Of a stretch of DNA of 64,000 bases, positions 1 to 64,000 are shown piece by piece. The stretch covers positions 1-64,000 of the forward strand of contig JAKUPL010000009.1 in assembly GCA_022449455.1 (NCBI GenBank), in the 5' to 3' direction. Origin of the DNA: Alcanivorax sp. (GTDB lineage: Bacteria > Pseudomonadota > Gammaproteobacteria > Pseudomonadales > Alcanivoracaceae). The position numbers and the translations under genes were made by a program. A model generated the notes under the pieces. The model saw nothing but the letters and a program-made list of their open reading frames with translations. It made no database searches and had not been told where the DNA came from. Numbering within the stretch: position 1 is the stretch's first letter; every line of letters starts with the position of its first letter.

Positions 1-2
1 TG

Positions 3-350
3 CCGGCGCTGAGCCGTGCGGTGGCGCGCGGGGCGCCGGTCTGGTGTCTGGAGGACGCGCCGCCCTGGAGCGCCCTGGCGCCCTGGCTGGCGGACCCGCG
101 CACGCGCGGTGTGCTGTGGGTGCTGGGCGAGCATCCGGGCCGCCGCCGCGCGGACCAGCTGTGGCCCGCCGAGGTGGTGCCGGACTTGCCGGTCTGGTGC
201 GCCGGGCCGGCGCTCACCGATGAATTGATCACCCCGCCCTGGCTGCGGCGGGTACCCGGCGACCGGGCCGCCCTGTACGCGGCCTGGGACGCGGACCTTC
301 ACGACGAGGACAAAAAAGGAGAGGCCGGTGCGACTGGTGTGGTTTCGTAA
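3..350 (+). CDS. C-terminal end of an unidentified protein (partial)
   Basis: The reading frame is open from the window edge and ends in TAA at 348-350, 23 bases inside the photolyase gene, so the two genes are probably translationally coupled. About 115 residues are visible, rich in Trp, Pro and Ala, with no motif I can name. In several gammaproteobacteria the gene just before phr encodes a MerR-type, B12-binding light-responsive regulator. A truncated copy of that protein would fit here, but this is inference from context only. Confidence 0.45.
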   Translation, partial: PALSRAVARGAPVWCLEDAPPWSALAPWLADPRTRGVLWVLGEHPGRRRADQLWPAEVVPDLPVWCAGPALTDELITPPWLRRVPGDRAALYAAWDADLHDEDKKGEAGATGVVS

Positions 351-1782
351 TGACCTGCGCTGTCACGGGCACACGCCCCTGACCCAGGCGCTGGCCGGCG
401 GCGATCCGGTGATCGCCCTGTATCTGCTGTGTCCCCGGCAGTGGGACGATCACGACGTGGCGCCGCTGCGCCGCTGGTACCTGCTGGAAAGCCTGCTGGA
501 GCTGGGTGACACCCTGGCCGCCAAGGGCATCGATCTGCACGTGCTGGACGCCGGCGATTTCGACGGCGCCGTGGACACCCTGGCCGACTTCGTGGCGGAG
601 CAGGGCGTGCGCGAGATTTTCTGCAACCGGGAGTACCCGCTCAACGAGCTGAATCGGGACCGGGCGGTGGCCCGGCGTCTGGAACAAGAGGGGGTGCGGC
701 TGCACGGTTTCGACGACGGCGTGTTGGTGCCGCCGCGCACCCTGAGCACCGGCAAGGGCACGCCCTATACGGTGTTCACCGCCTACAAGAAGCGCTGGGA
801 TCAGTGGATGGACGACGCCGATCCGGGCGCCTTGCCGGCGCCGGCCTGGCCAGTCTCGTCCGCTGCGTCGGACAAGGGCCGCTTCCACGGCCGCGACCGG
901 GTCGAGGCGCTGCGTGACGGCCTGGACCTGCCGGACACGCTGACCGCGCCCTGGCGGCCCGGCGAAACCGCCGCCTACCGGCAGCTTTACGACTTCGTCG
1001 AGCACCAACTGGGCGATTACAAACGCTATCGGGACTTTCCCGCCGAGCCCGGTACCAGCGGCCTGTCCACGGCTCTGTCCGCCGGCACCCTGGCGCCGCT
1101 GGACGCCTATCTGGCGGCGCGCCGGGCGCTGGCCGACAGCGGTGCCCGGGAGGGGGCCGCCACCTGGATCGGCGAACTGGCGTGGCGCGACTTTTACCGC
1201 CAGATCATGCATCGTTTCCCCCAGCTAGCCACGGGCGCGCCGTTCCGGCCGGAGACCCGGCTGCTGCAATGGAACGACAACGACGCGCATTTCCAGGCCT
1301 GGTGCGAAGGGCGCACCGGTTATCCGCTGGTGGACGCCGCCATGCGCCAGCTGGTGCAAACCGGCTGGATGCACAACCGGCTGCGCATGTTGACCGCCAT
1401 GTTTCTCAGCAAGCATTTGTTTATCGACTGGCACAGGGGCGAACGCTTCTTCATGCAGCATCTGATCGACGGTGATTTCGCCAGCAACAATGGCGGCTGG
1501 CAGTGGAGCGCCTCCACCGGCACCGACGCGGCGCCGTACTTCCGTGTGTTCAGCCCGATCCGCCAGAGTCACCGGTTCGACCCGCAGGGGCGCTTTATCG
1601 CCCGTTATGTGCCGGAGCTGGCGGAGCTGGACGACGAGAGCATCCACGAACCCTGGAAGCAGCCCCTGCTGTGCCCGGACTACCCGACGCCCATCGTCGC
1701 CCACAAGGGCGTCAAGGAATTCGTGCAGCAGGCGTTCCGCCAGGCCGGCGACGCCTGGCGGCAGCAGGAGAACGGCCAATGA
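328..1782 (+). CDS. phrB: Deoxyribodipyrimidine photolyase (class I CPD photolyase)
   Basis: This cytoplasmic flavoenzyme would repair UV-induced cyclobutane pyrimidine dimers using blue light. The GTG start gives MRLVWFRNDLR, the typical N-terminal strand of the photolyase/cryptochrome antenna domain. The FAD-binding half carries TGYPLVDAAMRQL near residue 330, GWMHNRLRML, and a Trp-rich stretch ending in TDAAPYFRVFSP, all conserved in class I enzymes. At 484 aa it is slightly longer than the E. coli enzyme (about 470). It overlaps the preceding frame by 23 bases, and its TGA overlaps the next ATG (ATGA), so it leads or sits within a four- to five-gene operon. A cryptochrome-like role cannot be excluded from sequence alone. 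Confidence 0.95.
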   Translation: MRLVWFRNDLRCHGHTPLTQALAGGDPVIALYLLCPRQWDDHDVAPLRRWYLLESLLELGDTLAAKGIDLHVLDAGDFDGAVDTLADFVAEQGVREIFCNREYPLNELNRDRAVARRLEQEGVRLHGFDDGVLVPPRTLSTGKGTPYTVFTAYKKRWDQWMDDADPGALPAPAWPVSSAASDKGRFHGRDRVEALRDGLDLPDTLTAPWRPGETAAYRQLYDFVEHQLGDYKRYRDFPAEPGTSGLSTALSAGTLAPLDAYLAARRALADSGAREGAATWIGELAWRDFYRQIMHRFPQLATGAPFRPETRLLQWNDNDAHFQAWCEGRTGYPLVDAAMRQLVQTGWMHNRLRMLTAMFLSKHLFIDWHRGERFFMQHLIDGDFASNNGGWQWSASTGTDAAPYFRVFSPIRQSHRFDPQGRFIARYVPELAELDDESIHEPWKQPLLCPDYPTPIVAHKGVKEFVQQAFRQAGDAWRQQENGQ

Positions 1783-3029
1783 GCCAGCGTATCGCGGTAA
1801 TCGGCGCCGGCATCAGCGGGCTGACCGCCGCCTGGTACCTGGGCGGGCGGCATCGGGTCACGGTGTTCGAGGCGGAGCCCGAGCCCGGCGGCCACACCTA
1901 TACCCTGGATGTGCGCCGCGACCACGGTGACTATGCCGTGGACATGGGCTTTATCGTGTTCAACGACCGCACCTACCCGAACTTCGAGGCGCTGCTGTCG
2001 GAACTGGATATCGGCCGGCAGCCCACCGCCATGGGCTTCGCGGTGAGCGACGCCCGCCAGGGCGTGGAATATTGCGGCGACGGGTTGCGCGGCTTCTTCG
2101 GCCAGCGCCGCAACTGGGTGAGCCGCCGTCACTGGCGCCTGCTCGCCGATATCCTGCGGTTCAACCGCGAGGCCCCGACGCTGCTGGAGCACGAGGACGG
2201 GGAGCAGCCGTTGGGTGAGTACCTGCGCGCCCGGGGCTACGGCGAGGCGTTTCGGCGCCACTATATTCTGCCCATGGGCGGCGCCATCTGGTCCTGTTCC
2301 CTGGCCCAGATGGAGGCGTTTCCGGCCCGCTTTTTCGTGCGCTTCTTTATCAACCACGGCCTGCTGGCGCTGCGCGACCGGCCCCAGTGGTATGTGGTGC
2401 CCGGCGGTTCGCGCAGCTACGTGACGGCCCTGCGGCAGCGCTGCCAGGCGCGGATTCGCACCGCCACGCCGGTGCGCGAACTACGCCGCGACGATCAGGG
2501 CGTGACCGTCACCCTGGACGGCGCCACGGAGCGTTTCGACCAGGTGATCCTGGCCTGCCACAGCGATCAGGCCCGGGCCTTGCTGGCGGACCCGGACGCC
2601 CGCGAGCGGGATTGTCTGGCGCGTCTGCCTTATCAGAGCAACGACGTGGTGCTGCATACCGACACCCGGCTGCTGCCGCGCCGTCGTCGGGTCTGGTCCA
2701 GCTGGAACGCCCTGCTGGGCGAGAGCGCCGACGACCAGCCGGTGCAGGTCACCTACAACATGAACATCCTGCAGGGCCTGGACGCGCCGGAAACCTTCTG
2801 TGTGACGCTGAACGCCGGGGATCGCATCGACCCGGCGCGCGTGCTCCACCGGGTGCGCTTCGACCATCCGCTGTTCACCCTGGACGGCCTGGCCGCCCGC
2901 GACACCCTGCTGGCGGACAACGGCGCGCGGCGCACCTGGTTCTGCGGCGCCTGGTGCCGCAACGGCTTCCACGAGGACGGCGTGGCGTCGGCGCTGGCGG
3001 TGGTGTGCGGCCTGGAGACGGCGCCGTGA
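1779..3029 (+). CDS. FAD-dependent amine-oxidase-like oxidoreductase
   Basis: The protein has 416 aa. It begins MSQRIAVIGAGISGLTAAW, a Rossmann GxGxxG dinucleotide-binding motif, followed by the FEAE acidic end of the second strand, as in the amine oxidase/phytoene desaturase superfamily. The ATG overlaps the photolyase stop in ATGA, and the gene's own TGA overlaps the GTG of the DUF1365 gene. Homologues occur next to phr, DUF1365 and cfa-like genes in many proteobacteria, where the cluster is induced by light or singlet oxygen. Related flavoproteins act as fatty-acyl desaturases in furan-fatty-acid synthesis in Rhodobacter, so a role in lipid modification is plausible but unproven. It has no signal peptide and should be cytoplasmic. 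Confidence 0.85.
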   Translation: MSQRIAVIGAGISGLTAAWYLGGRHRVTVFEAEPEPGGHTYTLDVRRDHGDYAVDMGFIVFNDRTYPNFEALLSELDIGRQPTAMGFAVSDARQGVEYCGDGLRGFFGQRRNWVSRRHWRLLADILRFNREAPTLLEHEDGEQPLGEYLRARGYGEAFRRHYILPMGGAIWSCSLAQMEAFPARFFVRFFINHGLLALRDRPQWYVVPGGSRSYVTALRQRCQARIRTATPVRELRRDDQGVTVTLDGATERFDQVILACHSDQARALLADPDARERDCLARLPYQSNDVVLHTDTRLLPRRRRVWSSWNALLGESADDQPVQVTYNMNILQGLDAPETFCVTLNAGDRIDPARVLHRVRFDHPLFTLDGLAARDTLLADNGARRTWFCGAWCRNGFHEDGVASALAVVCGLETAP

Positions 3030-3790
3030 TTCCCCGTTTCGCGCTGGCCCGTGGTCATGTCTGGCACCGTCGCTTCGAGCCGGTGGACCATCGCTTCCGT
3101 TACCCGCTGTGGCTGGTGTGGTGCGATCTGGACGGCACCGATGAATTGCTCCGGCGCCATGCCGGGTGGGGGCGCCGTTGGCGCCCGGTGACATTCCGCG
3201 ACCGGGACTTCGTCGACCAGCAAAACCGGCCGGTGGACGCCAAGGTGCGCGCCAAGGCCGGTGATCTGGGCCTCGACTGGCGCGGCGGCCGGGTCTGCAT
3301 GCTTGCCCAGTGGCGTACCTTCGGTGTGCTGTTCAATCCTCTGGTGCTGTATTTTCATTTTCCCGACGGCGCCGACAAGCCGGACGCGGCCCTGGCGGAG
3401 GTGCGCAACACGCCGTGGCGGGAGCGGCATTTCTACCCGCTGCGGTTCCGCGAGGAGAACGGCGAGCAGGTGGTGGAGCACGACAAAAATTTTCACGTGT
3501 CGCCGTTTCTTCCGTTGGCGCTACGCTACCACTGGACCCTTCACGCCCTATTTCCCGCTTTGCGCCTAACGTTGCGGGACCGGGACGGCGAGCGAACGGT
3601 GTTCGCCGCCGGCCTGGATCTGGCCATGCTGGAGGCCCGCCCGCCGGCGATGACGGCGGTGATCGCCCGCTTCGGCGCCCAGGGAGTACGCACCCTGGCC
3701 GGGATTTACTGGCAGGCCTGGAAAATCTGGCGCAAGGGAGTGCCGGTGCATGCGCACCCGGAACGGAGAAAAACACATGATGGACGGTGA
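3026..3790 (+). CDS. DUF1365 family protein
   Basis: This 254-aa protein of unknown biochemical function starts at GTG (VIPRFALARGHVWHRR). It carries the DUF1365 hallmarks: an N-terminal G-x-V-x-HxR motif, VLFNPLVLYFHF near residue 110, and EVRNTPWRERHFY followed by HDKNFHVSPFLP. Both ends overlap the neighbouring genes (4 bp upstream, 14 bp into the methyltransferase), so it is co-translated with them. Because it always travels with a CFA-like methyltransferase and an FAD oxidoreductase, it probably helps modify membrane acyl chains. Nothing in the sequence shows the reaction. Confidence 0.88.
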   Translation: MIPRFALARGHVWHRRFEPVDHRFRYPLWLVWCDLDGTDELLRRHAGWGRRWRPVTFRDRDFVDQQNRPVDAKVRAKAGDLGLDWRGGRVCMLAQWRTFGVLFNPLVLYFHFPDGADKPDAALAEVRNTPWRERHFYPLRFREENGEQVVEHDKNFHVSPFLPLALRYHWTLHALFPALRLTLRDRDGERTVFAAGLDLAMLEARPPAMTAVIARFGAQGVRTLAGIYWQAWKIWRKGVPVHAHPERRKTHDGR

Positions 3791-5027
3791 AAAAGCTCTG
3801 GCGACGCAGCGCCCGTCCTGGATACAGGGTGTGGCGAGAAAGCAGGTGCAGGCGCATCTGGCGAAGCTGCCCCACGGTGGCGTGACGCTGCGCGAGCCGG
3901 ATGGCGAAGTGGTGGTCATCGGTGACGCGGACCGGTTTGGCGCCGACATCGAAATCCTCCATTGGGATACTTACCGGGCGATGATGACCGGCGGCGCCCT
4001 GGGCGCGGCGGAAGCTTACATGGCCGGCGCCTGGGACAGCCCGGACCTGCTGGCGGTGATCCGCTATTTCGCCGCCAATGTGGAGGCCATGCGCGCCCTG
4101 GAAGGCGGCGCCGCCTTGCTGGCGCGGCCGGCCCTGAAGGTGCTGCACACCCTGAACCGCAACTCCCCGGCGGGTTCGCGCCGCAACATCGCCGCCCACT
4201 ACGACCTGGGCAACGACTTTTTCGCCCTGTTCCTGGATCGCAACATGATGTATTCCAGCGCCGTCTATCCGCATGCGGACGCGGACCTGGAAACCGCCTC
4301 CGAGTACAAACTGGAGCGCATCTGCCAGCGCCTGGAACTGGCCCCGGGCCAGCACCTGCTGGAGATCGGCACCGGCTGGGGCGGCCTGGCGCTGCACGCC
4401 GCCCGCCACCATGGCGTGCGGGTGACCACCACCACCATTTCCCGGGAACAGGCCCGCTACGCCCGCGAGCAGGTACGCGCCGCCGGCCTGGAAGACCGCA
4501 TCGAGGTGCTGGAACAGGACTATCGGGACCTGCGTGGCCGTTACGACCGGGTGGTGTCGGTGGAAATGATCGAGGCGGTGGGCCACCAGTACCTGGACGG
4601 CTATTTCCGCGTGCTCGGCGAGCGGCTCAAGCCCGACGGGCTGCTGCTGCTGCAGGCCATCACCGTGCCCGGCCAGCGCTACGCCTATGCCCGCGACCGG
4701 GTGGACTTCATCAAACGCTACATCTTTCCGGGGGGCTTTCTGCCGTCCGTGTCGGTGATGTGCCAGGGCCTGCGCGACAACACCACGTTGGCGCCGCTGG
4801 GCCTGGAGGACATCGGCGAGCACTACGGTCGCACCCTGGCGGACTGGCGAGAGCGCTTCCTGCGCGCGCTGCCGAGGATCCGCGAACTGGGCTTCGACGA
4901 GCGGTTCTGCCGGATGTGGGACTATTACCTGTGCTACTGCCAGGGCGCCTTCATGGAGCGCGCCATCAGCACCGTGCATCTGCTGGCGGCGGGGCCCGAC
5001 TACCGTCCCCCGGAGCGCCTGGCCTGA
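3777..5027 (+). CDS. CFA-type SAM-dependent acyl methyltransferase (divergent)
   Basis: The 416-aa protein belongs to the cyclopropane-fatty-acid synthase family, which methylates double bonds of phospholipid acyl chains. AHYDLGNDFF and the SAM-binding loop LEIGTGWGG (about residue 195) are clear. An in-frame ATG at 3750 exists, but 3777 is preferred because GGAGA lies 8 bases before it. Compared with E. coli Cfa, Glu266 and Tyr350 match the bicarbonate ligands Glu239 and Tyr317. The Cys139 position is Ser161, and His266 appears as Gln293 (LLQAIT for LLHTIG). Loss of the His ligand suggests a branch distinct from true cyclopropane synthases, perhaps making methylated or methylene products. 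It is the last gene of the photolyase operon. Confidence 0.85.
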   Translation: MMDGEKALATQRPSWIQGVARKQVQAHLAKLPHGGVTLREPDGEVVVIGDADRFGADIEILHWDTYRAMMTGGALGAAEAYMAGAWDSPDLLAVIRYFAANVEAMRALEGGAALLARPALKVLHTLNRNSPAGSRRNIAAHYDLGNDFFALFLDRNMMYSSAVYPHADADLETASEYKLERICQRLELAPGQHLLEIGTGWGGLALHAARHHGVRVTTTTISREQARYAREQVRAAGLEDRIEVLEQDYRDLRGRYDRVVSVEMIEAVGHQYLDGYFRVLGERLKPDGLLLLQAITVPGQRYAYARDRVDFIKRYIFPGGFLPSVSVMCQGLRDNTTLAPLGLEDIGEHYGRTLADWRERFLRALPRIRELGFDERFCRMWDYYLCYCQGAFMERAISTVHLLAAGPDYRPPERLA

Positions 5028-5052
5028 ACGCGGTGTCGCGCCGATCAATATG

Positions 5053-5060
5053 GTATAGTT
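5053..5060 (+). promoter_or_regulatory. Possible -10 element upstream of nadA
   Basis: TATAGT at 5054-5059 is the only AT-rich hexamer in the 116-bp gap before nadA. No good -35 box is visible at the expected distance, so this is a weak call. Confidence 0.3.
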
Positions 5061-5143
5061 TGCCGTCCGCGCCCCGGTGGCCATCCCGCCGGCGGTGTCC
5101 CAAGACCCAGAACAAAGCCCCCTATCCGGGGCGGTAATGCCGT

Positions 5144-6193
5144 ATGACTGCACAGGCTCAAGAGATCGTGCGCGCCCATCTGGCGGGCACCGGGGACCAG
5201 CCCGAACTCACCGACGATCAACGCGCACTGTACCGGCGTCGCATTAAGGAACGGTTACAGCAGCGCGACGCCGTGATGGTGGCGCACTATTACACCGACC
5301 CCGAGATTCAGGCCCTGGCCGAGGAAACCGGCGGCTGCGTGGCCGACTCCCTGGAAATGGCCCGCTTCGGCCGCGACCACCCGGCCAGCACCCTGATCGT
5401 CGCCGGCGTGCGCTTCATGGGCGAGACCGCCAAGATTCTCAGCCCCGAGAAGCGGGTGTTCATGCCCACCCTGGAAGCCACCTGTTCCCTGGACATCGGC
5501 TGCCCGGAAGACGAATTCGCCGCTTTCTGCGATCAGCATCCGGACCGCACCGTGGTGGTCTACGCCAACACCTCGGCGGCGGTGAAAGCGCGCGCCGACT
5601 GGGTGGTGACCTCGTCCATCGCGGTGGAGTTGATCGAGTACCTGGACCAGCGCGGCGAAAAGATTCTGTGGGCGCCGGACAAACACCTGGGCAGCTATGT
5701 GCGTGCCAAAACCGGCGCCGACGTGCTGTGCTGGGACGGTGCCTGCATCGTCCATGAGGAATTCAAGGCCCAGGGCCTGCTCGACCTGAAGGCCGCCCAC
5801 CCGGGCGCGGCGGTGCTGGTGCACCCGGAATCGCCGGCGGCGGTGGTGGAGATCGCCGACGTGGTGGGGTCCACCTCGCAGCTGATCAAGGCCGCCACCG
5901 AGATGGACAACCAGCGCTTTATCGTCGCCACCGACAAGGGCATCTTCTACAAGATGCAGCAGCTGGCCCCGCACAAGACCTTCGTGGAAGCGCCCACCGG
6001 CGGCAGCGGCGCCCAATGCCGCAGCTGCGCCCACTGCCCGTGGATGGCCATGAACGGCCTGGAAAACACCCTGGCGGTGCTGGAAGACGACAACGGCTGC
6101 GGCCAGGAAATCTTTGTCGATCCGACCCTGGCGGAAAAGGCCATGAAGCCCCTGGACCGCATGCTCGACTTCGGTGCCCGCCTGAAAAATTGA
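5144..6193 (+). CDS. nadA: Quinolinate synthase A
   Basis: NadA condenses iminoaspartate with dihydroxyacetone phosphate to quinolinate in de novo NAD synthesis, using an oxygen-sensitive [4Fe-4S] cluster. The 349-aa protein keeps the three cluster cysteines: Cys114 in ATCSLDIGC, Cys201 in GACIVHEEF, and Cys298 as the last of the CxxCxxC motif CRSCAHC (292-298). The length equals that of E. coli NadA. The gene appears monocistronic and converges on bepA across a gap that holds two REP-like hairpins. nadB and nadC are not in the window. Confidence 0.97.
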
Positions 6194-6214
6194 CACCGTT
6201 GTCCGGATGGGTCG

Positions 6215-6286
6215 GTAGGAGCGGTGGTTCCACCGCGATGGCCCGGCCCCGGACGGCGTTGATCGCGGTCGGACGACCGCTCCTAC
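6215..6286. repeat. Pair of REP-like hairpins in inverted orientation
   Basis: The left unit (6215-6239) begins GTAGGAGCGGTGG, has a TTC loop and closes with CCACCGCGAT. The right unit (6261-6286) is its inverse, starting GATCGCGGTCG and ending CGACCGCTCCTAC. The GTAGGAGCGG...CCGCGA pattern is the one typical of Pseudomonas-type REP sequences, and two facing copies form a BIME-like pair. It lies between the convergent nadA and bepA genes and may act as a bidirectional terminator or mRNA stabiliser. Confidence 0.8.
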
Positions 6287-6344
6287 GGGGCGGTCGTACC
6301 GGTAGTGGCCGCGCGGCGTTTCATGTCAGCCGGGATACCAGCCC

Positions 6345-7787
6345 CTAGAACTCTTCTTTCGAGAGCCGCTCCATTTCGTCCCGGCGGGCACCCAGTTTGC
6401 TGCGCAGGGCGAACTGGTCGCCGGCTTCCTTGAGCGCGAACTCCATCTGCCGCAGCGCCTGGTCGTCCTGACCGCGCAGGAACAGCACCTCGGCGCGGGC
6501 CCGGTGGGCGCGGGCCTGGTCGCCGGTGTTGCCCCAGGCGTCGGCGGCCATGGACCAGACGCCCGGATCGCCGGGGCGCGCCAGCACCAGTGGCTCCAGC
6601 AACGGCAGGGCTTTCTCCGGCTGCTTGGAGAGCAGGTAGGCGCGGCTCATCAGCAGGGAACTGGCGTAGTCCCGGGGATTGATATCGAGCACCCGGCGGC
6701 CCCGCTCGATCACCTCCGGATAGCGCCCCTGGTCCAGATCCACCTCCATCAGACCGAACTGGTACCAGGGCTGGAAGCCGTCCCCATCGGCAATCAGGTC
6801 GTTGAAGCGCTGTCGGGCGGCGTCGTAGCGGTCGGCGCGCAGGTCGGTGAGCGCCAGCCCGTAGCGTGCCGCCCGCGCCTCCAGCCCGTCCACCTCCTTG
6901 AGCCGCTCCTGGAAATACTGGCGGGCCCGCTCCGGCGTCTCGAAGTAACGGGCCTGCACCCGGGCGCGCACCAGTTCGAACGGCAGGCTCGGGGTCGCGT
7001 CCGGGTGGGGCAGATTGCGGGCCCGGGCGCGGGAGTCCGCCACCCGCTCCGCGGTGAGGGGGTGAGTGAGCAGGAATTCCGGCGGGTCGCCGGCGTAACG
7101 CTGCTGCTCCAGCATCCGCTCGAAGAAGCGCGGCATGGCGGTGGGGTCCATGCCGGCGTTGGCCAGGGTCTGCATGCCGACCCGGTCGGCCTCGTACTCG
7201 TTCTGCCGGGAGTAGGCCAGCTGGGCCTGGATCGAGGCCGCCTGGGTGGCCGCCATGCCCGCCATGCCGGCGTCGCCGGCACCGGCCACCGCCAGGGCGA
7301 TGCTGGCCAGCATGGCGGCCAGCACCGCCGGGCCGCGGCGCTTGGAGTCCAGATAACGGCGGGCGAAGTGGCGCTGGCTGACGTGGGCGATCTCGTGGGC
7401 CACCACCCCGGCCACCTCGTCCTCGGCGTGGGCGTTGAGAAACAGACCGGCGTTGAGACCGATGACGCCGCCGGGCACCGCGAAGGCGTTGATGGCGCTG
7501 CTGTTGATCACCACGATGTCCAGGTCCGGTTCGTTCAGGTCGCTGTAGGAGGCCAGCCGGTAGACCAGGCTTTCCACGTACTCCTGCACCAGGGCGTCGT
7601 CCATGATCGGCGTCTGGCCGCGCAACTGGCGCAGCCAGGCGCGGCCCAGGCGGTGCTCCTGGTCCGCGGACATCACCGCCACGGTGGGGTCGCCCAGCTC
7701 CGGCAGGTCACTGGCGGATTGCGCCTGGCCCGCCGCCGACAACAGGCACAGCAGGAACAACAGTGTCAGGCGGGTGACGGCGATCAA
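6345..7787 (-). CDS. bepA: Periplasmic M48 metalloprotease/chaperone (BepA family) with TPR repeats
   Basis: The 480-aa protein starts with a signal peptide (hydrophobic residues 6-20, AQA-type cleavage site). It has the zinc protease motif HEIAH at 131-135, with NEYEADRVG near 200 supplying the third ligand. The C-terminal half is Ala/Arg/Leu-rich and helical, matching the TPR domain of BepA (YfgC), which degrades or assists stalled outer-membrane proteins such as LptD at the BAM complex. The start is TTG at 7785-7787, chosen because AGAGGAG lies just upstream and no ATG or GTG fits the signal peptide. It is divergent from tusA. Confidence 0.92.
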   Translation of the reverse strand: MIAVTRLTLLFLLCLLSAAGQAQSASDLPELGDPTVAVMSADQEHRLGRAWLRQLRGQTPIMDDALVQEYVESLVYRLASYSDLNEPDLDIVVINSSAINAFAVPGGVIGLNAGLFLNAHAEDEVAGVVAHEIAHVSQRHFARRYLDSKRRGPAVLAAMLASIALAVAGAGDAGMAGMAATQAASIQAQLAYSRQNEYEADRVGMQTLANAGMDPTAMPRFFERMLEQQRYAGDPPEFLLTHPLTAERVADSRARARNLPHPDATPSLPFELVRARVQARYFETPERARQYFQERLKEVDGLEARAARYGLALTDLRADRYDAARQRFNDLIADGDGFQPWYQFGLMEVDLDQGRYPEVIERGRRVLDINPRDYASSLLMSRAYLLSKQPEKALPLLEPLVLARPGDPGVWSMAADAWGNTGDQARAHRARAEVLFLRGQDDQALRQMEFALKEAGDQFALRSKLGARRDEMERLSKEEF

Positions 7788-7799
7788 AGCGAACTCCTC

Positions 7800-7830
7800 T
7801 GAACTATATTGACCAGTACTTTATAATGAC
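7800..7830. promoter_or_regulatory. AT-rich divergent promoter region of bepA and the tusA-like gene
   Basis: A perfect TATAAT (7822-7827, plus strand) precedes the tusA-like gene. On the minus strand TATAGT (complement of 7804-7809) can serve bepA. The -35 regions are weak, and the 66-bp gap allows little more than the two overlapping promoters. Confidence 0.5.
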
Positions 7831-7853
7831 CGCCCTGGCGCAAGGATCACACC

Positions 7854-8108
7854 ATGGACACAACATTTTTGGACGCCCGCGGCCTGAACTGCCCGCTGCC
7901 GCTGCTGAAAACCCGCCAGGCACTGCGAGGCCTGGCGCCCGGTGCCTTGCTGGAAGTGGCGGCCACCGACGCGGGGTCGGCCCGGGACATTCCCGAATAC
8001 CTTCGACAATCTCCCCATGAGCTGGTTCGCCGGCAGGACGACGACCGGGAATACCGGTTTCTGATCCGCCGCGGCGAGGAAGGCCAGGGGCCGGAGCGGG
8101 GACGCTGA
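7854..8108 (+). CDS. TusA/SirA-family sulfur carrier-like protein
   Basis: This 84-aa protein has the family signature LNCPLPLLKT, with the sulfur-accepting cysteine at position 13 (CPxP) near the N-terminus. TusA-like proteins relay persulfide sulfur for tRNA thiolation, molybdopterin synthesis or other uses. The C-terminus carries a short Arg/Gly/Glu-rich extension. The stop overlaps the next ATG in TGATG, so it is translated together with the perM-like gene. The same pairing next to bepA occurs in pseudomonads. Whether it is the tRNA-modifying TusA or a paralogue cannot be told. Confidence 0.85.
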   Translation: MDTTFLDARGLNCPLPLLKTRQALRGLAPGALLEVAATDAGSARDIPEYLRQSPHELVRRQDDDREYRFLIRRGEEGQGPERGR

Positions 8109-9181
8109 TGCTGGACGTGTTCAAAGGCTGGTTCAACAACTGGTTTTCCGATGACGAGGCGGTCTATCTGCTGGTGGTGCTGCTGGCGGGCTTCGCCGTG
8201 GTGGTGCTGTTCGGCGGCATGCTGGCGCCGGTGCTCACCGCCCTGGTGCTGGCCTATCTGATGCAGGGGCTGGTGACCCAGCTCAACCGCCTGGGCCTGC
8301 CGCCGGGGCTGTCGGTGAACCTGGTGTTCCTGCTGTTCCTGGCCGCCCTGACCATGGTGCTGGTGGTGGTGCTGCCGATGGTATGGCGGCAGACGGTGCT
8401 GCTGGTGCGCGACCAGCTGCCCTACATCGTGCACAACGCGGAGACCTGGCTGAGGGCGCTGCCGCAGCGCTACCCGGAAATGATCTCCATGGAGCAGGTC
8501 AACACCCTGGTCAACATCACCCAGCGGGAGATGGCCCAGTTCGGTCAGTCGGTGCTGACCCTGTCGCTGTCGTCGATTCCCAACCTGCTGGATATCCTGG
8601 TGTTCCTGGTGCTGGTACCGGTGCTGGTGTTCTTTTTTCTCAAGGACCGCCAGCTGCTGGTGGGCTGGGTGCTGGGGTTCCTGCCGCAGCGGCGGCGTAT
8701 CCTCTCCCATGTGTGGGACGAGATGGACCAGCAGATCGCCAACTACGTGCGCGGCAAGGCGGTGGAAATCCTGCTGGTGGGCGCGACCACCTTTCTGGCG
8801 TTCCTGTTCCTGGGGCTCAACTACACGGTGCTGCTGGCGGTGCTGGTGGGCTTCTCGGTGCTGATTCCGTATATCGGTGCCACCATCGTTACCCTGCCGG
8901 TGGCGGCGGTGGCCTACCTGCAGTTCGGCTGGAGCGGCGACTTCGCCCTGGTGATGGTGGTGTACGGGGTGATCCAGTTTATCGACGGCAATATTCTGGT
9001 GCCGTTGCTGTTCTCCGAGGCGGTCAATCTGCACCCGGTGGCGATCATCACCGCCATTCTGTTTTTCGGTGGGGTGTGGGGGCTGTGGGGGGTGTTCTTC
9101 GCCATTCCGCTGGCCACCCTGCTGAAAGCGGTGATCAACGCCTGGCCGCGCCGGCCGTTGCCGGCGGAACCGGTGGCGTAG
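8108..9181 (+). CDS. AI-2E family transporter / PerM-like permease
   Basis: The 357-aa inner-membrane protein has several long hydrophobic segments: an N-terminal pair, a central VLVPVLVFFFLKD segment, and a C-terminal cluster containing FSVLIPYIGA and LVPLLFSEAVNLHPV. This is the layout of the AI-2E/PerM (UPF0118) family. Family members export small molecules or exchange Na+/H+; no substrate can be inferred here. It shares a TGATG junction with the tusA-like gene and is followed by a strong hairpin facing the convergent acyl-CoA synthetase gene. Confidence 0.88.
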   Translation: MLDVFKGWFNNWFSDDEAVYLLVVLLAGFAVVVLFGGMLAPVLTALVLAYLMQGLVTQLNRLGLPPGLSVNLVFLLFLAALTMVLVVVLPMVWRQTVLLVRDQLPYIVHNAETWLRALPQRYPEMISMEQVNTLVNITQREMAQFGQSVLTLSLSSIPNLLDILVFLVLVPVLVFFFLKDRQLLVGWVLGFLPQRRRILSHVWDEMDQQIANYVRGKAVEILLVGATTFLAFLFLGLNYTVLLAVLVGFSVLIPYIGATIVTLPVAAVAYLQFGWSGDFALVMVVYGVIQFIDGNILVPLLFSEAVNLHPVAIITAILFFGGVWGLWGVFFAIPLATLLKAVINAWPRRPLPAEPVA

Positions 9182-9187
9182 AGGACG

Positions 9188-9225
9188 GATCGTGGCTGAA
9201 GCGGTACGCCGCCTCAGCCGCGATC
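9188..9225. repeat. REP-like hairpin between convergent genes
   Basis: GATCGTGGCTGA (9188-9199) pairs with TCAGCCGCGATC (9214-9225), with only one G-U mismatch in a 12-bp stem. No T-run follows. The sequence matches the REP-like family seen elsewhere in the window (GGCTGAAGCGG, CAGCCGCGA). It lies between the stops of the perM-like gene and the atuH-like gene. Confidence 0.75.
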
Positions 9226-9232
9226 ACCAGGA

Positions 9233-11062
9233 TCAGAAGCGGTACTGACCGCCGTCGATGCCCTGCTGGATTTCCGGGGTGAGCGGCTGATAAGCGCTCT
9301 CACCGGGCAGCAGCACATAGACCGGGTCGTCCACTTTCTCCAGATCGTATTTCTCTTCCTTGAGCTTGTTCTTCTGGTGCTTGAAGGTGCCGGTGGTTTC
9401 CACGCCGTGGTCGGTGATGCGCAGGAACACCGGAACCGCGTAGGGCGGCAGCTCGCGCTGCACCTCGGCGGTCAGGCCGGCCCAGTCCACGTCGCCGTGG
9501 GGCTGGTTCAGACGCAGCTCCGCCATGCCGGCGCGGCCGTTGGTGCCGGGGATTTCCACCCCGTAGACCACCGATTCCACCACCGGGGCGGTGCCGTCCA
9601 GGATCTGTTCCACTTCGGTGGTGGACACGTTCTCGCCTTTCCAGCGGAAGGTGTCGCCCAGACGGTCCACGAACTGGGCGTGGCGGAAGCCGATATCACG
9701 CATCATGTCGCCGGTGTTGAACCAGGCGTCGCCCTTCTTGAACACGTCGCGGAAGATTGCTTTCTCGGTCTTGTCCGCATCGGTGTAGCCGTCGAAGGGG
9801 GTCTCGTCGGTGATCTCGCCGAGCATCAGACCGGATTCGCCCTTGCCGACCTTGATCATGTGGCCGTTCTTGTCCCGCACCGGCTCGTCCGCTTCCTTGT
9901 CGTACTGGACGATGGCGTAGCTGACCGGCGAGAAGCCCACGGTGTTGTCGAAGTTGAACACATTGGTGAAGGCCACATTGCCCTCGGAGGAGGCGTACAG
10001 CTCCACCACCCGCTCGATGCCGAAGCGGCTCTTGAAGTTTTTCCAGATGCTCGGGCGCAGGCCGTTGCCGACGATCACCTTGACCGGGTTGTTGGCGTCG
10101 TCCGGCTTTTCCGGCTGCTCGTGCAGGTAGCGGCACAGCTCGCCCACGTAACCGAAGGCGGTGCAGTTGTGCTTGCGCACGTCGTCCCAGAAGCGGCTGG
10201 CCGAGAACTTGCGCGCCACCGCCAGGCCGCCGTGGCCGGCGATCACCGAGGCCCAGCAGATCACCATGCCGGTGGCATGGTAGAAGGGCAGGGTGCAGTA
10301 GAGGCGGTCGTCCTTGCCGAGACGCACCGCCGAGAAGCCGAAGGCGCCGTAGGCCTTTTCCCAGCGGCCGTGCTTGAACACCACCGCCTTGGGCAGGCCG
10401 GTGGTGCCGGAGGTATAGATGTAGAACAGCGGATCGTGCAGGAACGTCTGGTGGGTGCTGGCCGGGTTTTCGCTGGAGCAGTCCTTGATCTCGGTGGCGA
10501 GATTGGCGAAGCCTTCCGGCGCGGTGCCCGGGTCCGCCAGGGTGTCCTGGTCGGCGAAGTAGAAGAAATTTTTCTTCAGGTCCAGGTCGTCGCGGATTTC
10601 CTGGATGGTGGACACCAGCTCCTCGCCGACGATCACCGCCTTGGGTTCCACCAGGTTGACGCTGTGCACCAGCACCTTGCCTTTCTGGGAGGTGTTCAGC
10701 AGCGCCGCGCAGACACCCAGCTTGGCGCAGCCCAGCACGGTGGCCAGCAGTTCCGGGCGGTTCTCGATGTCCACCGCCACGGTGTCGCCTTTTTTCAGGC
10801 CGATGGAGGCCAGGTAGTCGGCGATGCGGTTGGCCCAGGCATTGAATTGCTTGTAGGTGAGTTCCCGGTCCTCGTAGAGAATGGCAACGCCGTTGGGGTT
10901 CTGTTCGGTGGCGTGCTCGAAGGCCACCCCCAGCCCCAGCGGTTTGTCGGCGTCGGTGTTCTTACTCATCTTGGAACCCTTGATGAGACCGGGCAGATTG
11001 CCGATCACCTCGGGCACCTTGGACAGCAGCTTGGGCAACGTAATGACGTCGGCGTTGCTCAT
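9233..11062 (-). CDS. atuH: Very-long-chain acyl-CoA synthetase, AtuH-like (FATP/FadD6 type)
   Basis: This 609-aa AMP-forming ligase would activate a carboxylic acid to its CoA thioester. The ATP-binding loop YIYTSGTTGLPKAV lies near residue 215, and the adenylate motif ELYASSEGN and the late motif DRLGDTFRWKGENVST are intact. The N-terminus fits the long-chain transport/synthetase (FATP) branch rather than FadD. In P. aeruginosa the atu cluster ends with a similar gene, atuH. Here it follows atuF on the same strand but across a 334-bp gap, so it probably has its own promoter. The likely substrates are citronellate or branched long-chain acids (inference). GGAG lies close before the ATG. Confidence 0.85.
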   Translation of the reverse strand: MSNADVITLPKLLSKVPEVIGNLPGLIKGSKMSKNTDADKPLGLGVAFEHATEQNPNGVAILYEDRELTYKQFNAWANRIADYLASIGLKKGDTVAVDIENRPELLATVLGCAKLGVCAALLNTSQKGKVLVHSVNLVEPKAVIVGEELVSTIQEIRDDLDLKKNFFYFADQDTLADPGTAPEGFANLATEIKDCSSENPASTHQTFLHDPLFYIYTSGTTGLPKAVVFKHGRWEKAYGAFGFSAVRLGKDDRLYCTLPFYHATGMVICWASVIAGHGGLAVARKFSASRFWDDVRKHNCTAFGYVGELCRYLHEQPEKPDDANNPVKVIVGNGLRPSIWKNFKSRFGIERVVELYASSEGNVAFTNVFNFDNTVGFSPVSYAIVQYDKEADEPVRDKNGHMIKVGKGESGLMLGEITDETPFDGYTDADKTEKAIFRDVFKKGDAWFNTGDMMRDIGFRHAQFVDRLGDTFRWKGENVSTTEVEQILDGTAPVVESVVYGVEIPGTNGRAGMAELRLNQPHGDVDWAGLTAEVQRELPPYAVPVFLRITDHGVETTGTFKHQKNKLKEEKYDLEKVDDPVYVLLPGESAYQPLTPEIQQGIDGGQYRF

Positions 11063-11396
11063 GGGATCTCCATTAATCCGTGTTCTTGGAATGCCCGGGT
11101 CGTGCCGGGAGCTCGGGTCGGCGGCCCCGGTCGTCGGAACGGGTCGCCAAAAAATCTCTCAAAATGGTGCCCACCAGGGATCGGAAAGCGGGGGATACCT
11201 TAACGCCCGTTTCGTATACCGGCAAGCAAACCCAGGCCTTGAGCGCGACCCGCGAGTCGCACCGAAGCCGGGGTTATTGAAGCACACTCTGGCACCATCG
11301 TCCCGCCTTGGGGACGCCTCCGCTTGTCATCCGGTGACACGCTTGCTCGGGTACCGTCCATTGTCCACCCCGTTGGGGCGCGCCCGGCGCCGCCGT
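11063..11396. other. Gap between the atuF and atuH-like genes with no gene
   Basis: The 334-bp spacer has no convincing ORF, heptamer element or REP unit. It is less GC-rich around 11150-11230. A minus-strand pair TTGCCG / TAAGGT is a possible weak promoter for the atuH-like gene, but the match is poor. It is the longest spacer in the cluster. Confidence 0.4.
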
Positions 11397-13358
11397 TCAG
11401 GGGGCGTCGGGCGTCACGGTGACCAGCACCTGTTGGCGGCGCACCTGGTCGCCGGCGGTGGCGTTCACCGCCTCCACCACGCCGTCGCAATCCGCGCTCA
11501 GAGAGTGCTCCATTTTCATCGCTTCCAGTACCGCGATAACTTGGCCGCGGGTGACCCGGTCCCCCGTCGCCACGGTCACCTCGGTAAGCGCGCCGTCCAT
11601 GGGCGCCTGGATGCGACCGGATCCGGGGCCGTCGGCGCCAGCGCCGGCGCGGTGGGTGCGATCCTCGAAAACCACGCGCAAGGAGCCGTCCTGCAGCCAC
11701 AGCTGATCGCCGTCGCGCCACCAGCGGTAATGTCGGCGCACGCCGTCCAGGGTGGCCACCAGGCCGCCGTCCCCGTCGACGTGCTCCAGGGTCACCGCCG
11801 GCCCGTCACGCAGGCCGGAGGGCGTCAGGTAGAGGGTGCGTTCCTCCTCGCCGGCGGTCAGCACCAGGGGCTGGGCGCCCAGGCCGCTGGAATGCCAGCC
11901 GGCGTAGCCGCGGCCATTTGTATCGGGGCGCCCTGACGAGCCGGTCCGTCCGAGCAGCAGGGCGGCCAGACCCCACAGGGCGTCCGGCGGCGCCAGCGGT
12001 CGCAGCGCCGGGTCGTCGGCGAAGTCGCCGCCGATAAAGGCGGTGGTGGCCTGGCCGGCGGCGAAGCGGGGGTGGCGCAAAATCGCCGCCAGGAAGCGGC
12101 GGTTGTCGTCCAGCCCCATCAGCTCGGTGTCCTCCACCGCCCGGATCAGGCGGCGGCGGGCCTCGTCGCGGCTGGCGCCGAAGGCGATGATCTTGGCCAG
12201 CATCGGGTCGTAGTGGCTGCCCACTTCGGCGCCGTCCACCAGGCCGTGGTCCACGCGTACGCCGTCGCCGGTGGCCGGGCGCCAGCGTGCCACGGTGCCG
12301 GTTTGCGGCAGGTAGTTCCGCGCCGGGTCCTCGGCATAGAGGCGCACCTCCATGGCGTGGCCGCTGAGTGTCACCTGTTCCTGGCTGAGCGGTAGCGGCT
12401 CGCCGGCGGCCACCCGCAGTTGCCAGGCCACCAGGTCCTGGCCGGTGATCAGTTCGGTGACCGGGTGCTCCACCTGCAGGCGGGTGTTCATTTCCAGAAA
12501 ATAGAAGTCGCCGTCCTCGGCGAGCAGAAATTCCACCGTGCCGGCGCCCACGTAATCGCAGGCCCGGGCGGCGTTCACCGCCGCCTCGCCCATGCGCGCG
12601 CGCAGGGCTTCGTCCACCGCCGGCGAGGGCGCCTCCTCCACCACCTTCTGGTGGCGGCGCTGCACCGAGCAGTCCCGCTCGCCCAGATGAATCACCTGGC
12701 CGTGGCGGTCGCCAAACACCTGGATTTCCACGTGGCGGGGGTTGATCACCGCCCGCTCCAGGATCAGCTCGTCATTGCCGAAACTGCTCTTCGCTTCCTG
12801 ACGGGCGCTCTTCAGCTGGGCGCCGATGTCGGCGGCATTGGTGACCACCCGCATACCCCGGCCGCCACCGCCGGCGCTGGCCTTGATCATCAGCGGCAAA
12901 CCCACCCGTTCGGCTTCGCGGATCAGGGTGTCGTCGTCCTGGGCCTCGCCCTGATAGCCGGGCACGCAGGGCACGCCGGCGTCCTGCATGGCGATCTTGG
13001 ACAGGCGTTTGGAGCCCATCAGGCGGATCGCCGGCGGCGGCGGGCCGATAAAGGTGACGCCGGCGGCGGCGCAGGCCTCGGCGAAGTCCGCGTTCTCCGA
13101 CAGAAAGCCGTAACCGGGGTGCACCGCGTCCGCGCCGCTGCGCCGGCAGGCGTCCAGCAGCGCCTCGCTGTTCAGGTAGGAGTGCGCCGCCGTGGCCGGG
13201 CCGATGCACACCGCTTCGTCGGCCAGGGTCACGTGCCGGGCGCCCGCGTCCGCCTCGGAAAACACCGCCACCGTGCGGTAGCCCAGGGATTGCGCCGAGG
13301 CGATCACCCGGCAGGCGATCTCGCCGCGGTTGGCGATCAGAATCTTTTCAAAGCTCAT
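11397..13358 (-). CDS. atuF: Geranyl-CoA carboxylase biotin-containing alpha subunit
   Basis: The 653-aa protein joins a biotin carboxylase (residues 1 to about 450, starting MSFEKILIANRGEIACRV) to a C-terminal biotinyl domain with EAMKMEH, in which Lys615 would carry biotin. With AtuC it carboxylates cis-geranyl-CoA, the step that makes the methyl-branched chain accessible to beta-oxidation. The ORF is open upstream to 13514, but the ATG at 13358 begins exactly at the conserved N-terminus and has AAGGAA before it. Methylcrotonyl-CoA carboxylase alpha is nearly identical in layout; the AtuA, AtuD and AtuE context favours geranyl-CoA carboxylase. Confidence 0.9.
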   Translation of the reverse strand: MSFEKILIANRGEIACRVIASAQSLGYRTVAVFSEADAGARHVTLADEAVCIGPATAAHSYLNSEALLDACRRSGADAVHPGYGFLSENADFAEACAAAGVTFIGPPPPAIRLMGSKRLSKIAMQDAGVPCVPGYQGEAQDDDTLIREAERVGLPLMIKASAGGGGRGMRVVTNAADIGAQLKSARQEAKSSFGNDELILERAVINPRHVEIQVFGDRHGQVIHLGERDCSVQRRHQKVVEEAPSPAVDEALRARMGEAAVNAARACDYVGAGTVEFLLAEDGDFYFLEMNTRLQVEHPVTELITGQDLVAWQLRVAAGEPLPLSQEQVTLSGHAMEVRLYAEDPARNYLPQTGTVARWRPATGDGVRVDHGLVDGAEVGSHYDPMLAKIIAFGASRDEARRRLIRAVEDTELMGLDDNRRFLAAILRHPRFAAGQATTAFIGGDFADDPALRPLAPPDALWGLAALLLGRTGSSGRPDTNGRGYAGWHSSGLGAQPLVLTAGEEERTLYLTPSGLRDGPAVTLEHVDGDGGLVATLDGVRRHYRWWRDGDQLWLQDGSLRVVFEDRTHRAGAGADGPGSGRIQAPMDGALTEVTVATGDRVTRGQVIAVLEAMKMEHSLSADCDGVVEAVNATAGDQVRRQQVLVTVTPDAP

Positions 13359-13410
13359 CGGTGATTCCTTGTTGATTGTTCCCGGTCGTGGCGCCGTTAT
13401 TACCGCCGCT

Positions 13411-13446
13411 GTAGGAGCGACCGGGCGGCGTTCCGCTTCAGTCGCG
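13411..13446. repeat. REP-like hairpin at the end of atuE
   Basis: GTAGGAGCGACC (13411-13422) and the later AGTCGCGAT form the two arms of a REP-like unit in the atuE-atuF spacer. The right arm includes the atuE stop codon (13438-13440). Its sequence matches the GTAGGAGCGG family. Confidence 0.65.
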
Positions 13447-14253
13447 ATCATCGGCCCAGGACGGCGCCCGCTTCTGCACGAAGGCCAGCGTGCCTTCCTG
13501 GCCCTCGTCGCCATTGACCGCGTCGGCGAATTCCCGCGCCGCCCGGTCCAGCAGCTCGGCCATGGGCACGCGGTCCACGTCCAGCACCAGGGCCTTGGTG
13601 GCGCGGTTGGCGCCCGGCGCGCAGCGGCGTACCTGGGTGAGCAGTTCGGCCAGCTTTTTGTCCAGTTCCCCGGCGGAATCCGCCACCTCGTGGACCAGCC
13701 CCAGCGCCAGCGCCCGGTGGCCGTCGAAGCGGGCGCCGGTCAGCGCCAGGCGTCGCGCCTGGGTGAGCCCCAGGCGTTGCACCACGAACGGGGCGATCTG
13801 CGCCGGAAGCACGCCCAGGCCGGTTTCCGGCAGGGCGAAGCGGGCGTCACCGGCGGCCAGGGCCACGTCGGACACGCAGGCCAGGCCGAAGCCGCCGCCC
13901 ATCACCGCCCCTTCCAGCACGGCGATCAGCACCGCCGGCAGCCGATTGGCGCGGGTGATCATTTCGCCGAAGCGGCGGTTGAGCCGGAAGAAGGCCTCGC
14001 GGTCGCCCTCGGCGGCTTGCTGGCGCGCGCCGGCCATGTCCTTGATGTCGCCGCCGGCGCAGAAGTGGCCACCACTGCCGCGCACCACCAGCGCACGCAC
14101 GCTGGCGTCGTTCTCCACCGCCTCGAAGGTGGCCATCAATTCTTCCACCATGGCCAGACTCATGGCGTTGCGCGCCGCCGGTCGGTTCAAGGTGACGTGG
14201 AGGACGCCGTTGTCTCGGGTCAGGAGGATGGTCTGGGTTTCAGGTAGCTTCAT
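13438..14253 (-). CDS. atuE: Isohexenylglutaconyl-CoA hydratase (enoyl-CoA hydratase family)
   Basis: The 271-aa crotonase-fold protein would add water to isohexenylglutaconyl-CoA, the product of geranyl-CoA carboxylase. The oxyanion-hole segments are visible: GGHFCAGGDIKDM near residue 65, and EGAVMGGGFGLACVSD near residue 115. The glutamate in ALPETGLG is also present. A GTG lies 12 bases upstream of the chosen ATG (14253). The ATG gives the better length and lies after GAGTGAG. It is separated from atuD by a heptamer-repeat element and from atuF by a REP-like hairpin. Confidence 0.88.
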   Translation of the reverse strand: MKLPETQTILLTRDNGVLHVTLNRPAARNAMSLAMVEELMATFEAVENDASVRALVVRGSGGHFCAGGDIKDMAGARQQAAEGDREAFFRLNRRFGEMITRANRLPAVLIAVLEGAVMGGGFGLACVSDVALAAGDARFALPETGLGVLPAQIAPFVVQRLGLTQARRLALTGARFDGHRALALGLVHEVADSAGELDKKLAELLTQVRRCAPGANRATKALVLDVDRVPMAELLDRAAREFADAVNGDEGQEGTLAFVQKRAPSWADDRD

Positions 14254-14275
14254 CGGCTGTCTCACTCGATCGGCG

Positions 14276-14376
14276 AGTTAAAAGTTAAAAGTTGAAAGTT
14301 AAAAGGGCGGCTTCGTGGCCGGTATGGGCAGGGCCTCCCGGCGGAGTCGCCCTTTTAACTTTTCACTTTCAACTTC
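14276..14376. repeat. Heptamer-armed inverted element A1 (GTTRAAA type)
   Basis: The left arm (14276-14304) is four tandem 7-bp units AGTTAAA/AGTTGAA. The right arm (14350-14376) is the inverse, CTTTTAACTTTTCACTTTC. They enclose a GC-rich core of about 45 bp. Read on the minus strand the core matches element A2 (shared CTCCGCC, GAGGCCCT, ACGAAGCCGCC). It fills the atuD-atuE spacer and ends next to the atuD stop codon. Confidence 0.9.
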
Positions 14377-14377
14377 T

Positions 14378-15535
14378 TTATTTCTTTTTACCCGGCAGAA
14401 TGCCCATGGTCTTGCAGATGATGCCCAGCATCACCTCGTCGGCGCCGCCGCCGATGGAAGCCAGGCGGCCGTCGCGGTAGAGCTGGCTGGCCGGGTTATC
14501 CCACATGAAGCCGTTGCCCCCCCAGTACTGCATGCAGCCGTCGGCCACTTCGCGCAGCAGGCGGCCGGCCTTGAGCTTGGCCATGGACGCCAGACGCAGC
14601 ACGTCGCCGCCGTTCACATAGGTTTCGCAGGCCTGCCACACCAGGGCGCGCAGCAGCTCCACTTCGGTCTGCAGTTCCGCCAGCTTGAAATGGACGGCCT
14701 GATTGTCGAGCAGGGGCATGCCGAACACCGGTCGGGCGCGGGCGTATTCGATGGTGTCGTGGATCAGGTTGTCGCAGCCCTTGAGCGCGTTGGCGGCGCC
14801 CCACAGCCGCTCCTCCTGGAACTGCATCATCTGCATCATGAAGCCCATGCCTTCCTGGCCGATCAGGTTGGCGCGCGGCACGCGCACATCGTCGAAGAAC
14901 ACCTGGGCGGTTTCCGAGCTGCGCATGCCCAGCTTGTTGAGCGGCTTGTCCACGGTGATGCCACCCGCGTCCTTGGGCACGATGATCAGCGACTTGTTGA
15001 TGTGCGGCTTGTCGTCGGAGGTGTTGGCCAGCAAGCAGAAAAAGTCGGCGCTGGGGGAGTTGGTGATCCACATTTTGGTGCCGTTGATCACGTAGTCGTC
15101 GCCGTCCTTCTTGGCGTGGGTCTTGATGTTGGCCACGTCGGAGCCGGCGTGGGGCTCGGACACCGCGATGGACGCCACCATGTCCCCGGCGATGGCCGGC
15201 GCCAGGTAATCGCGCTTGAGCGCCTCGGAGCCGAACCGGGCCAGGGCCGGCGTGGCCATGTCGGTCTGCACGCCGATGGACAGCGGCACGCCGCCGCACG
15301 CCGCGCCACCGATTTCCTCGGCGACGATCAGCCCGTAGGAATAGTCCAGGCCCATGCCGCCGTACTCTTCCGGCTTGGTAACGCCCAGCAGCCCCAGATC
15401 GCCCATTTTCTTGAAGACATCATGGATCGGGAACCGGCCCGCCGCTTCCCATTCCGGCACGTGGGGGTTGATCTCTTTCTCGACAAAATTGCGCACCGTG
15501 CGGCGCAGTTCTTCGTGTTCCTGGGTAAACAGCAT
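14378..15535 (-). CDS. atuD: Citronellyl-CoA dehydrogenase (acyl-CoA dehydrogenase family)
   Basis: This 385-aa FAD enzyme would oxidise citronellyl-CoA to cis-geranyl-CoA in the Atu pathway. AVSEPHAGSDVA (125-136), MWITNS (155-160) and the C-terminal YRDGR block are typical. The usual catalytic glutamate of short- and medium-chain enzymes (YEGT) is absent; the aligned stretch is IGGGADEV, with Gly363. Glu242 in QEERLWG occupies the position of the base in isovaleryl-CoA dehydrogenase, which fits a beta-methyl-branched substrate. The gene lies between two GTTRAAA elements, A1 and A2. Confidence 0.9.
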   Translation of the reverse strand: MLFTQEHEELRRTVRNFVEKEINPHVPEWEAAGRFPIHDVFKKMGDLGLLGVTKPEEYGGMGLDYSYGLIVAEEIGGAACGGVPLSIGVQTDMATPALARFGSEALKRDYLAPAIAGDMVASIAVSEPHAGSDVANIKTHAKKDGDDYVINGTKMWITNSPSADFFCLLANTSDDKPHINKSLIIVPKDAGGITVDKPLNKLGMRSSETAQVFFDDVRVPRANLIGQEGMGFMMQMMQFQEERLWGAANALKGCDNLIHDTIEYARARPVFGMPLLDNQAVHFKLAELQTEVELLRALVWQACETYVNGGDVLRLASMAKLKAGRLLREVADGCMQYWGGNGFMWDNPASQLYRDGRLASIGGGADEVMLGIICKTMGILPGKKK

Positions 15536-15589
15536 GGTGGTGCTCCTGGGTTCTCGCGTTCGTTAAAACCGTTTCGTTTTTGTCTGGCG

Positions 15590-15682
15590 AGTTGAAAGTT
15601 AAAAGTTGAAAGGGCGGCTCCGCCAAGAGGCCCTATCGCCGGCGGCGACGAAGCCGCCCTTTTAACTTGCAACTTTCAACTG
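15590..15682. repeat. Heptamer-armed inverted element A2 (GTTRAAA type)
   Basis: The left arm (15590-15613) reads AGTTGAAAGTTAAAAG then TTGAAAG, about three 7-bp units. The right arm (15657-15682) is the inverse, CTTTTAACTTGCAACTTTC. The core contains GGCGGCTCCGCC and ACGAAGCCGCC and is homologous to the A1 core in the opposite orientation. It occupies the atuC-atuD spacer, and its right arm ends 4 bases before the atuC stop codon. Confidence 0.9.
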
Positions 15683-15685
15683 CTT

Positions 15686-17296
15686 TTATAGCCTCGCCAC
15701 GCCAAACGTATTGGCGCGCAGGTCCCTTTCCTCCGCCTGCCGGAAAATATCCAACACATACGCCAGGACTTTCCGGGTGTCGCGGGGGTCGATGATGCCG
15801 TCGTCCCAAAGCCGCGCGGTGGCGTAGAGCGCGGTGGATTGGGCGTCCAGTTTCTGGGCGGTGCTTTGCTGAAGCATATCCAGCACCTTTTCGTCCGGTT
15901 CCAGACCGTTGGCCTTCTGTTTGGCCTCGGCGACGATGCGCAGCACCATGCCGGCCTGCTGGCCGCCCATCACCGCCACCCGGCTGTTGGGCCAGGCGAA
16001 GATAAAGCGCGGGTCCAGGCCGCGGCCGCACATGGCGTAGTTGCCGGCGCCGTAGGAGCCGCCCACCAGAATCGACACTTTGGGCACCCGGGCGTTGGCC
16101 ACCGCCTGGATCATTTTCGAGCCGTGTTTGATGACGCCGTTCTGTTCCGCGTCGGTGCCCACCATGAAGCCGGTGGTGTTGTGCAGAAACAGCAGCGGGC
16201 GGTGGGTCTGGTCGCAGAGCTGAATGAACTGGGCGGCCTTGGCGGCGCCACGCGGGGTGATCGGACCGTTGTTGCCGAGCACGCCGATGGTGCGGCCTTC
16301 GATGTCGATCCAGCCGCACAGGGTGGCCGCGTCCCAGTCGTTCTTGAAATCGAGAAAGTCGGAGTCGTCGGCGATGCGCGCGATGATTTCGCGCACGTCA
16401 TGGGGCTTTCTGGGATCGGCGGGCACCACGCCCAGCAGCTCCTCCGCGTCGTGGCGGGGCGGCTTCCAGTCGCCGGCCGGGGGCGGTGTGTCCCTGAGCC
16501 CCAGTTTCTTCATGATGTCGCGGGCGTGGCGGATGCCATCCGCGTCGTTCTCGGCCAGGTACTCGGCGGTGCCGGCCTGGCCGGTGTGCATTTCCGCGCC
16601 GCCCAGCTCCTCGTCGCCGGCGATTTCCCCGGTGGCGGCTTTCAGCAGCGGTGGCCCGGCCAGGAACATCTTGGCGCGGTTGCGCACCAGCACCACATAA
16701 TCCGACAGGCCCGGCTGATAGGCGCCGCCGGCGGTGGCGTTGCCGTGTACCACGGTGATCTGCGGCACCCCGGCGGCGGACAGCCGCGCCTGGTTGGCGA
16801 AGGTGCGCGCCCCTTCCACGAACACCTCCGAGGCGTAGTTCAGATTGGCACCGCCGGATTCCACCAGGCTCACCATGGGCAGCCGGTTTTCCAGGGCGAT
16901 TTTCTGCAGGCGCAGGGTTTTGTAGAGGCCGGACGGGGTCACGGTACCGCCCTTGATGGCGGAGTTGGAGGCGGTGACCAGGCAGCGCACGCCGCACACG
17001 TAGCCGATGCCGGCGATGGTGCCGCCGCCGGCTTCGGTGCCGTCCTTGTCGTCGTGCATCTTGTAGCCGGCCAGGTTCATCAGGCTGAGGAACGGCGAGC
17101 CCGCGTCCAGCAGCCGCGCCACCCGTTCATGGGGCAGCAGCTGGCCGCGTTTCTCGAACTTCTCCCGTTTGCCCTCGGCGGTGTCCACCACCGCCTGTTC
17201 GATGGCGCGGAACTCGTCCACCGCGCGCAGCAGGGCGTCGCGGTTTTGTTGATAGGCCTCGCCGTTGGGGTCGAGGACGGAGTCGAGCACGGTCAT
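15686..17296 (-). CDS. atuC: Geranyl-CoA carboxylase carboxyltransferase beta subunit
   Basis: The 536-aa protein has both halves of the acyl-CoA carboxyltransferase fold. The N-terminal half carries SGGANLNYASEVF and AGGAYQPGLSDY, and the C-terminal half carries LLFLHNTTGFMVG and SYGAGNYAMCGRG. It transfers carboxyl from biotin on AtuF to geranyl-CoA. LiuB (methylcrotonyl-CoA) is the closest alternative; placement between atuB and atuD supports AtuC. The start follows AAGGACACGCC. Only 16 bases separate it from atuB. Confidence 0.92.
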   Translation of the reverse strand: MTVLDSVLDPNGEAYQQNRDALLRAVDEFRAIEQAVVDTAEGKREKFEKRGQLLPHERVARLLDAGSPFLSLMNLAGYKMHDDKDGTEAGGGTIAGIGYVCGVRCLVTASNSAIKGGTVTPSGLYKTLRLQKIALENRLPMVSLVESGGANLNYASEVFVEGARTFANQARLSAAGVPQITVVHGNATAGGAYQPGLSDYVVLVRNRAKMFLAGPPLLKAATGEIAGDEELGGAEMHTGQAGTAEYLAENDADGIRHARDIMKKLGLRDTPPPAGDWKPPRHDAEELLGVVPADPRKPHDVREIIARIADDSDFLDFKNDWDAATLCGWIDIEGRTIGVLGNNGPITPRGAAKAAQFIQLCDQTHRPLLFLHNTTGFMVGTDAEQNGVIKHGSKMIQAVANARVPKVSILVGGSYGAGNYAMCGRGLDPRFIFAWPNSRVAVMGGQQAGMVLRIVAEAKQKANGLEPDEKVLDMLQQSTAQKLDAQSTALYATARLWDDGIIDPRDTRKVLAYVLDIFRQAEERDLRANTFGVARL

Positions 17297-17312
17297 GGCG
17301 TGTCCTTGTGGT

Positions 17313-18182
17313 TCAGTCTTTCAGCACGGCGGGCGTCACGGCCCGGTGGAAGCCATCGTAGGGCCGCGAATTGCGATGGTCGGGCAGCGGGAACATGGCC
17401 ACGTTGCCCTGGCTGGCGGCGCCGTCGATGCGCAGGGTGTCGCCGCTGATGAAGGCGGCCCCATCGCACAGCAAGAAGCAGATCGCCGAGGACACTTCCG
17501 CCTCCAGCCCCAGACGTTTCAACGGCACCGCGTCGCGCAGGGTCTTGATGGTGCGCTGCATGCTTTCCGGATAGGTGTCCATGCCGGACGAAGCGATCCA
17601 GCCCGGCGCCACCGCGTTCACGCGCACGCCGCAGCAGGCCCACTCCAGGGCGGCGGTCTTGGTGAAGTTGTCCATGCCGGCGCGGGCGGCGCCGGAATGG
17701 CCCATGCCGGGCATGCCGCCCCACATGTCGGCGACGATGTTGACGATGCTGCCGCCGCTCTGGTTCATGCCCTGGGTGAACACTTCCCGGGCCATCAGGA
17801 AGCCGCCGGTCAGGTTGGTGCGGATCACCGTTTCCCAGCCTTTCTGGCTGATCAGCGCCACCGGCGAGGGGAACTGGCCGCCGGCGTTGTTGACCAGGCC
17901 ATCCACCCGGCCCACGGCCTGGTAGATGGCGGCCACGGTATCGCGCACCTTCTCTTCGTCGCGGATGTCGCAGGCGAAGGGCAGCGCTTCGCGACCGGTG
18001 TCCTCGCGGATTTCGTCGGCCACCCCCTGCAGTTTTTCCAGCTTGCGGCCGATCAGCACCACCCGGGCGCCCAGCGCGGCCAGTTCATGGGCGGTGCAAC
18101 GGCCGATGCCGGAACCGCCGCCGGTGACGATCACGGTTTTGTCGGCGAACAGGTCCGGGTGAAACACGGAGCGATAGGGCAT
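17313..18182 (-). CDS. atuB: Short-chain dehydrogenase/reductase AtuB
   Basis: The 289-aa SDR enzyme has the NAD(P)-binding motif TGGGSGIG near residue 24, NNAGGQF, and conserved catalytic-region residues before AVAPGWI. In P. aeruginosa, AtuB is an SDR in the citronellol/geraniol pathway whose exact step (alcohol oxidation or a later reaction) is uncertain. A GTG lies 15 bases upstream. The ATG at 18182 is preferred because GAGGAT is suitably placed and MPYRSVF opens the protein naturally. It is followed closely by atuC. Confidence 0.85.
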   Translation of the reverse strand: MPYRSVFHPDLFADKTVIVTGGGSGIGRCTAHELAALGARVVLIGRKLEKLQGVADEIREDTGREALPFACDIRDEEKVRDTVAAIYQAVGRVDGLVNNAGGQFPSPVALISQKGWETVIRTNLTGGFLMAREVFTQGMNQSGGSIVNIVADMWGGMPGMGHSGAARAGMDNFTKTAALEWACCGVRVNAVAPGWIASSGMDTYPESMQRTIKTLRDAVPLKRLGLEAEVSSAICFLLCDGAAFISGDTLRIDGAASQGNVAMFPLPDHRNSRPYDGFHRAVTPAVLKD

Positions 18183-18233
18183 TCGGAATATCCTCACTGC
18201 GATTCAATTAAGTCCGGTGGCGCCCGTGGCGCC

Positions 18234-18381
18234 GATACAGGATGCAGGATTCAGGCGCGAAGACAGGCTCGTGGGGGCTGTTTGGCCCAACCTCCGCGCT
18301 GAAACCTTTATTCGCGGGTACGGCTTCTGCCATCACGAGCAACCGAACCGCGCCTGAATCCTGAATCCTGAATCCTGCATC
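18234..18381. repeat. Heptamer-armed inverted element B1 (GGATNCA type)
   Basis: The left arm (18234-18254) has three units, GATACAG, GATGCAG and GATTCAG. The right arm (18354-18381) has four inverse units, CTGAATC three times then CTGCATC. Inner bases CAGGCGCG and CGCGCCTG extend the stem. The core holds CGCGGGTACGGC (18313-18324), one mismatch from the core motif of other elements. It fills the atuA-atuB spacer and stops next to the atuA stop codon. Confidence 0.92.
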
Positions 18382-18398
18382 GCGCGCCTAGGGCGCGC
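18382..18398. repeat. Perfect palindrome across the atuA stop codon
   Basis: GCGCGCC (18382-18388) and GGCGCGC (18392-18398) form a perfect 7-bp stem with a 3-base loop. On the minus strand the stem and loop contain the atuA TAG. No T-run follows, so a simple terminator is unlikely. Confidence 0.7.
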
Positions 18399-20175
18399 TT
18401 ACCTCATTAGCGATTTCCTCGCTCACCGCGATCGGCATATCCAGCAACTGCTGGGCGAACGCCTTGCCCTGGGGGTCGATGCGCAGGCTGGCGATGCCGC
18501 CGCCGCCCAGGGCGTGACGCAGCAGGAAGTTGAAGGCATCGAAGCCGGGCAGTTCCCAATGGCTGACGCTGCCGGTCTCCGGGTCCAGTACGTGCTGCAT
18601 ATAGTCGGCCACGGCGCCGTCGCTGAGCGCGGCGCGCAGGTAGGGCACATAGTCCGGGCGGCGTGCCATCACGCCGATGTTGGCGTGGTCGCCCTTGTCG
18701 CCGGAGCGCGCCCAGGCCAGTTTCACCAGCGGCACGCTGGTCTCGCCGGTGGCGGTGTCGCTGCCGTTGGTGTCCGGCAGGCCGGCCACGTCCAGGGGTG
18801 TGCCCACCGGCACGCCCACTTCCGTGGGGGTGCCGTCCAGGTCCACGGTGGCGGTCACGTCCACCTTGGGCACCAGGGTGGAGAACAGGCGGATGCGCGG
18901 CACCGGCTTGGGCCGCCCGCCGACCAGCCCGGACAGCCCCGGCGCCATGCCGGTGGCGGCCTGGGCGATTTCCCGGGCAAACAGGCCCAGCGCCTTGCGG
19001 TCATCGTGCAGGGCGGCGATTTTGACCACCACCTCGCGGGTGTCCTCCCGGCGGGCGTGGGTGCCGTAGGTGGCTTCGCTACCCAGAATTTCCACGCTGG
19101 TGTCGCGGAACGGGGCCAGCCCCAGTTGTTCGAACAGACGGCCGGTTTTGGCGAGGATGGCGTCGGCCACGACGCGGCCCTTGGCGGGGGCGTCCAGCCC
19201 GGCCATCAAAAACGACACGGTGATGCGCTGGCCGTCGGGCCAGGTGGCGGACACCTTATAGGTGTCGGTGGGCGGCCGGCCGCGGGCGCCGCTCACGCGC
19301 ACCCGGTTGTCGCCGTCCTGCTCCAGGGTCACGCGGGTAAAGTCGCACACCACGTCGGGAAGCATATAGGCACGGGGGTCGCCGATTTCGTACAGCACCT
19401 GTTCGCCCACCGTGGCCCGGGTGACCAGGCCGCCGGTGCCCGGCGGTTTGGTGACCACGAAGCTGCCGTCGGCGTGGCATTCGGCGATCGGGAAGCCCAT
19501 GTCGTGGAAATCCGGTACCTGGCGCCAGTCGGTGAAGTTGCCGCCGGTGCACTGGGCGCCGCATTCGATCACGTGGCCGCACAGCGAGCCCTGGGCGAGC
19601 TTGTCGTAGTCGTCGTCGGCCCACTGGAATTCGTGCATCAGCGGCCCCAGCGCCAGGGCCGAGTCGGCGATGCGTCCGGTCAGCACCAGGTCGGCGCCGG
19701 CGTCCAGCGCCGCCTTGATCGGCAGCGCCCCCAGGTAGGCGTTCATGGTCACCGTCATCGGCGGCAGCGGCGCGCCGCTGTCCAGCTCCTTGCACCCGGC
19801 GAACTGGTCGCGCCGGCCGTTCAGGTCGTCGCCTTCCACCAGGGCGATTTTCAGATCCACGCCGGCGGCCTCGAACACCTTGCGCAGGGCGTCGCGGCAG
19901 GCTCGCGGATTGACCCCGCCGGCGTTGCTGATCACCTTGATCTTCCGGTCGCGGATGTCCCGGGCCAGCGGCGCCATCACCTGGTCCACGAAATCGTGGG
20001 CGTAGCCGGCGTTCGGGTCCTTCATACGGGCCCCGGCCATGATCGAGAGCGTGACTTCCGCCAGGTAGTCGAACACCAGATAGTCGATGTCCCCCTGGCG
20101 CACCAATTGAAAGGCGGCACTGTTGGTGTCGCCCCAGAAACCGGCGGCGCAGCCGATGCGAACGGGTTCGGTCAT
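18388..20175 (-). CDS. atuA: Acyclic terpene utilisation protein AtuA
   Basis: This 595-aa protein is of the AtuA (DUF1446) family, which is required for growth on citronellol and geraniol but whose reaction is not established. It begins [20 protein letters not shown]. Conserved blocks include [47 protein letters not shown] and, near the C-terminus, [15 protein letters not shown]. The frame extends upstream to 20475, but the ATG at 20175 matches the family start. It is the first gene of the minus-strand atu operon and faces atuR across the operator. Confidence 0.93.
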
Positions 20176-20213
20176 GAAACGGGTCCTGATTGCCGGGATT
20201 CGAAGGTTTCCGT

Positions 20214-20243
20214 ACACTACCAAGCAAGCGCTTGGTTTGGCAA
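20214..20243 (-). promoter_or_regulatory. atuA promoter with overlapping TetR-type operator
   Basis: On the minus strand TTGCCA (complement of 20238-20243), an 18-base spacer and TAGTGT (complement of 20214-20219) form a plausible sigma70 promoter for atuA. The spacer contains the palindrome CAAGCGCTTG (20225-20234), extended to the imperfect inverted repeat CCAAGCAAGCG / CGCTTGGTTTGG. Its size and position, between atuA and the divergent TetR gene, suit an AtuR operator that represses both genes until a terpenoid CoA ester is bound. Confidence 0.7.
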
Positions 20244-20326
20244 TGGCCAATGCCGTCGGCATCCGTCGCCCGCTTGCAGCTTGCCGCCCGCGGCCGTTTA
20301 ATGCGCCCCTGAGTAAGGAGCCCCCC

Positions 20327-20917
20327 ATGCCCGACAACCCGTCCATCCACGGTATCGACGATTCGCCCCGCGGACGCTTGCTGAGCGCCGCCGCCCAGCT
20401 GTTCCGCGAGAAGGGCTTCGATCGCACCACGGTGCGCGACATCGCCGCCGCGGTGGGCATCCAGAGCGGCTCCATCTTTCATCACTTCAAGAGCAAGGAG
20501 GACATCCTCTACTCGGTGATGGAGGAAGTGATCCGCTTCAATACCGAACGGCTGCGCCAGGCGGTGGCCGCCGCCGACACCCCCAGGGAGCAGCTGCGCC
20601 ACCTGATCAGCGCCGAACTCACCGCCACCGTGGGCGACACCCGTGAAGCGATGACGGTGATGGTCCAGGAGTGGCGCTGCCTCAGCGAGGACAATCAGCG
20701 CCGGGCCCTGGCTCTGCGCGACGTCTACGAGCGCCTGTGGCTGGACGTGCTGGGCCGGCTGCACGAGCAGGGCGTGTTCCGCGCCGACCCATTCATTATC
20801 CGGCGCCTGCTTACCGGCATGATCGGCTGGACGCCGAACTGGTTCAGCACCAACCGGCGGCTGTCGGTGGACGACCTGGCCACGCTCATCCTCGAGCGGG
20901 TGGTGGGCGAGCCATGA
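20327..20917 (+). CDS. atuR: TetR-family repressor of the atu operon
   Basis: The 196-aa protein has a TetR helix-turn-helix at residues 15-60 ([21 protein letters not shown], then [11 protein letters not shown]) and an all-helical ligand domain. AAGGAG lies 9 bases upstream of the ATG; the longer frame upstream would run through the operator region and is rejected. The gene is divergent from atuA, as atuR is in P. aeruginosa, where AtuR represses the cluster. The 3' end overlaps the next ATG in ATGA. Confidence 0.88.
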
Positions 20918-21114
20918 TCGGCAACGGCCTCGCCTGGGGGCGCCACACCATCATCGAGGAAGGCGAGCTGGACCCGGCCACCTGGCAGCTGCGGGTGGAC
21001 CATTATCTGGTGGCGGGTCCCGACGGCCGGCCGCTGCCGGGCCGGTTCGCCAGCCTGGAGGCCGCCAAAGCCTTTATCGAGGGGCGGGAAGAGGGCGGTC
21101 CGGGCAATTTATGA
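20914..21114 (+). CDS. Small hypothetical protein coupled to atuR
   Basis: This 66-aa protein has no recognised motif. Its ATG overlaps the atuR stop. The sequence is amphipathic and acidic, with repeated turn-like segments (VAGPDGRPLPGRF) followed by a short helix (LEAAKAFIEG). It has no signal peptide, membrane segment or cysteines. Operon position suggests it is made with AtuR, but no function can be inferred. Confidence 0.65.
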   Translation: MIGNGLAWGRHTIIEEGELDPATWQLRVDHYLVAGPDGRPLPGRFASLEAAKAFIEGREEGGPGNL

Positions 21115-21144
21115 ACGAACGGTGTCCGCGGGGTAAAAAAGCCG

Positions 21145-21172
21145 TTGACACCCGGGGCCCAATCCCTAAAAT
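21145..21172 (+). promoter_or_regulatory. Strong sigma70 promoter of the tRNA-Val/tRNA-Asp operon
   Basis: TTGACA at 21145-21150 and TAAAAT at 21167-21172 are separated by 16 bases. The GC-rich stretch after the -10 (GGCGCCCAC) resembles the discriminator of stringently controlled stable-RNA promoters. Confidence 0.85.
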
Positions 21173-21201
21173 GGCGCCCACTTCGCAACGCGAAGCCCAG
21201 A

Positions 21202-21277
21202 GGGTGGTTAGCTCAGCTGGGAGAGCATCTGCCTTACAAGCAGAGGGTCGGCGGTTCGATCCCGTCACCACCCACCA
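21202..21277 (+). tRNA. tRNA-Val (anticodon TAC)
   Basis: The 76-nt gene folds as a cloverleaf: acceptor GGGTGGT pairs with ACCACCC, the D-arm is GCTCAGCTGGGAGAGC, and the anticodon stem-loop CTGCCTTACAAGCAG exposes TAC. The T-arm contains GGTTCGATCC, and the 3' CCA is encoded. It shares the strong upstream promoter with tRNA-Asp, 36 bases downstream. Confidence 0.97.
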
Positions 21278-21313
21278 GTTTCCCAAGTCGGGCCCAGGCC
21301 CGCGGGGAGAGTC

Positions 21314-21390
21314 GGAGCGGTAGTTCAGTTGGTTAGAATACCGGCCTGTCACGCCGGGGGTCGCGGGTTCGAGTCCCGTCCGCTCCGCCA
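21314..21390 (+). tRNA. tRNA-Asp (anticodon GTC)
   Basis: The 77-nt gene has the acceptor stem GGAGCGG / CCGCTCC, the D-arm TTCAGTTGGTTAGAA, and the anticodon stem-loop CCGGCCTGTCACGCCGG with anticodon GTC. The T-loop is GGTTCGAGTCC and CCA is encoded. It is the second tRNA of the operon and is followed by a rho-independent terminator. Confidence 0.97.
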
Positions 21391-21436
21391 CTTCTTCATG
21401 ATCTTTTCTCCTTGATAGACATTTGCAGTTATTTTG

Positions 21437-21465
21437 GCGCCGGCTGTTTCAGCCGGCGCTTTTTG
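21437..21465 (+). terminator. Rho-independent terminator of the tRNA operon
   Basis: GCGCCGGCTG (21437-21446) pairs perfectly with CAGCCGGCGC (21450-21459) around a TTT loop, and TTTTT follows. Confidence 0.92.
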
Positions 21466-21593
21466 TTTGTCCGGCGCCCGCCGGGAACTCTTCGCCCCCA
21501 GCCCCCTCTAAAATCCCAAGCGGCCAGCGGAACGGCCGTGTTCATCAAACCGTCACGAGCCCTGGCTTACCCTTCCGGCGAAGTGACGTGGAA

Positions 21594-21650
21594 ATGAAAA
21601 AACAGAAACGAAAAGAGAAAACGCGACGAAAGGAGTCTCACCATGGATGA
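21594..21650 (+). CDS. Possible 18-aa strongly basic peptide
   Basis: ATG at 21594 opens an 18-codon frame, MKKQKRKEKTRRKESHHG, with nine Lys/Arg residues. Its TGA overlaps the start of the acidic mini-ORF downstream. The ribosome-binding site is weak (GTGGAA). The A-rich stretch may instead be an unstructured leader that helps translation of the next ORF. Confidence 0.3.
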   Translation: MKKQKRKEKTRRKESHHG

Positions 21651-21741
21651 CTATCTGGAAGACCAAATCGAAGAGAAACTGTGGCTGGAAAGCCTTGATG
21701 AACTGGACGACGATCTGTGCGACGACGGCGTGGAGCTGTAA
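21643..21741 (+). CDS. 32-aa highly acidic small protein
   Basis: A strong AAAGGAG lies 7 bases before the ATG. The 32-residue product (MDDYLEDQIEEKLWLESLDE and 12 more) has about 15 Asp/Glu residues, one Cys and a single Lys, and could form an amphipathic helix. I do not recognise the family. It could be a real small protein or, less likely, a leader peptide, since no terminator or attenuator follows. Its own promoter is not obvious after the tRNA terminator at 21465. Confidence 0.6.
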   Translation: MDDYLEDQIEEKLWLESLDELDDDLCDDGVEL

Positions 21742-22042
21742 GCTCCTGCCCCCGTCGCCTCTGATGTTCCCCTCCGTTTCACCCTTCTCCCCACCCTGTT
21801 CCTGATCCAACCCTGACCGCACCGATGCCGCGCCGCACGGCGCCGCCCCCCGCTTTGTGTTTGGTGATCCGCTTCCTTGTTTTGCCGACCCGGCGCTGTC
21901 TATGCTGCGCCCATCCGGAATGCCGTTCGAACCGGACGAAATGGGGACTGACCGAAAGGGGCAGGGAGTGACACCGGGCGTCACTTGTTACCACTCTCCA
22001 CCGATAAAAAGCGGCAACGATAACAACGAAAGGGAAGGCGTT
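21742..22042. other. Gap with no gene before the coiled-coil protein
   Basis: The 301-bp spacer has no coding sequence I can support. GTGAC (21968-21972) and GTCAC (21980-21984) form a small inverted repeat 58 bases before the next start, possibly an operator or part of the leader. A less GC-rich stretch (21990-22040) precedes the start codon. Confidence 0.4.
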
Positions 22043-23416
22043 ATGGCGGTCTCGTCCGTAACCTCCGAAGCGATTCTGTTCTTCGAACCGGGCGGCATTG
22101 GTAAAAGCATGCTGTTCGCCGATTTCGAAGCGATTCTCGACGGCATGGTGGGGGTGCCGGAATACGCGGGCCGGGAAATGCGCGGCGCTTACTGCGTGGT
22201 CAACGGCCGCCTGAAGGTCAAGGCTCTGGTGCTGTTCCTGATCGATTTCGATAACGACGGCATGGCCGACCACACCTGGAATATGCCGTTGCGGCATCTG
22301 GCCGAACACGGCGGCCCCGGGCCGGATATGGGCGCCGGGCCGATCCGTCTGGCGTGCCGCAGTCAGTGCCCGGTGGCCTGGCACCAGGACCAGTTGTGGG
22401 ACCCCTCCATGAAGCCCGGTGCCAACGATTTCGTGGCGGCGCGGGATCTGCTGCGCCGGCGCGGCGCCAAGATGGGCCTGGAAGTGGACGAGGACCTGCC
22501 GCCGGAGGGGGAGGTGCCGACCCTGGCCGGCGAGGTGCCCACGGTTCGGCCGGTGCGCGAGGAGGGCGACCCGGAGCGGGTGCGCCTGGCGCGGACCATC
22601 AAGGAGCTGCGGCTGCGCATCCATACCCTGGAAACCGGGCAGAAGGAGGAACTGGCGCGACTGCGCTACGCCCGGCAACAGAAGGAGGAGATCCTCAGCG
22701 CCCAGCTGGAGAAAGTGCTGACCCAGTTCAAGACCCTGAAATCCCAGAACTCCGCCCTGCGTGAGCAGAACGACTCGCTCAAGGCCCAGGCCGAAGCGCT
22801 GCGGAACAGCCTGGAGGAACAGGCGCGCAGTCTGGAAGAGCAGGCCGGCCGCGACGCGGAGCAGGGCAGCCGTCTGGAACGCCTCACCGAGCAATACCGG
22901 CTCAATCTGGAGCAGCGCCTGGATGAGGAGCGCGCCCGGCTGGCCGGCGAAATCCACAGCCGCGAAATGGACGTGCTGAACCGCGACGAGGTGATCGGCC
23001 AACTGCGCGGTGAAATCGCCGATCTGAAACGGGAGCACCTGCAGGTGGCCCACTCCGGCGCCCGCAAGATGCTGGAGAGGCTGGAGGACCTGGGTCTCAG
23101 CTTTATCGCCTTTCATCCCGGCGCCGGGCATGTGTCGGTGGGCGCCGACCAGATCGCCGATTACATGAACAATCCCCAGGCGTTCGCCGCGCGCAAGTGC
23201 CTGGTCACCGAGGACCACTATCGGGCTTGGCTGGCGCACTACGAGAACCCGGTGTGCCAGGTGGCGGTGGGGCCGGAGCAGACGCCCTGCGGCAAGCGGG
23301 TGATCCGTGTCGATGTGCCCAACCAGTTCAAACCCGGCGTGTCCGATTGCAACTCCAACCGGTGCCCGCATTGCCGCTCGGATTCGTCCATCGACAATGT
23401 GTTGAGGTTTCGGTAG
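22043..23416 (+). CDS. Coiled-coil protein with C-terminal Cys-rich segment, function unknown
   Basis: The 457-aa protein has three parts. The N-terminal globular domain (1 to about 160) includes FFEPGGIGKSMLFADFEAIL and LIDFDNDGMADHTWNM. A long charged coiled coil rich in Glu, Arg, Gln and Leu spans about 175-350. The C-terminal domain has five cysteines ending in CNSNRCPHC, which looks like a small zinc site. The start at 22043 has GGGAAGG before it; the frame is open further upstream but lacks a better start. Similar proteins beside nadK in pseudomonads are sometimes labelled chromosome-partitioning-like, without evidence I know of. It is probably cytoplasmic. Confidence 0.75.
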   Translation: MAVSSVTSEAILFFEPGGIGKSMLFADFEAILDGMVGVPEYAGREMRGAYCVVNGRLKVKALVLFLIDFDNDGMADHTWNMPLRHLAEHGGPGPDMGAGPIRLACRSQCPVAWHQDQLWDPSMKPGANDFVAARDLLRRRGAKMGLEVDEDLPPEGEVPTLAGEVPTVRPVREEGDPERVRLARTIKELRLRIHTLETGQKEELARLRYARQQKEEILSAQLEKVLTQFKTLKSQNSALREQNDSLKAQAEALRNSLEEQARSLEEQAGRDAEQGSRLERLTEQYRLNLEQRLDEERARLAGEIHSREMDVLNRDEVIGQLRGEIADLKREHLQVAHSGARKMLERLEDLGLSFIAFHPGAGHVSVGADQIADYMNNPQAFAARKCLVTEDHYRAWLAHYENPVCQVAVGPEQTPCGKRVIRVDVPNQFKPGVSDCNSNRCPHCRSDSSIDNVLRFR

Positions 23417-23551
23417 GGGGTTCTGAAGGTCCGGTGAGAGAAGTCCGAGAGTGCACCGTGAGGGATTGGTAAGTTTTTTGCAGGGTACGCGGTGAAGCGT
23501 ATCGAAAAAGAATCCGAAAACAGAATTTGAAACAGAGGGGAAGGGGTGGTC

Positions 23552-24619
23552 ATGGCCCAATCCATCGATAAGCGCCTGCTGCAGACCTTCGTGCCGGTGA
23601 ACGCTCTGTCCGGTGACCAGCTCGACTGGCTGCTCGACCAGCAGGAGGTACGCCGCTACGAAGCCGGCGACATCCTGTTCCGCCAGGGCGACCGGGACAA
23701 CACCACCATCTACCTGCTCAGCGGCCAGGTGGAGCTGTTCAGCGAGCGCGGCGAACGCAGCGTGGTGAGCGCCGGCGACGGCGCCTCCTGGCACCCGCTC
23801 GGCCACTTCCAGCCCCGTCGCGACGACTGCCGGGCGCTCACCGAGGTGAGCGTGGTGCGCTTCGACAGCTTCCGGCTGGACACCATCCTGTCCTGGGATC
23901 AGTCCGCGGGCTACGTGATTCTCGACATCAACGCCAACGCCGCCTATCAGCACGACCGGGAGTGGATGATCCGGTTGCTCAAATCCAACCTGTTTCACCG
24001 CGTGCCGCCCACCAACATTCTGGAGATTTTCCGCTGTCTGCACGCCCGCCGCTGCAAGGAGGGCGAGGCCATCGTCCGCCAGGGGGAGGAGGCGGACTGC
24101 TGCTACATCATCAAGGAAGGCGTGTGCGAGGTGGCCATCGCCCTGGGCGGCGGCGAGCCCACGCCGGTGGCGATGCTGGAGGAGGGTCAGTGGTTCGGCG
24201 AGGAGGCGTTGCTCTCCGGCAAGCCCCGCAACGCCACCGTGACCATGGCCACCGACGGCGTGCTGATGCGCCTGGACCGTCAGGACTTCGACGCCCTGCT
24301 GCGCGAACCGGTGGTGCACACGGTCAGCGCCGGCGAGGCACGCGCCCGCATCGCCGCCGGCGGCCGCTGGCTGGACGTGCGCACCGGCGACGAATTCGAT
24401 CAGCAGCACCTGGCCGCCGCCGCCAATATGCCGCTGGGTGCCCTGCGCCTGAAATCCCGGCTGCTCGACCCGGGCCGCGCCTATGTGGCCTACTGCGACA
24501 CCGGCCGGCGTAGCGCCACGGCGGCATTTTTGTTAAAAAACGCCGGTTTGGACGTGTTCGTACTGGATGGCGGCCTGAACGCCAATACTGATACCCTGCA
24601 CGAATACCTCACCGAATAG
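23552..24619 (+). CDS. Tandem cyclic-nucleotide-binding domains fused to a rhodanese domain
   Basis: In this 355-aa protein the first cNMP-like domain (about 15-125) is degenerate. The second (about 140-250) keeps a canonical phosphate-binding cassette, FGEEALLSGKPRNATV. A C-terminal rhodanese domain (about 260-350) has the active-site loop CDTGRRSA with Cys315. It has no DNA-binding domain, so it is not a Crp-type transcription factor. A nucleotide-gated sulfur-transfer or signalling role is plausible. GAAGGGG lies before the ATG. It stands between the coiled-coil gene and nadK on the same strand. Confidence 0.85.
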   Translation: MAQSIDKRLLQTFVPVNALSGDQLDWLLDQQEVRRYEAGDILFRQGDRDNTTIYLLSGQVELFSERGERSVVSAGDGASWHPLGHFQPRRDDCRALTEVSVVRFDSFRLDTILSWDQSAGYVILDINANAAYQHDREWMIRLLKSNLFHRVPPTNILEIFRCLHARRCKEGEAIVRQGEEADCCYIIKEGVCEVAIALGGGEPTPVAMLEEGQWFGEEALLSGKPRNATVTMATDGVLMRLDRQDFDALLREPVVHTVSAGEARARIAAGGRWLDVRTGDEFDQQHLAAAANMPLGALRLKSRLLDPGRAYVAYCDTGRRSATAAFLLKNAGLDVFVLDGGLNANTDTLHEYLTE

Positions 24620-24666
24620 CCGTTCCCCGCACCGCCGGGGCCGGCGCTGGCAACGGGCCCCGGAAC

Positions 24667-25557
24667 GTGACCCAAGAAAAATTCCGCATGATCGGGCTGA
24701 TCGCCCGCTCGGAAAGCGAACAGGCGCTGTACTCCATGCGCCAGCTGATCCATTTTCTGCATGGCCGGGATTGCACCGTGATCCTGGAGAAGGGCATCGC
24801 CGACAGCCTGCCGGAAATGGGGCTGCAGGCCGCCAGCGCCGCGCAGATGGGCGACAGCTGCGACCTGGTGATCGTGATCGGCGGCGACGGCAGCCTGTTG
24901 GGCGCCGCCCGGGCGCTGGCCCGCTACGACATTCCGGTGCTGGGCATCAACCGGGGCCACCTGGGCTTTCTCACCGACATCCTGCCGTCGGAAATCGAAT
25001 CCCGGGTGGGGCAGGTGCTGGACGGCGACTACACCACCGAGCGACGCTTTCTGCTCGACATGGAGGTGCGCCGGGGCAAGACCGTGATGGGGCAGGGCAG
25101 CGCGCTCAACGACGTGGTGCTGCTGTCCGGTGACAGCGTGCACATGATCGATTTCGAGCTCAATATCGACGGTCACTTCGTTTACGCCCAGCGCTCCGAC
25201 GGCCTGATCGTGTCCACCCCCACCGGCTCCACCGCCTATGCGCTGTCCGGCGGCGGCCCGATCATGCACCCGCGCCTCAACGCCATGGTGATGGTGCCGC
25301 TCAATCCGCACACCCTGACCAGCCGGCCGCTGGTGGTGGACGGCGACAGCGAGATCAAGATCAAGATCACCACCGAGAAGGTCAATCCGCTGGTCAGCTG
25401 CGACGGCACCGCCGGCGTGCGCCTCAAGGTGGACGACGTCATCGCCATCCGCAAAAAGCCCCACCGGTTGCAGCTCATCCACCCGCCCGGCCACGATTTC
25501 TACCAGGCCTGCCGTTCCAAGCTGGGCTGGAGCACCCGCCCCGGCGACGGGCATTGA
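24667..25557 (+). CDS. nadK: NAD kinase
   Basis: NadK phosphorylates NAD to NADP. The 296-aa product has the family motif VIGGDGSLLGAAR near residue 75, and NRGHLGFLTD and DGLIVSTPTGSTAY, which line the NAD and catalytic sites. The start is GTG at 24667; an ATG at 24688 would remove residues that align with other NadK N-termini. It lies 47 bases after the rhodanese-fusion gene. Confidence 0.96.
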   Translation: MTQEKFRMIGLIARSESEQALYSMRQLIHFLHGRDCTVILEKGIADSLPEMGLQAASAAQMGDSCDLVIVIGGDGSLLGAARALARYDIPVLGINRGHLGFLTDILPSEIESRVGQVLDGDYTTERRFLLDMEVRRGKTVMGQGSALNDVVLLSGDSVHMIDFELNIDGHFVYAQRSDGLIVSTPTGSTAYALSGGGPIMHPRLNAMVMVPLNPHTLTSRPLVVDGDSEIKIKITTEKVNPLVSCDGTAGVRLKVDDVIAIRKKPHRLQLIHPPGHDFYQACRSKLGWSTRPGDGH

Positions 25558-25622
25558 GCCGCCCTTGCATCCCGTGTCCGACCCCCCATTTCATTACGCA
25601 CAGTTTCCGACAGGTACCCCCG

Positions 25623-25907
25623 ATGTCTTCCACCCCTTCCTTTGACCAGATGATCGATGCCATGACCCTGGAGGTCTGGCACAACATGCGCACCGCGGTG
25701 GAGACCGGCCGCTGGCCGGATGGGCGCCAGGTCAGCGACGAGCAGCGTCAGCTCTGCCTGCAGGCGGTGATCGCCTGGGAGGCGCGCAATCTGCCGGAGG
25801 AAGAACGCACCGGCTACGTGCCCAGCCATTGCAAGAGCCAGGGCGGCGCCGACGCGTCCGAGCAGCCGGTCTCGCTGCGCCCGGCCGGCCGGAAAGGAGA
25901 GCACTGA
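25623..25907 (+). CDS. DUF1315 (YeaC-like) protein
   Basis: The 94-aa cytoplasmic protein matches the YeaC/DUF1315 family through FDQMIDAMTLEVWHNMRTAV, ETGRWPDG and the final block CLQAVIAWE. The function is unknown. The stop overlaps the pepN start (TGATG), and the same pair near nadK is seen in Pseudomonas. The frame extends upstream to 25554, but ATG 25623 fits the family length. Confidence 0.85.
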   Translation: MSSTPSFDQMIDAMTLEVWHNMRTAVETGRWPDGRQVSDEQRQLCLQAVIAWEARNLPEEERTGYVPSHCKSQGGADASEQPVSLRPAGRKGEH

Positions 25908-28540
25908 TGAGAGATGGACAACCCAACCCGGTCACCCGTCTGGCGGATTATCGGCCGCCGGCGTTTCTGGTGCCCGATACCCGCCTGGACGTGGACCTGC
26001 GCGACGGCGAGACCCGGGTCACCGCGCACCTGACGCTGGAGCGCAACCCGGCCCGGGACGACCGCCCCGACGAGCTGGTGCTGGACGGCGAACACCTGGA
26101 GCTGCGCTCGGTGGTGCTGGACGGCCGCGAGCTGGCCCCCGGCGACGACTACCGCCTGGACGGCCCCCGGCTGATTATTCCCGGCGTGCCGGAGGCGTTC
26201 TCGCTGACCACCGAGGTGCGTATCGAGCCGGAGAAAAACACCGCCCTGGAAGGCCTGTACCGCTCCAACGGCATGTACTGCACCCAGTGCGAGGCGGAGG
26301 GCTTCCGCCGCATCACCTTCTTTCCGGACCGGCCGGACGTGCTCAGCCGCTTCACCACCACCATCCACGCGGACAAGGGCGCCTACCCGCTGTTGCTGTC
26401 CAACGGCAACCCGGTGGACGCCGGCGATGAAGCGGACGGCCGCCACTTCGCCACCTGGGAAGACCCCTTTCCCAAGCCCTGCTACCTGTTCGCCCTGGTG
26501 GCCGGCGACCTGGCCTGCCTGGCGGACACTTTCACCACCGCCTCCGGCCGCCAGGTGGCCCTGCGCCTGTACGCCGAGCACCGCGACCTGGACAAGCTGG
26601 ACCACGCCATGGATTCGCTGAAACGCTCCATGGCCTGGGACGAGAAGGTGTTTGGCCGCGAGTACGACCTGGACATCTTCCAGATCGTGGCGGTGAGCCA
26701 TTTCAATATGGGCGCCATGGAGAACAAGGGCCTTAACATCTTCAACACTTCCTGCGTGCTGGCGCATCCGGCCACCACCACCGACGCCGGCTTCGAGCGG
26801 GTGGAGTCGGTGGTGGCCCACGAATACTTCCACAACTGGAGCGGTAACCGGGTGACCTGCCGGGACTGGTTCCAGCTCAGCCTCAAGGAAGGCTTCACCG
26901 TGTTCCGGGACCAGGAATTCTCCTCGGACATGAACTCCCGGGCGGTGGTGCGGGTGGAAAACGTGGATTTCCTGGTCAATCACCAGTTCCCGGAGGACCA
27001 GGGCCCCATGGCGCACCCGGTGCGGCCCGCCGAGTACCAGAAGATCGACAACTTCTACACCCTGACGGTGTACGAGAAGGGCGCCGAGATCGTGCGCATG
27101 CAGAGCGAGCTGCTGGGCGCGGAGGATTTTCGCCGCGCCACCGACCTGTACTTCGAGCGGTTCGACGGCCAGGCGGTCACCTGTGACGACTTCGTCGCCT
27201 GCATGGAGCAGGTCTCCGGGCTCGATCTGGCGCAGTTCAAGCGCTGGTACGCCCAAGCCGGCACGCCGGTGCTCACCGTCGAAGACGAGTACGTGGAGGG
27301 CGAATACCGGCTGACTTTCGAGCAGCACACCCCGGCCACTCCCGGGCAACCGGACAAGGCGCCGCTGATGGTGCCGGTGAAGCTGGCGCTGCTGGACGGC
27401 GAGGGCGCGGCCCTGCCGCTGGACGACCAGGGCCGCACCGAAACCGTGGTGATCCTGCGCGAGGCCCGTGAGACCCGCGCCTTCCCGGTCGCGGCCCGGC
27501 CCACGCCGTCGCTGCTGCGGGGCTTTTCGGCGCCGGTGTCGCTGCGTTACGACTTCGACGAAAGCCAGCTCAACACGCTGCTGGCCCACGACAGCGATGG
27601 CTTCTGCCGCTGGGACGCAGCCCAGCGTCTGTACTTCGCCGCCCTGGCGCGGGTGGTCGACGGCGGCGCGACGCCGGCGGACCAGGTGGCCCGGCTGGCG
27701 CCGGTGATTGAACAGGTGATTGCCCGCGCCGACGAGGACCCGGCCCAGGCGGCGCTGCTGCTGACCCTGCCCACCGAGAACGCGGTGGGCGACCGCCACA
27801 CGCCGCTGGATCCGCAGCGGGTGCACGCCGCGGTGAGCGGCCTGCGCGCGGCGCTGGGCGAGGCCCTGGCCGACGCTTGGTGGCGGCTGGCCGAGGGGCT
27901 CCGGGAAAGCGACTACCAGGGCGACGGCGCGGCCATGGGCCGGCGCCGCCTGCGCCAGGTGGCGCTGGGCTACCTGGCCGCCGCCGCCGGCGTCGGGGCA
28001 CTGGAGGTGGAACCGCTGGTGGCGCATCTGAGCGCCACCCTGGCGGCGCCCACCTGCATGACCGAGGAACTGGGTGCCCTGCGGGCCCTGGTGCACAATC
28101 GGCTGCCCGGCCACGAGGCGGCTCTCAAGGCCTTCGGCGAACGCTGGAAGGACGAACCGCTGGTGATGGACCAGTGGTTCGGCGTGCAGGCCACGGTGCC
28201 CGGCGCGGACACCGTGGACCGGGCGGAGGCGCTGCTCGCCCACCCGGCCTTCGAATGGACCCTGCCGAACCGGGTGCGGGCGGTGATCGCCACCCTGGTG
28301 AACGCCAATCCCTCGGCGTTCCACGCCCCGGACGGCAGCGGTTACCGGCTGTTCGCCCGGGCCCTGAAAAAGCTGGACGGCATCAACCCGCAGATCGCCG
28401 CCCGGCTGGCCAACGGCGGCGCCCGCCTCAAACGGCTGGAGCCGGGCCTGGCGCAACAGCTCGGCGACGCCCTGCGTGAGCTGCGCCCGGGAGCCTCCGC
28501 CAACCTGGCCGAGGTGCTGGGCCGCATCCTGGACGCCTGA
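25907..28540 (+). CDS. pepN: Aminopeptidase N
   Basis: The 877-aa M1 zinc aminopeptidase removes N-terminal residues from peptides in the cytoplasm. The substrate-binding GAMEN motif lies near residue 268. HEYFH at 305-309 binds zinc, with the downstream glutamate in the same helix pair. The length equals that of E. coli PepN (870 aa). The ATG overlaps the DUF1315 stop. Element B2 follows the stop codon. Confidence 0.97.
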
Positions 28541-28545
28541 CGGCG

Positions 28546-28711
28546 GGATTCAGGATACAGGATTCAGGATGCAGGCGCGGGACCGGCCTTGCCGGCTGCC
28601 GCCCCGTGCCCGCGCGGAAAGTCAGGGTCTGAACTCAGCGCGGAGTACACACAGTCGCGTACACGCCGTTCCGATCTTCGCGCCTGCATCCTGCATCCTG
28701 CATCCTGCATC
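28546..28711. repeat. Heptamer-armed inverted element B2 (GGATNCA type)
   Basis: Exactly four units form the left arm (28546-28573: GGATTCA, GGATACA, GGATTCA, GGATGCA), and four identical inverse units CTGCATC form the right arm (28684-28711). GGCGCG and CGCGCC extend the stem inward. The core contains CCCCGTGCCCGCGC (28602-28615). The right arm ends 5 bases before the pyrD -10 hexamer. Confidence 0.93.
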
Positions 28712-28715
28712 GGTG

Positions 28716-28721
28716 TATACT
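28716..28721 (+). promoter_or_regulatory. pyrD: pyrD -10 hexamer abutting a heptamer arm
   Basis: TATACT is the only good -10 in front of pyrD, 31 bases before the GTG. The -35 position falls within the CTGCATC array (TGCATC), so the repeat itself would supply the upstream promoter part. Confidence 0.5.
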
Positions 28722-28751
28722 CCCCGCGCCGATTCGTCTGGAGCCGCCCCC

Positions 28752-29750
28752 GTGCTGTACCGTCTTGCCCGCCCGCTGCTGTTTTCCCTGTCCGCCGAAC
28801 AGGCCCACGACCTGACCCTGGATCTGCTGCGTCGGGGCGCCGGTCGCGCCTGGCCGGCCCGGGTGCCGGCGCGGCCGGTGACGGTGATGGGGCTGTCGTT
28901 CCCCAATCCGGTGGGGCTGGCCGCCGGGCTCGACAAGAACGGCGACTGCATCGACGGGCTGGCCGAGCTGGGCTTCGGCTTTCTGGAGGTGGGCACGGTG
29001 ACGCCCCGGCCGCAGCCGGGCAATCCAAAACCGCGCCTGTTCCGCCTGCCCGAGGCCGACGCCATCATCAACCGCATGGGCTTCAACAACCACGGGGTCG
29101 ACGCGCTGGTGGCGAACGTACGCGCCAGCCGGTACCAGGGCGTGCTCGGCATCAATATCGGCAAGAACAAGGACACCCCGGTGGAAAATGCCGTGGACGA
29201 CTATCTGCACTGCCAGCAGAAGGTCCACGCCCTGGCGAGCTATCTGGTGGTCAATGTGTCGTCGCCGAACACTCCGGGCCTGCGCAGCCTGCAGCACGGC
29301 GAGGCCCTGGACGCGCTGCTCGGCACCCTGCGCGAGGCGCAGACCCGGCTCGACCAGCAAAACGGCAAGCGCGTGCCCCTGGTGATCAAGATTGCCCCGG
29401 ACAACAGCGAGGACGAGCTGGCGGCCATGGCGGAGGCGTTCGTGCGCCACGGCATCGACGGGGTGTGCGTGGGCAACACCACGCTGGAACGGCCCGGCGT
29501 GGAGCGTTTGCGTCACGGCGGCGAGACCGGCGGCTTGAGCGGTGCGCCGCTGCGCCCGATCGCTGACCGGGCCCTGGCGACCATGGTCCGCGCCCTGGAC
29601 GGCCGCCTGCCGATTATCGGCGTCGGCGGTATCCAGAGCGGCGATGACGCCCGCGAGAAGCGGCGCCTGGGCGCGGAGCTGGTTCAGATATATTCAGGGT
29701 TGATTTATCGGGGTCCTGGTTTGGTTCGGGAGATTGTGCGGGGTTGGTAA
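28752..29750 (+). CDS. pyrD: Dihydroorotate dehydrogenase (quinone), class 2
   Basis: PyrD oxidises dihydroorotate to orotate with FMN and passes electrons to membrane quinone, step four of pyrimidine synthesis. The 332-aa protein has the N-terminal helix pair that docks on the membrane, [33 protein letters not shown] and [11 protein letters not shown] with the catalytic serine of class 2 enzymes, then [14 protein letters not shown]. The start is GTG at 28752. Confidence 0.97.
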
Positions 29751-29754
29751 GGGT

Positions 29755-29939
29755 AGTTCAAAGTTGAAAGTTAAAAGTTGAAAGGTCGTGGCCGAGTGGC
29801 TCTGCCGCGGCCTGCGGCCGGTATGGTTTGGCCTGTAGCTTGAGGCTTGTGGCTTGTAGCCACCCCGGGCGCGGGCACGGCCTGCGAGTACCTAAGGCCA
29901 GGTCCGCGCTTTCAACTTTTAACTTTAAACTTTCAACTG
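29755..29939. repeat. Composite heptamer-armed element A3 with nested third array
   Basis: The outer arms are GTTRAAA type: left 29755-29784 (AGTTCAA, AGTTGAA, AGTTAAA, AGTTGAA) and right 29909-29939 (inverse). The core holds a second array, TGTAGCT, TGAGGCT, TGTGGCT, TGTAGCC (29833-29860), again with a 7-bp period. It also holds GCGCGGGCACGGCC (29869-29882), the exact complement of the GGCCGTGCCCGCGC in element B3. It starts 4 bases after the pyrD stop. Confidence 0.9.
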
Positions 29940-29943
29940 CCAT

Positions 29944-29970
29944 TAAAAAGGGCCCTGGAGGGGCCCTGTG
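29944..29970 (-). terminator. rmf: Rho-independent terminator of rmf
   Basis: On the minus strand AGGGCCCC, a short loop and CAGGGCCCT are followed by TTTTTAAT, a classic intrinsic terminator about 90 bases after the rmf stop. It abuts element A3, which lies on its far side. Confidence 0.85.
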
Positions 29971-30059
29971 GGGTCGACGCGCGAAGCGCCGGCGCTGATC
30001 GGTAAGACAGGTTGTTGCGGTCAGGTCCTTTTAAGTGGGTTGCGGTCGCTGTGAAGCGG

Positions 30060-30260
30060 TCAAACCTTGAGAGTGTGTATGCCGGCCACGCCGACCATTC
30101 CCTGAATCTGGTTGGTGCGGCCTTCACGCCATCCGCGCATCCAGTTACCGCGAGCCTCCAGTGCGCCGAAAGGGCAGAATTCCCTGGGTCTTCCTCGGAA
30201 GCCCGCCTGGTAGCCCCGGCTGTAGGCCCGCTCGTCACGGCTGCGTTTTTGTCGCTTCAT
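30060..30260 (-). CDS. rmf: Ribosome modulation factor
   Basis: RMF binds 70S ribosomes on entry to stationary phase and promotes inactive 100S dimers. The 66-aa protein opens MKRQKRSRDERAYSRGYQAG and keeps CPFGAL and NWMRGWREGR, matching E. coli RMF. It carries an extra tail of about ten residues. A GTG lies two codons upstream; ATG 30260 is preferred since GAGG is 9 bases before it. It is divergent from rlmKL. Confidence 0.93.
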   Translation of the reverse strand: MKRQKRSRDERAYSRGYQAGFRGRPREFCPFGALEARGNWMRGWREGRTNQIQGMVGVAGIHTLKV

Positions 30261-30496
30261 AGACACTGTCCTCTTTTTTGTCGATCGCAGTGAAAGAAAC
30301 CTGTGCCCGCCGGGACGCTCGCCGCCCCGACGGGCTTGTTCTCGAAAGCCTTACCCCGAGTATCCGAAAGCCCGGGGCGTCTGTCGAATAACAAGTGGCC
30401 ATAATGAAAGCGTGCGTTAAACGGATGACGCATAATGGACACTTTGATGAAATTGGGCGAAAGCGTAGCTCCATCAAGTACTTAAAAGGCAAAACC

Positions 30497-32611
30497 ATGG
30501 ATTTCGTGATCACCTGTCTGCCCGGGCTGGCCCCGTTGCTCGCCGATGAGCTCACCGAACTGGGCATGACGGTAACGGATCAGGGGCAGGCCCACGTCGG
30601 CATCAGTGGCCGCCAGCAGGACGCGCTGCGGGTGTGCCTGTGGTCGCGGCTGGCCGAGCGGGTGCTGCTGCCCCTGGCGGAACTGACCGTGGCGCCGGAA
30701 GAGGCCCCGGAAAAGCTGGCGGCGGCGGTGGACTGGCGGTCACTGGTGGCCCCCGGCGGGGCGGTGCATCTGAGCCTGGACCACGCCAAGGGCGTGCGCG
30801 GCGACAGCCGCGTCAGCGGCAAGCGCCTGCTGCGCGCGTTGCCGCCGGACATCACGGTCAGCCCCCGGGAGAGCGGTGCCAGCGCCCTGCGCGCCCGTCT
30901 CGACATCGACACCGCCCGGCTGTGGCTGGATCTGGCCGGCCAGCCCCTGCATCGGCGCGGTTACCGGCTGGCCGGGGGGCGCGCGCCGCTGCGTGAGAAC
31001 CTGGCGGCGGCGCTGCTGCGTGCCGGCGACTGGCACCGGGAGGCGCGCCCGGAGCTGCTGATGGACCCGTTCTGCGGCAGCGGCACGGTGCTGATCGAGG
31101 CGGCCTGGATGGCCGCCGGCGTGGCCCCGGGGGCGCTGCGCAAGGACTACGGTTTCCTCAACTGGCGGGGCTGTCGCCAGGCGCTGGCCGAGGAGGCGCT
31201 GCGCGAGGCCGCCGCCAGCCTGGAGACCAAGGCCCCCCTGCCGGCCCTGAAGGGCTTCGACGCCGACCCGGACGCCCTCAAATACGCCCGCCATAACGCC
31301 GAGCGCGCCGGTGTGGAGGGCGCCATTCACCTGGAGCGGCGCGAGCTGGGCGCCCTGCGGAGCCGGGACTTCGCCAGCCGCGAGGGGCTGCTGGTGACCA
31401 ACCCGCCCTGGGGCGAGCGCCTGGATCAGCAGGAGCAGGCCGGCTGGCTGTACGCCGGCCTGGGCCGCCTGCTGGGCGAGAAAGCCCCGGCCTGGCGGGC
31501 GGTGCTGCTGGGCGCCGAGGTCACCGCCCTGGACCGGGCCGGCATGGATCTGCAGGCCCAGTGGAAGGTGCGCAACGGCGCGCTCACCAACTTTATCCGC
31601 GTCAGCCGGCCCCGGGCGCCGCTGCCCCAGGCACCGCTGCAGGTGGGCGACACCCCCGGTTTCGATCTGCCGGAGCCGGCCATGCCGCTGTTCAACCGGC
31701 TGCGCAAGAACGGCAAGCACCTGCGTCGCTGGATCGACCGGGAGGACATTCAGGCCTACCGGCTCTATGACCGGGACCTGCCGGAATTCAACGTGGCGGT
31801 GGACGTGTACGGCGACCAGGTGCTGGTGCAGGAATTCAAGGCGCCGTCCACGGTGGACCCGGACAAGGCCGCCCAGCGCCGCCAGTGGGCGGTGAGCGCC
31901 ACCCGCGCCGCCCTGGGCGTGCACCGCGAGCAGGTGCACCTGCGCACCCGCGAGCGCCAGAAGGGCCGCAACCAGTACCAGAAGCAGGCCACCCAGGGAC
32001 GCTTCCGGGTGGTCCGCGAGGGCGGCGCCCGCCTGCTGGTGAACCTGGAGGAGTATCTGGACACCGGCCTGTTCCTGGATCACCGGCCGATGCGGCTGCG
32101 CCTCGCCGGGGAAAGCGCCGGCAAGCGCTTTCTCAATCTGTTCGCCTACACCGGCGCGGCCACCGTGCAGGCCCTGGTGGGCGGCGCCCGCCGGGCGGTC
32201 ACCGTGGACACCTCGCGGCGCTATCTGGATTGGGCCGGCTGTAACCTGGCCCTGAACGGTTTCGCCACCGACCGCCATCCGACGGTGCGCGCCGATGCCA
32301 TGGCCTGGCTGGAGACCTGCCACGAACAGTTCGACATCGTGTTCTGCGACCCGCCCACCTTTTCCAACAACAAGGACCGCGACGACTTCGTGGTTCAGGA
32401 CCAGCACGGCGAACTGATCCGCCGCATCATGAAGCGGCTGGAGCCCGGCGGCGTGCTGTATTTTTCCTGCAACTACCGCCGCTTCGAGCTGGAAGACAGC
32501 CTGCGCCGCTGGTACGCGGTGGAGGACCTGACCGCCTGGAGCCTGCCGGAGGACTTCCGGCGCGGCGGTGCCATTCACCACTGCTTCGCGATCCGCCATG
32601 CCCAGGACTGA
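30497..32611 (+). CDS. rlmL: Bifunctional 23S rRNA methyltransferase RlmKL
   Basis: The 704-aa fusion has an N-terminal THUMP domain and RlmL methylase (m2G2445) with DPFCGSGTVLIEA near residue 190 and NPPWGERL near 300. The C-terminal RlmK methylase (m7G2069) has FLNLFAYTGAATV and DPPTFSNNK. The length matches E. coli RlmKL (702). ATG 30497 is chosen because the protein begins at the conserved MDFVITC. The gene ends 14 bases inside the glutaredoxin-like gene. Confidence 0.95.
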   Translation: MDFVITCLPGLAPLLADELTELGMTVTDQGQAHVGISGRQQDALRVCLWSRLAERVLLPLAELTVAPEEAPEKLAAAVDWRSLVAPGGAVHLSLDHAKGVRGDSRVSGKRLLRALPPDITVSPRESGASALRARLDIDTARLWLDLAGQPLHRRGYRLAGGRAPLRENLAAALLRAGDWHREARPELLMDPFCGSGTVLIEAAWMAAGVAPGALRKDYGFLNWRGCRQALAEEALREAAASLETKAPLPALKGFDADPDALKYARHNAERAGVEGAIHLERRELGALRSRDFASREGLLVTNPPWGERLDQQEQAGWLYAGLGRLLGEKAPAWRAVLLGAEVTALDRAGMDLQAQWKVRNGALTNFIRVSRPRAPLPQAPLQVGDTPGFDLPEPAMPLFNRLRKNGKHLRRWIDREDIQAYRLYDRDLPEFNVAVDVYGDQVLVQEFKAPSTVDPDKAAQRRQWAVSATRAALGVHREQVHLRTRERQKGRNQYQKQATQGRFRVVREGGARLLVNLEEYLDTGLFLDHRPMRLRLAGESAGKRFLNLFAYTGAATVQALVGGARRAVTVDTSRRYLDWAGCNLALNGFATDRHPTVRADAMAWLETCHEQFDIVFCDPPTFSNNKDRDDFVVQDQHGELIRRIMKRLEPGGVLYFSCNYRRFELEDSLRRWYAVEDLTAWSLPEDFRRGGAIHHCFAIRHAQD

Positions 32612-32843
32612 CCCCCCGGAACTGACCCTCTACACCACCCTCGGCTGCCATCTGTGCGAGCAGGCCGAGGAACTGGTGCGCACGGTGCGCCCGGACGCCC
32701 GGCTTCACGCCGTGGACATCGCCGAGGACGATACCCTGATCGCGGAATACGGCGAGCGCATTCCTGTGCTGCGCCGGGGTGACCGGGAATTGGGCTGGCC
32801 GTTCGGATTGCTGGACGTGAGCGCGCTGCTCGCCGACCCCTGA
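32598..32843 (+). CDS. Glutaredoxin-like protein (DUF836)
   Basis: The 81-aa thioredoxin-fold protein has LYTTLGCHLCEQAEEL near its N-terminus, with a CxxC pair in the usual glutaredoxin position, and IPVLRRGDRELGWPF supplying the cis-Pro substrate site. It overlaps rlmKL by 14 bases, so coupling is likely. Its target is unknown. Confidence 0.82.
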   Translation: MPRTDPPELTLYTTLGCHLCEQAEELVRTVRPDARLHAVDIAEDDTLIAEYGERIPVLRRGDRELGWPFGLLDVSALLADP

Positions 32844-32853
32844 CTCGGAGAGG

Positions 32854-32893
32854 GTGACGCTTTTTCAGGAGTGACTGTTTTTCTGGAGTGAGC
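32854..32893 (+). repeat. Tandem 17-bp leader repeat carrying Shine-Dalgarno copies
   Basis: GTGACGCTTTTTCAGGA (32854-32870) and GTGACTGTTTTTCTGGA (32871-32887) differ at three positions and are followed by GTGAGC and the ATG. Each copy ends in GGA before GTGA, so the gene has a duplicated ribosome-binding site. Confidence 0.7.
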
Positions 32894-33202
32894 ATGGAAA
32901 AGATCACGGTGAAGAAACTGACCCACCGTCATGTGAACAAGGTGATTCTGCGCTCGGTGGTGATTTCCATCTGCATCGTGCAGGTGGAGATCGACGGGGT
33001 GCTGTACCAGGTGGTGGACGAGAAAGGCCAGATCGTGCGGTTCAACGGCCCGGAACACGCCAATAACGTACTCAGCCGCATGACCACCGACCGGGCGGTG
33101 CTGCTGCACCAATCCCCCTACGCGGAGATGGCCGGCCAGCCGGAAGGCGAGCCGGCGCCGCCGCTGGAAGTGGACTTCAACTGGCGCGCCGACCGCGCCT
33201 AG
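32894..33202 (+). CDS. Hypothetical small protein, possibly DUF6482
   Basis: In this 102-aa protein, residues 20-55 are mostly beta-strand-like (VVISICIVQVEIDGVLYQVV), ending in DEKGQIVRFNGPEHANNVLSRM. That recalls DUF6482 proteins, but the match is by eye only. There is no signal peptide. GGAGTGAGC precedes the ATG, and a duplicated 17-bp leader unit lies upstream. It converges on tatD. Confidence 0.7.
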   Translation: MEKITVKKLTHRHVNKVILRSVVISICIVQVEIDGVLYQVVDEKGQIVRFNGPEHANNVLSRMTTDRAVLLHQSPYAEMAGQPEGEPAPPLEVDFNWRADRA

Positions 33203-33226
33203 GCGCGCCGCCCGCCGCCACCGGGC

Positions 33227-34044
<818 letters not shown>

Positions 34045-34048
<4 letters not shown>

Positions 34049-34575
34049 GAAGCGGGGCGGGGCGTGGGCCGCAGCCGCGCCTCGAGCTGCTCGCGCAGGT
34101 CTTCCACGCGGCGCCGGTTGGCGCCCAGATCCCAGTAGCCGATGCGCGAGGCCGAGCGGACTTCGATCACGCCGTCCTCGTGCACATAGAAGGTGACGTC
34201 ATCCACGAACCGCAGGATGCGGGTGGTGAACCGGGCTTCCACCCGGGCCGGTCCCACCGCCCGGTGGCTGACCCGGGGCCAGTCCTCCAATACGGCGTCG
34301 AGCAGCGCCAGGCTGTCGGCGCGGTTGCCGGCGCCGGGCAGGGGTGCCACCTTGTGGCGGTCGTCATCCGCCAGGCTGGACACGCAATTCGGCGACGACG
34401 GACAAGGGGCAAGCAAACGGGTGTCCGACATAGTCGGTCTCTCCACTGACCTTTCAGTATTCCCGGTGCCGGCGCCCTCTCGGGCGCCCTGGCAGCCGGC
34501 CGCGACCATCATGGCCAGTATCAGCCCGGCCATGCAAAGGGCGGCGGCCCTGTTTCTAGTGACGGTTCGGATCAC
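34045..34575 (-). CDS. DUF1499 lipoprotein in the lexA operon
   Basis: The 176-aa protein begins with a hydrophobic stretch and the lipobox-like MMVAAGC, so it is probably an inner- or outer-membrane lipoprotein. The rest matches DUF1499: LAPCPSSPNCVSSL, HKVAPLP and a beta-rich region with FVDDVTFYVHEDGVIEVRSA. The start is GTG at 34575, 20 bases inside lexA, so the two are coupled. In pseudomonads sulA follows lexA instead. A link to DNA-damage control through co-transcription is inference. Confidence 0.82.
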
Positions 34576-35170
34576 GGATCAGTCCCACGAAAACGCCCTC
34601 GATCATCAGTTCGTCCGCCGGCACCCGGATTGGCTCATAGGCGTCGTTGGCCGGCAGCAGGGTGGCGTTGGACTTGTTCAGTTTAAGGGTTTTCACCGTG
34701 ACTTCGTCGTCAATGCGCGCCACCACGATCTCGCCGGACAGGGCGGTCTGGCTTTTGCGCACCGCGATCAGATCGCCGTCGAAGATGCCGGCGTCGATCA
34801 TACTGTCGCCCTGTACCTTGAGCAGGTAGGTGGGGCGCTGTCGGAACAGGCCCTGGGGCACCGGCACGGTACGCTCCACGTTCTCGATGGCCTCGATGGG
34901 CGTGCCGGCGGCGACCTTGCCCACCACCGGCAGCTCGTCCTCGTGCTCCAGCGCCGCTTCCAGCAGCTGGATGCCGCGGGAGCGGTCGCTGTGCAGGCGG
35001 ATGTAGCCCTTGCGTTCCAGCGCCCGCAGGTGATCGGAAGCGGCGTTCTTGGACTGGAAGCCCATGCGCTCGGCGATTTCCGCCCGGGTCGGGGCCATGC
35101 CGGTTTCCAGCCGCGAGTCGCGGATGCAGTCCAGCACCTGCTGCTGGCGTGCGGTTAGCGTGCTGCTCAT
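34556..35170 (-). CDS. lexA: SOS repressor LexA
   Basis: The 204-aa protein has a winged helix-turn-helix (TRAEIAERMGFQSKNAASDHL, in two pieces about residues 28-48), the self-cleavage site Ala88-Gly89 (KVAAGTP), the nucleophile Ser123 (GDSM) and Lys160. The start at 35170 follows a GGAGAACGTT leader. A CTG-N10-CAG SOS box lies upstream, so it should regulate itself and the two genes behind it. Confidence 0.98.
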   Translation of the reverse strand: MSSTLTARQQQVLDCIRDSRLETGMAPTRAEIAERMGFQSKNAASDHLRALERKGYIRLHSDRSRGIQLLEAALEHEDELPVVGKVAAGTPIEAIENVERTVPVPQGLFRQRPTYLLKVQGDSMIDAGIFDGDLIAVRKSQTALSGEIVVARIDDEVTVKTLKLNKSNATLLPANDAYEPIRVPADELMIEGVFVGLIRDPNRH

Positions 35171-35196
35171 AACGTTCTCCTGGAGTGTCTCGGACA

Positions 35197-35219
35197 CTGA
35201 TAATATGAACAGTATTATA
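35197..35219 (-). promoter_or_regulatory. lexA: lexA promoter with SOS box
   Basis: CTGATAATATGAACAG (35197-35212) is a CTG-N10-CAG LexA box. It lies directly after the minus-strand -10 TATAAT (complement of 35214-35219). Bound LexA would block its own promoter, and possibly that of the divergent cNMP-domain gene. Confidence 0.85.
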
Positions 35220-35273
35220 TGTCCAGTGTTTTTGGAAGTACCATGAGGAGGATTGAGGGGGAGAAAGGGATCA

Positions 35274-35927
35274 ATGCGACAGGCGAACTGGCAGCAAACG
35301 GACCGGTCACGGGTGGAAACGCTGCTCGCCGGCGTGCCGTTTTTCAATGAGGTGGCCCGGGACGACCCGGCCCAGCGGTCGCGCTTGCTGGCGCGCACCG
35401 AGCTGATCGAGGCGGCCCCCGGCGACACCGTGATCCGCGCCGGGGAGGTGGAGTCCAGTCTGTATTTCCTGCTGCGTGGGCAGCTGGTGGTGCTGGACGA
35501 TACGCCGCCCCACGCGGTGCTTTATTACGTGTCGCCGGGAGAGGTGTTCGGCACCCTGTCGCTGCTGCTGGGGCGCGCCCGCAGCGCCACCATCGAGGTG
35601 GCGGACGCGGCCCGCGAAGCGGTGCTGGCACGGCTGGATTTCAATGATTTCGACGACGATCGCGACACGCCCTATACCCTGGCCACGCGATTGGCGTTTT
35701 TTCATATGCTGGTGCACCAGATCCGCTGGGCTCTGGAGGTGCGGCGCATGCAGAGCCCGGATCCGGCTCTGGCGGCGGCCTTGCGCAAGGTGCCGGTGTT
35801 CAGCGGCGAGCGGGAGAGCGAGGCGGAACTGGCGTCCCTCCGTGACCAGGCCCGGGCCCTGGCGGATTTGCTTTATCGCTGGAATCACCGTCCGCCGGGG
35901 ACCACCGGCAATGCGCAGCTGACCTGA
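35274..35927 (+). CDS. Cyclic-nucleotide-binding domain protein without DNA-binding domain
   Basis: The 217-aa protein has one cNMP-type beta-roll (about 25-125) with VSPGEVFGTLSLLLGRARSATI as cassette (shown in two overlapping blocks: VSPGEVFGTLS and LLLGRARSATI). The alpha-helical C-terminus lacks a helix-turn-helix. The usual glutamate after FG is Thr, so nucleotide binding may be altered or lost. ATG 35274 is chosen because AAAGGGA is well placed; the earlier TTG is not. It is divergent from lexA, shares its promoter region, and converges on the stress-protein gene. Confidence 0.75.
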   Translation: MRQANWQQTDRSRVETLLAGVPFFNEVARDDPAQRSRLLARTELIEAAPGDTVIRAGEVESSLYFLLRGQLVVLDDTPPHAVLYYVSPGEVFGTLSLLLGRARSATIEVADAAREAVLARLDFNDFDDDRDTPYTLATRLAFFHMLVHQIRWALEVRRMQSPDPALAAALRKVPVFSGERESEAELASLRDQARALADLLYRWNHRPPGTTGNAQLT

Positions 35928-35934
35928 CGGCGGT

Positions 35935-36131
35935 CTCAAGCCGCAAGCGGGCCGTACAGTGTGGGTGGTCGCAGGATACAGGATTCAGGATGCAGCGCGG
36001 GTCGGGCCCCGCAAGACGGGAGGGCCGTGCCCGCGCTTAAGGGCACTCAAACCCGCGCCGTCCTTTCTCGGCCGAAGGCCGCGGAAAAGCCTCTCTTTTC
36101 ATCCTGCATCCTGCATCCTGCATCCTGAATC
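35935..36131. repeat. Heptamer-armed inverted element B3 with adjacent array remnant
   Basis: The left arm (35974-35994) is GGATACA, GGATTCA, GGATGCA. The right arm (36100-36131) is CATC then CTGCATC three times and CTGAATC. The core has GGCCGTGCCCGCGC at 36023-36036. Just outside the left arm, CTCAAGCCGCAAGC (35935-35948) is a short remnant of the GCTTGNGGCTTGAG array type seen inside A3. It lies between convergent genes. Confidence 0.9.
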
Positions 36132-36182
36132 GTTTTCTACCTATTGGACCGGTACGCCCCGACTTGCCGGCCAGCCAGCCGC

Positions 36183-36632
36183 CTATTCCTTCTTCTTGCG
36201 ATCCATCTTCACCGCCAGCACGTCACAGTGGGCGCCGGGCACCAGACCACGGGCGGTGGAGCCCAGCAGCAGAGCCAGGCCGCTGCGGGTGTGGCTGCCC
36301 ACCACGATCAGATCGGCGTCCAGGCCGTCGGCCTTGTCGACGATGGTCTTTTCGATGGAGCCCAGCTCCACATGCACCCGTTCCTTGGGTACCTGATACT
36401 GGCGCGCATAATTGCAGGCGGTTTCCCGCGCCTGCTTGACCAGGCCGCTCTGCAGGTCGGTCACGTCCATGGGCACGTCGGCGCCGTAGGCCAGCGCCAG
36501 TGGCTCGATCACGTGGATCAGGTGCAGTTCGCCCTCGGTGCCGGCGATCACGCCGGCGGCGCGGGCCAGCACTTCCGCGGACTCGTCGCTGCAGTCGATG
36601 GCCACCAGGACCTTGCGATAGGGTGCGGACAC
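36183..36632 (-). CDS. Universal stress protein (UspA family)
   Basis: The 149-aa protein starts at GTG (SAPYRKVLVAIDCSDESAEV) and ends with the ATP-binding motif GSHTRSGLALLLGSTARGLV, an arrangement G-2x-G-9x-G(S/T) typical of nucleotide-binding Usp proteins. A stronger reading upstream to 36956 is rejected; GGAG lies 7 bases before this GTG. It probably acts in the cytoplasm under stress or starvation. A minus-strand TATACT (complement of 36665-36670) is the likely -10. Confidence 0.9.
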   Translation of the reverse strand: MSAPYRKVLVAIDCSDESAEVLARAAGVIAGTEGELHLIHVIEPLALAYGADVPMDVTDLQSGLVKQARETACNYARQYQVPKERVHVELGSIEKTIVDKADGLDADLIVVGSHTRSGLALLLGSTARGLVPGAHCDVLAVKMDRKKKE

Positions 36633-36973
36633 GATGTTTCTCCAGTGGCTCGGTGTCGTTTCCGAGTATAACTTGCCCGGCGCCCGCCGCCAGCCCGTCG
36701 TTGCGGGGCCGCCGGCGAGGGCGGCAAAGCCTTGTCCGGCGCGGCTTTGGCGGCCTCGGCGGCGGTCGCCGAGCGGCACCCCGGCGGGGCCCGCCGGGCG
36801 GTCCGCGCTTGACCGGACAATACCGGCGCTGTCTAAATAGGCGCCCGCCGGGGCCGTGAAGGCCGCCCGGCGGCACCTCCGGACACGTAGGCCGGCACGG
36901 CGATCCCGATGCGGCCCACGGGTTTTACGGAGGTTTCTTTTGGATATCCGCATCATGATCGGGTGAGCAACGA
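36633..36973. other. Divergent regulatory gap between the stress-protein gene and topA
   Basis: The 341-bp spacer holds no gene. It contains the minus-strand -10 for the stress gene, very GC-rich inverted repeats around 36720-36800 (CGGCGGGGCCCGCCGGGCGG), and the topA promoter. ACGGAGG lies at 36927-36933, well before the topA start. The high GC just before an AT-rich promoter may make topA expression sensitive to supercoiling; that is inference. Confidence 0.5.
36809..36837 (+). promoter_or_regulatory. topA: Probable topA promoter
   Basis: TTGACC (36809-36814), a 17-base spacer and TCTAAA (36832-36837) match sigma70 boxes at optimal spacing. It would give an untranslated leader of about 130 bases. 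Confidence 0.6.
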
Positions 36974-39703
36974 ATGGGTAAGTCCCTTGTAATCGTGGAG
37001 TCGCCGGCCAAGGCCAAGACCATCAACCGCTATCTGGGCGACGACTTCGTGGTCAAGTCCAGTGTCGGCCATGTGCGCGACCTGCCGGTGAGCGGCGGCG
37101 CCAAGAAGACCACGCCCAAGGAGCGTGCCAAGGAGGCCGCCTACACCCGGTCGCTGCCCAAGGAAGAACGGGAAGCCTATAAAAAGAAGAAGTCCCACGC
37201 CCAGCTGATCAACCGCATGGGGGTGGACCCGGACCACGACTGGGACGCCCATTACGAAATCCTGCCCGGCAAGGAAAAGGTCATCGACGAGCTCAAGCGT
37301 CTGGCCGCCAACGCCGACCGCATCTATCTGGCCACTGACTTGGACCGCGAAGGGGAGGCCATTGCCTGGCACCTGCGGGAAGTGATCGGCGGCGAGGGCG
37401 AGCGGTTCGACCGGGTGGTGTTCAACGAGATCACCAAGAAGGCCATCCAGGCCGCCTTCGAGAAACCCGGCAAGCTGGACATGAGCCGGGTGGAGGCGCA
37501 GCAGGCGCGCCGCTTCCTGGACCGGGTGGTGGGTTTCATGATCTCGCCGCTGCTGTGGGAAAAGATCGCCCGCGGCCTGTCCGCCGGCCGCGTGCAGTCG
37601 GTGGCGGTGGAGCTGGTGGTGGAGCGCGAGCGCGAGATCCGCGCCTTCACCCCGGAAGAGTTCTGGGAGCTGCACGCGGACACCCACAGCACCGCCAAGG
37701 CCAGTGACGAGATTCGCCTGCAGGTGATCCGCCACAATGGCGAGAACTTCCGCCCCAACAACGGCGACGACGCGGAGAAGCACCGCGCCGCCCTGAAGGC
37801 CGCCGGCCAGCTGACCATCACCCAGCGCGAGGAGCGGCCCACCCGTTCCAAACCGCCGGCGCCGTTCATCACCTCCACCCTGCAGCAGGCGGCCAGCACC
37901 CGGCTGGGCTTCGGGGTGAAGAAAACCATGATGATGGCCCAGCGCCTCTACGAGGCCGGCCACATCACCTATATGCGGACCGACTCCACCAACCTGAGCG
38001 CCGACGCGGTCAGCGAGTGCCGCGCCTGGATCGACGACAAGCTGGGCAGCCAATACCTGCCCGAGAAGCCGATCAGTTATTCCAGCCGCGAAGGTGCCCA
38101 GGAGGCCCACGAGGCGATCCGCCCGTCCGACGTGAAGCGCGAAGCCAGCGCCCTCAAGGACATGGAGCGCGACGCCCAGCGTCTCTACGAGCTGATCCGC
38201 CGCCAGTTCATCGCCTGCCAGATGCCGCCGGCGGAATACCTGAGCACGACGATCACGGCGGAAGCGGACGGCTATGAGCTGAAGGCCCGCGGTCGCATTC
38301 TCAAATTCGACGGCTGGACCCGCATCCAGCCGCAGGCCTCGCGCAAGGGCCAGGAAGACACCGTGCTGCCCGACCTCAAGCAGGGCGACGTGCTGGCGGT
38401 GGACGACATCGAGGCCACCCAGCACTTCACCAAACCGCCGGCCCGCTACACCGAGGCCAGCCTGGTCAAGGAACTGGAAAAGCGCGGCATCGGCCGCCCG
38501 TCCACCTACGCGGCGATCATCTCCACCATCCAGGACCGGGGCTACGTGCGGCAGGACAACCGCCGTTTCTACGCCGAGAAAATGGGTGACATCGTCACCG
38601 ACCGGCTGGTGGAAAACTTCCCCCATCTGATGGACTACAACTTCACCGCCGAGATGGAGGAAACCCTGGACGAGATCGCCGAGGGCAAGCGCGGCTGGCG
38701 CGACGTGCTCGACGAGTTCTACCGGGATTTCCTGGCCAAGCTGGAAGCCGCCCAGGGCGAGGGCAGTGGCAAGCAGGCCAAGGGCGGCATGCGCGCCAAC
38801 CTGCCCACGGACACCGACATCGAATGCCCCAAGTGCGGCCGGCCCATGCAGATCCGCACCGGCTCCACCGGCGTGTTTCTCGGTTGCTCCGGCTACAGCC
38901 TGCCGCCCAAGGAGCGCTGCACCGCCACGCTCAACCTGCTGCCCGGTGAGGAAGCGGTGCGCGCCGACGACGACGAGGAAGCGGAAACCAACGAGCTGCG
39001 TCGCAAGAAGCGTTGCCCTAAATGCGGCACCGCCATGGAATCCTATCTGATCGACGAGAAGCGCAAGCTGCACATCTGCGGCAACAACCCGGACTGCGAC
39101 GGCTACGTGGTGGAACCGGGCGAGTTCCGCATCAAGGGTTACGATGGCCCGACCCTGGAGTGCGAAAAGTGCGGCAGTGAAATGCAGCTGCGCACCGGCC
39201 GCTTCGGCAAGTTCTTCAAGTGCACCAACGACGACTGTGGCAACACCCGCAAGCTGCTCAAGAACGGCGAGCCGGCGCCGCCCCGCGCCGACCCCATCGA
39301 CATGCCGCACCTCAAGTGCGAGAAGGTGGACGACCACTACCTGCTGCGCGACGGCGCCTCCGGCCTGTTCCTGGCGGCCAGCCAGTTTCCCAAGAACCGG
39401 GAAACCCGGGCGCCGCTGGTGGAGGAAATCCAGACCGTCGCCGACAAGCTGGATCCCAAGCACAAATACCTGGCCGAGGCCCCCGCCGAGGACGGCAAGG
39501 GCCGCAAGGCGGTGCTGCGCTACAGCCGCAAGGCCAAGGAGCAGTACGTGATGACCGAGGAAGACGGCAAGCCCACCGGCTGGTACGCCTTCTACCGCGA
39601 CGGCCATTGGGACGTGGAAGAAAAGAAAGCCGCGCCCAAGAAAAAAGCGGCGGCCAAAAAGAAAAAGGCCGCCGCGAAGAAGAAAGCCGCGCGGCGCGGC
39701 TAG
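36974..39703 (+). CDS. topA: DNA topoisomerase I
   Basis: This type IA enzyme relaxes negative supercoils. The 909-aa protein has a TOPRIM N-terminus ([33 protein letters not shown]), the active-site Tyr333 in [10 protein letters not shown], and three C-terminal zinc-ribbon-like modules: [19 protein letters not shown] and CEKCGSEMQ. It ends in a Lys/Ala-rich tail (about 35 residues of K, A and R) likely to bind DNA or polymerase. It is longer than E. coli TopA (865). Element B4 lies after its stop. Confidence 0.98.
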
Positions 39704-39715
39704 CCACGCCGCCGC

Positions 39716-39865
39716 GATACAGGGTTCAGGATACAGGATGCAACGCGGGCCGGTTTCACGCCATGCCGCCCGCCTTGCCCGCGCTCCGACGTTTAGGCGC
39801 GGGCAAGGCATTCCGGACCCGCGGAGCGTTTCTCGCGCTGTATCCTGAATCCTTCATCCTGTATC
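39716..39865. repeat. Heptamer-armed inverted element B4 (GGATNCA type)
   Basis: Four units on each side: left 39716-39743 (GATACAG, GGTTCAG, GATACAG, GATGCAA), right 39838-39865 (CTGTATC, CTGAATC, CTTCATC, CTGTATC). The core contains its own 12-bp inverted repeat, CCTTGCCCGCGC (39773-39784) against GCGCGGGCAAGG (39797-39808), a variant of the motif shared with B2, B3 and A3. Confidence 0.92.
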
Positions 39866-39878
39866 GAAGAGGTTCCCC

Positions 39879-40406
39879 ATGTCCCGAATGGTACGAGAAA
39901 GCGAAATCAGCGGTCTGCGTGAGCGGTTGTTCTTCGCCCGCAGTCTGCTCAAAACCCTGAACGCCGACCCGGAGGCGGCGGCGGGGCCGCGGTTGGCGTT
40001 GCGGGGCGGGGTGGTGTTTCACCTGTACTCGGTGCTGGTGGGCATCGCCCGCCAGGCGGCGCGCAGCTATCAGGTGCGCGGCTACGAGGACCTGATCAGT
40101 CTGGCGGCCCTGGAGCAGGCGTTCGCCGCCGCCGCCGTGCAGGCGCCGGAAATCGGTCTGCTGGCGCGGGCGCGGGCGGACCGCGCCGACCCGGTGTGCT
40201 GGCTGGACCAGGAAATGCGCGCCGCCGTGGGCGCCGCCGGCCTGGCCCGGCGGCCCACCGCGCCGGAGGAGCGGGACGTCCTCAGCCTGCGCGCCGAGGA
40301 TCCCTACGCGCCGCTGGCCCAGGGTGACCTGGAGCGGCTGGCCGGCGCCGCCGACCGGGTGGCGGAACTGATTGAGCAGTGCGCTGCCTACATGGAAGAA
40401 TGGTAA
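39879..40406 (+). CDS. DUF6586 family protein
   Basis: The 175-aa all-helical protein (SGLRERLFFARSLLKTL; FHLYSVLVGIARQAARSY) matches the DUF6586 proteins found directly after topA in pseudomonads. The function is unknown. No signal peptide or membrane segment is seen. The start is ATG with GAAGAGG upstream. The next gene begins 28 bases later. Confidence 0.8.
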   Translation: MSRMVRESEISGLRERLFFARSLLKTLNADPEAAAGPRLALRGGVVFHLYSVLVGIARQAARSYQVRGYEDLISLAALEQAFAAAAVQAPEIGLLARARADRADPVCWLDQEMRAAVGAAGLARRPTAPEERDVLSLRAEDPYAPLAQGDLERLAGAADRVAELIEQCAAYMEEW

Positions 40407-40434
40407 TCCCGCGCCACCGGTACGCCCGACTGTA

Positions 40435-41460
40435 ATGACACTGCTGATTGTTTTTGCCGCCGTCTCCATCGGTTTTTCTTTTCTGTGTTCCATTCTTGAA
40501 GCCGCTCTGTTGTCCATCACCCCCAGCTACATCGCCGGGCTGAGGGACGAGAAGCCCGTTCTGTTCCGCCGCCTGCGCCGTCTCAAGGACGACATCGACG
40601 ACCCGCTGGCGGCGATCCTGACCCTCAACACCGTGGCCCATACCGCCGGCGCCACCGGCGTCGGCGCCCAGGTGGCGGTGGTGTTCGGCGAAGCCTACCT
40701 GGGCGTGGCCTCGGCGGTGATGACCCTGGCGATCCTGATCTTCTCCGAGATCATCCCCAAGACCATCGGCGCCAAGTACTGGCGTTCCCTGGCGCCGGCG
40801 CTGCCGCCGTTGCTGCGCGTCATGGTGCTGGTGCTCAAGCCGTTCGTGTGGCTCTCCAAGCTGGTCACCCGCCAGTTTGGCACCGGCGAGCCGGACACCG
40901 ACATCCGCGCCGAACTCAAGGCGATGGCGGAGATCGGCCGCGACCAGCAGGCCCTGGACGAGGACGAGCGCCGGGTCATCACCAACATCCTCAACCTGCA
41001 CGAGATCAAGGTCGGCAAGGTGATGACCCCGCGTACCGTGGTGCGCAGCCTGCGCCCGGACGACACCGTGGATCAGGTGCGCCAGCGGCTGGTGAACCAG
41101 CCGTTTTCCCGCTACCCGGTGATCAACGAGCACGATGAAGCCCTGGGCTACGTGCACAAGAGCGATCTGCTGGACGTGGAGGGCAGTCGCAAGGTCGGCG
41201 AAGTGATGCGCGGCATGACGCCTTACCGGTCGACCATGAACATCGAGTACGTGTTCGGCGAGATGCTGCGCCAGCGCCAGCACCTGGGCATGGTCTACGA
41301 CGAACTGGGCACCTGGGTGGGGTTGATCACCATGGAGGACGTGATCGAGACCATTCTCGGCCAGGAAATCATGGACGAGACCGACAACGTCTCCAACCTG
41401 CGCCGTTACGCCAAGCAGCGCTGGAGCCGCCGGTTGCGCAAGCGCGACCGCGCCGGTTGA
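40435..41460 (+). CDS. CNNM transmembrane domain / CBS-pair protein
   Basis: The 341-aa inner-membrane protein has an N-terminal DUF21/CNNM domain with three to four hydrophobic segments (residues 2-25, 85-110, 115-140), including the EAALLS and FSEIIPKTIGAKY motifs. A CBS pair follows (RDQQALDEDERRVITNIL, VMTPRTVV, DRSLR-type loop, MEDVIETILG). CNNM/CorC-type proteins are linked to Mg2+ and Co2+ export; the substrate here is unknown. It lacks the C-terminal CorC/HlyC domain. The frame extends upstream to 40372, but ATG 40435 begins the first membrane helix. Confidence 0.87.
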   Translation: MTLLIVFAAVSIGFSFLCSILEAALLSITPSYIAGLRDEKPVLFRRLRRLKDDIDDPLAAILTLNTVAHTAGATGVGAQVAVVFGEAYLGVASAVMTLAILIFSEIIPKTIGAKYWRSLAPALPPLLRVMVLVLKPFVWLSKLVTRQFGTGEPDTDIRAELKAMAEIGRDQQALDEDERRVITNILNLHEIKVGKVMTPRTVVRSLRPDDTVDQVRQRLVNQPFSRYPVINEHDEALGYVHKSDLLDVEGSRKVGEVMRGMTPYRSTMNIEYVFGEMLRQRQHLGMVYDELGTWVGLITMEDVIETILGQEIMDETDNVSNLRRYAKQRWSRRLRKRDRAG

Positions 41461-41476
41461 GGGGAGCGGTGGCGGG

Positions 41477-41516
41477 TTGACGGCGCGCGGGGGCAAACGT
41501 ATGTTTCAAACGTTTG
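41477..41516 (+). promoter_or_regulatory. psrA: psrA promoter with PsrA operators
   Basis: TTGACG (41477-41482), a 17-base spacer and TATGTT (41500-41505) form the promoter. GCAAACGTATGTTTC (41493-41507) and CAAACGTTTG (41507-41516) match the PsrA site pattern CAAAC-N0-4-GTTTG and overlap the -10, consistent with autorepression. Confidence 0.8.
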
Positions 41517-41544
41517 TTTTCCGACCTGTCCGGCGCGAGGTGCC

Positions 41545-42165
41545 ATGTCTCAGTCCGATACCGTCCAGCGCATCCTCGATGCGGCGGAAGTGCTGTTCGC
41601 CCAGAAAGGGTTCGCCGAGACCAGCCTGCGCGCCATCACCAGCCGGGCCGGCGTCAACCTGGCGGCGGTGAATTACCATTTCGGTTCCAAGGAAGCCTTG
41701 ATCCAGGCGGTGTTCGAGCGCTATCTGACGCCGTTCTGCCAGGCCCTGGACGGCAAGCTCCAGGAGCTGGAGGGGCAGGGCGCCGCCGACCTGGAGAAGC
41801 TGTTCGGCGTGGCCTCGCGGCTGGCGCTGGGTTCCCACGGCGACGAGCCGCGCCGGGCGATGATCTTCTTCCGGCTGTCCGGCCAGGCCTACAGCCAGCC
41901 CCAGGACCACCTGCGCGCCTATCTGCGCGAGCACTACGGGGCCGTGTTCCGTCGTTTTCTGGCGTTGCTGCGCACGGCGGTGCCGGAAGTGCCGCCCATG
42001 GAGCTGTTCCTGCGCGTGCACTTCAGCCTGGGCGCGGTGATCTTTACCCTGTCCGGCATGGAATCCCTGCAGACCATCAGCAAGAAGGACTTCAACACCG
42101 ACATCACCGCCGCCCGTATCACCCAGCAACTGCTGCCGTTCGTGGTCGGTGGCATTCGCGGCTGA
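41545..42165 (+). CDS. psrA: TetR-family fatty-acid-responsive regulator PsrA
   Basis: The 206-aa protein has the TetR DNA-binding domain (RILDAAEVLFAQKGFAETSL, INLAAVNYHFGSKEALI-like) and closely resembles P. aeruginosa PsrA, which controls beta-oxidation genes and rpoS in response to long-chain fatty acids. The operator and the gene order topA ... lexA ... psrA-nagZ support the name. A REP-like half unit overlaps the stop codon. Confidence 0.9.
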   Translation: MSQSDTVQRILDAAEVLFAQKGFAETSLRAITSRAGVNLAAVNYHFGSKEALIQAVFERYLTPFCQALDGKLQELEGQGAADLEKLFGVASRLALGSHGDEPRRAMIFFRLSGQAYSQPQDHLRAYLREHYGAVFRRFLALLRTAVPEVPPMELFLRVHFSLGAVIFTLSGMESLQTISKKDFNTDITAARITQQLLPFVVGGIRG

Positions 42166-42177
42166 AGCGGCTGCTAC
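42155..42177. repeat. REP-like half unit over the psrA stop
   Basis: TTCGCGGCTGAAGCGG followed by CTGCTAC is the inverse of the window's REP consensus (GTAGGAGCCGCTTCAGCCGCGA with changes). It includes the psrA TGA codon. Confidence 0.55.
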
Positions 42178-42246
42178 GGCGTCCGGTTCCCCGCATTCCC
42201 GGGCTCACCGTTCCCGCGATGGCCGAGATTGCTGTATCGTTTCGTC

Positions 42247-42720
42247 ATGCTGATTACCGTATCCCTCTCCGATCAGACCCTGACGCTCGACGACGCGGGC
42301 GGCACCACGGTGTTCCCGGTGTCCACCGCCGCCGCCGGCGCCGGTTGTCACCAGGGCAGCAACGCCACGCCCCTGGGGCGCCATCTGGTGCGCGCGCGCA
42401 TCGGCGACCGCCTGCCGCCGGGCGCGGTGTTCCGCGGGCGCCGCTTCCACGGCGAGATCTACCACCCGGCCCGGGCCGCCGAGGCCCCCGGCCGGGACTG
42501 GATCCTGAGTCGCATTTTGTGGCTTGGCGGCCTGGAACCGGGCCGCAATCAGGGCGCGGACGTGGATAGTTTCCGGCGCTTTATTTATATTCACGGCACG
42601 CCGGACAGCGAGCCCATGGGCGAGCCGGCGTCGCACGGCTGCATCCGCATGCGCAACACGGATGTGATCGCACTCTTTGCCCGGGTACCGGTGGCCACGC
42701 CGGTGACCCTCGTCGAATAA
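42247..42720 (+). CDS. L,D-transpeptidase (YkuD family)
   Basis: The 157-aa protein has FIYIHGTPDSEP and the catalytic motif SHGCIRMRN, with Cys132 as nucleophile. YkuD enzymes cross-link peptidoglycan or attach proteins to it. No signal peptide can be seen, so export is uncertain; short forms such as this may depend on another route or act on recycled fragments. It lies 11 bases before nagZ, a peptidoglycan-recycling gene. Confidence 0.85.
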   Translation: MLITVSLSDQTLTLDDAGGTTVFPVSTAAAGAGCHQGSNATPLGRHLVRARIGDRLPPGAVFRGRRFHGEIYHPARAAEAPGRDWILSRILWLGGLEPGRNQGADVDSFRRFIYIHGTPDSEPMGEPASHGCIRMRNTDVIALFARVPVATPVTLVE

Positions 42721-42731
42721 AGACCTATTGC

Positions 42732-43754
42732 ATGCAACCAGACAACGAGATCCAGCCTCTGCTGATGCTGGACCTGGAAGGCCTTACCGTCACGGACCAG
42801 GAGCGCGAACTGCTGCGCCATCCGGCGGTGGGCGGCCTGATCCTGTTCAGCCGCAACTATCAGGCGCCGGACCAGCTGCACCGGCTGGTGCGCGCGGTGC
42901 GCGCCGAGCGCCCGGACATCCTGATCGCGGTGGACCAGGAAGGCGGCCGGGTGCAGCGCTTCAAAACCGAATTCACCCGCCTGCCGCCGATGGCCAGCCT
43001 GGGCCGTTACCTGGACCGTGATCCGGAGGCGGCGCTGGCGGCGGCGGACCTGCTCGGCGAACTGATGGCCGACGAGCTGCGCGGCTTCGACATCGACATC
43101 AGCTTCGCGCCGGTGCTGGACCTGGACCACGGCCACTCGGCGGTGATCGGCGACCGCAGCTTCCACGCCGATCCGCGCCGGTTGGTGGCGCTGGCCGGCG
43201 CCTTCATGGACGGCATGGCGCGCGCCGGCATGGCCGCCACCGGCAAGCATTTCCCCGGCCACGGCCATGTGGCCGCCGACTCCCACCTGGAACTGCCGGA
43301 GGATCCCCGCGACTGGGATGCCCTGCGGGACGACCTGTGGCCGTTCCGTGCCCTGGCCCCCCGGTTGGACGGCATCATGCCGGCCCATGTGCGTTACCCG
43401 GCGGTGGCGCCGGAGCCCGCCGGTTTCTCCCCGCACTGGCTGGGCCAGGTGCTGCGCGGCGAATGCGGCTACCGGGGCGTGATCTTCTCCGACGACCTGG
43501 CCATGGCCGGCGCGGCGGCGGCGGGGGATTACCCGCAGCGCGCCGAGGCGGCCCTGAGCGCCGGCTGCGACATGGTGCTGGTGTGCAATGACCGGGCCGG
43601 CGCGGTGCGGGTCATGGAGTGGCTGGAGACGCGCTCCTTTGACGGCCGCGTGCCCGCCGTCGCCCTGCGTGGCCGGCCCCGGGCGCCGATGACCCTGAGC
43701 CGCCGCCACCAGGCCGGTGATGTGGCGGACCTGCTGATGAAGGACGCGCAATGA
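42732..43754 (+). CDS. nagZ: Beta-N-acetylhexosaminidase NagZ
   Basis: NagZ removes GlcNAc from anhydromuropeptides in the cytoplasm during cell-wall recycling, producing the signals that control ampC in some species. The 340-aa GH3 enzyme has DQEGGRVQRF, the flexible catalytic loop GKHFPGHGH, and SDDLAMAG with the aspartate nucleophile. The length equals that of E. coli NagZ. The stop overlaps the MscS start in ATGA. Confidence 0.96.
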   Translation: MQPDNEIQPLLMLDLEGLTVTDQERELLRHPAVGGLILFSRNYQAPDQLHRLVRAVRAERPDILIAVDQEGGRVQRFKTEFTRLPPMASLGRYLDRDPEAALAAADLLGELMADELRGFDIDISFAPVLDLDHGHSAVIGDRSFHADPRRLVALAGAFMDGMARAGMAATGKHFPGHGHVAADSHLELPEDPRDWDALRDDLWPFRALAPRLDGIMPAHVRYPAVAPEPAGFSPHWLGQVLRGECGYRGVIFSDDLAMAGAAAAGDYPQRAEAALSAGCDMVLVCNDRAGAVRVMEWLETRSFDGRVPAVALRGRPRAPMTLSRRHQAGDVADLLMKDAQ

Positions 43755-44990
43755 ACTGGCAGACCTTGACCGATTGGCGTCAGTTGCTGGAGTGGCCCGG
43801 CCCGGACACGGACACCGTGGTGTGGCTGACCCAGGTATTCGCCGTGGTGTTTCTCACCGTGGCCACCAATTTCATCCTGATGCGGGTGATCGACATCATC
43901 GATCACTTCAGCAGCAAGACCCAGAACCTGTGGGACGACGCCCTGCTGGAGGCGGCCCGGGTGCCGGTGCGCCTGCTGCTGTGGGTGGTGGGGCTGTCGG
44001 TGGCGGCGGAGATGCTGCAGTCGGTGTCCGAAAGCGCCATCTTCGAGTACGTGGCGGAAGTGCGCCGGGTGGCCTTTATCGCCATCATCGCCTACTTCCT
44101 GACCCGCCTGGTCACCAATATCGAGACCAATCTGGTCAACCCGGACCGGGTCAAGAAGCCGATGGACAAGACCACCGCCAACGCGGTGGGCAAGCTGCTG
44201 CGCATCTCGGTGCTGATCACCGCGCTGCTGATCATTCTGCAGGCCCTGGGCTACAGCATTTCCGGGGTGCTGGCGTTCGGCGGCGTCGGCGGCATCGCCG
44301 TGGCCTACGCGGCCAAGGACCTGCTCGCCAATTTCTTCGGCGGCATGATGGTGTACCTGGACAAGCCCTTCAAAGTGGGCGAGTGGGTGCGCTCTCCGGA
44401 CCGTTCCATCGAAGGCACCGTGGAGCACATCGGCTGGCGGCTGACGCGCATCCGCACCTTCGACCAGCGGCCCCTGTACGTGCCCAACTCCCTGTTCACC
44501 ACGGTGGTGCTGGAAAACCCGTCGCGCATGCTTAACCGCCGCATCAACGAGAAGATCGGCATCCGCTACGACGACTGGCAGGTGATGCCGGACATCGTGG
44601 CGGCGGTGCGACAGATGCTGATCGACCACGAAGACATGGAGACCGACTACCGGACCCTGATCGTCAACTTCGATCACTACGGGGACTCCTACATCGAGTT
44701 CTTTATCTACACCTTCACCAAAACCACCGACTGGGTGCGTTATCACGAGATCAAGCAAGACGTGCTGATGCGCATCATGCACATCGTGAACGATCACGGC
44801 GCGCAATTCGCGTTCCCCACGCGCACCCTGCACATGCATACCGAATCCAACTACGAGGGTGATGCGCGCGAGGCGGACGACGACGAGGAGGGCGAAGCGC
44901 CACCGGCCCGCTCCGCCGCGCCGCGTGCGCCCGGCAATCGGCGCGACCGCCGCCAGGGCTGGAAAGGCGAACAGGATCAGGAGACAGGCG

Positions 44991-45007
<17 letters not shown>
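43751..45007 (+). CDS. MscS-family mechanosensitive channel
   Basis: The 418-aa inner-membrane protein has four to five hydrophobic segments (about 25-45, 75-95, 100-120, 150-175) and the MscS pore helix signature GVLAFGGVGGIAVAYAAKDLLANFFGG. The beta domain (DKPFKVGEWVR) and C-terminal domain follow. The tail (375-418) is strongly charged, first acidic then Arg-rich. It would release osmolytes on hypo-osmotic shock. It overlaps nagZ by 4 and the phosphoribosyltransferase by 17 bases. Confidence 0.93.
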
Positions 45008-46302
<1,295 letters not shown>

Positions 46303-46338
46303 GGGCGCTCGTTCGCCCGGCCCCTCAGCCGTAAACCC

Positions 46339-47121
46339 TCAATGTCCTAGCCACAGGGCCATCAGTTCGGCGCGGCTGCGCACATTGAATTTGCGGAAGA
46401 TCGTTTTCACGTGCTGATGGGTGGTGTGCGGGCTCTGGTTAAGGTCGTCGGCGATGGCCTTTTCCACGCCGCCGCCGAGCAGCGGTTTCAGCACCCGCCG
46501 CTCGGCGGGGGTAAGTGGCTCCTCGGCGATCAGCCGGCCATGGCCCAGATGCAACTGACGGTTGAACCAGGCCAGGCTGCGCAGGGCGTAGGCGGCGATC
46601 TCCAGGTCCGACCGGCGGAATGGTGCCTGGCCGCGCAACCGATCGAACATAAAGAAGCTTTCCAGATCCTCGTTCACCGGCAGGATCACGAACAACCGGT
46701 CGATGATGCCGCGCCCCAGATAGTGCAGCTGGTAAGAGCGCCCCTGATAAAACGCCTCGGACACCTGGTCCGACAGCAGGCTGGCGCGGAACCGGCCGGC
46801 CTGGCGCACATGGGCGAAGGTGGATTCGTCGGGCTGCTCGCGGCCCCGTTCCACGCCGCTCACCGCCTTGCGGTAGGCGGCCTGGTCATTGGGCAGTTCG
46901 CCGTGAAACACCACCGAGGCGGGGCGCCAGCCGTTCAACGGGTCGCGGTCGTTTTCGCTCAGCCGTACCGCGCACAGCCAGCAACCGTGGCGGCTGTCGA
47001 TCAGGTCGCCGACATCGGAAAACAGCGCGGACAGATTGTTTTCCGGATCCGAGGCGGGCCGCTGCCCCAGCTCGTCCCACAGCCGATGGACGGCGGCCAG
47101 GGTGGGGTCGTCAATGGTCAT
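46339..47121 (-). CDS. LuxR-family transcriptional regulator
   Basis: The 260-aa protein ends with a LuxR/FixJ helix-turn-helix (LTPAERRVLKPLLGGGVEKA, then HVKTIFRKFNVRSRAEL). The N-terminal 180 residues are alpha/beta and may be a GAF-like sensor (DLIDSRHGCWLCAVRLSE). It is not a response regulator (no receiver aspartate pattern) and no acyl-homoserine-lactone domain is recognisable. ATG 47121 is preferred over the upstream frame. The target is unknown; the divergent flavoprotein gene (47275) is one candidate. Confidence 0.85.
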   Translation of the reverse strand: MTIDDPTLAAVHRLWDELGQRPASDPENNLSALFSDVGDLIDSRHGCWLCAVRLSENDRDPLNGWRPASVVFHGELPNDQAAYRKAVSGVERGREQPDESTFAHVRQAGRFRASLLSDQVSEAFYQGRSYQLHYLGRGIIDRLFVILPVNEDLESFFMFDRLRGQAPFRRSDLEIAAYALRSLAWFNRQLHLGHGRLIAEEPLTPAERRVLKPLLGGGVEKAIADDLNQSPHTTHQHVKTIFRKFNVRSRAELMALWLGH

Positions 47122-47274
47122 AGGCGTTTTTTCGTGGCGGATGGACGTTCCCGGCGGCCCGGATAGTGGCACAGCCGGGGTGTCGCCGCCAGCGCCCCCG
47201 GTTCCATGTGGTTGCCGCGACCGCTATGCTGCGCGCCGATTGCAGCGGATCGTTCCAGGGCGAAGAAGTGGCCG

Positions 47275-48510
47275 ATGAAACAGCAACACTATGACGTGGT
47301 GATTCTGGGTGCCGGGGCGGCGGGCCTGATGTGCGCCGCCACCGCCGGCTACCAGGGCCATTCGGTCCTGGTGCTGGACCACGCCAACAAGCCGGGCAAG
47401 AAGATCCTGATGTCCGGCGGCGGCCGTTGCAACTTCACCAACCTGAATACCACGCCGTCCCATTTCACCTCCGCCAACCCGCATTTCTGCAAATCGGCGC
47501 TGAACCGTTATTCCCCCTGGCACTTCCTGGAACTGGTGGAACGCCACGGCGTGGAGCACGTGGAAAAAGCGCCCGGGCAGCTGTTCTGCGCCGGTTCCAG
47601 CAAGGACATTCTGCGGGTGCTGCTCACCGAGTGTGAGTGGGCCGGCGCCGAGGTGCGCCTGAACACCGCCGTGACCCACCTCAACGGGGTGGTGGTGGAC
47701 GGGGAGGGCGCCGTCCCGGAGTGGGCGGAGCGGGTGGCCGATGGCTTCCGGTTACGCACCGCCGAGGGCGGCGAGATCCACGCCCGGCGGCTGGTGGTGG
47801 CCACCGGCGGCCTGTCCATTCCGACCCTGGGGGCCGGGCCCTTCGGCTACCGGTTGGCGGCGCGCTTCGGCCTGCCGGTGCGGCCCACCCGCGCCGGGCT
47901 GGTGCCGTTCACCCTGCAGCCGGCGGACAAAGCCTGGCTGGCGGAACTGGCCGGGGTCAGCGCCGAAGTGGTCGCCGAGGCCGGCGGCCGACGCTTCGCG
48001 GAGCCGCTGCTGATCACCCACCGGGGCCTGTCCGGGCCGGCCATGCTGCAGGTGTCCAGCTTCTGGACGCCCGGCGAGCCGGTCACCGTGGACTGGCTGC
48101 CGGCGCTGGCGGACCCGGCCGCCGACCTGCGCGCCGCCCGCGCGGCGCAGCCCGGCACCGGCGTGGAAAAATGGCTGCGCGGCTTTGTCTCCCAGCGGCT
48201 GGCCGCCGCCCTGACCGAACACTTCGACTGGGGCGGCCCGCTGCAGCATCACGGCAACGAGCGCCTGGCGGAGATCGCCGCGGTGCTCAAGGGCTGGCGC
48301 TTCAAGCCCTCCGGCACCGAAGGCTACCGCACCGCCGAAGTGACCCTGGGTGGCCTGGACACCGACGCGGTGTCCTCGAAAACCTTCGAGGCCAAGGCGG
48401 TGCCCGGGTTGCACTTTATCGGCGAGGTGCTGGACGTCACCGGTGAGCTGGGCGGCTTCAACTTTCAATGGGCCTGGGCCAGCGCCCACGCCGCCGCCCT
48501 GGCGCTCTGA
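47275..48510 (+). CDS. BaiN/HI0933-family FAD flavoprotein
   Basis: The 411-aa protein has an N-terminal FAD motif VVILGAGAAGLMCAAT, KKILMSGGGRCNFTN (the family hallmark), and the C-terminal block FIGEVLDVTGELGGFNFQWAWASAHAAA (in two blocks: FIGEVLDVTGELGG, FNFQWAWASAH). The family includes bile-acid and other unsaturated-ring reductases, but for most members the substrate is unknown. It is cytoplasmic, with no signal peptide. Confidence 0.92.
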   Translation: MKQQHYDVVILGAGAAGLMCAATAGYQGHSVLVLDHANKPGKKILMSGGGRCNFTNLNTTPSHFTSANPHFCKSALNRYSPWHFLELVERHGVEHVEKAPGQLFCAGSSKDILRVLLTECEWAGAEVRLNTAVTHLNGVVVDGEGAVPEWAERVADGFRLRTAEGGEIHARRLVVATGGLSIPTLGAGPFGYRLAARFGLPVRPTRAGLVPFTLQPADKAWLAELAGVSAEVVAEAGGRRFAEPLLITHRGLSGPAMLQVSSFWTPGEPVTVDWLPALADPAADLRAARAAQPGTGVEKWLRGFVSQRLAAALTEHFDWGGPLQHHGNERLAEIAAVLKGWRFKPSGTEGYRTAEVTLGGLDTDAVSSKTFEAKAVPGLHFIGEVLDVTGELGGFNFQWAWASAHAAALAL

Positions 48511-48755
48511 CCACGGCACCAACGTGCCAGCCTCCCTCCACAGAAACCGGCCCTTTTGTTTGCCCTGTCGCCGCCGCGTGAAACTTTTGCGGTAATTCGG
48601 TAACCCGCTTTCTCCCGTCGGTATGGATGCGTCGGAATGTGGTAATTCCGTGCCCGAACGCTCACGACGCCCGCCGCGCTCCCGGCGCAGACTCGATCCA
48701 TCGTGGCCCGACCGCGACCCCAATGACATAACAATGCACAGCCGGAGAGAGCATC

Positions 48756-51221
48756 ATGGGACATCTGGAACGGCTTATCGGTTTGAGTCTGCTGGCCGGC
48801 GCGCTGGCCGCCTGTGGCGGCGGCGGTGGTGGCGGCGGTGACACGGCGGTGTCCGGCGGCGGTGATGGACCGGTGGACGAGGGCACGCCCCGCGCCGAGG
48901 ACCCGCTGGACCCGGCGCCGGCGCCCCGGGGCGCGTCCTTCGCCGGGCGCGAATACCAGTGCCAGGGCGACGGCTGCCAGCTGGGCCAGTTCGCCGGCCC
49001 GTTCGCCGAGCCCACCATCCGTTACAGCGACGCCAGCACCGGCGACAACCTCAAGGTGGTGACCACCGACGACAAATGCCTGGAAGACAGTGAGGGTGAT
49101 CTGCGCTGCAAGCCGGCGGCGGGTTCCATCGCGTTGCTGCCGGATAACCGGTTGGTCTACTTCAACGCCCTGGAAGGCACCGAGAACGTGGAGTTCTCCA
49201 TCGTCGCCGAGTTCGGTTTCGTGGCGGTGAACGACCAGACCCGGGTGCTCAACCTGGGCCCCGCCGGCCCGGAGGACAGCATCAGCTGGGAGCGGCCCTC
49301 GCCGGTGCGCGGCGGCGCCAACGTGGACGGCAACGACAGCGATACCCTGCTGCCGGGCAAGGAGCTGACCGACGCGGAAAGCACGCCGGGCAACGACGGC
49401 GCCCTGTTCTGCGCCGATGTGATCCAGCTCGCCGACGGCCGCATCATGGCGGTGGGCGGCACCGACTACTACACCGAACCGTCGCTGGGTTCGGTGTTCC
49501 CCCGGGCCCGCGACTTGCTCGGGTCGATCGACAACGAGATTCCCCTGCCCAGTAACTTCGGCGAGATCAGCGTGCCGGACGACATCGGCGTGGTGGAACT
49601 GGAAGGCCTCAAGGACGCGCGCATCTTCGACCCGGCGGACAACAGCTGGACCCAGACCGGCCATATGATCCACGGCCGCTGGTACCCGAGCCTGGTGACC
49701 CTGCCGAACGGCGATATTTTCGTGGCCAGCGGCGTCACCAAGCTGCTCAAACCGGTCTACACCGGCGCCCTGATCGGCGGCGAGAGCAGTGGCCTGCGCG
49801 AGCTGCTGCAGTCCGCCGACAACGTGCGCGCCAGCGAGACCTACGACCTGCGAAGCGGCACCTGGAGCGAGAACGGCGAGCGCCCCCTGCCGGGGCTGGA
49901 CAGCACCGCGGGCAAACCGCTTCCGCTGTACCCGCGTCTGCACCTGCTGCCCAATGGCCAGGTGTTCTACAACGCCGCCGGCCAGGCGTTCAATCCGTTC
50001 GGCCAGTCCTACAACCAGGCGCAATGGAACTTCGTGTCCGCCTATGACCCGGAGCAGGCATTGTGGACCGACCTGGGCTACGCCGGCCTCAATGTGCAAT
50101 TGGACGAGCTGGGCCTGGAGCGCATCACCAACGCCCTGACCCTGACCAGCCCGAACCTGCTGGAAGACCTGATCGGCACCGGCGAGGGGTTGCTGACCGG
50201 TTTGCTGGGCGATCCCCTGGGCAGTCTGGAGCAGGTGCAGAATCTGCTCGGCGACGTGGCCGACCCGGAGGTGGCCAACCGGCTGCTGGGCGCCGGCTTC
50301 CGGGGCTCCACCTTCTCGATCATGATGCCGTTGCGCCAGAACGGCGCCGGTGAGTACGACACCGCCCGGTTCCTCACCGCCGGCGGCGTGGTGGGCGCGG
50401 TGGCCGCCACCAGCCCGGGCAGCTATCTGGCGGTACCCAACGCCCGCATCGACACCGTGGAAGTGAACGTGCCGGACACCGAAAGCGGCATGCGCTATTC
50501 CTCGGAAATCGTCGGCAACCTGAACGGCCCGCGCTGGTACTCCACCGCCGTGCTGCTGCCGGACGGCTCGGTGATGGCGTTCAACGGCGCCAACCGGGAC
50601 GAGGTGGTGCTGCCGGGTTCCGCCAATCCGGTGCAGGTCACCGAGCGCTTCGACCCGAACACCGGAACCTGGACGCCCATGGCCAGCTCCCTCAACCCGC
50701 GCACCTACCACAACACGGCGCTGCTGCTGCCGGACGGCCGGGTACTGGTGGGCGGCCACGCGCCGATCAACACCGCCTACCTGTTCAGCCTCAACCTGGA
50801 AGAGCTGGGCTTCTCGCCCAACGACGGACGCGACCCGTCCTTCGAAATCTACAGCCCCCCCTATGTGTTCAAGGACCGCCCGGAGATCCTGTCCGCCCCC
50901 ACGCAGGTGTCCCACGGCGAGGCCATCGACATCCAGGTGGACGACGCCGCCGCCATCAACGAAGTGCTGCTGGTGCGTCGTACCAGCCTGACCCACCTGG
51001 TGGACGGCGATCAGCGCACCGTGGTGCTGCCGCACACGGTGGGCGACGGCCAGGTCAGCGTGACCATTCCGGGCAACGCGGCGGTGGCCCCCGCCGGCCA
51101 TTACCTGCTGTTCGTCAACCGGGTGGCCAGCGACGGCTCCGCCATGGTGGTGCCGTCCACCGCCGCCTCGGTGCGGGTGCTGCTGCCGGACGCGGCGCCG
51201 TCCCTGTTGGTCCGAAAATAG
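48756..51221 (+). CDS. Secreted copper-radical-oxidase-like lipoprotein (galactose/glyoxal oxidase fold)
   Basis: The 821-aa protein opens with a lipoprotein signal (LLAGALAAC, lipid on Cys20) and an eight-Gly linker, then Kelch-like repeats. Copper-radical catalytic residues can be placed: Cys219 (LFCADV) and Tyr310 (GRWYPS) for the thioether cofactor, Tyr651-His652 (NPRTYHNT) and His747 (SLTHLV) as copper ligands, with a C-terminal DUF1929-type Ig-like domain. Glyoxal oxidase, galactose oxidase and alcohol oxidase are possible. An extra hydrophobic stretch of about 65 residues (near 460-525) interrupts a blade. CGGAGAG precedes the ATG. Confidence 0.85.
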   Translation: MGHLERLIGLSLLAGALAACGGGGGGGGDTAVSGGGDGPVDEGTPRAEDPLDPAPAPRGASFAGREYQCQGDGCQLGQFAGPFAEPTIRYSDASTGDNLKVVTTDDKCLEDSEGDLRCKPAAGSIALLPDNRLVYFNALEGTENVEFSIVAEFGFVAVNDQTRVLNLGPAGPEDSISWERPSPVRGGANVDGNDSDTLLPGKELTDAESTPGNDGALFCADVIQLADGRIMAVGGTDYYTEPSLGSVFPRARDLLGSIDNEIPLPSNFGEISVPDDIGVVELEGLKDARIFDPADNSWTQTGHMIHGRWYPSLVTLPNGDIFVASGVTKLLKPVYTGALIGGESSGLRELLQSADNVRASETYDLRSGTWSENGERPLPGLDSTAGKPLPLYPRLHLLPNGQVFYNAAGQAFNPFGQSYNQAQWNFVSAYDPEQALWTDLGYAGLNVQLDELGLERITNALTLTSPNLLEDLIGTGEGLLTGLLGDPLGSLEQVQNLLGDVADPEVANRLLGAGFRGSTFSIMMPLRQNGAGEYDTARFLTAGGVVGAVAATSPGSYLAVPNARIDTVEVNVPDTESGMRYSSEIVGNLNGPRWYSTAVLLPDGSVMAFNGANRDEVVLPGSANPVQVTERFDPNTGTWTPMASSLNPRTYHNTALLLPDGRVLVGGHAPINTAYLFSLNLEELGFSPNDGRDPSFEIYSPPYVFKDRPEILSAPTQVSHGEAIDIQVDDAAAINEVLLVRRTSLTHLVDGDQRTVVLPHTVGDGQVSVTIPGNAAVAPAGHYLLFVNRVASDGSAMVVPSTAASVRVLLPDAAPSLLVRK

Positions 51222-51247
51222 CTGGCCCGACAATAAGGAGCGTGACC

Positions 51248-52219
51248 ATGACCTTACCATTGCGTTTTGCCGGTCCGCTGGCCCTGGCCGGCCTGCTGCT
51301 GGCCGGCGCCGTCGGCGCCCACGGGCCGGAAGCCAAGGCCGTGAAAGCACGGCTGGACCCGCTGCCGGCGGCCCTGGCCGGCGTCGACGTTCAGGTGCAG
51401 ACCACGGTGGCACCGCAGCTGGTGGTGGCCAACGACAGTGACCGCACCCTGGAGATTCTGGACGGGGAAGGGCGCGCTTTCCTGCGCATCGACCGGGGCG
51501 GGGTGCTGGCGGATCTGGCCAGCCCGGCCTGGTACCGCGGCCAGACCGCCGCCCGCGGCGTGCCCCTGCCGGATGGCGTGGCCCAGGACGCGGCGCCGCG
51601 CTGGGCCAAGGTCAACGACCGGCCCCACTGGGGCTGGTTCGACCCGCGTCTGCGCACCGATCAGGTGGCGGTGCCCCACGATCTGGAGCACGCCGGCCGC
51701 CCGGCGCGGCTGGCCGAGTGGCGGGTGCCGGTGCGGCGGGACGGCGAGGCCAGCGCCCTGGCCGGGGCGTTCCGCTATGAACCGCTGCCGCCGGGGCGCT
51801 TTCTGTCCCGGCTCACCTCCGACCCGGCGCTGACCGAGGGGGTCACCGTGACCCTGGCGCCGGGCACGGTGCCGGCGCTGCACCTGCGCAATCAGGGGGA
51901 GAAGCCGGTGACGGTGGCCGACGCCCGGGGCCGGCCCTGGTTGCGCGTGGGGCCCGGCGGCAGCTTTCTGAACGTCGCGCCGGAGGCGGCCGAGCCGAAC
52001 TGGGTGAAGGTGGCCGGCGGGCCCCGCTATACCTGGACCGAGCCGCGCGCCGCCTACGCCGAGCGCTGGCCGTCGGCGGCGGTGCTGGACGCCGGTGAGC
52101 GGGCCCGGGTGAGTACCTGGACCCTGCCGGTGACGGTGGGGGACACGCCGGTGGCGGTCACCGGCGAGGTGCTGTGGGTGCCGGGTGAGCGGGTGGCCGA
52201 CAGCGGCCACCATCATTGA
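51248..52219 (+). CDS. Secreted protein with internal duplication and histidine-terminal mature form, function unknown
   Basis: The 323-aa protein has a signal peptide (cleavage predicted after VGA, residue 24), giving a mature N-terminus His25-Gly-Pro. Two repeats follow, about 56-180 and 209-312, each with a similar pattern: an N-rich strand, GRxFLR or GRPWLR, a GG turn, WxKV, W/Y-x-W and PR, then a WxVPV strand and a W/Y-x-P end. The C-terminus is DSGHHH. AAGGAG lies 7 bases before ATG 51248. It starts 26 bases after the copper oxidase gene and is probably its partner, perhaps a copper-binding or assembly factor (inference). Confidence 0.8.
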   Translation: MTLPLRFAGPLALAGLLLAGAVGAHGPEAKAVKARLDPLPAALAGVDVQVQTTVAPQLVVANDSDRTLEILDGEGRAFLRIDRGGVLADLASPAWYRGQTAARGVPLPDGVAQDAAPRWAKVNDRPHWGWFDPRLRTDQVAVPHDLEHAGRPARLAEWRVPVRRDGEASALAGAFRYEPLPPGRFLSRLTSDPALTEGVTVTLAPGTVPALHLRNQGEKPVTVADARGRPWLRVGPGGSFLNVAPEAAEPNWVKVAGGPRYTWTEPRAAYAERWPSAAVLDAGERARVSTWTLPVTVGDTPVAVTGEVLWVPGERVADSGHHH

Positions 52220-52228
52220 GCGTCGACG

Positions 52229-55200
52229 CTAATCGCGGCCGCCGGATAATCGCTCCAACACCTGCTCCACCACCTCGAAGCGCTCGGCGGGGGTCTCCGA
52301 CTCCAGCTCGAAGCGCAGGGTGCTGGCGCCCTCCAGCTTGTAGAGATTGGGGCCGGACTGCACCAGCTTGACGATGGTCAGCGGGTCCACCGGGGTGCGC
52401 TCGGCGAACTCCAGCTTGCCGCCGCGCCCGTGGGCGTCCAGCCGGGTGATGCCCAGGGCCTCGGCGCGCTGGCGCAGGGCGGTGACCCGGAACAGGTTCT
52501 TGAGCGGGTCCGGCAGCAGGCCGAAGCGGTCGATCATCTCCACCTGCAGCTCTTCCAGCTGCTCCAGGGTCTTGCAGCCGGCGATGCGCTTGTACAGGGT
52601 CAGCCGGGTGAACACGTCCGGCAGATAATCCTCCGGGATCAGCGCCGGAATGCGCAGGTTCACTTCCGGCCCGCCGGACAGCGGCTTGGCGGTGTCCGGC
52701 TGCTCGCCGTTCTTGAGCGCTTCCACCGCCTGCTCCAGCATCTCCATGTACAGCGAGAAACCAATCGCTTCCATGTTGCCGTGCTGCTCCTCGCCGAGCA
52801 GCTCGCCGGCGCCACGGATCTCCAGGTCCTGGCTGGCCAGCACGAAGCCGGCGCCCAGGTCGGTGGCCTGCTCAATGGCCTCCAGGCGCTTGAGGGCGTC
52901 CTTGGTCATGGCCCGCGGGCTGGGGGTGATCAGGTAGGCATAGGCCTGGTGGTGGCTGCGGCCGACCCGGCCACGCAGCTGATGCAACTGGGCCAGCCCC
53001 AGCTTGTCGGCGCGCTCGATAACGATGGTGTTGGCGCTGGGCACGTCGATGCCGGTTTCGATGATGGTGGTGCACACCAGCACGTTGAAGCGGCGATGGT
53101 AGAAGTCGCTCATCACCGCTTCCAGCTCGCGCTCGCGCATCTGTCCGTGGGCGATGCCGACGCGCGCGTCCGGCACCATCTTGCGCAGTTCCTCGGCGGT
53201 GCGCGCCATGGTGTCGATGTCGTTGTGCAGATAATAGACCTGGCCGCCGCGCAGCAGCTCGCGCAGGATCGCCTCCTTGATGGCGGTGTCGTTTTTCTGT
53301 TGCACGAAGGTCTTCACCGACAGGCGCTTCTGCGGCGGCGTGGCGATGATGGAAATGTCGCGCATGCCGCTCATCGCCATGTTCAGGGTACGCGGGATCG
53401 GCGTGGCGGTGAGCGTGAGAATGTCGCACTCGGCGCGCAGCTCCTTGAGCCGTTCCTTATGGCGTACCCCGAAGCGGTGTTCCTCGTCGACGATGATCAG
53501 CCCCAGATCGGAAAACGACACCGACTCCTGCAGCAGCTGATGGGTGCCGACGATGATGTCCACCTTGCCGGCCTTGAGACGCGCCAGCACCTCGCTTTTT
53601 TCCTTGGCGCTGCGGAAACGGGACAGCACCTCGATGTTCACCGGCCAATCGGCGAAGCGATCGACGAAGGATTCGTAGTGCTGCTGGGCGAGCAGGGTGG
53701 TGGGCACCAGCACCGCCACCTGGGTGCCGCTCTGCACCGCCACGAAGGCGGCGCGCATGGCCACCTCGGTCTTGCCGAAGCCCACGTCGCCGCACACCAG
53801 CCGGTCCATGGGCTTGGCCAGCTGCATGTCGCTGATCACCGCGCGGATGGCCGCTTCCTGGTCCGGGGTTTCCTCGAACGGGAAGCCGCTGGCGAAACGC
53901 TCGTAGTCCTCCGACTCCACGCCGAAGGCGCGGCCCTGGCGGGCTTCCCGGCGGGCGTAGGTGTTGAGCAGCTCGGCGGCCACGTCGTTGATCTTCTCGG
54001 CGGCCTTCTGGCGCGCCTTGCTCCACTGTTCCGTGCCGAGCCGGTTCAGCGGCGGGCTGTCGCCGCCGCCGTAGCGGCTGATCAGGTGCAGGGAGGACAC
54101 CGGCACGTACAGCTTGTCGCCGCCGGCGTACTCCAGCAGCAGGAATTCGTGCTGCTGGCCGTGCACCGCCATGTGCACCAGCCCCTGATAGCGGCCCACG
54201 CCATGGTCCAGGTGCACCACCGGGGCGCCGATGCTGAGCTCGCCCAGGGAGCGGATGCCCAGTTCGTTACCGCTGTCCTCGCTGGTGCGCCGGCGGCGGC
54301 GTTGCATTACCCGCTCGCCATACAGCTCGCTTTCGCTGACCACCAGCAACTGGTGATCCGGTGCGTAAAAGCCGGCGTCCAGCTCGCCGCGGGTCAGGTT
54401 CCAGCGTTGCGGGTCGGCCAGGAAGTCCGCCCAGCCGTCCTTCAGGGAGGGCTGGATGCCGATCTTCTGCATCAGCTCCAGCAGCGCCTCCCGGCGGCCG
54501 GCGGTTTCCGCCACCACCAGGATGCGCAGGTCCGGCCGGGCGTCGGCGAACGCATACAGCGGCGCCAGCGGATTGCCGGCGCGCGGGTCGGCGGCCACCT
54601 TGGGCGCCGCTTCCACGCGGAACGACACCGCCCGGTCGCCGTCGCGCTGGCGGGCGCGGGGCAGCCGCTTCCAGGCGCCGTCCAGCTCGTCCGGGCGCAG
54701 GAACAGCCGCGCCGGCGGCAGCACCGGGCGGTGGATGTCATGGCGGCGTTGTTCGTAGCGGGCGCTGACCTCGTCCCAGAAATGCGCGGCGGCCTCCTCG
54801 CAGCCGGCCATTTCCAGGGCCCGGGCGTTGGCGGGCAGGTAGTCGAACAGCGTGGCCAGGCCGTCGAAGAACAGCGGCAGATAGTACTCCAGCCCCGGCG
54901 CGGCGATGCCCTCGGACACGTCCTGGTAGAGCGGTACATGGCGCGGGTCCAGGTCGAAGGTGTCGCGGAAGGCGGTGCGGAAGCGGCGGATGCCCTCGGC
55001 GCTGAGCGGGTACTCGGCGGCGGGCAGCAGGTTGATCTCCTCGACCTGACCGGTGGAGCGCTGGGACTCCGGGTCGAACAGGCGCAGGGATTCGATGTCG
55101 TCGTCGAACAATTCCACTCGGAACGGCTGGGCGGTGCCCATGGGGAACACGTCCATGATCGCCCCGCGCACCGCGAACTCGCCATGCTCGTAGACGTTGT

Positions 55201-55672
55201 CGCGCTGCCGGTAGCCGCAGTCCACCAACCGCGCGCGGGTGGTCTCCATGTCGAACGCCTGGCCGACCCGCAGCATGAAGCTGTTGCCGGCGATGTGCGA
55301 CGGCGGCGCCAGCCGCTGCATCAGGGTGTTGATCGGCACCACCAGCACGCCGTGGCGGGCGGTGCCTAGCCAGTTGAGTACGCGGATGCGGTCGCTGACG
55401 ATGTCCTGGTGCGGGCTGAACAGGTCGTAGGGCAGGGTTTCCCAGTCCGGGAACAGCATCACCGGTAAATCGCTGCCGGCAAGATAGAAGCCCAGCGCGT
55501 CGGCCAGCTGTTGGGCACGGCCGCTGCCCGGGGCCGCCACCAGCAGCGGGCCGTCCAGGGAGCGCGCCACCTGGGTGAGCACCGCCGCCAGGCTGCCGTC
55601 GGACAGACCGCGCCAGTCCTTGAAGTGCTCGTTGCCGGCGGGGAACAAGGGGGTATCGGGTAACAGGGTCAT
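52229..55672 (-). CDS. mfd: Transcription-repair coupling factor
   Basis: Mfd removes RNA polymerase stalled at lesions and recruits UvrA. The 1147-aa protein has a UvrB-like N-terminal region, the RNAP-interaction domain (about 480-540), and RecG-like helicase motifs: VCGDVGFGKTEVAMRAAF (in two pieces), IVDEEHRFGV, LTATPIPRTLNMAMSG and QLRGRVGRSHHQAYAYL. The start is ATG 55672, with GGAGG 4 bases upstream. The length matches E. coli Mfd (1148). Confidence 0.98.
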   Translation of the reverse strand: MTLLPDTPLFPAGNEHFKDWRGLSDGSLAAVLTQVARSLDGPLLVAAPGSGRAQQLADALGFYLAGSDLPVMLFPDWETLPYDLFSPHQDIVSDRIRVLNWLGTARHGVLVVPINTLMQRLAPPSHIAGNSFMLRVGQAFDMETTRARLVDCGYRQRDNVYEHGEFAVRGAIMDVFPMGTAQPFRVELFDDDIESLRLFDPESQRSTGQVEEINLLPAAEYPLSAEGIRRFRTAFRDTFDLDPRHVPLYQDVSEGIAAPGLEYYLPLFFDGLATLFDYLPANARALEMAGCEEAAAHFWDEVSARYEQRRHDIHRPVLPPARLFLRPDELDGAWKRLPRARQRDGDRAVSFRVEAAPKVAADPRAGNPLAPLYAFADARPDLRILVVAETAGRREALLELMQKIGIQPSLKDGWADFLADPQRWNLTRGELDAGFYAPDHQLLVVSESELYGERVMQRRRRRTSEDSGNELGIRSLGELSIGAPVVHLDHGVGRYQGLVHMAVHGQQHEFLLLEYAGGDKLYVPVSSLHLISRYGGGDSPPLNRLGTEQWSKARQKAAEKINDVAAELLNTYARREARQGRAFGVESEDYERFASGFPFEETPDQEAAIRAVISDMQLAKPMDRLVCGDVGFGKTEVAMRAAFVAVQSGTQVAVLVPTTLLAQQHYESFVDRFADWPVNIEVLSRFRSAKEKSEVLARLKAGKVDIIVGTHQLLQESVSFSDLGLIIVDEEHRFGVRHKERLKELRAECDILTLTATPIPRTLNMAMSGMRDISIIATPPQKRLSVKTFVQQKNDTAIKEAILRELLRGGQVYYLHNDIDTMARTAEELRKMVPDARVGIAHGQMRERELEAVMSDFYHRRFNVLVCTTIIETGIDVPSANTIVIERADKLGLAQLHQLRGRVGRSHHQAYAYLITPSPRAMTKDALKRLEAIEQATDLGAGFVLASQDLEIRGAGELLGEEQHGNMEAIGFSLYMEMLEQAVEALKNGEQPDTAKPLSGGPEVNLRIPALIPEDYLPDVFTRLTLYKRIAGCKTLEQLEELQVEMIDRFGLLPDPLKNLFRVTALRQRAEALGITRLDAHGRGGKLEFAERTPVDPLTIVKLVQSGPNLYKLEGASTLRFELESETPAERFEVVEQVLERLSGGRD

Positions 55673-55754
55673 CGTGCCTCCATCGGGGGCGCGCATTGTA
55701 ACGCAGGCGCGTGACGGGTTCATGAGGGGGATCGGAGTCCGGCGCCCGGGTGTC

Positions 55755-55783
55755 GGTGGGAGCGGTCGTTCGACCGCGATAAG
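55755..55783. repeat. REP-like hairpin upstream of mfd and tesB
   Basis: GTGGGAGCGGTCG pairs with CGACCGCGAT around a TT-containing loop, matching the GTAGGAGCGG family. It lies in the 158-bp region between the divergent starts of mfd and tesB. Confidence 0.65.
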
Positions 55784-55830
55784 CTGGTCTGTGGTAGCAT
55801 CGCGCCGCTTGGTAACCGCAGAGGCAGACA

Positions 55831-56706
55831 ATGAAGGAATCGGTTCGCGAATTGATGGCGCGTTTCAGCCTGGAACCCTTGGAGAACAACCTGTTCCGGG
55901 GCCAGAGCGAAGCCAACGGCCAGCGCAGCATCTTCGGTGGCCTGGTGGCCGGCCAGGCGCTGCTGGCGGCCTCCATGACGGTGCCGGAGGACCGGCCGGT
56001 GCATTCACTGCACGCCTACTTCCTGCGTCCGGGCGATATCCGCCGGCCGGTGATCTACGACGTGGACCGGATCCGCGACGGCCGCAGCTTCACCACCCGC
56101 CGGGTGAACGCCATTCAGCACGGCCGTCCCATTTTCAGCCTGTCCACCTCCTTCCAGGTGGAAGAGGAGGGCGCCCGCCACCAGGCGCCGATGCCCGAGG
56201 TGCCGGCCCCCGAAGAACTGGAAAGCGACGAAAGCGCCCGGCTGGCCATGGCGGAGCGGATTCCCAAGCAGTTCCGTGACGACTTTTTGCGCGAGCGGCC
56301 GCTGACCTTCCGCCCGGTGACCCCGCGCAATGTGTTCGAGCCGGAAACCCGCGAGCCGCTCAAGCAGTTCTGGTTCAAGGTCGCCGATCAGGTGGAGGCG
56401 GACCGCATGACCCACCGGGCGCTGCTCGCCTACTGCTCGGACTTCGGGTTCATGGGCACCGCCATGCAGCCCCATGGCATGACCTTCTGGCAGGGCAACA
56501 TGCAGTGCGCCAGCCTCGATCACGCCATGTGGTTCTACGACGATTTTCGTATCGACGACTGGCTGCTCTACCACTGCGAAAGCCCCGGCGCGGCCGGCGC
56601 CCGCGGGCTGACCTTCGGCCACATCTACCGCCGCGACGGCGTGCTGGTGGCCTCGGTGGCCCAGGAGGGCCTGATGCGCCTGCGTCCCGGCGAAGAGCCG
56701 GTCTGA
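55831..56706 (+). CDS. tesB: Acyl-CoA thioesterase II
   Basis: The 291-aa protein has two hotdog domains (RSIFGGLVAGQALLAAS near residue 32; second half with ALLAYCSDFGFMGTAM). Conserved blocks include SLHAYFLRPGD and the C-terminal SLDHAMWFYDDFRIDDW. TesB hydrolyses medium- and long-chain acyl-CoAs and could balance CoA pools during hydrocarbon or terpene oxidation. Divergent from mfd. Confidence 0.95.
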   Translation: MKESVRELMARFSLEPLENNLFRGQSEANGQRSIFGGLVAGQALLAASMTVPEDRPVHSLHAYFLRPGDIRRPVIYDVDRIRDGRSFTTRRVNAIQHGRPIFSLSTSFQVEEEGARHQAPMPEVPAPEELESDESARLAMAERIPKQFRDDFLRERPLTFRPVTPRNVFEPETREPLKQFWFKVADQVEADRMTHRALLAYCSDFGFMGTAMQPHGMTFWQGNMQCASLDHAMWFYDDFRIDDWLLYHCESPGAAGARGLTFGHIYRRDGVLVASVAQEGLMRLRPGEEPV

Positions 56707-56832
56707 TCCGACGACCACCGGGTCGCGGGGCGGCTGGATGCGGCGCGCGATTGGCGCTATCATGCGCGCCCCCAGGCCCGTCCCCCTGGCGGCCCGGACC
56801 CCGACCTGCAGACCCTGACTGAGAGGCGCCCC

Positions 56833-58287
56833 GTGAACAAACTGGAAGACCACTTCGGACGCTGGAAAAACCGCGAAGAGATCGCCGAAGCCATGATCCC
56901 CATGATTGGCCGGCTGTATCGGGAGAAGAATGTGACCACCCAGGTCTACAGTCGCTCCCTGGTCAACAAGTCCGTGATCCAGATCCTCAAGGATCACCGT
57001 TTCGTCAAGCAAATCGAGGCCAGCCTCTCCGAAAACGGCCTGTCCGTGGTCGACTCCTTCCCGATCCTGCAGGAAGTGGCCAAGCTGGACATCGGCCCCA
57101 GCCGCATCGACATCGGCAAGCTGGCGGTGGCCTACAAGAAGGACGACAAAGGTCTGTCCCTGGAAGAGTACGTGCGCCAGGAACTGGCCGAAGCGGTGGA
57201 CCAGAAGGTCGACCTGCCCGGTCAGCAGGACGTGGTGCTGTACGGCTTCGGCCGCATCGGCCGCCTGCTGGCCCGTCTGCTGATCGAAAAGACCGGCTCC
57301 GGCGACGGCCTGCGCCTGAAGGCCATCGTGGTCCGTGAGTCCGGCAAGGAAGACCTGCAGAAGCGCGCCAGCCTGCTGCGCCGCGACTCCGTGCACGGTC
57401 CGTTCGCCGGCACCATCGCCGTGGATGAGGACGAAAACGCCATCATCGCCAACGGCAACTACATCAAGGTGATCTACGCCAACGATCCGTCCAAGGTGGA
57501 TTACACCCGGTACGGCATCAACAATGCCATCCTGGTGGACAACACCGGCAAATGGCGGGACCGGGAAGGTCTCTCCCAGCACCTGCAGTGCCAGGGCGTG
57601 GAGCGCGTGATCCTGACCGCTCCCGGCAAGGGCGACCTGAAGAACATCGTGCCGGGCGTCAACCACGACATGGTGGAAGCCTCCGACACCATTCTGTCGC
57701 TGGCGAGCTGCACCACCAACGCCATCGTGCCGCCGCTGAAGGCGCTGAACGACAAGTTCGGCATCGAAGTGGGCCACGTGGAAACGGTGCACTCCTACAC
57801 CAACGACCAGAACCTGCTGGACAACTTCCACAAGGGCCCGCGCCGTGGCCGCGCCGCGCCGCTGAACATGGTGCTCACCGAGACCGGTGCCGCCACCGCC
57901 GCCGCCAAGGCGCTGCCGGATCTGGCCGGCAAGCTCACCGGCAACTCCATCCGGGTGCCGACCCCGGACGTGTCCATGGCGATCCTGAATTTGACCCTGG
58001 GCAAGGAAACCACGCTGGAAGAGTTGAATGATTACCTGCGCTGGGTGAGCCTGCATTCCCCGCTGCAGCGTCAAATCGACTTCATCAGCAGCCCGGACGC
58101 GGTCTCCACCGACTTCGTCGGCTCCCGTCACGCCGCCGTCATCGACGCCGAGGCCACCATTGTCAACAATGGCCGCCACTGCGTGCTGTACGTGTGGTAC
58201 GACAACGAATTCGGGTACAGCTGCCAGGTGGTGCGCCTTCTGCAGCAACTGTCCGGCGTGGAATATCCGCGTTACCCGAAAGACTGA
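56833..58287 (+). CDS. gap: Glyceraldehyde-3-phosphate dehydrogenase with N-terminal extension
   Basis: The 484-aa protein has an N-terminal extension of about 130 residues before a standard GAPDH fold: NAD motif YGFGRIGRLLARLL near 137, active-site Cys293 in ASCTTNAIVP, HSYTNDQNLLDN, and the C-terminal WYDNEFGYSCQVV. P. aeruginosa PA3001 has the same layout and position, between mfd and nqr. The start is GTG. The extension and odd length suggest a gluconeogenic or regulatory isoform rather than the only GAPDH. Confidence 0.93.
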   Translation: MNKLEDHFGRWKNREEIAEAMIPMIGRLYREKNVTTQVYSRSLVNKSVIQILKDHRFVKQIEASLSENGLSVVDSFPILQEVAKLDIGPSRIDIGKLAVAYKKDDKGLSLEEYVRQELAEAVDQKVDLPGQQDVVLYGFGRIGRLLARLLIEKTGSGDGLRLKAIVVRESGKEDLQKRASLLRRDSVHGPFAGTIAVDEDENAIIANGNYIKVIYANDPSKVDYTRYGINNAILVDNTGKWRDREGLSQHLQCQGVERVILTAPGKGDLKNIVPGVNHDMVEASDTILSLASCTTNAIVPPLKALNDKFGIEVGHVETVHSYTNDQNLLDNFHKGPRRGRAAPLNMVLTETGAATAAAKALPDLAGKLTGNSIRVPTPDVSMAILNLTLGKETTLEELNDYLRWVSLHSPLQRQIDFISSPDAVSTDFVGSRHAAVIDAEATIVNNGRHCVLYVWYDNEFGYSCQVVRLLQQLSGVEYPRYPKD

Positions 58288-58298
58288 CCGGTCAGTGG

Positions 58299-58325
58299 AA
58301 AAAGCCCGCTTCAGCGGGCTTTTTC
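58299..58325. terminator. Bidirectional rho-independent terminator after gap
   Basis: AGCCCGC (58303-58309), a TTCA loop and GCGGGCT (58314-58320) are flanked by AAAAA upstream and TTTTT downstream, so it can act in both directions. Confidence 0.93.
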
Positions 58326-58373
58326 TTGGGAATACCCACAAGGTCAATCCTGGCATCCGGACCGTCCGGTCAT

Positions 58374-58379
58374 TATAAT
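58374..58379 (+). promoter_or_regulatory. nqr operon -10 hexamer
   Basis: A perfect TATAAT precedes nqrA by about 170 bases, implying a long GC-rich leader. The -35 (near TGGCAT, 58351) is weak, so an activator may be needed. Confidence 0.55.
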
Positions 58380-58551
58380 GTCGCGCGCCGGCCCCGGCCG
58401 GCTTCTCCGGAGCTGGGTGCCCGGTACCTCCCGAACGGGTGTTCCTGACGCTTTCTACCGGTTTTCGCGCGCCTTCCCGCCTCCCCGCCAACAGCGGTCC
58501 CCGGGGAATGCGCCGCTCGACTTCAGCAACACGCAACGTGGGCGAGACACT

Positions 58552-59898
58552 ATGATCAAAATCAAGAAGGGGCTTGACCTGCCTATCGCCGGCGCACCGC
58601 GCCAGGCGATCGAGGAAGGTCATCAGGTCCGTTCTGTCGCTGTGCTTGGCGGCGACTACGTGGGGATGAAACCGACCATGGAGGTCCGCGAAGGCGACAC
58701 GGTGAAGAAAGGGCAATTGCTCTTCACCGACAAGAAGACCGACGGTGTCCGGTACACCGCGCCCGCCGGCGGCAAGGTCCTGGCCGTGAACCGCGGCCAC
58801 AAGCGCGTGCTCCAGTCCGTGGTGATCGAGATCGCCGAGCAGGAAGAGGAAATCACGTTCTCCGCCCACGCCCCCGAGACCCTGGGCGGCCTGGATCGCG
58901 AGGCGGTCCAGCAGCAGCTGGTGGAGTCCGGTGAATGGACCCTGCTGCGCACCCGGCCCTTCGGCAAGGTGCCGGCGCCGGGCAGCGCCCCCAACTCCAT
59001 CTTCGTGACCGCCATCGACACCAACCCCCTGGCCCAGGACCCGGCGGTGGTGATCAAGGAAAACGAAGAGAGCTTCCGCCACGGCCTCACCGTGCTGACC
59101 CGTCTCACCGACGGCCCGGTATGGGTGTGCAAGGCGCAGAAGGGCGATCTGCCGTCCTTCGCCGAAGGTCAGATACGCGAAGAGACCTTCGCCGGCAAGC
59201 ATCCGGCGGGCAACGCGGGCACCCATGTTCATCACCTGGATCCGGTGAGCCTGAACAAGACCGTCTGGACCCTGGGCTATCAGGACGTGATCGCCATCGG
59301 CAAATTGTTCGTCGACGGCCGCATCAGCTCCGACCGCGTGGTGGGCCTGACCGGCCCGCAGGTGAAGACTCCGCGGCTGCTGCGCACCCGCGTCGGCGCC
59401 AGCCTGGAAGACTTCACGCGCGGCGAACTGAAGGACGGCGACAATCGGGTGATCAGCGGCTCCGTCTTCAACGGCCACCACGCCCGCGGCCCGATGCTGT
59501 TCCTGGGGCGCACCGCCAATCAGGTGACCGTGCTGCGTGAAGGCCACGAGCGTGAACTGCTGGGCTACATTTCCCCCGGCGGCAACCGTTTCTCGGTGAT
59601 GAACATCTACCTGTCCAAGCTGATGCCGGGCAAGCGCTTCAACTTCACCACCACCACCAACGGCAGTGAGCGGGCCATGGTGCCGATCGGCGCCTACGAG
59701 GAAGTGATGCCCCTGGACATCCTTCCCACCCAACTGCTGCGCTCGCTGATCGTCGGCGATACCGACTCCGCCATGGCGCTGGGCGCCCTGGAACTGGTCG
59801 AGGAAGACCTGGCCCTGTGCACCTTCGTGTGTCCGGGCAAGTACGAGTACGGGCCGATCCTGCGCGACAACCTGACCACGATCGAGGTGGAGAGCTGA
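58552..59898 (+). CDS. nqrA: Na+-translocating NADH:quinone reductase subunit A
   Basis: The 448-aa peripheral subunit is involved in quinone binding. It begins [16 protein letters not shown], a strongly conserved NqrA start, and has [35 protein letters not shown] and the late [17 protein letters not shown]. The ATG at 58552 follows a leader free of other starts. It opens the nqrABCDEF operon; the next ATG comes one base after the stop. Confidence 0.97.
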
Positions 59899-59899
59899 G

Positions 59900-61159
59900 A
59901 TGGGTCTGAGAAACTACATCGACGACAAAATCGCCCCGCATTTCCACGAGGGCGGCAAGTTCGAGAAGTACTACGTCTTCTTCGAAATGTTCGACACCAT
60001 GCTGTACAGCCCGGACTCGGTGACCCGGTCCGCGGCCCACGTGCGTGACGGCATCGACCTGAAGCGGATCATGATGACCGTGTGGTTCGCCACCTTCCCG
60101 GCGATCCTGTTCGGTCTCTACAACACCGGCTACCAGGCCAACCTGCAAATCACCGAGTTCGGCTACGACGCCATCCCCGGCTGGCGCGCGGACCTGGTGA
60201 TGGCGCTCACCGGCTTCGACTACCAGAGTTTCTGGGCCAATATGCTGCATGGCCTGGTCTACTACGTGCCGATCCTGATCGCCGTCTACCTGACCGGTTT
60301 CTTCTGGGAGGCCCTGTTCGCCTGGAAGCGCGGCCACGAGGTCAACGAAGGCTTCTTCGTCACCGGCATCCTGTTCACCCTGATCCTGCCGCCGGCCATT
60401 CCGCTCTGGCAGGTGGTGCTGGGCGTGTCCTTCGGCGTGGTGATCGGCAAGGAAGTGTTCGGCGGCACCGGCAAGAACTTCCTCAACCCGGCGCTGGTCG
60501 GGCGTGCCTTCCTGTACTTCGCTTACCCGGCGCAGATGTCCGGTGACTCCGTGTGGACCGCCGTGGACAACTTCTCCGGCGCCACGCCGCTGAGCCTGGC
60601 CGCCTCCGGCGACCTGAACTTCTCCGCCGGCCTGGCCGAGAACGCCCTCAACGCCGGCGCCAACGGCGCCACCCAGAGCCTGGCCTGGATGGATACCTTC
60701 CTGGGCGGCATCCAGGGCTGTATCGGTGAAACCTCGGTGATCGCCATCGCCCTGGGCGCGGCCTTCCTGCTGTTCACCAAAATCGCCTCCTGGCGCATCA
60801 TGCTGGGCGTGCTGATCGGCATGGTGGCCATGAGCGGCCTGTTCAACGTGCTGGGCAGCGACTCCAACCCGATGTTCGCCATGCCCTGGTACTGGCACCT
60901 GACCGTGGGCGGCCTGGCGTTCGGCCTGGTATTCATGGCCACCGACCCGGTTTCCGCCTCCATGACCAACACCGGCAAGCTGATCTTCGGCGCGCTGATC
61001 GGCGTGATGACGGTGCTGATCCGGGTGGTCAACCCGGCGTTCCCGGAAGGCATCATGCTGGCGATTCTGTTCGGCAACCTGTGCGCCCCCCTGATTGACT
61101 ACTTCGTGACCCAGGCGAACATCCGTCGTCGTCTGCGTCGCACCGGCGGAGCGGTGTAA
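59900..61159 (+). CDS. nqrB: Na+-NQR subunit B
   Basis: The 419-aa inner-membrane subunit has about ten hydrophobic helices. FSGATPLSLA carries Thr229, the residue expected to hold covalent FMN (ApbE-attached). The GxxxG-rich helices near 70-130 and 330-400 are typical. It takes electrons from NqrC or riboflavin and is part of the Na+ path. The stop overlaps the nqrC ATG (TAATG). Confidence 0.97.
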   Translation: MGLRNYIDDKIAPHFHEGGKFEKYYVFFEMFDTMLYSPDSVTRSAAHVRDGIDLKRIMMTVWFATFPAILFGLYNTGYQANLQITEFGYDAIPGWRADLVMALTGFDYQSFWANMLHGLVYYVPILIAVYLTGFFWEALFAWKRGHEVNEGFFVTGILFTLILPPAIPLWQVVLGVSFGVVIGKEVFGGTGKNFLNPALVGRAFLYFAYPAQMSGDSVWTAVDNFSGATPLSLAASGDLNFSAGLAENALNAGANGATQSLAWMDTFLGGIQGCIGETSVIAIALGAAFLLFTKIASWRIMLGVLIGMVAMSGLFNVLGSDSNPMFAMPWYWHLTVGGLAFGLVFMATDPVSASMTNTGKLIFGALIGVMTVLIRVVNPAFPEGIMLAILFGNLCAPLIDYFVTQANIRRRLRRTGGAV

Positions 61160-61971
61160 TGGCTGGAAGCAAAGATAGCGTAGCAAGAACCCTCACGGTC
61201 GCGTTCCTGGTCTGTCTGGTGTGCGCGGTGGTGGTGGCCACCGCCGCGGTGAGCCTGCGCCCCGTGCAGCAGAAGAACCAGACCCTCGATCGCCGCGTCA
61301 ACATCCTGCAGGCCGCCGGCCTGTATCAGCCCGGCATGGACGTGGAAGCGGCGTTCCAGACCATCGACCGCAAGTTCGTGGATCTGGAAACCGGTGAGTA
61401 CGTCGACAAGCCGGCCTCCTACGATCAGCTCAAGGCGGCCAAGGATCCGGAGCAGAGCGAGCGTCTCGACCCCGACGACGACATCGCCGGGATCAAGACC
61501 CAGGCGGACGTGGCCGAGGTGTTCCTGGCCCGCGACGACGCCGGCAACCTGACCCGCATCATCCTGCCGGTGCGCGGCTACGGCCTGTGGTCCACCCTGT
61601 ACGGGTTCATGGCCCTGGAGTCCGACGCCAAAACCATTGCCGGCCTGGGCTTCTACCAGCACGGCGAGACCCCGGGTCTCGGCGGCGAGGTGGACAACCC
61701 GGCCTGGAAGGCGCTCTGGGAAGGCAAGAAGATTTATGACGAGGACGGCGATATTGCCATCCAGGTCATCAAGGGTACCGTGGACAGTGGCACGCCCAAC
61801 GCGGAGAACAAGGTGGACGGCCTGGCCGGCGCCACCCTGACCAGCAAGGGCGTGAGCCACCTGGTACGGTTCTGGGTGGGCGCGAAAGGCTTCGGCCCCT
61901 ACCTGGAACGCATGCAGAACGGCGAAGCCGGTGACGGTTCCGAGGCCGGCGAAACTGGAGGAGAGGCGTAA
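61159..61971 (+). CDS. nqrC: Na+-NQR subunit C
   Basis: The 270-aa subunit is anchored by one N-terminal helix (about 10-35), with a periplasmic domain. [10 protein letters not shown] holds Thr226, equivalent to the FMN-bearing Thr225 of Vibrio cholerae. The residue three before it is Ala instead of the usual Ser/Thr of the flavinylation motif. A Gly/Glu-rich tail ends the protein. TAATG overlaps link it to nqrB and nqrD. Confidence 0.96.
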
Positions 61972-62636
61972 TGGCGGAGAAGACCAAGGACCTGTTGTTC
62001 GGTCCGATTTTCGACAATAACCCCATCGCGCTGCAGATCCTGGGCATCTGCTCCGCGCTGGCGGTGACCAGCAACCTGAGCACCACCGTGACCATGTGTA
62101 TCGCGCTGACGTTGGTGACCGCGTTCTCCAACTTCTTCGTGAGCACGGTGCGCAATGTGATCCCGTCGAGCATCCGCATCATCGTGCAGATGACCATCAT
62201 CGCGTCGCTGGTGATCGTGGTGGACCAGTTCCTCAAGGCCTATGCCTACAGCATCTCCAAGCAGCTGTCGGTGTTCGTCGGTCTGATCATCACCAACTGC
62301 ATCGTGATGGGCCGCGCCGAAGCGTTCGCCATGAAGAACGCACCGATCCCGTCCTTCATGGACGGCGTGGGCAACGGCCTTGGTTACTCCGTGCTGCTGC
62401 TGACCCTGGGCTTCGTGCGCGAACTGTTCGGCGCCGGCAGCCTGTTCGGCATCCAGGTGCTGCCGACCACCGCCGACGGCGGCTGGTATGCCACCAACGG
62501 CCTGCTGCTGCTGCCGCCGAGTGCCTTCTTCCTGATCGGTTTCTTCATCTGGGCGGTGCGCGCCTGGAAACCGGAGCAGGTGGAAGAGGACGACTTCAAG
62601 ATGAAGCCGCACAGCCGCGTCAGCGACGCGTTTTAA
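61971..62636 (+). CDS. nqrD: Na+-NQR subunit D
   Basis: The 221-aa membrane protein has six hydrophobic segments and [19 protein letters not shown] near the N-terminus, then [16 protein letters not shown], where the conserved cysteine of the NqrD/NqrE 2Fe-2S site is expected. It ends in a short charged tail. Confidence 0.97.
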
Positions 62637-62657
62637 CGGCGAGAACGGGAGCTCATC

Positions 62658-63278
<621 letters not shown>

Positions 63279-63299
63279 GGGTAAGGGGAGAGCGAGAAC

Positions 63300-64000
63300 A
63301 TGGGTTTTGAAATCATTCTCGGCGTGGTCATGTTCACCGCCATCGTGCTTGCGCTGGTGGCGGTGATCCTGATGGCCCGCTCCCGCCTGGTGACCACCGG
63401 TGATGTGCACATCGACATCAACGGCGAAGCCGACAAGGGCATCGACGTGCCCGCCGGTGGCAAGCTGCTGGGCACCCTGGCGGACCAGGGCATCTTCCTG
63501 TCCTCCGCCTGTGGCGGTGGCGGCACCTGCGCGCAGTGCAAGTGCCAGGTGCTGGACGGTGGCGGCGACATCCTGCCCACCGAGGAAGGCCATTTCACCA
63601 AGGGCCAGATTCGTGACGGCTGGCGCCTGAGCTGCCAGGTCAACGTCAAGCAGGACATGAAGATCAAGGTGCCCGAGGAATTCTTCGGCGTGAAGAAGTG
63701 GGAATGCGAAGTCGTTTCCAACCCCAACGTGGCCACCTTCATCAAGGAACTGACCCTGAAGCTGCCGGAAGGCGAGAACGTGGACTTCCGCGCCGGCGGT
63801 TACGTGCAGTTGGAATGCCCTCCGTACGACATCGATTTCTCCAATTTCGATATCGACGAGGAATTCCGTGGCGACTGGGAGAAGTTCAAGTTCTTCGATC
63901 TCAAGGCGAAGAGCAACGAGACCGTGGTGCGCGCTTACTCCATGGCCAACTATCCGGAAGAGAAGGGTATCCTCAAGTTCAACATCCGGATCGCCACGCC
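63300..64000 (+). CDS. nqrF: Na+-NQR subunit F (partial, runs past the window)
   Basis: The first 233 residues are present. One N-terminal helix (3-26) is followed by a 2Fe-2S ferredoxin domain with Cys71, Cys77, Cys80 and Cys112. The start of the FAD domain carries [11 protein letters not shown]. NqrF oxidises NADH and feeds electrons to the complex. The NADH-binding end lies outside the window. Confidence 0.97.

What the first reader, a model, noticed from the sequence alone, without database searches (positions are those of the whole stretch)
18313..39808. One core motif shared by elements with different heptamer arms
GGCCGTGCCCGCGC is exact in B3 (36023-36036) and, inverted, in A3 (29869-29882). 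B2 has CCCCGTGCCCGCGC, B4 has CCTTGCCCGCGC in a 12-bp inverted repeat, and B1 has CGCGGGTACGGC, one mismatch off. The same core carried by GGATNCA and GTTRAAA arms suggests arms can be replaced, perhaps by slippage and hairpin template switching that copies one arm onto the other. This could be an undescribed mobile or self-maintaining repeat system.
Basis: partly seen in the sequence, partly recalled or inferred. Interest (0 to 1): 0.82.

Follow-up and report, generated by a model that had tools for sequence, protein, structure and literature searches.

The report
Heptamer-armed hairpin elements behind genes
A marine bacterium carries many short hairpin elements just behind its genes, each usually ended by four copies of a seven-letter word; they come, go and flip between close species, and different species favour different words.

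Summary
GGCCGTGCCCGCGC occurs 20 times in the genome (reversed control 0); 19 of 20 lie in elements with heptamer arms, 12 GTTRAAA (A), 7 GGATNCA (B). The organism is probably an Alloalcanivorax. Elements are hairpins of 64-190 bp with inverted arms, mostly four heptamers each, close behind stop codons. They are lineage-specific: A arms dominate some species, AGTKAAY (D) others, rarely both. The core occurs with A, B and D arms. Against A. marinus NMRL4 only 14 of 30 sites keep the same element; 3 carry another arm type, 5 are near-empty, 8 hold other sequence. Of three B elements shared with A. profundimaris, two have the body inverted in place.

Whole elements seem replaced; bodies flip. No REP transposase or reverse transcriptase gene read lies beside arms (0 of 32, 0 of 8). 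The closest published thing, Xanthomonas GGGAATC repeats, was read as G-quadruplexes; A and D arms have no G tracts. The moving factor is unknown.

The parts
14276..14373 (.).
   Evidence: near-empty in A. marinus NMRL4
15590..15680 (.). A-arm element; same element in A. marinus NMRL4, D-arm element at this slot in A. profundimaris
18233..18382 (.). B1: B-arm element, body 18254-18354; body inverted in A. profundimaris
   Evidence: inverted 137, same 24, best other 30; 88 of 101 body positions identical once inverted
18313..18324 (-). core of B1, CGCGGGTACGGC, one mismatch
28546..28712 (.). B2: B-arm element between an ORF that I read as aminopeptidase N (not searched) and pyrD; body inverted in A. 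profundimaris
   Evidence: inverted 64, same 20, best other 28; pyrD
28602..28615 (+). core of B2, CCCCGTGCCCGCGC
29755..29938 (.). A3: A-arm element behind pyrD; near-empty in A. marinus NMRL4
29834..29854 (-). third heptamer array, AGCYNCA (type C), inside A3
29869..29882 (-). core of A3, exact
35971..36132 (.). B3: B-arm element whose body resembles an A-arm element of A. mobilis and a GTTRCAA-arm element of A. profundimaris at other loci
36023..36036 (+). core of B3, exact
39715..39867 (.). B4: B-arm element behind topA; near-empty in A. marinus NMRL4, C-arm element at this slot in A. mobilis
39771..39784 (+). left core of B4
39797..39810 (-). right, inverted core of B4

Best explanation
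These are non-autonomous palindromic elements that multiply or turn over within Alcanivoracaceae. Shown: each end is an array of mostly four 7-bp units with one free position; the arms are inverted; the body often carries a GC-rich core; the elements sit close behind stop codons; occupancy changes quickly between species; bodies can be inverted in place. Inferred: the heptamer array is an address read by a lineage-specific trans-acting protein that binds one subunit per 7 bp and works best on about four units in a row. That protein or a recombinase partner inserts or copies elements into positions behind genes, where a strong hairpin is tolerated or useful as a terminator. Exchange between the inverted arms then flips or deletes the body. 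Arm types A and D would be alternative addresses.
For: Four-unit arms: 54 of 90 B arms, 33 of 54 A arms. Free position: B pos. 5 A133 G127 T65 C0 of 325; A pos. 4 A88 G94 C5 T3 of 190. In 14 ortholog pairs (3 arms of unequal length left out) the free position changed at 5 of 89 sites, the fixed ones at 6 of 534, the body at 26 of 841 (P 0.012 and 0.017), so the heptamer looks constrained. Arm-dimer hits per genome and type run from 0 to 382. G000 against A. marinus NMRL4, 30 slots: 14 same, 3 other arm type, 5 near-empty, 8 other sequence. Two of three B/B slots against A. profundimaris are inverted. Convergent 26, divergent 8 in G000, pooled 50 and 16 in four genomes (P 3e-5); median 15 bp from the last sense codon in G000. 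RNA fold z below -3 in 74 of 74, 25 shuffles each. A protein reading contiguous heptads is known: ParB of pSM19035, which needs four or more to activate its ParA (PMC9499535, passages).
Against: No protein was found that reads or moves the arms. No target-site duplication or clean empty site was seen; junctions of near-empty sites are ragged (by eye). No near-identical bodies at different loci were found among 74 distinct bodies of the G000 sample, apart from one stretch present on two contigs (C4/C12), so recent copying is not shown. Terminator function was not tested. Occupancy differences could partly come from recombination of intergenic alleles: at the pyrD slot flanks 99.3 and 97.7% identical over 600 bp enclose different elements in A. 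profundimaris and SY10-13. A and D do occur together in G002 (21 and 74 hits) and G006 (13 and 382).
Confidence: 0.5

Rival explanations
1. Hairpins kept by selection as bidirectional terminators or mRNA-end protectors at slots behind genes, their type exchanged by homologous recombination of intergenic alleles between strains, without dedicated transposition.
For: Position close behind stop codons and excess of convergent gene pairs; T fraction of 0.30-0.37 in the 8 nt after the element against 0.19 in the 60 nt after stops without element on C70; other palindromes, including TAGGAGC ones, at the same slots; flanks 98-99% identical around different elements; some bodies in relatives look like intrinsic terminators (by eye).
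Against: Does not explain one heptamer consensus over many loci, the change of consensus between species, or a genome with almost none (G008).
Confidence: 0.22
2. One reading: arms arise and are replaced by slippage and hairpin template switching on resident cores.
For: Body inversion between arms; slippage at homogeneous arms; in SY10-13 a stub with one heptamer per side, GTTGCAACTTGCAAC, at a slot where A. profundimaris has the whole element; a changed-arm slot with a body score above the shuffled range but below that of an unrelated body (nadK slot, 43 against 68).
Against: Adjacent units identical in 45 of 235 (null 76.5, sd 6.5) and 41 of 136 (null 58.4, sd 4.7); no correlation between the two arms of an element, B 54 of 148 with 0.36 expected, A 39 of 86 with 0.46 expected; 0 of 15 changed-arm comparisons keep the body by the stated criterion.
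Confidence: 0.13
3. REPIN-type elements moved by a REP-associated tyrosine transposase (RAYT).
For: Palindromic, behind genes, lineage-specific; all 10 genomes have 2-5 Y1_Tnp matches.
Against: 0 of 32 Y1_Tnp loci read (36 matches in all) have an exact dimer of any of four arm types within about 1.5 kb, while 6 of 32 have TAGGAGC or GCTCCTA repeats; G008 has 2 matches and almost no arms.
Confidence: 0.08
4. Arms written by a reverse transcriptase from an RNA template, telomerase-like.
For: Units with one free position, favoured unit number, lineage-specific consensus.
Against: No RVT_1 match in A. mobilis (G003), the genome with most arm hits of the ten, nor in G005, G007, G008, G009; 0 of 8 RT loci have an arm dimer.
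Confidence: 0.03

Closest known systems
GGGAATC heptamer repeats of Xanthomonas (PMC4692102; passages and sections 10 and 16 read)
   Same: 7-bp units with variable positions, (GGGANTN)n; preference for four units; inverted pairs close together on opposite strands (70 cases in Xcc, 75 in Xac); mostly intergenic, nearer to the preceding ORF, few between divergent ORFs; length and sequence differ between related species.
   Different: Discussed there as G-quadruplex formers; A (GTTRAAA) and D (AGTKAAY) units have no G tracts. The parts read report no shared core, no set of arm types, no body inversion and no exchange of element types at a slot.
REPINs with RAYT transposases (PMC3116915, passages)
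   Same: Short non-autonomous intergenic elements with two inverted repeats and several types per genome.
   Different: REPIN types lie next to their RAYT genes; here the ends are heptamer arrays and no Y1_Tnp locus read has them.
TAACTGA repeats of Beggiatoaceae (PMC4679880, passages)
   Same: Many intergenic tandem heptamers.
parS heptads of plasmid pSM19035 (PMC9499535, passages)
   Same: Non-palindromic 7-bp units (WATCACW) in contiguous arrays; one ParB dimer per unit; four or more contiguous units needed to activate ParA.
   Different: A plasmid centromere, not a dispersed element with a body. An analogy for recognition only.

Membership tests
REPIN / RAYT | repeat type lies beside its RAYT gene | tested here: not met
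   0 of 32 Y1_Tnp loci read (of 36 matches) hold an arm dimer; 6 of 32 hold TAGGAGC/GCTCCTA repeats
REPIN / RAYT | two inverted repeats forming a hairpin | tested here: met
   74 of 74 elements with RNA z below -3; median 84% of left-arm bases pair with the right arm
REPIN / RAYT | excision intermediates in population reads | not testable with these tools
   no reads held
Xanthomonas-type heptamer repeats | tandem 7-bp units, mode four | tested here: met
   54 of 90 and 33 of 54 arms
Xanthomonas-type heptamer repeats | G tracts able to form G-quadruplexes | tested here: not met
   GTTRAAA and AGTKAAY contain no run of G (the sequence itself); B units have GG, not judged
Xanthomonas-type heptamer repeats | common descent with the Xanthomonas repeats | not tested
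   no Xanthomonas genome was fetched
MITE | terminal inverted repeats | tested here: met
MITE | target-site duplication and a related full-length transposon | tested here: inconclusive
   none seen at near-empty sites (by eye), junctions ragged; no gene-bearing relative identified, but only three wide-spaced arm pairs were read
RT-written repeats | reverse transcriptase in every carrier genome | tested here: not met
   no RVT_1 match in 5 of 10 genomes, including G003 with most arm hits
Rfam RNA families | match above gathering score | tested here: not met
   window 13000-41000: only two tRNAs pass; CC2171 overlaps A3 at 23.3 bits, gathering score 75

The most novel reading that the evidence does not exclude
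A widespread, unrecognised class of mobile DNA in Gammaproteobacteria whose ends are four-heptamer arrays read by an unknown heptad-binding factor. Each lineage owns its heptamers, interiors are shared between arm types, and the slots behind genes are contested by all types; the Xanthomonas G4 repeats would be one member misread as quadruplex elements.
Probability: 0.35. Interest if true: 0.85.

Novelty: new variant of a known kind. Interest (0 to 1): 0.62.

Why it matters
If right, many intergenic hairpins of these genomes belong to one kind of element with a readable address, changing at about half of the sampled sites while genes diverge by about 5%. It gives a direct test of the G-quadruplex reading of bacterial heptamer repeats, since the same four-unit preference holds here without G tracts. 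The lineage-specific heptamers give a phyletic handle for finding the protein that reads them.

Tried and rejected
Chance: rejected by reversed-pattern and tile controls. Known RNA family: none above threshold. Plasmids: no match for B3 or A3 in the plasmid collection. RAYT and reverse transcriptase as movers: see rivals. Long gene-bearing elements: an A-arm pair 1.1 kb apart in A. marinus (L233) encloses coding-like sequence that I did not search; a D-arm element of about 0.4 kb in A. profundi (L234) has a small ORF between two inverted halves of about 95 bp; neither was followed up. In-situ arm swap at C11:67436 of A. marinus looked promising by eye but scored 20 against 34 for the best unrelated body. 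Other periods: inverted pairs of tandem units in 81 sequences, 1.58 Mb: period 7 gave 19 (Markov control 0; same-orientation control 8), period 6 gave 2 (control 1), periods 8-10 gave 0; 7 of the 19 are from the window itself and at least one (Mixta) is a long array of a near-palindromic unit. Under a stricter rule period 7 gave 6 (same-orientation 4), other periods 0. Breadth: C-arm trimers in 7 of 369 genomes of the class, but the reversed control also hits 4 genomes (1-6 hits), so only G297 (83 hits, another family) stands out; it has the same build without the core. Literature: searches in the PMC library listed no paper describing these elements in Alcanivoracaceae; preprints and most subscription papers are not held, so this is no proof of absence.

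Limits of the counts: G000 elements come from stretches chosen because they held arm dimers or cores (only the first 100 places of each arm list were shown), except contig C70, held whole (9 two-armed elements in 176 kb). G001 and G003 stretches were mostly chosen around listed arm positions; G002 stretches (1.08 Mb) were partly so chosen. Arm rules differ between scripts: the first census has 72 G000 elements, later ones 77 including the doubled stretch L013, 74 distinct bodies. A further A-to-B slot between A. marinus and A. profundimaris (L166:9979) fell out under the stricter rule. L013 was left out of the slot counts. 'Near-empty' means a gap under 30 bases. In A. mobilis even same-arm slots gave no body homology (0 of 6 rows), so its changed-arm rows (7 of the 15) say little; one A slot there (C67a:2085) shows the same element by eye but was labelled 'other'. 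Gene orientation rests on a crude GC3 reading of flanks (2 unclear, 1 too short in G000); the distance of 15 bp counts the stop codon. Reversed-pattern controls of the A dimer in the nine relatives are 0-23 hits; in the ten genomes those of C are 0-3 and those of D 0-1.
Full report
WHAT IS THERE. The window is the first 64 kb of a 176-kb contig (C70) of a 4.22-Mb genome. pyrD from the window is 97% identical to that of Alloalcanivorax marinus NMRL4, so the organism is probably an Alloalcanivorax. The exact core occurs 20 times in the genome, the reversed pattern 0 times. Reading the 20 places shows 19 in an element with at least one heptamer arm (12 A, 7 B) and one in other sequence without arms; in three of the 19 one arm is cut off by the end of an insertion sequence.

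ANATOMY. In the fetched stretches the first census found 72 two-armed elements, 45 B (GGATNCA) and 27 A (GTTRAAA), and 9 lone arms. Most arms have four units (54 of 90 B, 33 of 54 A). The outermost B unit is most often CGATACA (43 of 90). One position of the unit is free: in B A133, G127, T65, C0 of 325; in A A88, G94, C5, T3 of 190. Neighbouring units are identical less often than expected (B 45 of 235, null 76.5 with sd 6.5; A 41 of 136, null 58.4 with sd 4.7), the opposite of what recent slippage makes. The free letters of the two arms do not match each other (B 54 of 148, expected 0.36; A 39 of 86, expected 0.46), so one arm was not recently copied from the other. Total length of B elements falls in two groups, 64-115 and 131-172 bp. 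Long bodies tend to begin with GCGCG and end with CGCGC and often hold one or two inverted copies of the core (by eye). All 74 elements tested fold better than dinucleotide shuffles (z below -3, 25 shuffles each).

PLACE. Elements lie behind genes. In G000, 26 stand between convergent, 8 between divergent and 37 between tandem genes (2 unclear, 1 too short), at a median of 15 bp from the last sense codon; a crude gene call on C70 gives 18 convergent and 18 divergent of 113 neighbour pairs (an earlier element set gave 28 and 7). Pooled over four genomes it is 50 against 16 (P 3e-5). The 8 nt after the element are T-rich, 0.30-0.37, against 0.19 after other stops of C70.

SPECIES DISTRIBUTION. 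Arm-dimer hits, both strands, as B/A/D/C: G000 115/228/0/18; A. marinus NMRL4 (G001) 40/105/0/12; A. profundimaris (G002) 30/21/74/15; A. mobilis (G003) 80/300/1/378; Alcanivorax ih1 (G004) 39/0/136/36; A. venustensis (G005) 77/0/128/101; A. profundi (G006) 0/13/382/57; DG881 (G007) 0/38/12/44 (A control there 16); A. limicola (G008) 0/0/0/1; SY10-13 (G009) 14/5/6/6. D is AGTKAAY, C is AGCYNCA. Three genomes rich in A have 0-1 D hits, two rich in D have no A hit; G002 and G006 have both, D prevailing.

CORE AGAINST ARMS. The core (up to one mismatch) is in 18 of 30 A and 21 of 44 B bodies of G000, 13 of 20 A and 3 of 7 B of NMRL4, 4 of 7 D and 3 of 4 B of A. profundimaris, 5 of 11 A and 6 of 11 B of A. 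mobilis, but in 0 of 23 C elements (A. mobilis 11, G297 8, NMRL4 2, G171 2); outside elements 4 of 1733 tiles. Longer stretches are shared too: B3 scores 84 against an A-arm body of A. mobilis and 72 against a GTTRCAA-arm body of A. profundimaris, where the highest of 1500 shuffled pairs was 29; the three sit at different loci.

SLOTS. G000 against NMRL4 (flanks 86-99% identical, mostly 90-97): of 30 slots 14 have the same element, all in the same orientation; 3 have another arm type; 5 are near-empty; 8 have other sequence, 4 of these a TAGGAGC palindrome and one a single A arm. In the finding's own interval the B1, B2 and B3 slots hold TAGGAGC palindromes in NMRL4, the A3 and B4 slots are near-empty. 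G000 against A. profundimaris: of 15 slots 3 have B in both, 2 A against D, 4 near-empty, 6 other sequence, one of these with a single D arm. Of the three B/B slots, B1 and B2 have the body inverted with respect to the flanking genes (137 against 24, and 64 against 20), and one (L029) is in the same orientation (129 against 19). B1 bodies agree at 88 of 101 positions once inverted. In A. profundimaris 4 of 23 distinct slots (my count over) carry a two-armed element of another type, where about 1.4% would be expected from its element density per gene (my estimate; P 3e-4, or 0.026 if the expectation is 5%). So slots seem shared between types.

CONSTRAINT. Among 14 orthologous pairs the fixed arm positions changed at 6 of 534 sites, the free position at 5 of 89, the body at 26 of 841 (Fisher 0.012 and 0.017). 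The counts are small, but they suggest that the heptamer itself is kept.

MECHANISM. A shared address over many places, a constrained unit and a change of address between species call for a trans-acting reader (inference). I looked for the obvious ones. Y1 (REP) transposase matches exist in all ten genomes, but 0 of 32 loci read (of 36 matches) carry arms, while 6 of 32 carry TAGGAGC repeats, as the RAYT model predicts for that family. RVT_1 reverse transcriptases were not found in five of ten genomes, including A. mobilis, which has most arm hits. That arrays of four or more heptads can be read by a protein is shown for ParB of pSM19035 (PMC9499535, passages). Exchange between inverted arms would explain body inversion and deletion to a stub (GTTGCAACTTGCAAC in SY10-13). 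How elements arrive at a slot is the weakest step: no target duplication and no young copies were seen, and flanks 98-99% identical around different elements leave recombination open.

COMPARISON. Xanthomonas GGGAATC repeats (PMC4692102; passages, sections 10 and 16) share the heptamer, the preference for four units, inverted pairs and position. That paper notes that four is the minimum for a G-quadruplex. A units keep the preference for four and have no G tract, so the quadruplex cannot be the common cause if the two are the same kind of thing. Whether they are related by descent was not tested. A genome of another family of the class (G297, unnamed) has C-arm elements of the same build without the core, so the architecture is wider than the family.

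Corrected: place of the B1 core, number of C elements, number of Y1_Tnp matches, controls of the class-wide search, the near-misses among changed-arm slots, the meaning of the 15-bp distance.

Noticed in passing
L046, L060, L148, L149, L151 (G000, near contig ends): Ends of an insertion sequence (TGGACTGGCCCC...GTAGACAC) abut or lie inside A-arm elements, in some right at the CGCG start of the body; it may favour these hairpins as targets.
   Followed up: no
L065, L286, L288 (Y1_Tnp loci): Y1 transposase genes with four TAGGAGC/GCTCCTA repeats in the locus, a likely RAYT with its own REP family, distinct from the heptamer elements.
   Followed up: partly
L234 (A. profundi), about 600-1060: A D-arm element of about 0.4 kb whose two halves of about 95 bp are inverted copies around a small ORF.
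   Followed up: no
A. mobilis slot of G000 L031 (L236-L239 joined, offset 46382): A fifth heptamer arm type, GACGCYG/GACGCCT, with inverted partner.
   Followed up: no
L137 (Oceanisphaera pacifica) 16948-17021: Inverted heptamer arms of type AGCTGTC outside Alcanivoracaceae.
   Followed up: no
L067 9796 against L086 9841 (pyrD slot): Flanks 98-99% identical over 600 bp, but one species has a B element and the other a TAGGAGC palindrome.
   Followed up: partly
G000 C4:81-84 kb and C12:3-5 kb: The same stretch with three elements occurs on two contigs (duplication or assembly artefact).
   Followed up: no
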